In this document: in pieces, positions 1-36,528 of the stretch
Position numbering within the stretch: position 1 is the first letter of the stretch
How the letters are laid out: each line of letters opens with the position of its first letter
Source: a virus
Reading direction: 5' to 3' (one strand)
IMG/VR virus record: IMGVR_UViG_3300022602_000243
Coordinates: 1-36,528 of that record
DNA length: 36,528 nt
Program-made: the position numbers and the translations under genes
Notes under the pieces: model-generated
What the model saw: only the letters and a program-made list of their open reading frames with translations
Database searches by the model: none
Told to the model about the DNA's origin: nothing

Positions 1-354
1 GTTCTTGATCATCCGAGGGTTGAGTTCCTCCACGGGGAGGTGTCCGAACTGATCCACCAACTTGTTGGATGCCCAGACGAGTTGACGGTGGGTGTCGTAT
101 CCGACCTCCATCTTTTTCTCGGCAAGGAAAGCAGGGATGAGGTTGCGGATCTTGTGGTCGCTCGTGTCGTTGAGCAGGGGAGCGTCCATGGAGACTTGCA
201 GGCCAATCTTGCAAGCACCTTGGAATGCCTCGACCTCGGTCTTGTAGAAGAACTTCTTCCGCTTACCCGCGATGCTGGCAGGCACATCCACCATCCAGCA
301 ATCCCTTGCGGGGTAGTATCGAGGCACCAGTGCCTTCAGTTTTTTGTTTCCCAT
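1..354 (-). CDS. int: Tyrosine recombinase (phage integrase), N-terminal part, cut by window edge
   Basis: The 118 visible codons resemble the N-terminal half of a phage tyrosine integrase: a basic start, an arm-binding-like part (residues about 8-45, with KRKKFFYKTEVEA), then a helical SAM-like core-binding part (FLAEKK near residue 78; FGHLPVEELNPRMIKN at the cut end). The catalytic domain (R..H-x-x-R..Y) would lie left of position 1 and is not visible. The start is the ATG at 354-352, preceded by GGGAAACA rather than a good SD sequence. The adjacent tRNA-like att segment (458-485) supports the call. A repeated TGTTTCCCA box covers the first codons and the leader, so the protein may control its own synthesis. 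Confidence 0.8.
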   Translation of the reverse strand, partial: MGNKKLKALVPRYYPARDCWMVDVPASIAGKRKKFFYKTEVEAFQGACKIGLQVSMDAPLLNDTSDHKIRNLIPAFLAEKKMEVGYDTHRQLVWASNKLVDQFGHLPVEELNPRMIKN

Positions 355-390
355 TGTTTCCCAATAGCATGTTTCTCAATGGTTATCAAC

Positions 391-413
391 TTGTATACAC
401 CACTCAACGGAAC
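391..413 (-). promoter_or_regulatory. Conserved phage motif, copy a, upstream of the integrase
   Basis: The minus strand reads CGTTGAGTGGTGTATACAA. It matches the motif found before other operons, with two extra bases between the TTGA part and the GGTGTATA core and TATACA in place of TATATA. It ends about 36 bases before the integrase start, on the same strand, so it probably drives or controls integrase. Confidence 0.5.
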
Positions 414-457
414 CTTATGAATACTGGGTATACGGGTGATCCACTCATAAGAGAGAG

Positions 458-485
458 TGGTGCTCGAAGAGGGACTTGAACCTTC
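458..485 (-). other. tRNA 3'-end fragment (putative att core)
   Basis: On the minus strand this reads as a T-arm and acceptor 3' strand: stem GAAGG, loop TTCAAGT, stem CCCTC, acceptor TTCGAGC, discriminator A, then CCA. No matching 5' acceptor strand (GCTCGAA) lies upstream at tRNA distance, and the T-stem has one A-C mismatch, so it is not a complete tRNA gene. Phages that integrate into tRNA genes carry such a segment to rebuild the gene after integration. The parent tRNA could be a leucine type, given the GGTTCAAGTCC context, but this is not decided. Confidence 0.65.
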
Positions 486-532
486 TCAACTACAGAGGGG
501 AATAGGAAACAGAATAGAGTTGTTTCCCAAAA

Positions 533-895
533 TCACGGTTTCAGCTTCAGCTTCTTCAGTGCTGCTTGGGTTAGAAAATCGGTGAGGTAGCATAGGACTT
601 CAGCAGTTTGGTCGGTCTCGTCCACACCCAATTCGGATCGAATGAACATCGAGGCGTGCACCAGTTCGTGTACCAGTATCGCAATGTCCTTGATGCTGCC
701 ATCCCATTTTTTAAGGAAGATTGCGGCACCGTTCCCTTTGCGGGTCGAGTAGCAGGTAAATCCATAGCAATCCTCCAAAGCCTCTTCCTCATACTTCCGC
801 TTCCTCAACCACGCATCCGCTTCCTTTTTTGTGAAGGGATACAAGATGTGGCACCTCGATTCAAAGACCGGAATCCGGACATTGATATGGTTCAC
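533..895 (-). CDS. Small HExxH zinc-metallopeptidase-like protein
   Basis: This 120-residue protein has HELVHA at about residues 79-84, an HExxH zinc-binding and catalytic motif inside a predicted helix, followed by a second helix with acidic residues (ELGVDETDQTAE) that could give a third ligand. This resembles compact SprT- or M78-like peptidases encoded by phages. It uses a GTG start at 895 that overlaps the TGA of the upstream HTH gene (GTGA), which suggests coupled translation. It is the last gene of the leftward operon before the att region. The substrate is unknown; a role in lysogeny or host takeover is possible but not shown. Confidence 0.6.
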   Translation of the reverse strand: MNHINVRIPVFESRCHILYPFTKKEADAWLRKRKYEEEALEDCYGFTCYSTRKGNGAAIFLKKWDGSIKDIAILVHELVHASMFIRSELGVDETDQTAEVLCYLTDFLTQAALKKLKLKP

Positions 896-1143
896 AGTTT
901 GCGGAAAAGGCGAGTTGGACGGCTTGCCAACATCACTTTCATGGTTTCAAAAGCACCATCCTTGACTGCTGTTCGGAGCAATTTGTCTGCAGAGTTTCTA
1001 GTCTTTCCGATGGCAGCGGCAATAGTTTCGACGGTGAACCAGTTTTCTTGCTCGTAGCTTTCTATGGTTTTCTTCTCCAATGCTGCTGCGATTGATGACA
1101 ATGCTGACTCACGGAGTTCATGCGCGGATGGGTGTGGTTTCAT
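892..1143 (-). CDS. Small HTH-like protein
   Basis: This 83-residue protein has a basic, helical middle part with a helix-turn-helix pattern at about residues 34-62 (FTVETIAAAIGKTRNSADKLL), followed by a possible wing or strand (GAFETMKVMLASRP). I chose the ATG at 1143 because the longer frame runs deep into the metallophosphoesterase gene; even so it overlaps that gene's end by 26 bases. Its end overlaps the next gene by GTGA. It is probably a DNA-binding accessory or regulator; no specific family is recognised. Confidence 0.55.
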   Translation of the reverse strand: MKPHPSAHELRESALSSIAAALEKKTIESYEQENWFTVETIAAAIGKTRNSADKLLRTAVKDGAFETMKVMLASRPTRLFRKL

Positions 1144-1924
1144 TGGGTGTGTAGGTGATGGGAATGATGGCAGGAATCTCACCGTCAGGTGTGATTGACC
1201 AATCGAGGATCGTACCCCCGCAGGCGCATATAGAGTCACCGACCACTTTGTGCCCGTAGCGGGTCAGCACCTGCCATGCAGGGGTCACGAGGAATAGACC
1301 TCGACCGTCCGAGAAGTGACCTCCGACATGCCTGTGCCCACGGGCAAACACCTTGGGGACGCGATGTCCGGATCGAGCGTAGTTCTGCCTAGCGTTGCCC
1401 ATCGTTATAGACATTGCTCCTGCCTCTAGGTATGCCCTAGAACTCGTCGGCATGTGGTGGGCAATGTCCATGAGGGTTCCGTTCACCTCGATGAGTGCTT
1501 TGTCGCCACACCACTCTCCGTTGAGTTCGGCGCAGATGTACTTTTCAAAATCACCCACATGGCATTCGGTGCCTGCGGTGAAGAACCTGCGCCTTGCTGC
1601 CTTTGCCAGTTTGGAAAGGATAACTACCGCAGCGGCTGCATGCTCCATGTTCTTGGAAACCACGATTTCCGTTGTCCCGTGATGGCGACCCTCGATGAGA
1701 TCCCCGTTGCAGATGAGGTAGAAAGGTCGATCCTTAAAATACTCCAGCACCCTCTGCTCAAAGTCCTGCCAGCAATCCCACAACCACCGTTGATGGAGAT
1801 TGTTCCCGATGTTGACCGTGTTCCCTGTATCAGTCTCACACCCGTCGGGCCAGAGGGCTACGGCACTACCTGCGTGGATATCGGAGACGATTACGACTCC
1901 TACCTTTTCTCGGTTTTCAATCAT
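1118..1924 (-). CDS. Calcineurin-like metallophosphoesterase
   Basis: The 268-residue protein shows the ordered motifs of the metallophosphoesterase fold: SDIHAG near residue 14, CNGDLIEG near 75, GTECH near 115 (in place of the usual GNHE/D), HH near 155 and GHRH near 195. Such enzymes hydrolyse phosphodi- or monoesters with two metal ions. The start ATG at 1924 is fixed by an ATGA overlap with the stop of the GH75-like gene upstream; the frame extends further but would overlap that gene. Its place after the lysis genes and before the integrase marks it as accessory. Candidate substrates are nucleic acid ends or nucleotides, but the sequence does not decide. Confidence 0.8.
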   Translation of the reverse strand: MIENREKVGVVIVSDIHAGSAVALWPDGCETDTGNTVNIGNNLHQRWLWDCWQDFEQRVLEYFKDRPFYLICNGDLIEGRHHGTTEIVVSKNMEHAAAAVVILSKLAKAARRRFFTAGTECHVGDFEKYICAELNGEWCGDKALIEVNGTLMDIAHHMPTSSRAYLEAGAMSITMGNARQNYARSGHRVPKVFARGHRHVGGHFSDGRGLFLVTPAWQVLTRYGHKVVGDSICACGGTILDWSITPDGEIPAIIPITYTPNETTPIRA

Positions 1925-2514
1925 AGTGGTTGGAGTTGGAATCCTTCTGCTGGTTTGTTGGGGTAGAAGGTGTACCGGAAGAAAGGGTCGGAACACCCTC
2001 CGTAGCGTGGGGATGGGTTAAGACCTAGTTGCCGCGCCATGGCAACAGATGCTTCTCCGATATGGTTGTTGGGGCCAAGGTCAGCAACGACTCCCTGCAC
2101 CTTGCGATTGGTGCGAATGTCTTCAACGGTGGCTACACACCCCAGAACAACACCAGTGGCTTCCCGTGCGATAATAACCGGAACCACGATGAACGGAACA
2201 ACATCAGCATTCACATATCTACGGGGATCCGTTCGTGCGTAGTTCTTGTTCTGAAGAGAAGTTGTAGAAATGTAGAAGTTTGGAAATGGATCAGATGGCC
2301 CCTGCAGGATTGGAGATCCGTAGTCGTTGGTGACAATCCCCCACCAGTTGCCCGTGTGTCCTGCATTCCCAAGATCATCAAGACCTACACGGGGATCCGG
2401 TGAGTAGCAGTTTGGGGCACCGTCTGCGTCTACCGTGAGTCCTGCCACCCACGAGATCGATAGGTCATCTTTTTGAACAATATCCTGACCGGATATGTTG
2501 CCTAAAACTCTCAT
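1921..2514 (-). CDS. GH75 (chitosanase-like) glycoside hydrolase, candidate endolysin
   Basis: The 197-residue protein resembles the glycoside hydrolase family 75 fold along its length: GLTVDADGAPNCY near residue 26, an aspartate-rich GLDDLGNAG loop near 44, YVNADVVPFIVVP near 100, and VVADLGPNNHIGEASVAMA near 142, where conserved aspartate and glutamate residues lie. Family 75 was defined on fungal chitosanases, and related domains occur in bacteria and phages. Here it sits at the end of a cassette of membrane proteins and a lipoprotein, so the likely role is host wall degradation at lysis. No other endolysin is seen in the window. It overlaps both neighbours by ATGA and has no signal peptide. 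Confidence 0.7.
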   Translation of the reverse strand: MRVLGNISGQDIVQKDDLSISWVAGLTVDADGAPNCYSPDPRVGLDDLGNAGHTGNWWGIVTNDYGSPILQGPSDPFPNFYISTTSLQNKNYARTDPRRYVNADVVPFIVVPVIIAREATGVVLGCVATVEDIRTNRKVQGVVADLGPNNHIGEASVAMARQLGLNPSPRYGGCSDPFFRYTFYPNKPAEGFQLQPL

Positions 2515-2780
2515 GTGCTAGGAGGGGATTGGGAGTTATTTCCAAAGCTAGATCCTGCCACCTCGATGCCTTTTCGGATCACCCCACCACCGAGAATTGT
2601 GTATGCAAGATCCGTAAGGAATCCCTTCATGCTCTCATTCAATGGGTGGTCGCACCAGACATCTCGGATGACCACGACTCCGATGAGAATCATAAAAACA
2701 GACCCCACCCACCTCATCCAAGAATCCTTGGAATCCTCGGAATGAATACTGCGGATATATGCAAAGAATCGATCTCTCAC
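2511..2780 (-). CDS. Small membrane protein, candidate holin
   Basis: This 89-residue protein has one strong hydrophobic segment (residues about 22-39, WVGSVFMILIGVVVIRDV) and a weaker amphipathic glycine-rich one (residues about 54-72), with a charged N terminus and a polar tail. I chose GTG at 2780 because it makes a GTGA overlap with the upstream membrane gene, as at other junctions; a later ATG at 2717 is possible. Small size, membrane segments and its position directly before the hydrolase suggest a holin. No specific holin family is recognised. Confidence 0.55.
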   Translation of the reverse strand: MRDRFFAYIRSIHSEDSKDSWMRWVGSVFMILIGVVVIRDVWCDHPLNESMKGFLTDLAYTILGGGVIRKGIEVAGSSFGNNSQSPPST

Positions 2781-3205
2781 GGAATGAGATGCGAAAGGTA
2801 AAAGAGGATGTAGCGACCGATGCCGTAACCACATGCCAGTAATCCTGCGCCGATGAGCATCTGCTCAAAGATATTGCAGTTCGCAATGTACTTTCCTAGT
2901 GACGAAAAGACTCCAATGGCAAAAGCAAAGGCAAAGAAGATCACGACCACATCTCGTTCCTTTGCCGTCTGGTGAAGACTTTGCTGGAGGGTTGATACCT
3001 GCTTTTCTGCGGTTGCGAGTTTGGCACCTTGCGCGAGGTAGTCGGATTGAGCCTGCGCTAGGTCTTTCTTTTCTTCTGCGGAGAGCACCTCGATCTGCGC
3101 CAGCAAATGCCGTTGCTGTTCGTTAAGAGGTGCAGCGTGGACGGGGATCATGCCGATCAAAAGGTCGGCTACGAACAGTGCAATGATTAGGATGATCTTG
3201 TTCAT
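2777..3205 (-). CDS. Membrane protein with signal peptide, coiled coil and two C-terminal TM segments
   Basis: The 142-residue protein starts with a hydrophobic signal or anchor (residues 1-24, ending VHAAP), then has a heptad-rich helix at about 28-82 (LAQIEVLSAEEKKDLAQAQ), then two hydrophobic segments at about 87-105 and 116-138. It lies inside the lysis cassette and overlaps the lipoprotein gene upstream by ATGA and the holin-like gene downstream by GTGA. A role as holin, antiholin or inner-membrane spanin partner is possible; the two C-terminal membrane segments do not fit a classical Rz protein. Confidence 0.6.
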   Translation of the reverse strand: MNKIILIIALFVADLLIGMIPVHAAPLNEQQRHLLAQIEVLSAEEKKDLAQAQSDYLAQGAKLATAEKQVSTLQQSLHQTAKERDVVVIFFAFAFAIGVFSSLGKYIANCNIFEQMLIGAGLLACGYGIGRYILFYLSHLIP

Positions 3206-3408
3206 CGTGATTGTTGAAGCAGGACTGCCTTGTAATCGATTCGGTCGTTGATACTGCTTGCGGTGTCAATACACCCATCAGCAGACGGAGTATAACGCAC
3301 TGCGTTATTGGCGCATCCCGCAAGATTGGCAACGACCAGCAAGGAAAGAATCATCACGAGTGCTGCCATGATTGCTGCTGCCAGTTCTTCTTTATGGTGT
3401 GGGGACAT
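3202..3408 (-). CDS. Small lipoprotein, candidate outer-membrane spanin
   Basis: This 68-residue protein has a hydrophobic stretch (about residues 11-28) ending in the lipobox LAGC, so Cys32 would be lipidated after signal peptidase II cleavage, leaving a short mature peptide of about 37 residues. A small lipoprotein whose gene overlaps the end of a single-TM coiled-coil gene (3392-3646) by 17 bases in another frame recalls the Rz/Rz1 spanin arrangement. The mature part is not proline-rich as in lambda Rz1. Spanins imply a Gram-negative host. Confidence 0.55.
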   Translation of the reverse strand: MSPHHKEELAAAIMAALVMILSLLVVANLAGCANNAVRYTPSADGCIDTASSINDRIDYKAVLLQQSR

Positions 3409-3646
3409 GGAATGAAGGGTGTTGGTGGAGTTCGGAAGATAATGCGGTCACCTGCTCATTGAGAGAATCCAACTTCTGTGTTTTTACCCCTGCATAATAG
3501 AAACTAGACATGACCTGTATGACCATGCCGAGAGCAATGGTGCGGATGATGAGTGAGTTGGAATCAGATTGCTTTTGGCGTTCCTGCAGGAGTGCCTCAA
3601 TCCGTGCTACCTTTAACTCAAGCATTGCGCGTTCAGCATCACTCAT
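3392..3646 (-). CDS. Single-TM coiled-coil protein, candidate inner-membrane spanin or XhlA-like protein
   Basis: The 84-residue protein has an N-terminal helix with heptads (LELKVARIEALLQERQ, residues about 9-24), one hydrophobic segment at about 32-52 (IIRTIALGMVIQVMSSFYYAG) and a second short coil (LDSLNEQVTALSSELH). It starts in an ATGA overlap with the adhesin-like gene upstream and is the first gene of the lysis cassette. The layout (coil, membrane, coil) fits either an inner-membrane spanin partner of the downstream lipoprotein or an XhlA-like lysis accessory. Confidence 0.5.
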   Translation of the reverse strand: MSDAERAMLELKVARIEALLQERQKQSDSNSLIIRTIALGMVIQVMSSFYYAGVKTQKLDSLNEQVTALSSELHQHPSFHVPTP

Positions 3647-4656
3647 TGGTTTGCGGCAATGGTGCTGAAGAAAGTGTTCAGCAGGTTGTAGTAGGACAAA
3701 GGATCAGAAAGACCAGTTCCGATACTGTACATTCTAACAGTTCGATCAGAAAATCCGTGGTTGCTTGAAGCAGAAGATCCATTCGATTGGCAAAACACCC
3801 GAAAATTTACGGGGTGACTCGTGGATGTCGATGGTGCCGTGTTGTAATTCGGGTTGGGAACATTCCCGTTGGTTCCAGAAGGAATCAAAGATCCGTTGAG
3901 ATAAAGAGCACAGAAGTTATTTGATGTTCTGTTTCCGAGATACATCCCCACCGGAGTGCGCGGGTTGGTTCCGTAATAAAATCCCGCAGTGCTTCCCTGA
4001 CCTGCAGATGTCATCTGTCCGTAGCAGTTAAACAGTTGTTGGTTAGAATTGTAGTAGGATTGAAGATCTGTGTAATACGCAGAGATATCAGTTACCTTGG
4101 TGTTTTGTCCTTCAGTGGCATTCCATATTGCCATGTGCATTGCGCCATTGTTGAGAACCGGCACTGTTTCCAAAATTCCCGTGTCGATGTATTTCCCAAC
4201 CATTCCGGTATCCACCACATTGTTATTAAGGGCAGAATTGGATGCTGCAGAAAGTCCATTGAGAAGACTCCAATCGGTAGATTGAAATGCTCCAGATGCG
4301 GCACCTTGATTGATCGTAGTGTAGCGACCATTGGTATCTACGGTACTTCCCAAGTCTGCAATCAACGGAACAAATGCACCCAACCAATCAGCAGAAGTAA
4401 AGAGGTTGAGCCTGCCAATGGATGAGCGCATGCCTGTCAGATAAAGGCCCGCTAACAGATTCATCGTTGCAGCAATCATGTAGTCAGGAGGATTTGCTCC
4501 TCCAACTGATGCTATGCGTCCCACCCACGAGGCAACATCATTGGCTGCAGCGGATTGCCATACATTATTTGTACCCAACATAATCTTTGTCACCGGATTC
4601 GATCCAAGCATAGCAGTGGAGGGAACCACCGATGAAAGTGAGATCCGGTTGGACAT
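3643..4656 (-). CDS. Putative tail-associated adhesin with lectin-like C-terminal region
   Basis: This 337-residue protein is rich in Ser, Thr, Asn and Gly. Its C-terminal half has a pattern often seen in phage virion proteins with a concanavalin-like sandwich fold: a glycine-rich strand region (GFYYGTNPRTPVGMYLG), a display segment (FCALYLNGSL) and an end with RTVRMYSIGTGLSD followed by a helix (PLSYYNLLNTFFSTI). Such proteins usually bind surface glycans. It lies last among the tail genes, just before the lysis cassette. No catalytic motif is seen. The fold assignment is pattern-based. Confidence 0.55.
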   Translation of the reverse strand: MSNRISLSSVVPSTAMLGSNPVTKIMLGTNNVWQSAAANDVASWVGRIASVGGANPPDYMIAATMNLLAGLYLTGMRSSIGRLNLFTSADWLGAFVPLIADLGSTVDTNGRYTTINQGAASGAFQSTDWSLLNGLSAASNSALNNNVVDTGMVGKYIDTGILETVPVLNNGAMHMAIWNATEGQNTKVTDISAYYTDLQSYYNSNQQLFNCYGQMTSAGQGSTAGFYYGTNPRTPVGMYLGNRTSNNFCALYLNGSLIPSGTNGNVPNPNYNTAPSTSTSHPVNFRVFCQSNGSSASSNHGFSDRTVRMYSIGTGLSDPLSYYNLLNTFFSTIAANQ

Positions 4657-4660
4657 AGGA

Positions 4661-5125
4661 CTATCCTACAATGATGTAGAGGGTAGTGGAGGATGGGGAG
4701 GGCAAGGCAGCATAGGCAGCACTAGTCAACTGCACTACCGAGGCAATGGTTCCGTTGGTTTGGATCCATCCAGAACTCGCGGGCGACCTTTCCCACATCG
4801 TTCCGTTGTAAATTGCCCAATCTCCAACATTCCATTGCAGGCCCAATTGAGTGCCAGAAACACTGACATTGTAAATTGTTCCTCCGGTTACTCCGGACAT
4901 TCCATTGGAAAGCGCAGGTGTATTCGTGCTAGGATTCCATACTCCCTTGTACTCCATAACAGTGGAAGGCAGGTTGGCAACGGGCACTTTTCCACCGGAA
5001 TCAAGAGGAGCAACACCACTGGCAGAACCAATGGAAGATGCCAGAACAGGGGATCCACCAAGTGCAGTGGAAATGCTAGAACTCGATACCGAGGAAGATG
5101 AAGAGGATGATCCGATGAGTCCCAT
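4661..5125 (-). CDS. Small fibre- or baseplate-like structural protein
   Basis: The 154-residue protein begins with a serine run (about residues 6-17), then a collagen/fibre-type linker (PLDSGGKVPVANLP), then a compact beta-rich part with YKGVWNPSTNTP, GTIYNVSVSGT, WNVGDWAIYNGTMW and a final LYIIVG. The GVWN...GDWAIYNG...W pattern recurs in tail-fibre and receptor-binding domains of many phages. It is probably a virion-tip component, given neighbours on both sides. There is a 4-base gap to the next gene. Confidence 0.6.
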   Translation of the reverse strand: MGLIGSSSSSSSVSSSSISTALGGSPVLASSIGSASGVAPLDSGGKVPVANLPSTVMEYKGVWNPSTNTPALSNGMSGVTGGTIYNVSVSGTQLGLQWNVGDWAIYNGTMWERSPASSGWIQTNGTIASVVQLTSAAYAALPSPSSTTLYIIVG

Positions 5126-5129
5126 AGTT

Positions 5130-5429
5130 TTAGCCTTCTACGGCATAGAAAGTGGAACCTGCCGTGGCACACCAGACTGCTATCTGGTTGTTTGGAATAA
5201 ACCCTGACTCGGCAACAAATCCCGTGCCTTGATTAGGGAGAGGAATCCCCACTCCGTTAGACGGAACCGATCCATCAATCGTAAGCCACATTGGGTTATT
5301 GCTTGTGTTCACAAACAGAATGTAGTCCCTGCCTTGAGCAGGGAAAACCTGCTGCGGAGATCCTGCGGTGGTAATGGATTGAACTGCTGCAGGAACTAGA
5401 GGGCCAGAATTTTCGGAATGGGTTGCCAT
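5130..5429 (-). CDS. Small beta-rich virion protein
   Basis: This 99-residue protein alternates hydrophobic strands (DYILFVNTSNNPMWLTIDG, residues about 35-53; IAVWCATAGSTFYAVEG at the end), a pattern found in small phage decoration and tail-tip proteins. No signal peptide, membrane segment or catalytic motif is visible. It is packed tightly between a 50-codon gene and the fibre-like gene, so a structural role is the best guess. Confidence 0.55.
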   Translation of the reverse strand: MATHSENSGPLVPAAVQSITTAGSPQQVFPAQGRDYILFVNTSNNPMWLTIDGSVPSNGVGIPLPNQGTGFVAESGFIPNNQIAVWCATAGSTFYAVEG

Positions 5430-5442
5430 AAAGTGTCAGGTG

Positions 5443-5595
5443 TTAGTAGATATCTTTTGCGTTGTTCTCTTGATCTTCAGTCAAGCCATCTTCTGGGATC
5501 GCGCCGACTAGCTCTGCAATTTCCTCTTGGCTAATCACATTAAGAGGCATTTCAGACGAAATCGTTTGGGGCAAGGTGGAGAGGGTTGGATTCAT
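5443..5595 (-). CDS. Short acidic protein of 50 residues
   Basis: This small gene fills the gap between the fibre-assembly-like gene and the small virion protein. It starts at ATG 5595, six bases after the upstream stop, and ends with TAA at 5443. The product is acidic, with a helical middle (ISQEEIAELVGAIPEDGLTE) and no membrane segment. The close fit to both neighbours and ordinary codon use support it. Function is unknown; it could be a chaperone or minor tail factor. Confidence 0.6.
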   Translation of the reverse strand: MNPTLSTLPQTISSEMPLNVISQEEIAELVGAIPEDGLTEDQENNAKDIY

Positions 5596-5600
5596 ATGGG

Positions 5601-6281
5601 TTATGCGTTAGGTGCTGATGGTGTGGTGCTGGCAGGTTTGGGGAACTCGTTCTTTACTGCTGCACACGCAGCATAAAATGCACTGCTCTTATCAAGCGGA
5701 AGACCTTGATCAATGGCATGCCAGATCAAATCAAATAGGTCTCCAAGTGCTGGGTATGCTGCTGCCCGCTTCGTGTAATAAGTAGTCGGGACAAGTGTCC
5801 AAGCACCATTGGTGAAGCTCAAAGCGTATTGTGCTGGGATGGAATCAGGGGGAGCAATTTGAGTGACTCCATCGGGCAAAGGGCCAAGTGCAGTAACCGT
5901 CACCTCACTTCCATCTGGGTTCCAATACTTCTGACCTATGAAGTCAGGAGTCTCTGCCCATGCACCATTGCTATAGGTGATGCGTTGGTTGGGAGCGGGT
6001 GCAGGTGGGGCAACCAAAATCGCACCAGATGGAAGAGGGCCAATCGCGGTAACGGTGTGAGAAATTGCATCTTCAGTCCAATACTGCGTTCCACGAAAAT
6101 CATTGAACAAGTCCCATTGGTTGTTTGAAAAAACGGCAACTTGACCTGCTGGTGCCGTGGGAGGCTCAACCGTAGTGGAGCAAGCGGGGATCAGAAAAGC
6201 ATTGGGGGTGAGGGGATCAGCATCAGCAACCGATGTTCCGAGATATTCACCTGTAGTTCCAGAGTAGTGGTAAATGTTCAT
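5601..6281 (-). CDS. Tail-fibre-assembly-like protein with internal repeats
   Basis: The 226-residue protein opens with YHYSGTTGEYLGTSVADADP and LIPACSTTVEPP, typical of tail-fibre assembly and fibre-tip companion proteins. A unit recurs in the middle: QYWTED..VTAIGPLPSGAILVAPP and KYWNPDG..VTALGPLPDGVTQIAPP, each followed by a strand ending NGAW. The C-terminal helix region (RAAAYPALGDLFDLIWHAID) matches the R..YP..GDQLDALWH pattern common near the ends of such proteins. It directly follows the tail fibre gene with a 3-base gap. It probably helps fold the fibre or forms part of its tip. Confidence 0.65.
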   Translation of the reverse strand: MNIYHYSGTTGEYLGTSVADADPLTPNAFLIPACSTTVEPPTAPAGQVAVFSNNQWDLFNDFRGTQYWTEDAISHTVTAIGPLPSGAILVAPPAPAPNQRITYSNGAWAETPDFIGQKYWNPDGSEVTVTALGPLPDGVTQIAPPDSIPAQYALSFTNGAWTLVPTTYYTKRAAAYPALGDLFDLIWHAIDQGLPLDKSSAFYAACAAVKNEFPKPASTTPSAPNA

Positions 6282-6284
6282 GGG

Positions 6285-7592
6285 TTAGTATTTGACGCAG
6301 AGTAGAAGTGCCACGGAGCGTGGTCGTGTTTCCGTACCACCAGAAGCAGCAATAGAAATTCCAGTTCCAGCACCATCAGTGCCTCCACCGTTTGAAGATA
6401 TACCATTCCAAACACCATTTTGAGATCCACCGTTGCATGAGTTAAATCCACCACTTACTCGATATGAAAAAGTGTGCCCATGACCCGGATCGTAAATGCC
6501 ATGAGAGTGGCTTGCGTAAGCATCCGCTTGCAATGCACCCAATGATCCCGATGCGGTTCCGTCTGCGTTGGTGCCATATCCACGGATAAAATATCCGCGA
6601 CGATCCGGAAGAGAAAATGTCGTGCTCCCATCACCTGCACCATAAGTCGTTCCGTAGATAGAAAAGAGTGCTGCGTAGGTAGTCCTGCTGATGGTGGATC
6701 CATTGAGTGCAAGGAATCCTGCGGGTGCCGTGGATTGCTCAAATGCCATCACTGCGCCAGTTGGAAGCGTTGGCAGTCCGGTAAGTCCACCACCGTCCCC
6801 GATAAAATGTCCTCCGATGACATTTCCGGAAAATGTTCCCGTTGATCCCGCCACATTGCCTGTGATGTTGCCTGTGACATTGCCAGTAAGATTGCCCGTC
6901 ACATTCCCAACAACATTGCCAGTATGGGTTCCTGCGGTGTTTCCGGTGACATTACCCGTGAGGTTGCCTGTGACATTGCCCGTTAGATTCCCCACGAATC
7001 CCGACACTGCATTCACCACTGCGGCAAAAGACCAAGGTGTGCTGGTCGATGTAGAGATGTTGATGGGGTTAACCGATCCAGATCCAAGACTTGCTGGGCC
7101 TTGCAACATCCATTGGAATGCTCCGGATATATAGGTCATGACCCAGATGCCAGATCCCGTAGGGAAGACGGGAAGTGCAGGAACATCAGAATTGGCATCC
7201 GATCCACGGATGCATTTGCCAATAGCTCTGCCTACCTGCTGCAGTCCCATGGTGAGTTTATCCAATGCCTGCTCGATAGTAGCTGCAGGAAGTCGGTCGC
7301 CCGTGGTGAAGGACGAAAGTTGGGTGTAAGGGATCACACGGGCAATCGTCACCGTGCTAGTGCTAGGAATGGCAGAAGTTGTGGTGATGCTTCCGGTGTT
7401 TTCGGTGCTGCCAGTGTTTTGCGTCACGGTGTACCCCGTATTAAGGGCAAGGGTCGTGACATTGCCGTTGAGGTCGGCAACCAAGACTTCAAGATCCGTG
7501 GGGTTTTGAAACACAAACGGCACAGGGTATGCCGTCACCGTGGAGGCATTTCCTGCATACGAAATCGAGGATGTAGAGGAAGAAACGGACAT
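6285..7592 (-). CDS. Tail fibre with T7-type N-terminal domain and tail-collar domain
   Basis: The 435-residue protein has three parts. Residues 1-150 (YPVPFVFQNPTDLEVLVADLNG...IEQALDKLTMGLQQVGRAIGKCIRG) match the virion-attachment domain of T7 gp17-like fibres. Residues about 198-260 are short repeats of G-N-[VLI]-T-G-N/T, a likely triple-stranded shaft. The C-terminal region has LPTGAVMAFEQSTAPAGFLALNG and FSLPDRRGYFIRGYG, the phage tail-collar signature, then a glycine-rich tip ending in ALLLCVKY. It is first in its operon, 27 bases below conserved motif b; the start has no SD sequence. Confidence 0.9.
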   Translation of the reverse strand: MSVSSSTSSISYAGNASTVTAYPVPFVFQNPTDLEVLVADLNGNVTTLALNTGYTVTQNTGSTENTGSITTTSAIPSTSTVTIARVIPYTQLSSFTTGDRLPAATIEQALDKLTMGLQQVGRAIGKCIRGSDANSDVPALPVFPTGSGIWVMTYISGAFQWMLQGPASLGSGSVNPINISTSTSTPWSFAAVVNAVSGFVGNLTGNVTGNLTGNVTGNTAGTHTGNVVGNVTGNLTGNVTGNITGNVAGSTGTFSGNVIGGHFIGDGGGLTGLPTLPTGAVMAFEQSTAPAGFLALNGSTISRTTYAALFSIYGTTYGAGDGSTTFSLPDRRGYFIRGYGTNADGTASGSLGALQADAYASHSHGIYDPGHGHTFSYRVSGGFNSCNGGSQNGVWNGISSNGGGTDGAGTGISIAASGGTETRPRSVALLLCVKY

Positions 7593-7618
7593 CTTTGTGG
7601 AGGTGTTCTAGCAGTCGG

Positions 7619-7641
7619 ATATATACACCTCAACCTGTTTT
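7619..7641 (-). promoter_or_regulatory. Conserved phage motif, copy b, before the tail fibre operon
   Basis: The minus strand contains AACAGGTTGAGGTGTATATA, identical over 20 bases to copy d at 18713-18737. It lies 27 bases before the tail fibre start and faces away from copy c, which points at the plus-strand gene. No sigma70 -35 box lies at normal spacing from the TATATA. Confidence 0.6.
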
Positions 7642-7663
7642 GTGTGATGTCTTGACAATTTTT

Positions 7664-7686
7664 CTGCGGGCGCGAGGGTGTATACA
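7664..7686 (+). promoter_or_regulatory. Conserved phage motif, copy c, plus strand, at the start of the lone plus-strand gene
   Basis: The plus strand reads CGCGAGGGTGTATACATG, a diverged copy of the motif core (GAGGTGTATATA) and the only one in plus orientation. It runs straight into the ATG at 7686. It may act as a promoter giving a leaderless mRNA, or GAGGG may serve as an SD sequence 7 bases before the ATG. A TTGACA at 7652-7657 is 23 bases from TATACA, too far for a normal sigma70 promoter. Confidence 0.45.
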
Positions 7687-7943
7687 TGAAATACCTCCTT
7701 GCACTGATCGTTGCAGGTTCGGTTGTTGCCCACGCAGACCTAGACAATGCAGGTATCGAGGCAGGCAATGCCCTTTACGCACAACTCACCAAGGCAGTAC
7801 CTCCCGCCAATTCCTTGGCAGACACATCCGGTCAGATCGCCATCATGAAGGAAGCAATGAAGGATATCGAGATGCAGCAGAAGATGCAGCAGATTGCCCA
7901 TGATGAAGCAATGGCAGTCCTGCCTACTTATCCTACTAGGTAG
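7686..7943 (+). CDS. Small exported protein, the only plus-strand gene
   Basis: The 85-residue product has a classical signal peptide (KYLLALIVAGSVVAHA, cleavage probable after AHA at residue 17) and a polar, helical mature part with a Met/Gln-rich segment (MKEAMKDIEMQQKMQQIAHDEAM). It is encoded opposite to all other genes, between the divergent tail fibre operon and the convergent end of the giant virion gene, whose stop is one base away. It has its own motif copy. This is the profile of a moron: a gene expressed separately, perhaps from the prophage, acting in the periplasm. No family is recognised. Confidence 0.65.
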   Translation: MKYLLALIVAGSVVAHADLDNAGIEAGNALYAQLTKAVPPANSLADTSGQIAIMKEAMKDIEMQQKMQQIAHDEAMAVLPTYPTR

Positions 7944-7944
7944 G

Positions 7945-10900
7945 TTATTCGTTCGCGTTCTGCACTGCACCTGCTGCAGCCTTGCCCGTGTTGCTCCATG
8001 CAGCGACACCGGAGAGACCCTTGGCTAGAAGATCCTTTTGGAAAGCATAGGAGAGTGACCATGCCGCAACGATGGAGACATCCTTGACCATGTCGGCATA
8101 ATCTTTTCCGGTCATCTCGTCATTCTTCATGTGCTGGTAGATGTGGTATCCACCACGGGCCATGTCAGATAGAGGGTTGCCTGCTGCGTAGAAAGGATTG
8201 TGTCCTGTGATCGCAGCTTTCAGTGATCCGGACGCAAACGGGCCAATAATCGGAACACCGTAGATTGGCCCCGTGGCAAGGGATGCCACCAGTTCCTTCC
8301 AATTCTCTGCCTCTTCCTTTTGCTGATCCGATCCGCAAATCATCGTGTAGGCAGTCTTCACCAACCATTCCACGGCACCGGATGCTGCCCATGTTGCCAG
8401 AATCTTGCCGTAACGGTCTGCCTTGATGCCTGCTGCCTCCAAAGCGGATTTGCCCTCGGAGTCGATTTTGGCACCACGGTACAAGTTGATGACCGATGCC
8501 AATGCCTGCTGCGCTGGGCCTGCGTAGAGTTGCATCCAATCTGGGCCGACCTTGCCCCAACTGGAGATTGGCTTATCTCCACGGAAAGTCGGGTTCATAC
8601 GCTCGTGCAGCATCTGATCGACCTGCTGTTGAGCGTAGGAGTGTGCCTCCGCATCAGACATGCCAAGACCCTGCGCTTCCGTAAAAGCAGCGTCATAGCG
8701 GACTGCTCCACTCCATGCTGCAGACACATTAACGGTTGCGTGTAGGGGAACCATGGACATCTTTGCGATTTGCTGTCCGGTCAGTGCAGCACCCTGCATG
8801 AAAGGGGATGACCACTCTCGTGCTGCCTGTAGTGCATCAGCACCCGTCTCGGAGTGCGCTGCGTCTGCGAACCTACTCACGACCTTATCTTTGATCATGG
8901 CATTTCCACCAAAGAATGCGTTCCTAGGTGCAAGTCCGGTTCCTACACGCAGTGCCGATAGGATGTACTGTGTCGGGGAAATCTCGGACAGTGGTGCCAA
9001 ACCGACATTGATGTGCTTGGCAGCAGTCGGGATCGATCCACCGAGGGTTGCGACCGACATTACCGAGGCAAACATCTTTTTGAGATGCATGTCTTGGTTG
9101 CTCATGTTCTGGGTGGTCTGCTTGTCGCGGGAGAGCACCTTCATGTAGTTCTTGAGGAAGTCGCTATGGTTAGCGTTCTGGGAACCAATGGATCGCAGCA
9201 CCTGCGTGTCTCCAAAGATGGCGCGGAAATCCCGCAGGGTTTCGGCATGCGAGACCCAGTAGTTCACATTCATCATGTGGTTCTGCAGCTTGGCCCATGC
9301 ATTGTCGTAACGCAGAATGCCACCGAAATTGCCTCGTGACTTTGTCCATGAGGGTTGGCTCGACGCACCACCCGCCTGACCATCATCCATGTCGATGATC
9401 TTCTCCGGTTCGGAAGTGTCAAAGGTAAGGGGGGCGTAATTTTCCACACGGGGAAGATCGACTCCGTACAACCTGCGGAATACGGGATTGATGCGGTCGT
9501 AGTTGTCGTATGCTTGTTTGGCTAGGTCGTAGACATCCTTTGCCTTGGACTTCATGACGAGGTCACGGATCTTGGCAACCACATCGGGAGTCAGTCCATT
9601 GCGCTCGACCTTCTGAATGGAATCGGGTTGTTCCGCTGCAGTGAGAGCATCGACAAATTGAAGCGTGGAAAGGAGAAGTTCCTCTTCCGGACTTTCCTCG
9701 GTGAGTTCGTGGATATCGATGCGCTTGATCTTGCTGTTATCGGGATCAGACAGCACCCGCATCAGATTGTTGTACTCACGGTCGGTGATTAGTCCTTTGT
9801 AGTTGTCGAGTTCGCCACGGTCGATTGTGCGTACTTTGTACACATTGTTCGGACGGATCTTTATGCCCGTCTTTTTCAATGTCGTGGAAAGTTCGGAAAT
9901 GATTTTTTGAACCTCTAGGGTGCTTGCGGGTTTGCCGTTCTTTCCCCACTTCTCTCGGAGTGTCTGGATGGCATCGTGCTGGAATTTGATGTTGGCATCT
10001 GCCTCGTCATTCTGGGCCTTGTTGAGCCTTTGCACCCACTCATCACCGAGAGGGGAGTTCTTGAGGATCTGACGGAAAAGTTGTGTCGGAAGCAGAAGGT
10101 TGTCCGTGCGCTTGCTCGGTGTCGCTTTGCCAGAGGCATCCTTGTCTCGTGCAGACTGCACCGAGGTTGGAGTTCCCTTCTTGCCACCGTTGACAATATC
10201 CATCACCTGCTGACGGATTGCTTTGTTTTGATCGGAACGAGCTTTCTTCTCTGCGTTGAACTCAAAGCGTCCGTTCTGGATGATGTCCTTGAGTTCCTCG
10301 ACTGCGGCACCCATCCGGTCAACATCAGACCTGCGGAGTTCTGCTGTCTTGAGCTTGCCATCGGCATCAGTCATGGACATGCCACCGTGCGTGTTAGCCA
10401 ACCATATCTGCGTGTCGAGTTTGTCGATCTTGGCCTGACGAGCATCCTCGTCGATAGTGCCCTCACCATTCTCTAGTTTGTCCTTTTCAGCCTGCAGCGA
10501 CTGCACATGAGAATCGACCTCTGCCAAGTCCATGTGGGAATACCTTTGGATGTCGGCAAGGATGGCATGGGTGTCGGCACCAAGTTTTCCCTTGGGCTTT
10601 TCTCCTGCCTTCATCTTGGGTGCTGACTTGTCGAGTAGCTTCTGGTGACGGGTTGAGAAATCGTTTACCAGTGCATCGTCCAATGCTTCCTTGGCCTTGC
10701 GGACGGTCTTCACCAACATGTCGGTGCGTTCGGCATCGGTCGTGAGTGAGGAATACTTGGTGAAAATGTTGCCTTGCTCACCGGAATAGGGGTTGCGCCA
10801 GTTTCGGATGAACTCGGCACGGATCTCCTTGGGGAGTGCATTGATAACCGCATTGATCTCGATGAGTCCCTGCTCACGATACTTTTCCTCTAGGGTTCCG

Positions 10901-13900
10901 GTGACATCACGGGAATCGGCACGGGAGAAAGCATCGATGGTGTCCTGCACCTGCTTGACCTTTTCGCGCATCTTTTCCCAAATGGGGATATACACCTCTG
11001 GGTCAGAATGAATGCGCTTGTCGATCTCGTCTTGGAACTTCTGACGGTCTTCTGCAGAACGGATGGAATAGGTGATTCGGTTGTCGTTTGGGTTGAAGCG
11101 TTCCGAAAGCGGGATGACGTTGCCTGCCTCGTCACGGGTGATCGGGTCTGCGGATTTGATCTCATCCTCTTTAAAGATGACGTAACTGTCGTTGGCTTTA
11201 TTGGGGTCATTTAGTGAATCTTTCAGGCCCTTAAAAACAAAACCGTCAATACCTTGATCGAGGTATTGCTTCCGCACTTTTTCCATCACTTCGGCGGGCA
11301 TAGATGTTCCCGCTGTTAGTGAAGGCATGTATTCTTGAGCTTTCTTTAGCACCTCATCCATGAACTCAATGAACTCGTCATTCCCAAACTTGCGTTCTAT
11401 GTTGAGGTTTCTGGGGATCGCAAGTCTATAGACTCTTCCATTTGGATTGTTTTCGGAACTACCCGTCCACTGTGCTGCTGTCTCCTTGTCACCTAATGCC
11501 ATCCAAGTTCCGATAGCATCACGGAAACCTCGACCACGGTGGAGAGAGTTAAATCGATTAATCTCTTTGTTTGTGCTGCCGTGATAAAAGTTGGTGTAAT
11601 ATCCAGCATCATATAAAGCCTCGTCAACTAGCCTCTGCTGCTCTGCCTCGTCGCCACTCTTGACTGCCGCATCGTATGCCTCGTCACGGGCGCGGAGGGA
11701 GAAAGTGGTAGCAAGTCCACGCTCGACATCGAGAGGAGTCGTTGACCAGTTCAAAGGATAGTCGGGGATTTCTGGGAACAGATCCTTTACATTCCGGAAA
11801 TTTGTCATCCTTGCAATAGGTTCTCCTTTAAGAACATACCCGTATGAAAGGTGCTCTGGTACTCCTGCCTCGGCTGCGGTCATGGGAGTCTGGTCGGGAT
11901 GAAGTTTGATGATTCCGGAGATCGATCCTACAGGCAACCCCTTGAAGGATGGTTCTTCAATATCCCGTACCATTTGCACCGCATCGGGGAATCCCGCCTT
12001 GGTCATCTTTTGGGAAAGCAACGACTGATAGGCAATCTTTTCACCTTCAGACTTGGTAACCGTTTTGCTCTTTTGGAAATAGGTGCTTCCTCGTTTTTGC
12101 TGCGGCATGTCCACAATATCTTTCTTGGCCTGCTCCAAAGTTTTCCACGGTGTCGTGTGGTCGGTTCGGATTTTGGAATTGGCATGCTCTGCAAACAATT
12201 CGCGGATCCTATTGAGTTCTGCCAGTGCCTGCTTCTTGGTCAGTTTTCCAGCATCGATGTTTTCTTGCAGGTCGTGGAACCAGCAATGGGCAAAGGTTTT
12301 GTTTCCGATGACATTTCCTTCCTGCATGAGCATTAGCTTCATGTACCCGCCAGTGGTGGATGCCTTATTGAGTTCACCATTGGCAACACCTTCAGCATTG
12401 TATGCCCAAACAATTCCCTTCTCTAGGTTTTCAAGGATGGTGGGGTAGAACATGCCACCCTGCAGCGGGATTCCTTTGTAATCCCCGACCCTCATTCTAT
12501 CAATCCACATGCCGTATACATGCTCGGTATCTTGGGAAATCTGGTCGTAAATCTCTTTGCTCATATCTGGATACGCAGTGGGAAGCGAACGGATCGAGTA
12601 TGAGGTTTCCGGTGACCATGGGATTTTTTGCCACTCTTCACCCGTTTGCTTGGAGGGATCGAGATCCTCTAGCGGGGTGGATGGAGCATCCGAACCCGAC
12701 TCGGTGCTTTCGTCGGGATGGTATATGGAATCCTTTTCTGGTTTTGGTTCCGCATCGGGTTCACCAGCACGGATCGAGAAAGTAGGTTGCCCTGCTGCCT
12801 CTAGGGGAGGGTTTACCGTGTCTACCAGTTTCTGGTCACTCTTGGGGGCTAATCGGGTCTCTGCAGGCAATCCTAGGGCATTTGCGAGGTATTCGGAAAA
12901 GTCCTTGGGGATCTCCCCCGCATCGACTGCCTGTTTCACATGCTGACCGATCTCCTGTACATCACGGAAGTAGGATGCCATGGACATGAAGTAACCTTGG
13001 AGGTCGGGAGGGTAGGAAGCAAAATCTGCGGTGTGCCCACCAAAGAGGTGCATTCCTGCCTTGGTGACTGCCTCGATCACCTCACGGTCGGTCGGGTCAA
13101 CCTTGTTCGGCATGAACTCCACAGGGGAACCGGAACGGGCAGAGACCACTGCCTCGGTCGCGGCGACCCAATCTTTGAACTGGTCAGCAGAAATCTGACC
13201 GGACTGCAGGAGTCGGGAAGTCCAAGCATCAAGACTCTCGTGAAGGTTGATGTCGGGAGTTCCTTTTGCATTGGTGATCTGGGTGACATACTTGCTAATG
13301 TCGTTCCGCAAGTCCTCGGAAATGGGTGTCGTGGCCTGCCATCCCTCGACCATTGCTTTCACTGCATCCGATCCGTAAGGAAGTTCTGCGGTGAGGATGC
13401 GGTTCTGCACATCGTCTGGTAGCGATTCAAATCCGGAGAGCTTATTAGCAGTGCCGAGTTGGTTGGAAAAGTTGTACTTGAAATTGATCCCGTCGATACC
13501 GTTCTTTGCTGCGTTTTCGCGGATCCTCTGCTCCATGGCAAAGGATTGCAGCAAGTGGATCCTCTCGAAACCGGATGCCAGACTGAACACCTTCCCCGCT
13601 TCCTCTGCATCATTGGTTCGCACCAGTTCGTGGATGTTGCCGTTAATCGGGTCGAGGATGGTTACCACATGCTCTCCGGTCTGCGGGTCGATGTGGGTGC
13701 GCGGAAGGGTGGGATCGTTTTCCGGATTGGTGGCGAGTTCCTGCAGTTTCGCACGGAATGCCTTTCCTGCTTCAACATCACGGGTTGACCATGCAGCACG
13801 GTAGGTGGCAGGGATCTCCGCATCTGTCTTTCCGATAAACAGGTTCTTGTCCATGCCTGCGGCACGGGCTGCGATGGGATCACGCAAGTACGCAATCTGC

Positions 13901-15576
13901 TCTTGGATCTGTTCCGGAGTCAGTTTGTCGTGAGCAATACCACCGAGCAGCATCATCACCGCAAAAGTGGTCGGTGTGTGAATGAGGGTGTCGAGTGCTT
14001 CTTTGGAGAAATCCCTGTCCTTACCGAAATCCTTGTCGAGTGCCGTGGACGCGATATCTCCAGCAAGATCCATGAACTGCGATCCGGTCATCGCACCCGT
14101 GGAAACCGTGCCATGCAGAACTGCGTTGAGCACAGGACGGTCGAGGGCAAGCGTGTTGATTGCCACCTCGGTCGCAGGGAATGCCTTGGCAACCGTTCCC
14201 ATTCCGACCAACTGCAAAGCAGCAGACATCACTCCAACACTGGAAACCTTTGCCTCAATCTCTTTAAGATCGATGTCGGGGTTCTGGGCAATCTGACGGT
14301 CTTGATAATCGACCATTGATGATCCCATCATGTATGCTTCACCCGCTGCAGCACCGAAACGGAAAGCAAGAACATAGGATGCGGCACCGGAGACTTCACC
14401 GATGGCTTTTTCTCCCCACCAATTGCTCTTGATCGGGTTCACCTCCTCATTGGCAATGCTTCGCAGAACCGAACGCATTTTCAGATTGCGGATCTGCCTT
14501 TCAAGTTTTGCAATATAGTTCTTGTTTTGATCTTGCTCCGGAAGTGACTTGTGAAGGTCGAGGTAATCCTGCAGTGGTTGCAGTTTTATCGTGTCCTTGA
14601 TTTTTGGAAGCAACCCCGAAACGGGCCTGCCAATCTGCTGCGCGAGTCGATAAGTGACTGCTGCCATGGGACTGTCACCATCTCCCTTGTTGGAAAGTTT
14701 CGCGTATGCACGGACAAGTGCGCGAACTTTGGGGATATCCTGCGATGGTACTTCTGCGAGTTTGTCGGCAAGACGGTCGGCAACCTCACTGGAATGCGTC
14801 ACCGGACGGATTGTGGATTCCGCATCGGGGTTGCTCATGTCAACACCCAGAGCATTCTGAACCTGCCTGACGGCACCCTTTGCCTTGTTTGCTATGTCAT
14901 CGGTGGGGTTGTCATTCTGGAAATTCTGGACGATCTCCTTGGCAAGTTGACCATACGGAGACTGCACGGCATGCCTCGCGGGGATGTATGCCTGCATGAA
15001 GGCATTCATTTTCTGCGATTCCGGTACACCGACAAACGATCCTGCATGTTGCGTGTTCCACTCCTGATATCGTGAAAGCATCGACTTGTTCATGCCTGCA
15101 TCTGCATCCTCCATGTCATCTTGCAGTGCTTTATTACGGGCCTCGTCGATTGCCGTAGATTGCTCATCGGCTACCCTAAATTGGTTTCCAAGGGTTGAAC
15201 GGAATTGACCCTCGTTGTTGGGCATGTCGAGGTTGTTCTCTTTGATGAACTTCTGTTTCTGATACTCGTAGTTCTGGGCAATGTCTTCAGGTGCCTGACC
15301 CGTGAACAGGGAGAGTGCCTTGATGTTCATACCGAGGTCTCGGTACTCCTGCGGGTTCTCATCCGCAGGTGCCTGACTGATCACATTGGGAGTCAGTCCA
15401 CCGTTGTTGTTTTTATCGGCAAAGGCATCGCGGAACTTGGCCCTCTCTGGGTCAGACGCAATGTTAATGTTGTAGAGTTGCGGTGCCTGTGGCGCATCCT
15501 CGAAATTGTTCAGACTCGATGTGAATGGAGTCTGGAGATCAAGGGACGGTTGATCAGTTTGGGTTGTATCAGACAT
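7945..15576 (-). CDS. Giant internal virion / polyvalent protein with ADP-ribosyltransferase-like domain
   Basis: At 2543 residues this is the largest gene, in the slot of T7 gp16, so it is probably packed in the head and ejected with the DNA. Residues about 380-560 include hydrophobic, glycine-rich segments. FSIR-like tetrapeptides at about 932 (FSIR), 991 (YSIR), 1289 (FSLR) and 1501 (YSIR) mark off modules. The 1289-1501 module has FYHGST near 1330, an A-A-Q-W segment, and YVIFKEDEIKSADP followed by GNVIPLSERFNP, as in the ADP-ribosyltransferase domains of large polyvalent phage proteins. The 991-1289 module (GGMFYPTILENLEKGIVWAYN) also resembles a polyvalent-protein domain. Residues about 2080-2530 are rich in small hydrophobic helices that may contact membrane. 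No lysozyme motif was seen. Enzyme activity is inferred. Confidence 0.75.
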   Translation of the reverse strand: MSDTTQTDQPSLDLQTPFTSSLNNFEDAPQAPQLYNINIASDPERAKFRDAFADKNNNGGLTPNVISQAPADENPQEYRDLGMNIKALSLFTGQAPEDIAQNYEYQKQKFIKENNLDMPNNEGQFRSTLGNQFRVADEQSTAIDEARNKALQDDMEDADAGMNKSMLSRYQEWNTQHAGSFVGVPESQKMNAFMQAYIPARHAVQSPYGQLAKEIVQNFQNDNPTDDIANKAKGAVRQVQNALGVDMSNPDAESTIRPVTHSSEVADRLADKLAEVPSQDIPKVRALVRAYAKLSNKGDGDSPMAAVTYRLAQQIGRPVSGLLPKIKDTIKLQPLQDYLDLHKSLPEQDQNKNYIAKLERQIRNLKMRSVLRSIANEEVNPIKSNWWGEKAIGEVSGAASYVLAFRFGAAAGEAYMMGSSMVDYQDRQIAQNPDIDLKEIEAKVSSVGVMSAALQLVGMGTVAKAFPATEVAINTLALDRPVLNAVLHGTVSTGAMTGSQFMDLAGDIASTALDKDFGKDRDFSKEALDTLIHTPTTFAVMMLLGGIAHDKLTPEQIQEQIAYLRDPIAARAAGMDKNLFIGKTDAEIPATYRAAWSTRDVEAGKAFRAKLQELATNPENDPTLPRTHIDPQTGEHVVTILDPINGNIHELVRTNDAEEAGKVFSLASGFERIHLLQSFAMEQRIRENAAKNGIDGINFKYNFSNQLGTANKLSGFESLPDDVQNRILTAELPYGSDAVKAMVEGWQATTPISEDLRNDISKYVTQITNAKGTPDINLHESLDAWTSRLLQSGQISADQFKDWVAATEAVVSARSGSPVEFMPNKVDPTDREVIEAVTKAGMHLFGGHTADFASYPPDLQGYFMSMASYFRDVQEIGQHVKQAVDAGEIPKDFSEYLANALGLPAETRLAPKSDQKLVDTVNPPLEAAGQPTFSIRAGEPDAEPKPEKDSIYHPDESTESGSDAPSTPLEDLDPSKQTGEEWQKIPWSPETSYSIRSLPTAYPDMSKEIYDQISQDTEHVYGMWIDRMRVGDYKGIPLQGGMFYPTILENLEKGIVWAYNAEGVANGELNKASTTGGYMKLMLMQEGNVIGNKTFAHCWFHDLQENIDAGKLTKKQALAELNRIRELFAEHANSKIRTDHTTPWKTLEQAKKDIVDMPQQKRGSTYFQKSKTVTKSEGEKIAYQSLLSQKMTKAGFPDAVQMVRDIEEPSFKGLPVGSISGIIKLHPDQTPMTAAEAGVPEHLSYGYVLKGEPIARMTNFRNVKDLFPEIPDYPLNWSTTPLDVERGLATTFSLRARDEAYDAAVKSGDEAEQQRLVDEALYDAGYYTNFYHGSTNKEINRFNSLHRGRGFRDAIGTWMALGDKETAAQWTGSSENNPNGRVYRLAIPRNLNIERKFGNDEFIEFMDEVLKKAQEYMPSLTAGTSMPAEVMEKVRKQYLDQGIDGFVFKGLKDSLNDPNKANDSYVIFKEDEIKSADPITRDEAGNVIPLSERFNPNDNRITYSIRSAEDRQKFQDEIDKRIHSDPEVYIPIWEKMREKVKQVQDTIDAFSRADSRDVTGTLEEKYREQGLIEINAVINALPKEIRAEFIRNWRNPYSGEQGNIFTKYSSLTTDAERTDMLVKTVRKAKEALDDALVNDFSTRHQKLLDKSAPKMKAGEKPKGKLGADTHAILADIQRYSHMDLAEVDSHVQSLQAEKDKLENGEGTIDEDARQAKIDKLDTQIWLANTHGGMSMTDADGKLKTAELRRSDVDRMGAAVEELKDIIQNGRFEFNAEKKARSDQNKAIRQQVMDIVNGGKKGTPTSVQSARDKDASGKATPSKRTDNLLLPTQLFRQILKNSPLGDEWVQRLNKAQNDEADANIKFQHDAIQTLREKWGKNGKPASTLEVQKIISELSTTLKKTGIKIRPNNVYKVRTIDRGELDNYKGLITDREYNNLMRVLSDPDNSKIKRIDIHELTEESPEEELLLSTLQFVDALTAAEQPDSIQKVERNGLTPDVVAKIRDLVMKSKAKDVYDLAKQAYDNYDRINPVFRRLYGVDLPRVENYAPLTFDTSEPEKIIDMDDGQAGGASSQPSWTKSRGNFGGILRYDNAWAKLQNHMMNVNYWVSHAETLRDFRAIFGDTQVLRSIGSQNANHSDFLKNYMKVLSRDKQTTQNMSNQDMHLKKMFASVMSVATLGGSIPTAAKHINVGLAPLSEISPTQYILSALRVGTGLAPRNAFFGGNAMIKDKVVSRFADAAHSETGADALQAAREWSSPFMQGAALTGQQIAKMSMVPLHATVNVSAAWSGAVRYDAAFTEAQGLGMSDAEAHSYAQQQVDQMLHERMNPTFRGDKPISSWGKVGPDWMQLYAGPAQQALASVINLYRGAKIDSEGKSALEAAGIKADRYGKILATWAASGAVEWLVKTAYTMICGSDQQKEEAENWKELVASLATGPIYGVPIIGPFASGSLKAAITGHNPFYAAGNPLSDMARGGYHIYQHMKNDEMTGKDYADMVKDVSIVAAWSLSYAFQKDLLAKGLSGVAAWSNTGKAAAGAVQNANE

Positions 15577-15582
15577 GAATGG

Positions 15583-17499
15583 TTAGACCTTTTGGACACC
15601 TACGATCTTCCGGTCTTGGTAAGGGTTTTTATCTGGGCCTTGCTTGTTGTAGAAATCCACTCGACCACTGTACTTCTTATCGGTCGTATCATCGTTCTTC
15701 GCCAATACCTTGGAGCCGTCATCGAGGTGAAGAATCACCGAGTCACCTTTCTTGATGCCGTTGGATGCAATCTGCTGCTTGATGTCAGGAGAAAAACCTA
15801 CACTGCTTCCTTCCTGCAATTGATTGTCGTGGTCACCAATTCCGTTTTTGCTGTTGGTGTCTGCATACTTGTCACCACTGTATCCATAGGTTGTTCCCAC
15901 ACCCTTGATAGGGATCACGGGGTTTGATGACTTGATTTGCGGTGCAGGGGGTGGTGGCGTTCCATGCAACCATGTGCTTGGACTAAAGATTTTTGCAGGC
16001 CCGTTGGGTTGACCTGCTCGGAGAAGTCGGGTCTGGTCATTGATGAACTTCTCGACATCCTGCTGCGTTTTTGGTGCTGCCTGACGGAGTTTGTCCATGA
16101 TGCCTTCACGGATCGAGAGTGCCTTGGTGTAGGCATTGAGGTCATCGGTTGATGCCTTGCCGTCACTGATCTTCTTGGCATCGTATTTCCCGAACACTTG
16201 ATCGGTCATGTATTTCTCTAGGATCTGGGAACCGTACTGCTGCAATTTGGTGTCTTCCTTGAGTTCACCCTTGTTGCTTGCCATCTCCTGTTTCTTCTTA
16301 TCGAGTGCTTTGAGTTGATCGTCGGCAAAGGGAGTGGGCACCGAGGACATGATCTGGATCTGTGCATTGGTGTATGCCTTCTGGATGTCGCTTCCATCGG
16401 TGGGAGGGAAGTTGTCTACGATTGCCTGACCCGCCTTGCGATTGATCTCCCCTTGCGGAGTATTCTGGAAAGGTTGCGCTAGGTATCCGTAGACAGCATT
16501 CTTGTACTCGTCGGGTAGCTTTTGGAAAACTGGATCTGAAGCTAATTGAACGGAACTCTTAATGTTTCCAGATTGAATCTTTGCTGCGTAATCAGAAGTC
16601 ATTCCCCACAGGGTTTGATCTTTGATGGCATTGCCATATTTGACGAGGTCAGCAACATTCTTGGCATCGAGGTTGCCAATTCCCACACCTTGATCTGCAG
16701 CTTTTTGCAAAGTCTTGAATGTGTCTCCCTGCGGATCATTCGATTTACCAAGTCGAAAATCTGTAGCGTCCGCTGCGAGTGTTTTTTGGTTCCCAACAAC
16801 TTCTTGCTGGACTTGTATTGCTTGTTGGTTGTTGCGATCCATTGACCTTGAAAACCAACCATTTGCAACTCCGGTGTCGTTTATTTGTTTGGCTTGATCA
16901 AACTGCCCGTTTTTAATGGCACTGGTAAATGCCATCTGGAGATCGGTTGATCTTGATTCTATGTCATTGGCATATGCTTGGTGTGATGCCGTGGCGAGAC
17001 CCTCTCCCCATGCTGCCATGGCATGATGGGCAACAACTTGTCTCTCAATTGGTGACAGGGTGTATTGACCGTTGGGATCGTTGAAGAAGTTCTCTCCATC
17101 CTTTCCTGTTGCGTCCAACCATAGAGACGGTCTTTGGGAAACTGGTGCCTGCGATGCCTGCTGGAGATAGTTGTTCTGAACTGCTGCTTGGTTGTGAATG
17201 AACTTTGGGAATGCAGTTTGTTGGGCTTGCTCTAGTTCTTTGCGCCTCTGCTCCGCAGCAGAGTACATCACATCCTCTGCAATACCTGATCCCAACTGCT
17301 GGACAGACGACCCAAGTCCAATTTCCGCTTTTCCAATTGCTCCTGCCTTTTCTGGGTCTTGCATGTTGGCAGCATATCCCTGCTTGATGTCCGAGATTGC
17401 CTGCGATCCCACGACATCACCGGAATACTTTGGATCGGCAATCGGCGTGAAAGTTGCCGTGGGTGCGTTGGGGATTTCAGAGAGAGGGATGACTGCCAT
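15583..17499 (-). CDS. Internal virion protein (T7 gp15-like position) with C-terminal beta-barrel domain
   Basis: The 638-residue protein is mostly helical and Gln/Ala-rich and lies between the gp14-like and giant proteins, the gp15 slot. Its last 100 residues differ: GTTYGYSGDKYADTNSKNGIG, SSVGFSPDIKQQIA, GIKKGDSVILHLDDGSKV and SGRVDFY resemble a double-psi beta-barrel of the RlpA/3D type, with aspartates near the start and in D-D-T-T-D. Such domains bind or cut peptidoglycan, so it may help the ejected tube cross the wall. A PPPPAP linker precedes it. It starts without an SD sequence, 12 bases after the upstream stop. Confidence 0.65.
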   Translation of the reverse strand: MAVIPLSEIPNAPTATFTPIADPKYSGDVVGSQAISDIKQGYAANMQDPEKAGAIGKAEIGLGSSVQQLGSGIAEDVMYSAAEQRRKELEQAQQTAFPKFIHNQAAVQNNYLQQASQAPVSQRPSLWLDATGKDGENFFNDPNGQYTLSPIERQVVAHHAMAAWGEGLATASHQAYANDIESRSTDLQMAFTSAIKNGQFDQAKQINDTGVANGWFSRSMDRNNQQAIQVQQEVVGNQKTLAADATDFRLGKSNDPQGDTFKTLQKAADQGVGIGNLDAKNVADLVKYGNAIKDQTLWGMTSDYAAKIQSGNIKSSVQLASDPVFQKLPDEYKNAVYGYLAQPFQNTPQGEINRKAGQAIVDNFPPTDGSDIQKAYTNAQIQIMSSVPTPFADDQLKALDKKKQEMASNKGELKEDTKLQQYGSQILEKYMTDQVFGKYDAKKISDGKASTDDLNAYTKALSIREGIMDKLRQAAPKTQQDVEKFINDQTRLLRAGQPNGPAKIFSPSTWLHGTPPPPAPQIKSSNPVIPIKGVGTTYGYSGDKYADTNSKNGIGDHDNQLQEGSSVGFSPDIKQQIASNGIKKGDSVILHLDDGSKVLAKNDDTTDKKYSGRVDFYNKQGPDKNPYQDRKIVGVQKV

Positions 17500-17513
17500 G
17501 AGATGGGAAATTG

Positions 17514-18251
17514 TTAGTTTCTAGGGGGGGTATTGGGATCGATCACACCATTGCCAGCACGGTACTGGAGCATGCCGTAGCTTCCTGCTGCCTGACCGAT
17601 GCTTGAAATAGCACTGGAGATGCCTTGGATCTCGGTCGCAGTTGCTTGGTTGTCTGCTTGGTATTGCTGCACACCTGCACCTGCGATCTGGGCACCCTTT
17701 GTCCACTCTGCCATTTGCGCGGCATACTGGTATTGTTGTGCAGTTTCGCGGGTGAGATCGGCTTGGTATGTGGATAGGGAACCTTGCCAATCGTTAGCCA
17801 TTGCCTTCACATTTGAATCGTATGCAGTGTTCATTCGCTGCAACTGCTGCTGACCAGCATTATAGGCTGCAACCACTGTTGGGGATCCGGTATCTGACTC
17901 GATACCAGAAGCTCCATACTTGGCATTGGCAGCAGAGTTTTCTTGCTTGGCACTCGCTAGTTGCTGGTTCTCCTGCATGAAACCTTCCACTTCATTGGTG
18001 CGTCCCGTTTGATGATACACCGTGGCGTTCTGGTCGTAGACATCTGCCTGCGCCATAGCAGTCTTGTAGTTTAGGTTGGCTTGATACTCCGCGACCTGTG
18101 CCTGTGCATTAGCTTCCTGCACGGTGAGTCCATAATTGGCAGCAGCAGCACTGCGTTGGGCAGCAGCAGAGGACATGCCCCCATAAATGGAAATGCCTGC
18201 ACTCGCAACCGCTGCGGCTCCTGTAATAGCTGCAGTTACTCCAAAAGCCAT
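17514..18251 (-). CDS. Internal virion protein, T7 gp14-like
   Basis: The 245-residue protein starts with a small-residue hydrophobic helix (FGVTAAITGAAAVASAGISIYGG), followed by long Ala/Gln-rich helices (RSAAAANYGLTVQEANAQAQ, QQYQYAAQMAEWTKGAQIAG). This is the usual composition of the gp14-type ejection protein that forms the outer-membrane part of the DNA channel. It comes before the gp15- and gp16-position proteins, as in T7. Its start has AAGGAGG six bases upstream, one of the few perfect SD sequences in the window, which suggests high output. It overlaps the cupin gene by 16 bases. Confidence 0.75.
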   Translation of the reverse strand: MAFGVTAAITGAAAVASAGISIYGGMSSAAAQRSAAAANYGLTVQEANAQAQVAEYQANLNYKTAMAQADVYDQNATVYHQTGRTNEVEGFMQENQQLASAKQENSAANAKYGASGIESDTGSPTVVAAYNAGQQQLQRMNTAYDSNVKAMANDWQGSLSTYQADLTRETAQQYQYAAQMAEWTKGAQIAGAGVQQYQADNQATATEIQGISSAISSIGQAAGSYGMLQYRAGNGVIDPNTPPRN

Positions 18252-18691
18252 AAATCCTCCTTGTTTCCGAGGTATGCCTGCTTGAAACCATCGGGGAGCA
18301 GGTCATTGGTGCTTTCGGTAATCTCGTCGGCAATTGCCACTGGATCCTTTTTGTCAGTAGCGTGAAAAGTAATCCAAACGGTGTCTCTCAATACTTTGAG
18401 CACCCTGCGAGTTCCTGCCTGCGTGATGCCCATGTACGGGGCCATGATGCGCTCGATCTTTCCTTCCTCATCGATGACATCAACCATCCCCTGTGCCACC
18501 ACGAACGGGTGCTGGGTCTTGTGAGTGCGCGATGTAACTACCGATCCAGCAGGCATATGTATCTCTCGGATGTACATGCCATCCGTGAACCGATGTACGA
18601 GGGGGAGATTGACCTGCGGCAACTTGGCAACTTCAGACTCAAAGATGTCCATCTTTCTCTTATGGTCGATGAGTTCTTTGAGTTGATTCAT
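18236..18691 (-). CDS. Cupin-fold phage protein between nozzle and internal virion genes
   Basis: The 151-residue protein has a cupin-like core: MYIREIHMPAGSVVTSRTHKTQHPFVVAQGMVDV (residues about 39-72), APYMGITQAGTRRVL and WITFHATDKKDPVAIADEI. Two histidines in S-R-T-H-K-T-Q-H-P could bind metal. Cupin proteins of this type are common in podovirus genomes near internal virion genes; their role is not established. The gene is first after motif copy d (22 bases upstream), so it heads the internal-virion operon. Confidence 0.7.
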   Translation of the reverse strand: MNQLKELIDHKRKMDIFESEVAKLPQVNLPLVHRFTDGMYIREIHMPAGSVVTSRTHKTQHPFVVAQGMVDVIDEEGKIERIMAPYMGITQAGTRRVLKVLRDTVWITFHATDKKDPVAIADEITESTNDLLPDGFKQAYLGNKEDLWLLE

Positions 18692-18712
18692 TGCCGTCTC
18701 GTATAGCTGAAA

Positions 18713-18737
18713 GGTATATACACCTCAACCTGTTATT
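18713..18737 (-). promoter_or_regulatory. Conserved phage motif, copy d, before the internal-virion operon
   Basis: The minus strand contains AACAGGTTGAGGTGTATATA, identical to copy b over 20 bases. It overlaps the last codons and stop of the nozzle gene and ends 21 bases before the cupin gene start. The overlap shows that the motif is kept even where little intergenic room exists. Confidence 0.6.
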
Positions 18738-21210
18738 GACCGGATTCGCTACTTTCCCAAGACCCGACGATAGCAGCAACTGTGAGAGGCACCGGAAGGG
18801 TCTGTCGGATGTAAATATCAACACCGTCTCTCCAGTTTGCCGATACAGATACCCGTTCATACCCGAAAGTGGTAGCAGGTGACGAATCCATGGGGTTGGA
18901 CAAGTGACGGGAAGGCAAAGGATACCAGTTCACTCCATCGGAGGAGTATTCACCGCCGAACGAGTTGTAGACCTTCACATTCATCTTTGCGATCCGCATG
19001 CGGCGACCTGCAGAGGTTCCATCTTGGAGATCCCTTTGCAGCATCTCTGGCACCAAGTTCGAGGTGTAGGGAAGACCTACCAGAACCGTGCTGGCAGGAC
19101 TTTGAAGCGTGATGGATCCTCCCGTGACCACCCATGGTGCATTGGTTGCTGGGTTGATGGTAACCGATCCGACTGCTTGGTCAGCCCATACCGCAACCGT
19201 TTGACCTTCAAGATGAGATAGTCCCGTGATCGTCGTGGTGGGAGATCCGTAGGTTTGCAGCTTTCCAGCATCCACATACCACCATGCAGACTTGTTCACC
19301 GTATCGAGTGCGTCACGCATGCCCGTGCGAAGTCGCTCGATATAACGGACGGTCTGGGTGCTTCCTGCTGGCCCTATGGTGCGATTGACCGACACCCATA
19401 CCTCATCTTCTCCATTAGGATTGTTGATGGTACAAACGCTTTCAAAGGCACCCGTAGTTGTCTGCCTGCTAAATCCGGTGACCTGTTGCTCACGCTCATA
19501 GGTCATGGAAACCAATGTGCCGTCACCACGCACGAACCACAAAACGGCATCGGGTACTCGTTGGTATGCCATGTTGAGGATCTGACCCGTGGTGATGTGT
19601 TGTGCGAGTGCCGTAAGATCGTTGGAGACCCATGTTTCCGACTGCCATGTATAAATGAACTCACGGATCTTTCGTGCCATCCTCTGCACATAGAGAACGG
19701 TGTCGTTGACGATGAAGGCAGGAAGGTTCGCAGCACCGTAGTGGGATTCCTTTTGTGCCATCACATTGGATGCCGTAATGGGTGCTCCCTGCGAGGAAGC
19801 AGAGATGTACCACTCATCCTGCGTGGTTCCGATCAGTAGAGAATTCTTGGAAACCATCCAGTTGATGCGACCACCCGTGGAAGAGGCTAGGGTAAAGGAG
19901 TAGGAGTCAGAGTCATAGGCACCCTGACGGAAGTTTTCAAAGTCACCCACATAGCTTCCCCATATTTGGGAGGGATTATTTGCCGTTCCTCCGTAGACGA
20001 TGCGGGTCTCATGCAGGCAAGTGGTGTTCGGGTATCCTTGCACAGGAGAGAATGCACCCTCCCTCCAGAGTGGTGTTGCCGAGGTTCCTGCAAGCGAGGA
20101 GATCACGGTTGCCGTGACCGATGTCGAGTTGGTGAATCCGGTGATCTGCACGAATCCTCGCAGTGTGGGATCGATGGGCTGGAAAAGCACACGGGGTGCG
20201 TAGGAGCATGCGTATCCGGAGGAGTCGGGTGTCCACACCAGTTGCACCCATGTGGTTTGATCAAAGGTGCCGTTGCTTGTGGCATTGTAGTCCCCTTGGT
20301 ATCCGTTGTAGGTGCGAAGCGTTGTGTAGTTCACTCCATCAATGGAGGACTGCAGCAATAGGGTTCCAGACCAGTTGCCGAATGTTTGAAGCTCCCAATT
20401 GCCAAGCACCTGCATGGGTGATGATGTTGCAGCAGACTGCGTGGTGGATCCCGCAGTGGATCCGTTGAACGAAAGCGAGATATAAGAATTGGGATTGGTG
20501 TGCGCGATCTCCCAATAGGCACCGACATGGGATGCCTGCCACACTGCGGAGGATGCCGTCAGGGTAATGGATCCGGTCAGGGCAGACGGGGTGATGGTGG
20601 TCGTGGTGATGTTCTGGTCGAGCATCGGTGCCCACTTCCATGGAACCTGACCCACCGTAAAGGGAGGGTTGTATGGATTGCTTCCCCAATAGGAAACACG
20701 CATCGGCGGGTAATTGGGGTGCGTCAGGTAGACAACATTATTGACCTGCGTGATGTTGATGCCGTTAAGGTCTGCAGCTTGGTAGGGGTGAGGGGTTCCG
20801 AGTGTGCCACTGGTTGCTGCGTAAACTGGTGCCGTGGGTGTAGAGGTTCCGGTAATGCCAATAGCTTCTAGCGGGGAACCTGCAGCGTAGGAGACCCCAT
20901 TCCAAGTCTGGGACGATCCATAACTCATGAGTGATCCATTCTGCCAAAAGCGCATGTACCCGACACCGAGTTCCATGACGATGTGATTGGAATCAGATAG
21001 GTTCAAACCGAACAAACGGCACGGGGTGTTGGAGAGCTTTGCTGCACCAAGGAATTCCGTGCCTGCCCTGCGGTTGGCAGGCCCATACGGGGTGATGAGA
21101 TAATTTTCCAGCACCTTGCACCCACTCCGGTACTTGTCCAGAGAGGTACGAGACTCGACATAGGGTGACAATTCTCCTGCGTTAAACGAGGAGATGATGT
21201 CGTTCATCAT
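18733..21210 (-). CDS. Tail tubular protein B / nozzle (T7 gp12-like)
   Basis: The 825-residue protein has the typical gp12-family start: SSFNAGELSPYVESRTSLDKY, GCKVLENYLITPYGPANRRAGTEF. Later it has CLHETRIVYGG, NPSQIWGSYVGDFENF and SQGAPITASNVMAQ, all features of podovirus nozzle proteins. It forms the distal end of the short tail tube. The start (ATG 21210, or ATG 21207 next to it) overlaps the adaptor gene's stop as ATGATGA, with GGAGGG 8 bases upstream inside the adaptor gene. Confidence 0.9.
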   Translation of the reverse strand: MMNDIISSFNAGELSPYVESRTSLDKYRSGCKVLENYLITPYGPANRRAGTEFLGAAKLSNTPCRLFGLNLSDSNHIVMELGVGYMRFWQNGSLMSYGSSQTWNGVSYAAGSPLEAIGITGTSTPTAPVYAATSGTLGTPHPYQAADLNGINITQVNNVVYLTHPNYPPMRVSYWGSNPYNPPFTVGQVPWKWAPMLDQNITTTTITPSALTGSITLTASSAVWQASHVGAYWEIAHTNPNSYISLSFNGSTAGSTTQSAATSSPMQVLGNWELQTFGNWSGTLLLQSSIDGVNYTTLRTYNGYQGDYNATSNGTFDQTTWVQLVWTPDSSGYACSYAPRVLFQPIDPTLRGFVQITGFTNSTSVTATVISSLAGTSATPLWREGAFSPVQGYPNTTCLHETRIVYGGTANNPSQIWGSYVGDFENFRQGAYDSDSYSFTLASSTGGRINWMVSKNSLLIGTTQDEWYISASSQGAPITASNVMAQKESHYGAANLPAFIVNDTVLYVQRMARKIREFIYTWQSETWVSNDLTALAQHITTGQILNMAYQRVPDAVLWFVRGDGTLVSMTYEREQQVTGFSRQTTTGAFESVCTINNPNGEDEVWVSVNRTIGPAGSTQTVRYIERLRTGMRDALDTVNKSAWWYVDAGKLQTYGSPTTTITGLSHLEGQTVAVWADQAVGSVTINPATNAPWVVTGGSITLQSPASTVLVGLPYTSNLVPEMLQRDLQDGTSAGRRMRIAKMNVKVYNSFGGEYSSDGVNWYPLPSRHLSNPMDSSPATTFGYERVSVSANWRDGVDIYIRQTLPVPLTVAAIVGSWESSESGQ

Positions 21211-21800
21211 GGCAGATACCCTCCGAACCTAGAAGCTACGAGTGCAGAGTTGACCCAAGGTTCCACTTTGCGTGGTCTAGAGTCGTTGGCATCGATCTTG
21301 CCTGCCTCTCCCATTGCCTGCTGGAATTCATTGAGCAGGGCATTCTTGAGTTCCATGGAACCTGCCAGAGGCTTGCAAAGTTCTGCTCCTAGCTTGAGTG
21401 CAAGAACCTGCACGAAGGTCGGGGTAAAGGTGGAGGGATCCGGTGCCGTGGACACATAGCAGATCGCGGCATAGTTCTGATCGGTGAGGAGCAGGTTGCC
21501 TTGGATCTCAAAAGGCTGAATCGGGTCGGATGCTGAAAAGTCGTTGAACGCAATGATGCGTCCGTAATCCGTTGGCAATTGATACTGGTAAGCGTAATCG
21601 AAAACGGGAACAGCAGAAAGCTGCGTGAGGTTCGCAAGTTTGGTTGCGAAGTTCCATGTGTTGAGCATGAGAACCTCTTGGAGAACCACGGGGTAGTAGA
21701 GGTTGCAGAACCGTGCCTCTAGGGAACCATCGGACAGGGATGTGATGCTCTGGTCGCCAATTTTGGCGAGTGCCAGATTGCAGATGGTTGTTGAATCCAT
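21207..21800 (-). CDS. Tail tubular protein A / adaptor (T7 gp11-like)
   Basis: The 197-residue protein matches the gp11 adaptor family: ICNLALAKIGDQSITSLSDGS at residues 6-26, followed by LEARFCNLYYPVVLQEVL, TWNFATKLANL, YQLPTDYGRI and ALKLGAELCKPLAGS. Twelve copies usually link portal and nozzle. It is translated with the nozzle gene through an overlap. It lies just after the capsid terminator, so its mRNA must come from readthrough or another promoter. Confidence 0.9.
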   Translation of the reverse strand: MDSTTICNLALAKIGDQSITSLSDGSLEARFCNLYYPVVLQEVLMLNTWNFATKLANLTQLSAVPVFDYAYQYQLPTDYGRIIAFNDFSASDPIQPFEIQGNLLLTDQNYAAICYVSTAPDPSTFTPTFVQVLALKLGAELCKPLAGSMELKNALLNEFQQAMGEAGKIDANDSRPRKVEPWVNSALVASRFGGYLP

Positions 21801-21812
21801 GGGTAGAAGAAA

Positions 21813-21847
21813 GGGGTGAGGTGCCTAGTCAAAAGACACCCCACCCC
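21813..21847 (-). terminator. Hairpin terminator after the capsid gene
   Basis: Arms GGGGTGAGGTG (21813-21823) and CACCCCACCCC (21837-21847) form an 11-bp stem with one mismatch and a 13-base loop. On the minus strand the stem is followed by TTTCTTCT. It lies 15 bases after the capsid stop, the same position as T-phi after gene 10 in T7. Partial termination here would make capsid more abundant than tail proteins. Confidence 0.7.
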
Positions 21848-21861
21848 CGACTTGTGTTTGA

Positions 21862-22824
21862 TTACTGCTTGGAGGTGTCAGTCACAATCTGGACGCAACC
21901 GTTCTCAAGGAGACGGGTCGCGCCGAGAACCGCAGTGCTGCGGATCTGCAGGTTGTGGGACAGGTCAGGACGGATGTCCATGTAGGTTTTGCGACCACCG
22001 TCTACCAGAACGACTGCCTGCTTGGAGTAGGCAACCACCTGACGGAAAGTACCCGTGACGGTGCTTCCTGCGGTGTTGGTCGTGCTGCTGATGGTGGGGA
22101 GCAGTTCGCTACGGATGATCTTGAATCCGAGGAAGCTGTCAACATCACCGTCTACAAGGGCGCGAACGCTATTGTAAAGCTGGTTGGTGACTTCCGTGCT
22201 CGAAAGCAGATCGGCGATTTCAGCGGCACTGACCACGAGGACACGGTCATCATGGGGAGCTTCAGCGTGATCGAGTTTGTACTTGGCATAACGCACCTTG
22301 TCGATGGTCAGACCGGACTGTACAGACGATCCACCGAACGGCACACGATCAACCTTCACCAACTGGTTGGTGGTGTCGAAGTTGACGGTTGTGGTCGAGG
22401 GGATACCCGCAGTCGTGGCACCAGCAGTGCTGATGGTGGCAGGATTGAGGATCGCGGCGATGATCGTGGAATCGACCGTACGGTTGTAAGCGGCAACCTG
22501 ACTCTGGAGGATGTCCGAGGAGGGATTGCTGACCTGACCGAGGAAGAGTTCGTCGAATTCATCCACGAGGCTCGAAATGTCGAACGGGGTGGGGAATGCC
22601 CAGCGAGCAGGCATGCTGATGTCAGAGTTCGGGGTGGTAGCACCACGAGCAGAGACCGAGTTCATGGTCGTGGGGGCCATCTGGTTGAAGCGAACGCTTG
22701 CACCTTGGGCCTGCACGAGTTTGACGCGATCCTTCAGACGGGCATCAAGCTGCTGGAGGAGAAGCTGCCATGAATTCTCATACATGGTAGCGAAGTGATC
22801 GGGGATCTGGGTAAGATTAGCCAT
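21862..22824 (-). CDS. Major capsid protein
   Basis: The 320-residue protein lies after the scaffold gene and before the adaptor, the normal capsid position. It has an N-terminal arm (MYENSWQLLLQQLDARLKD), a loop rich in small residues, a central domain (PFGGSSVQSGLTIDKVRYAKYKLDHAEAP, VLVVSAAEIADLL) and an end typical of HK97-like or P22-like capsids (FRQVVAYSKQAVVLVDGG, DLSHNLQIRSTAVLGATRL). It has its own 180-base leader below motif e and terminators on both sides, as expected for the most abundant product. An AGGAGA lies too far upstream (about 20 bases) to be a normal SD sequence. Confidence 0.88.
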   Translation of the reverse strand: MANLTQIPDHFATMYENSWQLLLQQLDARLKDRVKLVQAQGASVRFNQMAPTTMNSVSARGATTPNSDISMPARWAFPTPFDISSLVDEFDELFLGQVSNPSSDILQSQVAAYNRTVDSTIIAAILNPATISTAGATTAGIPSTTTVNFDTTNQLVKVDRVPFGGSSVQSGLTIDKVRYAKYKLDHAEAPHDDRVLVVSAAEIADLLSSTEVTNQLYNSVRALVDGDVDSFLGFKIIRSELLPTISSTTNTAGSTVTGTFRQVVAYSKQAVVLVDGGRKTYMDIRPDLSHNLQIRSTAVLGATRLLENGCVQIVTDTSKQ

Positions 22825-23007
22825 TGTGTGTAGATGGATGGATCTCCTGTGGTTTGGTTAGGGAGATCGGGTTGAACTGATGACCGGATTCCTCTGGTAG
22901 TCCCGATTGGGGCCAGATTCATTGCGGTACAACCCCACCTACACGGGCCTTTGCTTTCACAAAGGTAGTCCCTCGATTGAGTTGATAGATGTCCAGATAA
23001 CAGTTGT

Positions 23008-23033
23008 GGTATATACACCGCAACCGATTTTTT
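23008..23033 (-). promoter_or_regulatory. Conserved phage motif, copy e, before the capsid gene
   Basis: The minus strand contains ATCGGTTGCGGTGTATATAC, shared exactly over 20 bases with copy g, preceded by an A/T run. It lies downstream of a terminator and upstream of the capsid leader, where a strong late promoter would be expected. Confidence 0.6.
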
Positions 23034-23083
23034 GCATAACCGTCATCTCGTGACTAGAAAACCGAGAAATCTAAACACAAAGA

Positions 23084-23120
23084 ACCCCCACCGAGGGAAA
23101 AGCATAACCTCGATGGGGGT
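23084..23120 (-). terminator. Hairpin terminator after the scaffold gene
   Basis: Bases 23084-23096 and 23108-23120 form a 13-bp stem with one mismatch (ACCCCCACCGAGG with CCTCGATGGGGGT) and an 11-base loop. On the minus strand TTCTTTGTGTTT follows. It lies about 53 bases after the scaffold stop and just before motif e, so it would separate head-assembly transcription from the capsid unit. Confidence 0.7.
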
Positions 23121-23172
23121 CTTCCGTGGTGCCGAGCAACTAGCACCTTGGGGATTGTGTGGGGGGGAGGGA

Positions 23173-24111
23173 TTACCCGTTCTTGAGCAGGGAGGTGACC
23201 TGTGCGATGACTTCCTTGTCACCTTTGAGCCATCCTGAATGCAGTGGGTTGGCAGGGTTCCGCATGATGTCGTTTGCCTTCACGCTACCGACTTGGAAGG
23301 TAGGAGATGCATCCGAACCGACGATCCGGTCATCACTGACCAACTGACCCATCTGGGCGAGTGCTTTGACCATGTCGGATGGTTTCCACTTGGTGGTGTC
23401 CAGAGGTAGTCCCACGGACTGTGCTACCCGTTCTGCCAGAACCTTGTTGGATTCGTACTTTTCACCCCATGCTTCAACGAGGGACTTTCGGTCTGCCTCA
23501 TACTCTGCCTGTTTGATCTTTGCTGCCTCCTCGCCACGCTTTGACTCGATGGCATTGAAGAACTTCACTGCTTCCTGCACTTGCGCGGGGGTGTATCCGT
23601 TCTTGTGGGCAACTTCAGCGAACTCTTTTACCGCAGTGTTGCTGGGGTCAAAAGAGTCCTTTTCCAGTTTGGAGATGTAGTCTTCTGCCTTTTCTGGAAC
23701 ACCCAACTTGGCACGGAATGCCTGCCATTCTTCCGGTGTGGACTTCTCATTGGGCATGAGAACGGCATCGGCGTTCTTTCCAAGGAGACGCTTTGTGTGC
23801 AGGAAAGACTTGGCAATATCCTCCGGACGCTTGAACTGACCGAGGATCTGCTTGGAGTCATTGAACTCATCGGGAAGACGGTCGAGCCATCCATCACCGA
23901 ACTCACCCTTGTCATTGAGTGCCCATGGAGAGCTATTCGTCTGGGAGGAAGTCCCTCCAGTTTTGTTTCCTCCGAGGAGATTGTCCCCACTCGCGCTCGG
24001 AGAGCTTATCGGATCTGGGGTCGATGCTATCGGTGCTGCGGTTGCGGCACTTGCTGCGTTTCCGTCCACGGGAGTGACTGCCTGTCCCTCTCCGGTCATC
24101 GTTGTACTCAT
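23173..24111 (-). CDS. Head scaffolding protein
   Basis: The 312-residue protein lies between portal and capsid genes. The first 80 residues are low-complexity Ala/Ser/Thr/Gly; then come GWLDRLPDEFNDSKQILGQFKRPEDIAKSFLHTKRLLG and a long charged helical region (EEWQAFRAKLGVPEKAEDY, GYTPAQVQEAVKFFNAIESKRGEEAAKIKQ), followed by a short basic C-terminal tail. This matches podovirus scaffolds, which guide capsid assembly and then leave. It overlaps the small gene upstream by ATGA. Confidence 0.88.
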   Translation of the reverse strand: MSTTMTGEGQAVTPVDGNAASAATAAPIASTPDPISSPSASGDNLLGGNKTGGTSSQTNSSPWALNDKGEFGDGWLDRLPDEFNDSKQILGQFKRPEDIAKSFLHTKRLLGKNADAVLMPNEKSTPEEWQAFRAKLGVPEKAEDYISKLEKDSFDPSNTAVKEFAEVAHKNGYTPAQVQEAVKFFNAIESKRGEEAAKIKQAEYEADRKSLVEAWGEKYESNKVLAERVAQSVGLPLDTTKWKPSDMVKALAQMGQLVSDDRIVGSDASPTFQVGSVKANDIMRNPANPLHSGWLKGDKEVIAQVTSLLKNG

Positions 24112-24323
24112 TTGGTTTCAATGGGGTTGGTGTTGATTTCTTCTAACTGTGCTCGGACGAAAGGTGGCAATACACCTCCCATCAAAAATTCGGCATGCTC
24201 TGATTCTGTGAAGTTCGCTTTGTGCCAGTTCAGAAAATCTGGGTTGTGCCGCATGTCACTGGAAGTGACGGGCCTCCTCGGTTCGCTACTCGGTTTTTGC
24301 TTTTTTGGGTTTTTTGGGTTCAT
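24108..24323 (-). CDS. Small basic protein between portal and scaffold
   Basis: The 71-residue protein has a Lys/Pro-rich N terminus (PKNPKKQKPSSEPRRP) followed by a short helical domain (DFLNWHKANFTESEHAEFLMGGVLPPFVRAQLEE). I chose ATG 24323, which overlaps the upstream gene by 38 bases; ATG 24254 is an alternative with no overlap. Its end overlaps the scaffold start by ATGA. It may be a head-assembly accessory; no family is recognised. Confidence 0.5.
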   Translation of the reverse strand: MNPKNPKKQKPSSEPRRPVTSSDMRHNPDFLNWHKANFTESEHAEFLMGGVLPPFVRAQLEEINTNPIETK

Positions 24324-24555
24324 GAGTGGAAAGTGCGATTGCCTTTTTGATGTGCAGGTAGACCTGCCTCTGACCGTCACGGATTGCTGCCTTGTGGGTG
24401 TCGTAGCGACCTGTCTCATCGGGAATGAAGGATGGGTGATCGACACCGAAACAACGGTGCAGGTTCTCTAGGATCTGTGTGGCGACATCGGTGCCGAGTC
24501 TTCCGAATGGGCGCAAGATGTCCTCTAGGTTTTTTTGCTCTTTGGTGGTGGTCAT
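24286..24555 (-). CDS. Small helical protein after the portal gene
   Basis: The 89-residue protein begins six bases after the portal region's coding end near 24561. It has helical segments (TKEQKNLEDILRPFG, DVATQILENLHRCFG), a central SFIPDETGRYDTHKAAIRDGQRQVYLHIKKAI segment that recalls conserved podovirus proteins of this position, and a Lys/Pro-rich tail. Probably a head or packaging accessory. Function unknown. Confidence 0.6.
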   Translation of the reverse strand: MTTTKEQKNLEDILRPFGRLGTDVATQILENLHRCFGVDHPSFIPDETGRYDTHKAAIRDGQRQVYLHIKKAIALSTHEPKKPKKAKTE

Positions 24556-24558
24556 AGA

Positions 24559-26328
24559 TTACTGACCCATTGCCTGCTGCATCCCCTGCTGAATGGCAGG
24601 TGCTGCGGGTGAGTCTGGTCGAACGGAACCGATCTGCTGCGCGATCTGCGCTTGATGGGCCTGCTGCTGCATTTGGGCCTGCTGCTGCTGCTGCTGGGCG
24701 CGATTCTGACGGATGCCTGCAACTGCCTTGGCATCACGGAGGAATTCGGGATCGACACCGGAGGTCAGAGCTTTCTGACGGGCGATCTTATCCATGTCGA
24801 AATTGTCCATGGGCGAAAGATCCTGCGTCACCTGACAGACCTGCAGGGTAGCCTCGATGATTGGGTCGATGCTGTTCACCTCACGGGATGAGACGGCAAT
24901 CGACATCTTATTGTTGAAGATCACCTTGGGTTCTGGAATGTACTGCTCACCCTTGGGATTCTGCTGAATGAGTGACTGTGGAGGTGCGGGCATCATGCCA
25001 GCACGGGAAAGGATCCCGTACACACGCTTGATGATGGGGATCAGAAATTCTGTGGTCAGTCGTGCGTAGGTCGGGGAAAGCATGGTGAGTTTTTCACTCT
25101 CCATGGCACGAACTTGGGTTGCCGTGATTGCACCCTGTCCACCCGCCTGCATGTCTTCCTGTGCGAACATCTGAAACAACGGCACATTGAAAGCATCCTC
25201 GATGTGCTGCTGCTTCATCTTGATCCGATCCTGACCGATATCGTACCTGCCCTGCGTCATCCATTCACGGGGAATAGCCTGTGGCTTGGTTTCGTCGAAA
25301 TAGGTAATGCCACCAGCACGGAGATCCGGTTCATCAGAAAGACCCTCTGGGATGAGCATGCGGGGGAAGGCAGCAAGTTCGGCAAGGGCATCCATCTGCT
25401 TCTGGAGGAAGTTTAACTGCTTGGCATCCGGTAGTGCCACCCACGCACTGCTCCACCCGTAGGGGGACTGCTGCCATTTGAGGAATCGGGAAACAAAGCA
25501 AGGAGGTTCATCGAATCCGGAGTTACGCAGGAGTTTCTTGGTGCCGAGTTCGATGTGAACCGAGGCAATGGGTTTATTGGGGCCATCGATCTTGCCCTTG
25601 GTGCGTTCCTTCTCGTTGCGTGGGTAGATTGCCCAGATGACATCGAGCTTCTGCTCCAGACCCTTACCGTCTCCGAGTTCGTATGCCTTGCGGGTCTTCT
25701 CGCTCACATTGGAGAGACCGTACTCCTCGACCACTTGCCTGACGGTCATCTCACGCTTCACAAAGATCGTATCGACATATCCCTCGTTGTTTTCACTGAC
25801 TCGGAAGGTGCCGACATCGAAAGTCCTAAAGAGCAGGTTGAAGTCATCCGTCTTGTCCACAAACATGGCGCAGGTTCCAAAGCAGGAACGATCCAGATAT
25901 GCCTCATGCGCCACTGCGTAGAAATTGGAACGGGCAAGCTCCTGCAGAATGATCTTGGAGCACTCTGCGTAGTATTCGTTCACACCCTCCTGATCCTCGA
26001 TCTCCTCCGGTGCCGATAGTGCTACCCAATTGGAATCGGCATCGTTGACATACGACATGATGCCTGCTGCTTGGGTCTGACAGGCACGGACTGCGGTGGT
26101 GTCATAGAGTTGCGTCTCACGGTCTAGGTTTGGCCCGTACTGCTGGTTGAGAATGTAACTCTTCCTCGGCATGACATAGGTCGAGAGCACCTGCCACATC
26201 TGCATCCAGTAGGAGGCATCGGCATCGAGTGCCGACCACCGTGCCGTGATCTGGGATGAGAGCTTGGTCTCGGAGACCTTGGGTGTCTTTACACCCTCGT
26301 CCGTTACCGTGGGAGAATCCTTTGCCAT
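24559..26328 (-). CDS. Portal protein (head-tail connector, T7 gp8-like)
   Basis: The 589-residue protein matches the podovirus portal family: ASYWMQMWQVLSTYVMPRKS at residues about 38-57, YDTTAVRACQTQAAGIMSYV, WVALSAPEE, YLDRSCFGTCAMFVD, FDVGTFRVSENNEGYVDTIF, YGWSSAWVALPDAKQLNFLQ and MESEKLTMLSPTYARL. The C-terminal tail is rich in glutamine (about residues 545-585), perhaps the flexible barrel end. Twelve copies form the channel for DNA packaging and the tail docking site. It starts in a TAATG overlap with the gene upstream. Confidence 0.93.
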   Translation of the reverse strand: MAKDSPTVTDEGVKTPKVSETKLSSQITARWSALDADASYWMQMWQVLSTYVMPRKSYILNQQYGPNLDRETQLYDTTAVRACQTQAAGIMSYVNDADSNWVALSAPEEIEDQEGVNEYYAECSKIILQELARSNFYAVAHEAYLDRSCFGTCAMFVDKTDDFNLLFRTFDVGTFRVSENNEGYVDTIFVKREMTVRQVVEEYGLSNVSEKTRKAYELGDGKGLEQKLDVIWAIYPRNEKERTKGKIDGPNKPIASVHIELGTKKLLRNSGFDEPPCFVSRFLKWQQSPYGWSSAWVALPDAKQLNFLQKQMDALAELAAFPRMLIPEGLSDEPDLRAGGITYFDETKPQAIPREWMTQGRYDIGQDRIKMKQQHIEDAFNVPLFQMFAQEDMQAGGQGAITATQVRAMESEKLTMLSPTYARLTTEFLIPIIKRVYGILSRAGMMPAPPQSLIQQNPKGEQYIPEPKVIFNNKMSIAVSSREVNSIDPIIEATLQVCQVTQDLSPMDNFDMDKIARQKALTSGVDPEFLRDAKAVAGIRQNRAQQQQQQAQMQQQAHQAQIAQQIGSVRPDSPAAPAIQQGMQQAMGQ

Positions 26329-26726
26329 TACTTACCGAGGAGTGATCCCGTTCCGGTTGCCGAATTGACTGTGCCGTTTGGCCCCGTTTGACCAGCAGCA
26401 CCTACAGGTGCCTTTAGCAGGCTCGCTTGATACCCAAAACCTGCACCGACCTGTGCTGCTCCCTGCTGTTGTGCAGCAGCAATGTCAGCAGCAGATGCCG
26501 ATGGGGGAGGTGGGGGTGGGGGTGGTGTTGGTGCTGCTGGAATGTTGATGACAGGAGGAGCAGGAGGAGCAGGAAGATTCACCGATGGAGCACCACCACC
26601 CTTGCAAAGAATGAAGGATGGTTTCTCGGTTCGTGTTGGAGGGAAAGGAACACCACCTGCCAGTGCCATCTCTGGAGATAGAAGGGCAAAGATGTCCGAT
26701 ATGAAAGAGTGCAAAGCGTTGATCAT
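26328..26726 (-). CDS. Proline-rich phage protein upstream of portal
   Basis: The 132-residue product has a hydrophobic N-terminal part (MINALHSFISDIFALLSPEMALAGG), a Pro/Ala-rich centre with a run of eight prolines, an Ala/Gln helix and a terminal segment (QTGPNGTVNSATGTGSLLGK) of the type seen at the ends of small podovirus proteins encoded next to the portal. I start it at ATG 26726 because motif f lies just upstream, inside the longer frame. The likely role is head completion or internal virion factor; function is not established. Confidence 0.65.
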   Translation of the reverse strand: MINALHSFISDIFALLSPEMALAGGVPFPPTRTEKPSFILCKGGGAPSVNLPAPPAPPVINIPAAPTPPPPPPPPSASAADIAAAQQQGAAQVGAGFGYQASLLKAPVGAAGQTGPNGTVNSATGTGSLLGK

Positions 26727-26740
26727 TGGGGTGGTGATAT

Positions 26741-26770
26741 TGTATACACACCTACGACTCAACCGATTTT
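26741..26770 (-). promoter_or_regulatory. Conserved phage motif, copy f, with an insertion, before the portal unit
   Basis: The minus strand has AAAATCGGTTGAG, then TCGTA, then GGTGTGTATACA. The two halves of the motif are kept but pushed apart compared with copies b, d, e and g. The first half contains the stop codon of the upstream gene (26759-26761). It ends about 14 bases before the start at 26726. Confidence 0.5.
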
Positions 26771-27109
26771 GTGAGTCTTTCGATATATTTTTGACCACGG
26801 GTAGACTCTCAACTGGTTATCTCGCTCAAAGGAAACGAACGGCAACTTGTGCGTGGCGCATGCAAATGCCATGTGGATCGGGCCTGACCAAAGATACAGG
26901 TGCCAGCAATCGTGATACTCAAAGTCGTTGACCCATGGATTGACTATGTCCCTGTACCCTGCAGCCACACAGACAGGTCGCGCCATCAGGAAGATGTGGG
27001 GATTGCTCACAACGATTCCATGTAACAGGTGGGCCTCCAGATCCTCCACAAAGGTTCTGGCACATGCTTCCTTCTGATAGACTGCTGCGGCGCGTTCTAC
27101 TGGTTTCAT
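26759..27109 (-). CDS. Conserved podovirus protein between terminase and portal
   Basis: The 116-residue protein has a Cys/His-containing centre (PVCVAAGYRDIVNPW, HDCWHLYLWSGPIHMAFA) and an end (KLPFVSFERDNQLRVYPWSKIYRK) that match a family often encoded beside the large terminase in podoviruses; its function is unknown to me. The start codon lies in an inverted repeat (ATATGTCG/CGACATAT) that could fold over it in the mRNA. Confidence 0.65.
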   Translation of the reverse strand: MKPVERAAAVYQKEACARTFVEDLEAHLLHGIVVSNPHIFLMARPVCVAAGYRDIVNPWVNDFEYHDCWHLYLWSGPIHMAFACATHKLPFVSFERDNQLRVYPWSKIYRKTHKIG

Positions 27110-27130
27110 ATGTCGATGCCTGCGACATAT
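27108..27130 (-). promoter_or_regulatory. Inverted repeat over the start codon, with a third half-site at 27163-27170
   Basis: ATATGTCG (27108-27115) and CGACATAT (27123-27130) form a perfect 8-bp inverted repeat with a 7-base spacer. A third CGACATAT lies at 27163-27170, touching the terminase stop. In the mRNA the stem would include the AT of the start codon of the 26759-27109 gene, with an AGG in the loop. It could be a translational hairpin or a protein-binding operator. Confidence 0.45.
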
Positions 27131-27169
27131 CGGAAAAACATGGTGATGTTTTGATGTTTTAACGACATA

Positions 27170-28486
27170 TCACCCTCTCAATCCCATCTTTGCCTGCTTC
27201 ACCCGCATCGGTTGGTATCCGTAATTGATGCGTTGCGGAATTGCCCTGCGGTCGATGACTAGACCGTGCTTGATAGCTTGGAAAGCGATGGAGAATGCGT
27301 CTGCTGCGTGGGAAGCATGGTCGTGAATTGGGATGTCACGAATCGTGATGCCATCGGTTTCCGATTTGCTTGCGTACTGGTCGAGGGAATCGAGACCCTG
27401 CTGGCATCCTGACTCGTTAAAAGAAACCCGTGGGAATGCCTCCAGTGCAAGGTTGATGCCATCCCACACCGAGTTCTGCCTCGGAACTGCTACGACATTG
27501 GCGAGACCTGCGGTGAGCAGGCTACCCTGCCACAGACCACCGTTTTCGGTAGCCCCGTCATGAGGTATGAAGTGGGAAGCATAGTTGTATTCCTTTTCTT
27601 GAAGTCGCTTGACCCATTCTGCAGGTGTGCCGCAGTCGTGTGATCCGAACAGACTTTCCAGCATGACGATCCTGTCACCGATGATCTGCCACACCCACAC
27701 ACGCATATTCAAAGGTGCTCCCAGATCCCAAGAGGTAAAGACAGGAGACTCCCTGTGCCATAGGATGTCGTTGCTGATGCGTCTCTGGTTCCGTGCCTCA
27801 TCAATGTTTCGTGCGTAGATGGCACCGAGTTTGCCCACAGAGAAGTCACATTCCATTTCCTGACGGTAGAGGTGCTCCGGTGTGCCCTCCTTGATGCTGG
27901 CTAATTCTTGAGGATTGATGATGTGACTCTCGCTTGCTTTGAGCATCAAAGAGAACCATTCCGGATCAGATAGAGATTGCTGCCACATGCGCCATAGAAA
28001 CCCCCGTCCCTTGGGAGTACCGGAGAAGATGCACCACCCTTGATAATCAAGCAGGGTGGGACGGATTACCGAGTACCATGCCTGCGGATCCAGATCCGAG
28101 ACCTCATCGAGCACCACACCATCGAGGTACACGCCACGGAGACGCTCAAAAGCATCACCGGAGTAGAGTCGTATGGAAGCCTTGTTCGGGAGGGTTACCA
28201 TGAGATCCTGCTCGTTGTGTTTCACTTGAGGGATTCCCTCGGTGAACTGCTTCAAATACATCCACGCTATATTTTTGATCTGGTCACGGGTTGGGCCTAC
28301 CAGTGCATACCTGCAAGGCGGGCCTTGCCTCTTGAAAGTCATGGCCCTCTTCACCATGTCCATGACGGCATGGTAACTCTTTCCACTGCGTCGATGCGCT
28401 ACCACGCACCCGAACCGTTGCGTCCTATCGATGAAGGGACGGAACTGCTCTCTGGGATCGAGATGAAATTTGATAGTCAGAGGCAT
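27170..28486 (-). CDS. terL: Terminase large subunit
   Basis: The 438-residue protein has the packaging ATPase and nuclease motifs in order: Walker A AHRRSGKS near residues 30-37, Walker B GVVLDEVSDLD near 125-135, coupling motif FSGTPKG near 154-160, nuclease SWDLG near 251, HDGAT near 311 and the final HDHASHAADAF near 394-404. It pumps DNA into the prohead and cuts concatemers. The size is compact but normal for podoviruses. It overlaps the zinc-ribbon gene upstream by 10 bases. Confidence 0.95.
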   Translation of the reverse strand: MPLTIKFHLDPREQFRPFIDRTQRFGCVVAHRRSGKSYHAVMDMVKRAMTFKRQGPPCRYALVGPTRDQIKNIAWMYLKQFTEGIPQVKHNEQDLMVTLPNKASIRLYSGDAFERLRGVYLDGVVLDEVSDLDPQAWYSVIRPTLLDYQGWCIFSGTPKGRGFLWRMWQQSLSDPEWFSLMLKASESHIINPQELASIKEGTPEHLYRQEMECDFSVGKLGAIYARNIDEARNQRRISNDILWHRESPVFTSWDLGAPLNMRVWVWQIIGDRIVMLESLFGSHDCGTPAEWVKRLQEKEYNYASHFIPHDGATENGGLWQGSLLTAGLANVVAVPRQNSVWDGINLALEAFPRVSFNESGCQQGLDSLDQYASKSETDGITIRDIPIHDHASHAADAFSIAFQAIKHGLVIDRRAIPQRINYGYQPMRVKQAKMGLRG

Positions 28487-29088
28487 TTGATCTTCTGGAT
28501 CTCGTCGCGGAGCGCCTCCAAAAGATCTTCACTTTTGGGCAACGGGCCAAGCTCTCGCCATTCGGGAGCGGGTTCCTCATCAACTGACTTTCCGCAGTCC
28601 TCGCAAATGTCACCCATAGGCTCGACTCGGCTAAACCAAGTTCCCGTGGTGCTTCCGCAATGAGGGCATTTCCAATCATCCACGGGTTCAGTTATTCGAG
28701 AATCTTGGATAACTGGTTCCTCTGCCGTACTGCACTCATCGCATAGACCAGAAGAGCAAGTCGTCTGGTTCTCGTGGCAAATAAGGCAGAGTCCCGTGAC
28801 GGGTTCCTCTGGCGCGGGGGCGAGTGGGGCTACCTCATCACGCAACCTTTCCAGTTGCCGATAAAGCATATCGCCATCCATACTGTATTCTGATCGCTGA
28901 AGCGGAGTGATTGCTTCATCCGCAATTTCAATCGCTCGGTTCAGAAGCTCACGGAGCCTTGAGACCTCGTTGGTTTTCTCGGCGAGTTCGCGTTCTAGCT
29001 TTTGCATCTCGCTCGTAATGTAATAGGGCCAATTTGAAGAAAGCATTACGGCATCCGTCCTCGGCGTTGGTGTTTTGGAAGGGATCAT
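28477..29088 (-). CDS. Coiled-coil protein with zinc-ribbon cysteine pairs
   Basis: The 203-residue protein starts with TPTPRTDAVM and a heptad helix (EMQKLERELAEKTNEVSRLRELL), a common N-terminal arrangement in phage proteins, then has CLICHENQTTCSSGLCDEC and CPHCGSTTG...CEDC clusters that look like two zinc ribbons. It lies between small and large terminase genes, so it may assist packaging or be an inserted accessory gene. Function is unknown. Confidence 0.65.
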   Translation of the reverse strand: MIPSKTPTPRTDAVMLSSNWPYYITSEMQKLERELAEKTNEVSRLRELLNRAIEIADEAITPLQRSEYSMDGDMLYRQLERLRDEVAPLAPAPEEPVTGLCLICHENQTTCSSGLCDECSTAEEPVIQDSRITEPVDDWKCPHCGSTTGTWFSRVEPMGDICEDCGKSVDEEPAPEWRELGPLPKSEDLLEALRDEIQKIKCL

Positions 29089-29139
29089 AGGTGTTAAGAA
29101 TTGGAGTTAGTTTTATTAACAGTCAGGTGCAGGAATTGT

Positions 29140-29508
29140 TCACTCTATCCTCTGACCCCCAATGTAAACTTCGACCTCCATGTTCTGGGTGATGTCGATC
29201 TTCTCTGGTTCGTTCCATCCCTGTGCCTTGGCAAGGATCTCGGCATACTTGGGAGCATGGGGGTGCTCCTCATTGATGAACCTAGCGTGTACTGTTCGGA
29301 TGAAGTTCTGCCTGCTGATTTCCAGTGCCGTCTCTGTTTTCTCCCGCAACTCTGCAATCCGTTCGGATACTTTCGGATCTTTGGCGATCTCGCAGGCACT
29401 GGATTGAGACCCAGAATAGCCTGCTTTCTTTGCAGCTTCTTTAAGAGTCGCACCGGATGCCAGTGCGATAGCGAGCTTCTCCTGCTTGGGGTTGAGTTTA
29501 GATGCCAT
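29140..29508 (-). CDS. terS: Terminase small subunit
   Basis: The 122-residue protein begins with LNPKQEKLAIALASGATLKEAAKKAGYS, the helix-turn-helix DNA-binding part typical of TerS proteins, followed by an oligomerisation helix (VSERIAELREKTETALEISRQNF) and a C-terminal part with ILAKAQGWNEPEKIDITQN that may contact the large subunit. Its place upstream of terL supports this. It has a good SD sequence (GGAGGG, about 6 bases before ATG). Confidence 0.85.
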   Translation of the reverse strand: MASKLNPKQEKLAIALASGATLKEAAKKAGYSGSQSSACEIAKDPKVSERIAELREKTETALEISRQNFIRTVHARFINEEHPHAPKYAEILAKAQGWNEPEKIDITQNMEVEVYIGGQRIE

Positions 29509-29845
29509 CTTTTCCCTCCAAGTTCTTGATCATGTGATCGATAAACCATTTCGCTTTCTTGAGATCCTCGACTGCCTTGTTGGGATCTTTCTCCCCTGCG
29601 CGATAGATGTATTTGATCGCGGCACCTTTTGGGAATGAGAGGTGACCGATCATGTCGATCAGTTCGATTCCTTTGGGGTTGTTCGTGTAGTGCTTGGGGT
29701 GGTTGACCGTATCCCCCGCGAGTCCCTTTTCACTGTTCTTTCCTTGGGAACGGCATGGCTTGCAGTAATACCACTGAACATTGCCAGTGGCATTACCGCA
29801 TGCGAGGCATGAATTGGATCCGTGGTTAGAACGGGAGATCGTCAT
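29498..29845 (-). CDS. DUF3310-domain protein with N-terminal zinc finger
   Basis: The 115-residue protein has a CxxC...CxxC zinc-finger-like N terminus (CLACGNATGNVQWYYCKPC) and a DUF3310 domain: VNHPKHYTNNPKGIELIDMI, FPKGAAIKYIYRAGEKDPNKAVEDLKKAKWFIDHMI. DUF3310 is widespread in phages, usually among replication and nucleotide metabolism genes; its activity is not established. I start it at ATG 29845, overlapping the SSB-like gene by 20 bases; an earlier start would overlap more. Confidence 0.75.
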   Translation of the reverse strand: MTISRSNHGSNSCLACGNATGNVQWYYCKPCRSQGKNSEKGLAGDTVNHPKHYTNNPKGIELIDMIGHLSFPKGAAIKYIYRAGEKDPNKAVEDLKKAKWFIDHMIKNLEGKDGI

Positions 29846-30137
29846 CCTTTTCAGCGGGTGCGTATCCATTCGCTTTCTCTGCATTGTGACGCTTGAGGGC
29901 ATCACTTTCTGGATACTCGGATTTCTTCTGACCGATGGTCTTCCAGTTGCCGAGGATGGGGAGTTTGATGTCCTCGTCCTTTTCTTTGCTTTGGGTCAGG
30001 AATCCTTCGTTGCCGTAATCGTCTGGTCGGTCGAATAGAACGATGTCGGCAAAGATTGCCTTTTCTCCGTTCTTTCGGGTGACATGCTTGAAGCGTTGCT
30101 TATCTAACTTGGTGACATCGAGTTGGAATTTGATCAT
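29826..30137 (-). CDS. Single-stranded-DNA-binding-like protein
   Basis: This 103-residue protein has strands compatible with an OB-fold (FQLDVTKLDKQRF, AIFADIVLFDRPDDYGNEGFLTQ, IKLPILGNWKTIG) and a disordered acidic tail ending EKDDDLPF. The D-D-L-P-F ending is the hallmark of SSB tails that recruit partner proteins. The location beside DnaC-like, ERF and nuclease genes fits a role coating phage ssDNA. It starts in an ATGA overlap with the small gene upstream. The OB-fold is inferred. Confidence 0.7.
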   Translation of the reverse strand: MIKFQLDVTKLDKQRFKHVTRKNGEKAIFADIVLFDRPDDYGNEGFLTQSKEKDEDIKLPILGNWKTIGQKKSEYPESDALKRHNAEKANGYAPAEKDDDLPF

Positions 30138-30298
30138 GTGGATTTGTATATGACGGTGGTTTTGTTGTTTTTCTTTAGGAAGACTTCCCCTGCGTAGGGT
30201 TTGTCTGCCTTGAGATTGGGGAAGTTCTGGTTGAACTTTGAAAAGTTGTCGGATCGACGGTCTCCTTTTCCCTGTGACCTTGGTTTGAAGACGCTCAT
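30134..30298 (-). CDS. Small basic protein of 54 residues before the SSB-like gene
   Basis: The product is very basic (SVFKPRSQGKGDRRSDNFSKFNQNFPNLKADKPYAGEVFLKKNNKTTV split across its length) with no membrane segment. It starts at ATG 30298, 31 bases after motif g, and ends in an ATGA overlap with the SSB-like gene. Charge and position suggest a nucleic-acid-binding partner in replication. No family is recognised. Confidence 0.6.
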   Translation of the reverse strand: MSVFKPRSQGKGDRRSDNFSKFNQNFPNLKADKPYAGEVFLKKNNKTTVIYKST

Positions 30299-30329
30299 TG
30301 CTTTGAAGTAGTGAGAAGATATCGGCGCG

Positions 30330-30354
30330 GGTATATACACCGCAACCGATAATT
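30330..30354 (-). promoter_or_regulatory. Conserved phage motif, copy g, before the SSB-like / DUF3310 / terminase genes
   Basis: The minus strand contains ATCGGTTGCGGTGTATATAC, identical over 20 bases to copy e. It is the second of two tandem copies (with h), ending 31 bases before the start at 30298. Confidence 0.6.
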
Positions 30355-30376
30355 GTGTATACACCTCAAACCTTTA
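30355..30376 (-). promoter_or_regulatory. Conserved phage motif, copy h, tandem with copy g
   Basis: The minus strand reads AAAGGTTTGAGGTGTATACAC. It lies directly upstream of copy g and includes the stop codon of the DnaC-like gene (30366-30368). Two copies spaced about 25 bases apart may bind cooperatively or give two start sites. Confidence 0.5.
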
Positions 30377-31055
30377 TGATCGTTGAGAACTCTGCCAACC
30401 TGCGAACGATGGCATCACCTCTATCAGGTGAGAACATGGCAAGGAGTCCACGGGCATCCGAATTGCTCGTCCAGATGATCGGGAGTCGGTGCGATGTCCG
30501 GTACTCCAGAAGGTCATAGAGTTCTGCCTCTGCACGGTCGGTCATCCGGTTCTTGCCTAAATCGTCGAGCAAGAGGACGCAGGCATGCCTGCAGAGGGAT
30601 AGGATGCTCTTGGCAATCTCCTTGGTGGACGGGTTGTCTGCGAACTGGTTGGCAGAGTTGAGTGCCAAGTCGGTTGCCGTGATGTAGTAGGTGTTGCGTT
30701 TCTCCTCATGCATCCGGTGGAGGAGTGCGATGGTGGCACGGGTCTTGCCCTTGCCAGACCTTCCGATGATACCGATTCCCTTGGGGTTGTGCTGCCAGAA
30801 TTCGGTGACCGCAGTGATTTCCTTTGGAATCCTCGAAATATCCGTGTCGTGGTAGATCGGAGGGATCATGAGGTTCCAACGAGTTTTAGAGGCATCCTTG
30901 CGCTTTTTTAGGGCCATCTGCTCTTCCTCATGGGAGAGCTTTTCGCAGCATGGGTCGCAGTATCTGGGTTCAAAGATTTGCCTGCCAAGAACCATGACGG
31001 GTTCGTAGGAGAAGGATTCACTGCAGTTGGTGCAGGTACTGAAAGATGTTGTCAT
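30366..31055 (-). CDS. DnaC-like AAA+ helicase loader with zinc finger
   Basis: The 229-residue protein has an N-terminal Cys cluster (CTNCSESF...YCDPCCEKL) and an AAA+ core: Walker A IGRSGKGKT near residue 100, Walker B VLLLDDLGK near 160, sensor-1 IIWTSNSD near 192 and an arginine-finger region DAIVRRLAEF near 217. This is the DnaC/IstB type that loads the replicative helicase. I start it at ATG 31055, five bases after the upstream stop; the long frame extends too far into the DUF1376 gene. It follows the DUF1376 gene, a frequent replication pair in temperate phages. Confidence 0.85.
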   Translation of the reverse strand: MTTSFSTCTNCSESFSYEPVMVLGRQIFEPRYCDPCCEKLSHEEEQMALKKRKDASKTRWNLMIPPIYHDTDISRIPKEITAVTEFWQHNPKGIGIIGRSGKGKTRATIALLHRMHEEKRNTYYITATDLALNSANQFADNPSTKEIAKSILSLCRHACVLLLDDLGKNRMTDRAEAELYDLLEYRTSHRLPIIWTSNSDARGLLAMFSPDRGDAIVRRLAEFSTIIKV

Positions 31056-31059
31056 CGGG

Positions 31060-31686
31060 TTAGAATGCGGATTCAAAGGGTGATTGGGTTGTTGCGGTTT
31101 GCTGGATGGGTGTGTCGATCCGGTTGAGCCAGTTGACGACGAACCTGCGGGTCTTCTGCTTTCCCCTGCGGGTGGATAACCACGCATCCATCTTGCGAGA
31201 CTCCTGCTCGATATTGAGGTGGGGATAGTTTACCTTGAGGGATTCCATCCACTCATCGTCCGAGAGTTTCGGAGTCGGTTGCGCTTTTTGCGCTACTGTC
31301 TTCTCTTGAGTATTGAGTAGTGAGTCTTGAGTAATGAGTAGCAAGCGTTCGCTATGCGATCGGTCAGCGATCGGTGAGCGTTCGCTATGCGATCGCTTCG
31401 ATAGTGCCGACTGCCTTGCCTTCTCGGATCGCTCGTATGCTTTCTCAAGTTCCTTATTCACAACCGGATGGATGAAACCTTCGTCGGTTGCGGTGAAGAA
31501 CTCGTTCAGCACGATGAGAACCGTCTCCTCGGACATGCGTACCTTCCTTGCAAGTCCATCGAATGAGATGGGACGCTCGGTGTCGTAGGCAATGTCGAGG
31601 AGTCTCCGGTAGCAAAGATCCTCGTCATTGGTCAAATGGACGGTGGCGTGTGCGTATGCTTTGATCTCAAACTGGTAGTAGTGCAT
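31060..31686 (-). CDS. DUF1376 (YdaU-type) replication protein
   Basis: The 208-residue protein starts with HYYQFEIKAYAHATVHLTNDEDLCYRRLLDIAYDTERPI, the DUF1376 signature, followed by a winged-helix-like part (LARKVRMSEETVLIVLNEFF), a Ser/Arg-rich linker with RSHSER repeated twice (residues about 98-118) and a C-terminal DnaT/DnaD-like end (LSTRRGKQKTRRFVVNWLNRI). Such proteins act with DnaC-like loaders in origin use. ATG 31686 overlaps the upstream TGA. The linker DNA holds two GCGATCG-rich repeats near 31345-31400 that could be internal origin-like iterons. Confidence 0.75.
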   Translation of the reverse strand: MHYYQFEIKAYAHATVHLTNDEDLCYRRLLDIAYDTERPISFDGLARKVRMSEETVLIVLNEFFTATDEGFIHPVVNKELEKAYERSEKARQSALSKRSHSERSPIADRSHSERLLLITQDSLLNTQEKTVAQKAQPTPKLSDDEWMESLKVNYPHLNIEQESRKMDAWLSTRRGKQKTRRFVVNWLNRIDTPIQQTATTQSPFESAF

Positions 31687-31886
31687 CAGATCGTTTCCTC
31701 TAGTGATGACTCGACGAGTTCTACATCCACCTCGTGCCCGCATTCGGGGCACTCCGATGGATCGCATTCTGCAGCGGATCCCTGCTCGGCATCCTCCCAC
31801 CTTCCAGACATTCCGGTGTCAGGATAGAACTTTAATTCAAAACAGTGCTCGCACTCCTCGTTGCGGCATGTGTATTCGGTCTTCAT
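31686..31886 (-). CDS. Small acidic zinc-finger protein
   Basis: The 66-residue protein has two CxxC-type pairs: YTCRNEECEHCFELKFYPD near the start and CDPSECPECGHEVDVE near residue 42, so it probably binds zinc. It is strongly acidic overall. It starts one base after the stop of the nuclease gene and overlaps the DUF1376 start (TGATG). Function is unknown; likely a nucleic-acid- or protein-binding helper. Confidence 0.65.
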   Translation of the reverse strand: MKTEYTCRNEECEHCFELKFYPDTGMSGRWEDAEQGSAAECDPSECPECGHEVDVELVESSLEETI

Positions 31887-31887
31887 A

Positions 31888-32220
31888 TTAGAATGCCTCC
31901 TCGATCCACATGCCCTTCTTGCGGGTGAATGCTTTGAACTGGAACTGCGGGAAGATGGTCGCGGCGACCTTGATCTTGACCCGCGCATCGTCTTCCCAGA
32001 ATCCCTTCACCTCGTGCAGTTCGATGATGTCATCTTTCGATACGACCATGAAGTCTGGGGTGTAGGTGGTGTTGGGTGCCAACTTCAGTTTGATCGGCTC
32101 AAACATGAACGATTGGATCTCACCCGCCATTGCTGACATCTTGAGACTCTCGGAATACGCATGCTCCAGTTTGTTCATGGTTCCTGCGACCCGTGGTGCT
32201 CGTGCTCGTGCGAACCTCAT
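31888..32220 (-). CDS. DUF1064-type PD-(D/E)xK nuclease
   Basis: The 110-residue protein contains TYTPDFMVVSKDDIIELHEVKGFW: the PDF aspartate and the E-V-K triad fit a PD-(D/E)xK nuclease core, and DDARVKIKVAATIFPQFQF follows as in DUF1064 proteins. These occur in phage recombination/replication clusters and may resolve branched DNA. ATG 32220 gives an ATGA overlap with the gene upstream; longer forms would run through that gene. Confidence 0.75.
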   Translation of the reverse strand: MRFARARAPRVAGTMNKLEHAYSESLKMSAMAGEIQSFMFEPIKLKLAPNTTYTPDFMVVSKDDIIELHEVKGFWEDDARVKIKVAATIFPQFQFKAFTRKKGMWIEEAF

Positions 32221-32417
32221 TCGACTTCCTCCTCTGGAATCTCCACTGCGGCAATCACCGCATCTAGGGGGAGATCGATTTCTAGTCTTCCCATGGTCAG
32301 GCCAAGCAGAAAACCTGCTTTCCACCGTTCCTCTGGGTTGGGGATCTGGTTGCCTTTTGCAAGCATCCGGATTCCCTCTTTCTGCCAATACTCTTCTGCA
32401 ATTTGTTGGTCGTTCAT
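32217..32417 (-). CDS. Small acidic protein of 66 residues
   Basis: The product has a helical N terminus (DQQIAEEYWQKEGIRMLAKG), a central WKAGFLLGLTMGRLEIDLP and a glutamate-rich end (EIPEEEVE). ATG 32417 starts two bases after the TATATAC of motif i, so the mRNA may be nearly leaderless or use AGGTG as its SD sequence. It overlaps the DUF1064 gene by ATGA. No family is recognised. Confidence 0.6.
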   Translation of the reverse strand: MNDQQIAEEYWQKEGIRMLAKGNQIPNPEERWKAGFLLGLTMGRLEIDLPLDAVIAAVEIPEEEVE

Positions 32418-32419
32418 TT

Positions 32420-32437
32420 GTATATACACCTGTGGTT
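32420..32437 (-). promoter_or_regulatory. Conserved phage motif, copy i, core only
   Basis: The minus strand reads CCACAGGTGTATATACAA. The GGTGTATATAC core is perfect but the upstream TCGGTTGA half is absent. It overlaps the stop of the upstream gene and ends two bases before the start at 32417. Confidence 0.45.
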
Positions 32438-32729
32438 AAGAATTTGCCCGTGCGTAGACACCTACCATCCCTGCGTGTCTTTCCTTGCGATTCGCTTTCC
32501 GGTATCCCGTTTTGACGATGATACCCTGCCTGCATGCCGTCATGAATATGGCACCGAATGCGTTAGGGTTTGGAGGGTCTCCCACCCATTCCCTGACATC
32601 CTCTGCGGTGATCTCGTTGCCGTTGGCTACGAGGGTCATGATGATCGAGAGTGCAGACTCTTTCCACTCGACCGGAGTGTTCTTGCTGACTCGATAGATT
32701 CCGAGGTCGCGGAGGGTTGTGCCACTCAT
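32436..32729 (-). CDS. Conserved phage protein with winged-helix-like pattern
   Basis: The 97-residue protein has ITAEDVREWVGDPPNPNAFGAIFMTACRQGIIVKTGYRKANRK. The P-N-[AW]-[FW]-G-x-[IL]-F-x-x-A...G-I-[IV] pattern is found in small proteins of many phage replication modules, usually as helix-turn-helix then wing. ATG 32729 makes an ATGA overlap with the gene upstream. It may bind DNA; the function is not established. Confidence 0.65.
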   Translation of the reverse strand: MSGTTLRDLGIYRVSKNTPVEWKESALSIIMTLVANGNEITAEDVREWVGDPPNPNAFGAIFMTACRQGIIVKTGYRKANRKERHAGMVGVYARANS

Positions 32730-33322
32730 GCTGCCACCTCCTCGCATTTGCGGATCTTGAGTGCGTGACGGGCACATACCGGATCTATTTCAAGCATGGA
32801 ACACATGCCGTCAAAGATGTCTCCCTGCATGAACTCGATGAGCGATACTGCGTCATCATGGTTGTAACCACGGATACGGTTCGTAGATAAGGATTCCTCC
32901 TTGCGTATCTTGGTTTTGCCCTTGGAGAACCAGAACCGTGAATCCACCTCGTTGTTCGTGGTGATGGCTCCCATGATCCGCAATTCTCTGTAAGACTCGA
33001 TGGCATCAATGAGCACTGCACTCCAGAGATTGTAGTATGGATCTCCGTTGACCTTTTTGTTGGTCATCACCTTGGTTGGGGGTTCTGTATGCTCGCCCGC
33101 GATTCTTTTCTTTGCCCAAGCCTCCGTGAAACCTAGTTCCATGAATGCAGCAACGATTACTTCGTCCGATGGATCGGGGAGGGTGCTATCGATCCATTCT
33201 TTGAAGAGTGGTGTCGATTGCTTGTCATCGCTGCAGATGTCCCACCAGATAATCCTACCCAAGATGGGACGCACCTCTGCGGGGAAGGAATTGATGGCAG
33301 TAATCCATTGTTCCGTTGTCAT
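32726..33322 (-). CDS. Unknown 198-residue phage protein
   Basis: The protein has a helical N-terminal half (MTTEQWITAINSFPAEVRP, FGF-like LGFTEAWAKKRIAG) and a C-terminal half with NLWSAVLIDAIESYREL and LIEFMQGDIFDGMCSMLEIDP. The end (CSMLEIDPVCARHALKIRK) matches a short segment common in phage replication-module proteins. It lies between the nuclease gene (ATGA overlap upstream) and the winged-helix-like gene (ATGA overlap downstream), so it is probably part of the recombination/replication unit. Confidence 0.6.
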   Translation of the reverse strand: MTTEQWITAINSFPAEVRPILGRIIWWDICSDDKQSTPLFKEWIDSTLPDPSDEVIVAAFMELGFTEAWAKKRIAGEHTEPPTKVMTNKKVNGDPYYNLWSAVLIDAIESYRELRIMGAITTNNEVDSRFWFSKGKTKIRKEESLSTNRIRGYNHDDAVSLIEFMQGDIFDGMCSMLEIDPVCARHALKIRKCEEVAA

Positions 33323-34251
33323 GCTGCACCTCCCTTGTCTTCAACGAGTGAAACGGTTGCCTCGCCAATCGTGGCGGGAATAGGTTCATCAGTGAGTTCC
33401 TTCCACCGTGACTTTACTGCCTTGGTGTCCAGACGCTCGGATCCCTTGCGGGTCTGCAGCTTCCATCCTGCGACCGGAGTTCCTGCCTCGATTGTGGACT
33501 TCACATATCCCGCGACATCCATGTCCTTTTCGACAATGGCTTGCAGCTTCTTGTAGGCAGTCAGGAATCTACCTGCGTTTTCGGGTGATCCAAGAATCCA
33601 CTCACGGGTGAGCGTTGCTGGCATCTCTGGCATCACCGTCAAGGCACTCTTGGCATCCTCGTACCACTGCGGGCAGGTGCTGCGACGGGCACACCACGAG
33701 CAGAACGAGTTCTCCTTGGGAGGTTCGGTTCCTGCCTGCACTCGCTCAATGATCGAGTCCACGCACTGCTTGGTTTTCTCGATGCTCCAAGCAAAGAAGT
33801 CATCCTCACCGGAATCGATGCCAACAAGCACTGTGATGCATTGATCCTCTCCGACTCGTTCCATCAGCATTAGGGCATAGACTGCCATCTGCTCGACATA
33901 TGAAGACGGGTGCTGGCTCCCAGACTTGTAGTCCACCAGAACGAGTTTGCCCTCGTGGTATCCCCACATATCAGCAGTTCCAAAGGTGGTCTCGGTGAGG
34001 TCACCCCCGATGTAGGCTAGACGGGTCTCGATGCCTCGGATGTCCGAGATGTATTCCTTTGCCCGTGCATAAGCAGCAGCAGCACCTGCGTCATCGATAG
34101 GGATGCCCTTGGTGTGGAAGTTTTCGATCTGCTTGTGCAGTCGGGTTCCCCGTTCCGCAGCAGGCCCAGCAACTGGATTGGACTTGTAGTGGATGCACTG
34201 CTTCAGCTTTGGAAAGCTAGAAGGGGATAGGGTGGGGTGGTGTTCGCTCAT
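33319..34251 (-). CDS. RecB/Cas4-like phage exonuclease (DUF2800-like)
   Basis: The 310-residue protein has PD-(D/E)xK motifs: GTADMWGYHEGKLVLVDYKSG near residues 89-110 and QMAVYALMLM near 120, with an upstream RGTRLHKQIE helix. Cysteines at about 19 and in FCSWCARRSTCPQW (near 183-195) could hold an iron-sulphur cluster as in Cas4/AddB nucleases. Paired with ERF it would make the 3' ssDNA for annealing. Both ends overlap neighbours by ATGA. Confidence 0.8.
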   Translation of the reverse strand: MSEHHPTLSPSSFPKLKQCIHYKSNPVAGPAAERGTRLHKQIENFHTKGIPIDDAGAAAAYARAKEYISDIRGIETRLAYIGGDLTETTFGTADMWGYHEGKLVLVDYKSGSQHPSSYVEQMAVYALMLMERVGEDQCITVLVGIDSGEDDFFAWSIEKTKQCVDSIIERVQAGTEPPKENSFCSWCARRSTCPQWYEDAKSALTVMPEMPATLTREWILGSPENAGRFLTAYKKLQAIVEKDMDVAGYVKSTIEAGTPVAGWKLQTRKGSERLDTKAVKSRWKELTDEPIPATIGEATVSLVEDKGGAA

Positions 34252-34898
34252 ACAACGACCTCCTTCTTGCTGAATGCGACAACCTCGTCCCAGATCTCCG
34301 TCAGACGCTTGAGCATGTTGACGGGTATCTCTGGAATATACTCGATGGTCGGATCGAGGTTCACTTTCTTTTCGGAGGTCAAGAACTCCAAGACGATGGT
34401 GTCATCGACTCCGGACTTGGTCATCAGGTCGGAAACCCTCTTGACCCAATCGACCTTGGGTGCCCGTGCGACAACCTCGTGAGTCTCGTGGTCGGGATCC
34501 TTCTGTTCCTCGGTAGGAATGAGGAATGTCTGAAGCAATGCGTACTTGTGGGCAATCGCCATTGCCTTGTTGATCGCTTTGTCACCGGAGTCCATTGCCT
34601 CACCGATCACCTGCGTGTCGATGAACGATCCGTCTTCTGCTACAAACCGATAAGTCATCGGGAGGGTAACGAACCGGAGAACCGTTCCGTTTTTGTTGGT
34701 GCGTTCCTCGGAGGAGGGGACACCTGCCATGGGTATGGTTACGATCCCATGCTTGGCTAGGAGTGAGTGCAGTTCGTTGTAGACTGCGTCGATGCCACGG
34801 AAGTTGAAGTTCTGGGCTTGGTTTCGAGAAGATTTCCCGATGTGACCGATATCTCGCATGACCGAGATCATTGCGGAATGGATTTTCATGTTGCTCAT
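34248..34898 (-). CDS. ERF-family single-strand annealing recombinase
   Basis: The 216-residue protein has the ERF core: QAQNFNFRGIDAVYNELHSLLAKHGIV at residues about 27-53, FVTLPMTYRFVAEDGSFI and GEAMDSGDKAINKAMAIAHKYALLQTFLIPTEE. ERF proteins anneal complementary ssDNA and help circularise or recombine phage genomes. It is translated with the exonuclease gene (ATGA overlap). The start has TAACCAACACCC before ATG, with no SD sequence. Confidence 0.9.
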   Translation of the reverse strand: MSNMKIHSAMISVMRDIGHIGKSSRNQAQNFNFRGIDAVYNELHSLLAKHGIVTIPMAGVPSSEERTNKNGTVLRFVTLPMTYRFVAEDGSFIDTQVIGEAMDSGDKAINKAMAIAHKYALLQTFLIPTEEQKDPDHETHEVVARAPKVDWVKRVSDLMTKSGVDDTIVLEFLTSEKKVNLDPTIEYIPEIPVNMLKRLTEIWDEVVAFSKKEVVV

Positions 34899-34907
34899 GG
34901 GTGTTGG

Positions 34908-34988
34908 TTAGAGGCGGGTTGAGATGCGACCGAGGGTGAATGTGGTGACCACTAGGGCCATCACTAGGACTGCTTGGTATGTGTTCAT
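34908..34988 (-). CDS. Very small membrane protein of 26 residues
   Basis: The product is one hydrophobic helix with a short basic tail (YQAVLVMALVVTTFTLGR then ISTRL). It starts at ATG 34988, 35 bases after motif j, and ends nine bases before the ERF start, so it would be first in the recombination operon. No SD sequence is visible. Too short for family recognition; a chance frame cannot be excluded. Confidence 0.4.
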   Translation of the reverse strand: MNTYQAVLVMALVVTTFTLGRISTRL

Positions 34989-35023
34989 GTTGCTTTTGGT
35001 TTTTGGGTTACTTGCACCTGCGG

Positions 35024-35041
35024 CGTATATACACCTTGGGG
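35024..35041 (-). promoter_or_regulatory. Conserved phage motif, copy j, before the ERF operon
   Basis: The minus strand reads CCCCAAGGTGTATATACG. The core is perfect and the upstream half is absent, as in copy i. It would drive the recombination and replication genes (34988 leftwards). Confidence 0.5.
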
Positions 35042-35122
35042 CAAAAGACTGTGCCTGCTGGAAAGAGACGGGTGAGGAATTGATTCCAGATAAGATTGGG
35101 ACGATCCCCGTGGTATTCGGTG

Positions 35123-35141
35123 GCAGGTACATAGTACCTGC
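35123..35141. promoter_or_regulatory. Perfect palindrome, candidate operator
   Basis: GCAGGTAC (35123-35130), ATA, GTACCTGC (35134-35141) is a perfect inverted repeat with 8-bp arms and a 3-base centre. It lies between the HTH gene (ending 35168) and motif j (35024-35041), about 80 bases upstream of that motif. No T-run follows on either strand, so an operator fits better than a terminator. The remaining 35042-35167 shows no gene. Confidence 0.5.
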
Positions 35142-35167
35142 TGGTTCCGAGGGTGAATTTCTGGGTG

Positions 35168-35449
35168 TTATCCATGGGATTCTACAAGGGTGTCCAGATC
35201 GATAACCTTTATGAGACGGGTGCGACCTAGTCCGTATGATTTGAGTTGACCTTGCTTCAAGAGTTTGTATATGAAGGCAGGTGTCACGGAGATGCGTATT
35301 GCTGCCTCCTTGGGACGGAGATAGGTCGGTGTGTTTACACCCTGCGCCAATTTTTTGCGGAGTTGAGTGGTGAAGGATTGCATGGTTTGGGATGAGATGT
35401 CCTCGGTGGTTTCTACTTCCACCGGAACGAGGTCACTTTGTTTTGGCAT
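35168..35449 (-). CDS. Excisionase-like HTH DNA-binding protein
   Basis: The 93-residue protein has a MerR/excisionase-type domain at about residues 42-90: YLRPKEAAIRISVTPAFIYKLLKQGQLKSYGLGRTRLIKVIDLDTLV, with helix-turn-helix then wing. The N-terminal 40 residues are acidic and Gln-rich. Such proteins act as excisionases or small regulators. It lies beside a palindrome and motif j, so control of the ERF operon is as likely as excision. It overlaps the RHH-like gene by 17 bases. Confidence 0.75.
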   Translation of the reverse strand: MPKQSDLVPVEVETTEDISSQTMQSFTTQLRKKLAQGVNTPTYLRPKEAAIRISVTPAFIYKLLKQGQLKSYGLGRTRLIKVIDLDTLVESHG

Positions 35450-35603
35450 CTGATTTTGCTTTTAGGTAGTTGGATAATTCCTTCTTGAGAAAATCTCCTG
35501 CGGAGAGTCCCTCCAAGTCGGAAAGTTTTTTTAGAGCTTCAATCTCCTGCGGAGTTAACCAGAGGGTCTTGAGCTTTTTGCCTTTTGCTCTTTGGTTTGG
35601 CAT
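35433..35603 (-). CDS. Small ribbon-helix-helix-like protein
   Basis: The 56-residue protein starts with a basic segment (MPNQRAKGKKLKTLWLTPQ), whose strand KTLWLT is followed by two helices (EIEALKKLSDLEG, SAGDFLKKELSNYLKAK), the layout of Arc/MetJ-type ribbon-helix-helix regulators. It starts at ATG 35603, 18 bases after motif k, and overlaps the HTH gene, so both regulators are made together. Confidence 0.6.
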   Translation of the reverse strand: MPNQRAKGKKLKTLWLTPQEIEALKKLSDLEGLSAGDFLKKELSNYLKAKSDAKTK

Positions 35604-35621
35604 GAATTGAAACTAGTAGAA

Positions 35622-35640
35622 GTATATACACCTGTCAAGG
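35622..35640 (-). promoter_or_regulatory. Conserved phage motif, copy k, before the two small regulators
   Basis: The minus strand reads CCTTGACAGGTGTATATACT. The core is perfect, with CA between TTGA and GGTG. A TTGATC lies 17 bases upstream of TATATA (35647-35652 region), so this copy alone could also work as a weak sigma70-type promoter. Confidence 0.55.
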
Positions 35641-35655
35641 GTGGTGATCAACTAT

Positions 35656-35841
35656 TTAATTATTCTGAAGTGAACCGGACATCTTTTCTTTGATGAAATT
35701 TGATGCCGAGAGTTCACCACGGGCAGAATCAATGTGATTCCACAACGGGTTTGGCAGGGTGATGGATCGTGTGGAAGCGTTGCGTCCGGTAGCCTTGCGA
35801 CCTGCTCCCGTGCGTTTGCCACCGTGGTTCTTGCGCTTCAT
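35656..35841 (-). CDS. Small basic RHH-like protein
   Basis: The 61-residue protein begins KRKNHGGKRTGAGRKATGRN, a basic GGKRTGAGRK segment common at the start of small phage DNA-binding proteins, then STRSITLPNPLWNHIDSARGELSASNFIKEKM, where ITLPNPLW could be the ribbon strand followed by two helices. It is translated with the upstream gene (ATGA overlap). Likely a regulator; the target is unknown. Confidence 0.6.
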   Translation of the reverse strand: MKRKNHGGKRTGAGRKATGRNASTRSITLPNPLWNHIDSARGELSASNFIKEKMSGSLQNN

Positions 35842-36059
35842 TTTTTGATGCGAATAGAAAATCCAGAGGTGTGACGGTCGTACTTTTCAACGAGTCCCTT
35901 CTCAAGGAGTGCCCTAGCAGCAGCGGTAACCCGCTTGTAGTTGTCGTTGCGGGAGAAATAGTCTCCGTAAGTTCTGCTGATCGGGACGATGTAGGAAACG
36001 CGGACACCGGACTTGATGGCATCCAGCAATTCCTGCTGGGTCTTGGGTAGGGGTTTCAT
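35838..36059 (-). CDS. Small winged-helix-like protein
   Basis: The 73-residue protein has helices (TQQELLDAIKSG, NYKRVTAAARALLEKGLVEKY) followed by a strand pair (RHTSGFSIRIKK), the outline of a winged helix. It lies in an ATGA-linked chain of small genes. It could be a DNA-binding control protein. No family is recognised with confidence. Confidence 0.55.
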   Translation of the reverse strand: MKPLPKTQQELLDAIKSGVRVSYIVPISRTYGDYFSRNDNYKRVTAAARALLEKGLVEKYDRHTSGFSIRIKK

Positions 36060-36280
36060 TTAAGTTTTGGGGCAATGGAATCGGAATCGTCCTCCACTGC
36101 CCACCTAGCGTAGTCTGACCATTCTTGCAGGGTCAGGTGGTTAAGTTGAGATACCATGACAGGGTCACCTACCGTTGCTCCGGTCTCGATGCTGGTGAAA
36201 TAGCAGTACCCAGCACCGCGCTCGTGCTGGATCTCGATACCGAGGTGCTTGATTGCTGCGTCGATGGTGCGCTTGTTCAT
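36056..36280 (-). CDS. Unknown 74-residue protein
   Basis: The product has NKRTIDAAIKHLGIEIQHERGAGYCYFTSIETGATVGD, a pattern of helix and then strands, and an acidic end (WAVEDDSDSIAPK). The H-L-G-[IV]...G-x-G-Y-[CF]-Y-F segment recurs in small phage proteins with no known role. It overlaps both neighbours by ATGA. Confidence 0.55.
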   Translation of the reverse strand: MNKRTIDAAIKHLGIEIQHERGAGYCYFTSIETGATVGDPVMVSQLNHLTLQEWSDYARWAVEDDSDSIAPKLK

Positions 36281-36513
36281 TGTAAGACACTTCTTTTCCA
36301 GATCCTGATCTCACCGAACTGCTCTGCCAGCACCCAATCAGATAGCACAAGACCGTCACGGTTTTTTGCCACTGGTGCCTTGTCCGACTTGGTTGCGGTG
36401 AACCACTCGTCCGAGGTGGTTACGATTGGCATGTTCCAGACCGGACGCTGGTAGTATTCGACATCTGCCACATCCCATCCGAGGTGGGTGGCGATTGATT
36501 CTTTGAGGTTCAT
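36277..36513 (-). CDS. Unknown 78-residue protein at the right edge
   Basis: The product starts NLKESIATHLGWDVADVEYYQRP and has a central FTATKSDKAPVAKNRDGLVLSDWVL segment. No motif is recognised. Length, close packing and the ATGA overlap with the next gene support it. Its promoter, if any, would lie beyond position 36528; only 15 bases precede the start here. Confidence 0.55.
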   Translation of the reverse strand: MNLKESIATHLGWDVADVEYYQRPVWNMPIVTTSDEWFTATKSDKAPVAKNRDGLVLSDWVLAEQFGEIRIWKRSVLQ

Positions 36514-36528
36514 GGTGTGCTTTATTTG

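Follow-up and report, generated by a model that had tools for sequence, protein, structure and literature searches.

Dispersed over the window analysed here, a 36,528-nucleotide stretch of viral DNA, are copies of a 14-bp dyad, GGTGT-N4-ACACC, which we regard as the probable operator of a phage-encoded DNA-binding repressor, most likely the small protein p04, acting in lysogeny and superinfection immunity. The DNA probably comes from an uncultured freshwater phage whose host is a verrucomicrobial bacterium. Its group probably consists of podoviruses of Verrucomicrobiota, uncultured, apparently temperate and lacking close cultured relatives, for which the operator, its promoters and the candidate repressor yield a testable regulatory code.

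All eleven copies of an oriented motif listed in the original prediction are present at their positions, and its core, GGTGTATATAC, is enriched far above chance, with 28 matches at two mismatches or fewer against 2.9 expected from shuffles (0/100 shuffles reach 28). The core is real but the unit had been misread: comparison across 13 related genomes and contigs gives the 14-bp dyad, of which GGTGTATATAC covers a strong half together with the centre and a degenerate second half, the reported copies being the perfect half, the centre and the degraded right half. A plain 10-12 bp palindrome, GTGTATACAC, was replaced by the dyad after comparing G010-G012, G007 and G008; 8-mer enrichment across the whole G010-G012 genomes returned coding repeats only. 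In the nine genomes where the spacing of exact dyads was counted, 43 have a spacing of 4, every other spacing from 0 to 20 occurs 0-3 times, and a first-order Markov model predicts 0-0.05 exact dyads per genome. Between G000 and the circularly complete relative G001, the left half shows 0/75 differences versus 165/900 in the flanks (p=5e-7), and the intragenic halves 1/60 versus 69/360 (p=1e-4). Each of these two genomes holds about 12-14 sites (a dyad with at most one mismatch, or a perfect half plus centre), the many copies typical of a dispersed-operator immunity system of the P1 C1 or L5 type, and the motif recurs in relatives at orthologous gene boundaries. The promoter and boundary sites of the window, with their counterparts in relatives, are as follows.

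35619..35632, minus strand: operator GGTGTATATACTTC of the p04 (ribbon-helix-helix, RHH) gene, between -35 TTGACA (35633-35638) and -10 TAGTTT (35610-35615); in G007, G008, G009 and G002, GGTGTCTATA directly after TTTACA/TGGACA
35022..35035, minus strand: near-perfect dyad GGTGTATATACGCC in a small ORF, at its 3′ end; G001 has a perfect copy (GGTGTATAGACACC)
32417..32430, minus strand: operator-like site GGTGTATATACAAA immediately before the p10 start codon; promoter boxes not clear
30352..30365, minus strand: first tandem site before p14, GGTGTATACACAAT, the two sites being 24 bp apart
30328..30341, minus strand: second tandem site before p14, GGTGTATATACCCG, with -35 TTGCGG (30340-30345) and -10 TATCTT (30316-30321; 18 bp, weaker); in G007 and G008 a perfect GGTGTATTGACACC between TTGCAG and TACAAT (17 bp)
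26739..26752, minus strand: operator GGTGTGTATACAAT at the portal operon start, between -35 TTGAGT (26757-26762) and -10 TATCAC (26734-26739)
24163..24176, minus strand: near-perfect dyad GGTGTATTGCCACC close to the p23/p24 boundary; G001, G007, G008 and G014 have the identical sequence
23006..23019, minus strand: operator GGTGTATATACCAC of the major capsid promoter, with -35 TTGCGG (23018-23023) and -10 TTATCT/TATCTG (about 22994-23000); in the second phage group, ten loci read TTGAC-17-TACGCA/TATGCA and have the dyad covering the -10
18711..18724, minus strand: operator GGTGTATATACCTT of the short tail fibre gene promoter, with -35 TTGAGG (18723-18728) and -10 TATACG (18700-18705)
7677..7690, plus strand: half-site GGTGTATACATGAA adjoining the start codon of opposite-strand p32 (7686-7943); conserved in G001 and G015
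7616..7629, minus strand: operator GGTGTATATATCCG of the tail fibre gene promoter, with -35 TTGAGG (7628-7633) and -10 TAGAAC (7605-7610); perfect, GGTGTATTTACACC, in a contig of a metagenome-derived genome (MAG)
388..401, minus strand: half-site GGTGTATACAAGTT of the integrase gene, directly upstream of -35 TTGATA (384-389) and -10 TATTGG (361-366)

The TTG[AC] half of the motif as originally described is a separate sigma70-type -35 box, distinct from the dyad. With TTG[AC] taken in this way, a -10-like hexamer lies exactly 17 bp downstream at most sites, ending 6-12 nt before the start codon, which overturns the earlier statement that most copies lack a sigma70 -35 box at 17 bp; the box had seemed absent because TATATAC had been taken as the -10. 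The strength of boxes with a 17-bp spacer that end 4-14 nt before the ATG lies in the aggregate only (z=5.9, 0/300 shuffles; Mann-Whitney p=6.5e-5 versus 56 control starts), single-site scores with an E. coli PWM being modest. Likewise in aggregate, TTGACA-like and TATAAT-like boxes stand 16-18 bp apart, weakly at p14 and not at p10, and no convincing promoter was found at p10 or within 4-14 nt of the p14 start. A Shine-Dalgarno reading of GAGGTG, possible before p10 and p32, was set aside; elsewhere the start codon is 15-36 nt or more away.

The TTG half and GGTGTATA do lie at a variable distance from each other, as reported: the operator shifts within a fixed promoter. Among relatives its offset from the -35 runs from -14 to +28 at a constant TTG-17-TA, and the dyad slides from upstream of the -35 to across the -10 and can flip (G002/G009) while the promoter stays. 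Such sliding and reversal over a fixed promoter fits the operator of an occluding repressor. An activator site, for example for late genes, we consider quite improbable: although the late operons (capsid, tail) carry sites, and most of the -35 boxes depart from the consensus (TTGAGG, TTGCGG) as in activator-dependent promoters, the wide range of offsets and the location of most sites between or over the two boxes argue against it. Such positions are not the usual ones for activators, MerR types apart, and repression also agrees better with the dyads found at the integrase gene and at the good promoter (TTGACA) of the regulator gene itself.

The same geometry bears on the original proposal of a promoter for a phage-encoded or phage-modified polymerase, that is, of a core element recognised by such an RNA polymerase or a sigma factor. 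Many copies do stand at operon starts, mostly along transcription, and at p33 in G008 and G014 the TATATA of the motif itself occupies the -10 position. However, the sites come with ordinary-looking -35/-10 boxes spaced by 17 bp, and we rejected the motif as a -10 or phage polymerase promoter because its position and orientation vary against these fixed boxes in orthologous promoters. Perfect copies also occur within genes in three frames, and in relatives the dyad centre can be ATTG, GCGT or ACGC, which destroys TATATA. A Sigma70_r4 domain was not found in the window or in six relatives, five or six of them apparently complete; PF00940 (T7-type RNA polymerase) had no match in 7 genomes in a search run without a working positive control, and the proteins scanned gave no polymerase-like PHROG match. 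We consider the polymerase or sigma element very unlikely. The other half of that proposal, a binding site of a master regulator, appears sound for a phage-specific dyad that is conserved in the group and found at most operon promoters.

The motif had also been described as pointing always along transcription. In the window, GGTGTATAYA occurs 9 times forward and once in reverse, the sole reverse copy preceding the one large opposite-strand gene, but the rule is not strict in relatives, inverted copies standing upstream of p28 and of the MCP gene in G002 and G009. The promoter sites further show a left-right asymmetry and a mostly constant orientation that a plain dimer operator leaves unexplained. 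That all copies lie at gene boundaries holds for the subset then listed, within which the copy at 35024-35041 itself falls in the 3′ end of a small ORF, but the three perfect dyads inside genes had been missed. They are given here with a near-perfect one.

35328..35341, minus strand: perfect dyad GGTGTAAACACACC within the gene for p05; G001 and G007 have it perfect as well
26282..26295, minus strand: perfect dyad GGTGTAAAGACACC in the portal gene, 33 nt in; 21-33 nt past the portal ATG in seven genomes
3262..3275, minus strand: perfect dyad GGTGTATTGACACC inside the lipoprotein-like p39, with conservation in G001 and G015
2128..2141, minus strand: near-perfect dyad GGTGTGTAGCCACC in p41

Perfect dyads lie early in some genes, and the intragenic copies use all three reading frames (18/10/6), therefore the constraint acts on DNA; a GVxTP peptide motif as their source was ruled out, since three frames occur. 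Spread over the genome and within genes, the dyads might instead be centromere-like (parS-like), packaging or structural sites, and CopG/Arc-fold proteins also serve partition and mobilisation (NikA is among the matches of p04). This we judge highly improbable, as the dyads are enriched within promoters in register with the -35/-10 boxes and are dispersed rather than clustered; the phage also has an integrase, and PHROG/Pfam scans recognised no partition ATPase. As operators, the perfect intragenic dyads would act as roadblocks or as extra repressor sinks.

Three proteins bear on the regulator and the lifestyle of the phage.

35433..35603, minus strand: p04, a 56-aa CopG-like ribbon-helix-helix protein, candidate regulator
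35168..35449, minus strand: p05, an HTH_17/excisionase-like protein, second regulator candidate
1..354, minus strand: p45, the N-terminal portion of a tyrosine recombinase (integrase) that runs off the window edge; G001 has it complete

The best candidate for the regulator would be p04. Its gene lies between the integrase and the excisionase-like gene and its own promoter carries a site, found there in G000, G001, G007, G008, G002 and G009; p04 is also found together with the dyads in each genome of the group that is complete or nearly so, and both are missing from G004 and G013. The predicted model (pLDDT 83) places helices at 18-31 and 35-55 after an N-terminal strand region, consistent with a ribbon-helix-helix protein of about 45-60 aa. 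By profile and by model p04 resembles CopG and Arc, with CopG as the top match among natural repressors; the Foldseek E-values are weak (best 0.08), and the ortholog in G011 passes the RHH_1 cut-off. The assignment is weakened because p05 co-occurs equally, and because the strand residues of p04 differ between two phage groups (LKTLWLT vs RIAIWLL) at a constant half-site.

That p05, doubling as a repressor like Cox/Xis, is the regulator in place of p04 seems unlikely to us. It is present in complete genomes wherever p04 is, its gene itself carries a dyad and it belongs to a PHROG family annotated as excisionase and transcriptional regulator; against this, the phage groups have different residues in its recognition-helix region (TPAFIYKLLKQGQ vs GLRTLYRWIECGK) while the half-site is constant, and a dyad is unlike the direct repeats usual for Cox/Xis. 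Another RHH-like protein, p03, was rejected because G001, circularly complete, carries sites yet no p03. No HTH_3 (CI-type) repressor gene was detected in 7 genomes at E up to 0.1, the controls being detected 14/14. The temperate character is indicated by p45, which carries the conserved R...H..GH..Y residues and matches PF00589 at E 8e-6 and 26.1 bits, 1 bit short of the curated cut-off of 27.1.

With p04 as the likely repressor, the dyad would be read by a symmetric protein, as two subunits or two dimers, at copies that overlap sigma70-like host-type promoters of the main operons, namely those of the regulator's own gene and of the integrase, replication, portal, capsid, tail and fibre genes, and the bound repressor would shut them by covering the -35, the spacer or the -10, p04 thereby controlling its own promoter. 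The likely purpose would be lysogeny and superinfection immunity. A bolder version, in which p04 is the sole master repressor of lysogeny through a dozen dispersed dyad operators, the intragenic dyads are symmetric elongation roadblocks and the stoperator principle was invented independently, is tentative and on balance doubtful. The system proposed here would give genome-wide operator networks a third version, one with dyad symmetry, and possibly the smallest master repressor of lysogeny.

In phage P1, one master repressor, C1, silences lytic genes from about 20 operators dispersed over the genome, each a 17-bp asymmetric sequence (PMC8546580). The proposed system would resemble it in having dispersed sites for one master repressor, and differs in its 14-bp dyad and in that a C1-like protein was not recognised. 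Mycobacteriophage L5 and cluster A have many short sites, mostly along transcription, in promoters and elsewhere, with an autoregulated repressor; these stoperators are 13-bp asymmetric sequences bound by a monomeric HTH protein, and repression is lost on reversal (PMC9283540, PMC6550527). Our sites are likewise short, many, mostly along transcription and both in promoters and elsewhere, but they are dyad-symmetric with a spacing of exactly 4, reversible as their reversed orthologous copies show, and often intragenic, and an HTH_3 protein was not found. The conserved inverted repeats of phiC31 are likewise operators of a single repressor, scattered across its lytic promoters; their sequence is different and the phiC31 repressor protein is much larger. 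With CopG (pMV158/pLS1) and Arc (P22), p04 would share the small RHH fold, autoregulation and an operator overlapping the promoter; the targets of CopG and Arc are one or two operators, whereas our proposal has a dozen sites across the whole genome. Our literature search on phiC31 inverted repeats and RHH lysogeny repressors found nothing on point.

A scan of genome contigs found one relative, inside a Spartobacteria MAG of 3.6 Mb. A host regulon was ruled out for this MAG because its exact dyads sit on phage contigs only, all three lying on its two phage-like contigs, and the operator is thus usable as a sequence tag, three of three exact copies having pointed to phage contigs.

All eleven copies of the oriented motif that the original prediction had proposed as a phage promoter or regulon were found in place, and its core GGTGTATATAC is enriched (28 matches with two or fewer mismatches against 2.9 expected, a number reached in 0 of 100 shuffles). 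However, comparison with relatives, metagenomic virus contigs collected by portal and capsid searches and mostly with capsid identity of 54–100%, revealed that this 11-mer is not the whole unit and is part of a 14-bp dyad, GGTGT-N4-ACACC. The exact dyad occurs 43 times in nine genomes, with 0–3 copies at each other spacing from 0 to 20 and a first-order Markov expectation of 0–0.05 per genome. Imperfect and perfect forms swap at orthologous places, as at the tail-fibre promoter (GGTGTATATATCCG in the window, GGTGTATTTACACC in a MAG contig and GGTGTGCGTACACC in the relative G010) and at the promoter of the gene p14 (GGTGTATATACCCG in the window versus GGTGTATTGACACC in G007 and G008), and they are therefore treated as one element. 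Between the window and its relative G001, 0 of 75 positions differ in the left half, compared with 165 of 900 in the flanks (p=5e-7). Promoter copies keep a perfect half toward the -35, with the other half worn and the centre A/T-rich. The dyad is phage-specific: in a 3.6-Mb Spartobacteria MAG, all three exact copies lie on its two phage-like contigs. Paired operator-like sites were seen only upstream of p14 (window 30328-30365), in tandem and 24 bp apart; they are also tandem in G001.

With TATATAC as the -10, the original prediction had found no -35; reading TTG[AC] as the -35 instead places a -10-like hexamer at exactly 17 bp. The boxes in the window are as follows.

Promoter of p04 (gene at 35433..35603, minus strand): TTGACA-17-TAGTTT
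Promoter of p28, short tail fibre gene: TTGAGG-17-TATACG
Promoter of p33, tail fibre gene: TTGAGG-17-TAGAAC
Promoter of the portal operon: TTGAGT-17-TATCAC
Promoter of the integrase gene p45 (1..354, minus strand): TTGATA-17-TATTGG

The aggregate box score of seven orthologous groups exceeds 300 of 300 shuffles (z=5.9), and scores at window and G001 sites are higher than those of 56 control starts (p=6.5e-5). The 17-bp pattern was not found at p10, and at p14 boxes occur only farther from the start codon, most clearly in G007 and G008 (TTGCAG-17-TACAAT). The -10-like hexamer ends 6–12 nt upstream of the start codon, which would imply leaderless or nearly leaderless mRNAs. This short distance is seen at the promoters before 35603, 26726, 18691, 7592 and 354; a Shine-Dalgarno-like 4-mer precedes only about a third of genes.

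At orthologous promoters the boxes stay fixed while the dyad shifts. For p33, the window has it at the spacer end next to the -35, G002 and G009 have it in mid-spacer, and in G008 and G014 it covers the -10; for p28, it sits at the -35 in the window, G007 and G008, but G002 and G009 carry it inverted and overlapping the -10. At the capsid promoter, G002 and G009 have it reversed within TTGACC-17-TAAACC, and at ten loci from the second phage group it covers the -10 of TTGAC-17-TACGCA. Neither a polymerase element nor the site of a positioned activator would be expected to shift against fixed boxes in this way. Because the dyad moves while the boxes stay, we propose that it is most likely the operator of an occluding repressor.

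Perfect dyads occur three times in the window, each time inside a gene.

35328-35341: perfect dyad, intragenic
26282-26295: perfect dyad, intragenic
3262-3275: perfect dyad, intragenic

Across relatives, intragenic dyads are found in every reading frame (18, 10 and 6, with frames taken from the longest open frame), which places the constraint on the DNA and not on a peptide. Intragenic half-sites differ between the window and G001 at 1 of 60 positions, against 69 of 360 in the flanks (p=1e-4), and in seven genomes the portal gene carries a dyad 21–33 nt past its start, amid an otherwise variable N-terminus.

As to the binding protein, neither an HTH_3 nor a sigma-r4 domain was detected in the seven genomes tested, with working controls. 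Two recognised small DNA-binding proteins are shared by every complete genome in the group: p04, of 56 residues, and the excisionase-like p05. The p04 model (pLDDT 83) most closely resembles CopG and Arc in structure, at Foldseek E-values that are weak, as expected at this length, and identifies p04 as a predicted small ribbon-helix-helix protein. Such proteins contact DNA through the N-terminal arm and strand region, and the invariant residues of p04 (M1, R5, K9 and W15) fall there. Its gene sits between those for integrase and p05, and in six genomes a site lies within the p04 promoter itself. The distant relatives G004 and G013 have neither p04 nor dyads, a co-occurrence confounded with phylogeny, and the presence pattern of p05 nearly matches that of p04. 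We favour p04 as the candidate regulator. In G010 and G011 (L068-L071), four small ribbon-helix-helix-like genes (p03-like, p04, CopG/RHH_3-like and Arc-like) lie one after another between the integrase gene and the p05 homolog, an unusual cluster of small, related DNA-binding proteins.

Most likely, then, a phage repressor, with p04 as the candidate, would bind the dyads and silence the main operons by shutting their host-type promoters, its own included, while intragenic dyads may block elongation, and lysogeny would thereby be maintained. This proposed action through dispersed operators resembles that of P1 C1, with 22 asymmetric 17-mers (PMC8546580), and of cluster A mycobacteriophages, with asymmetric, orientation-dependent 13-mers (PMC9283540). 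However, the site here is symmetric and no repressor of the C1 or cluster A type was recognised, so the system belongs to neither.

The 36.5-kb record, with nearly all genes on the minus strand, holds a podovirus-like set (terminase, portal or head-tail adaptor, capsid, tubular tail proteins, fibre and internal virion protein) along with a DnaC-like loader, a primosomal protein, an Erf-like annealing protein and an exonuclease. The N-terminus of p45 lies at the left edge of the window, and the complete homolog found in G001 belongs to the tyrosine recombinases, with a Pfam score of 26.1 bits (E 8e-6), slightly below the curated cut-off of 27.1. Its R...HTF...GHTNPTLLYSTYA pattern is integrase-type, from which the phage is probably temperate. 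Six relatives classed as linear (G001, G002, G008, G009, G011 and G012) are probably circularly complete, since they have identical ends of 29–175 nt, the shortest and weakest overlap being that of G008 (29 nt). Cultured phages are distant, the best being Pelagibacter phages and one environmental phage record near 30% identity. The portal and capsid searches also yielded one related contig from the Spartobacteria MAG, in which C496 (L074) and C45 (L067) are parts of a related phage; these contigs hint at a verrucomicrobial host, although binning can err. A 2543-aa protein (window 7945-15576) has no Pfam or PHROG match, and its highly variable homologs reach about 3200 aa in relatives. The weakly metallophosphoesterase-like p42 (window 1118-1924) shows unusually strong conservation, with 83–97% identity across relatives, including some with a portal identity of only about 67%.
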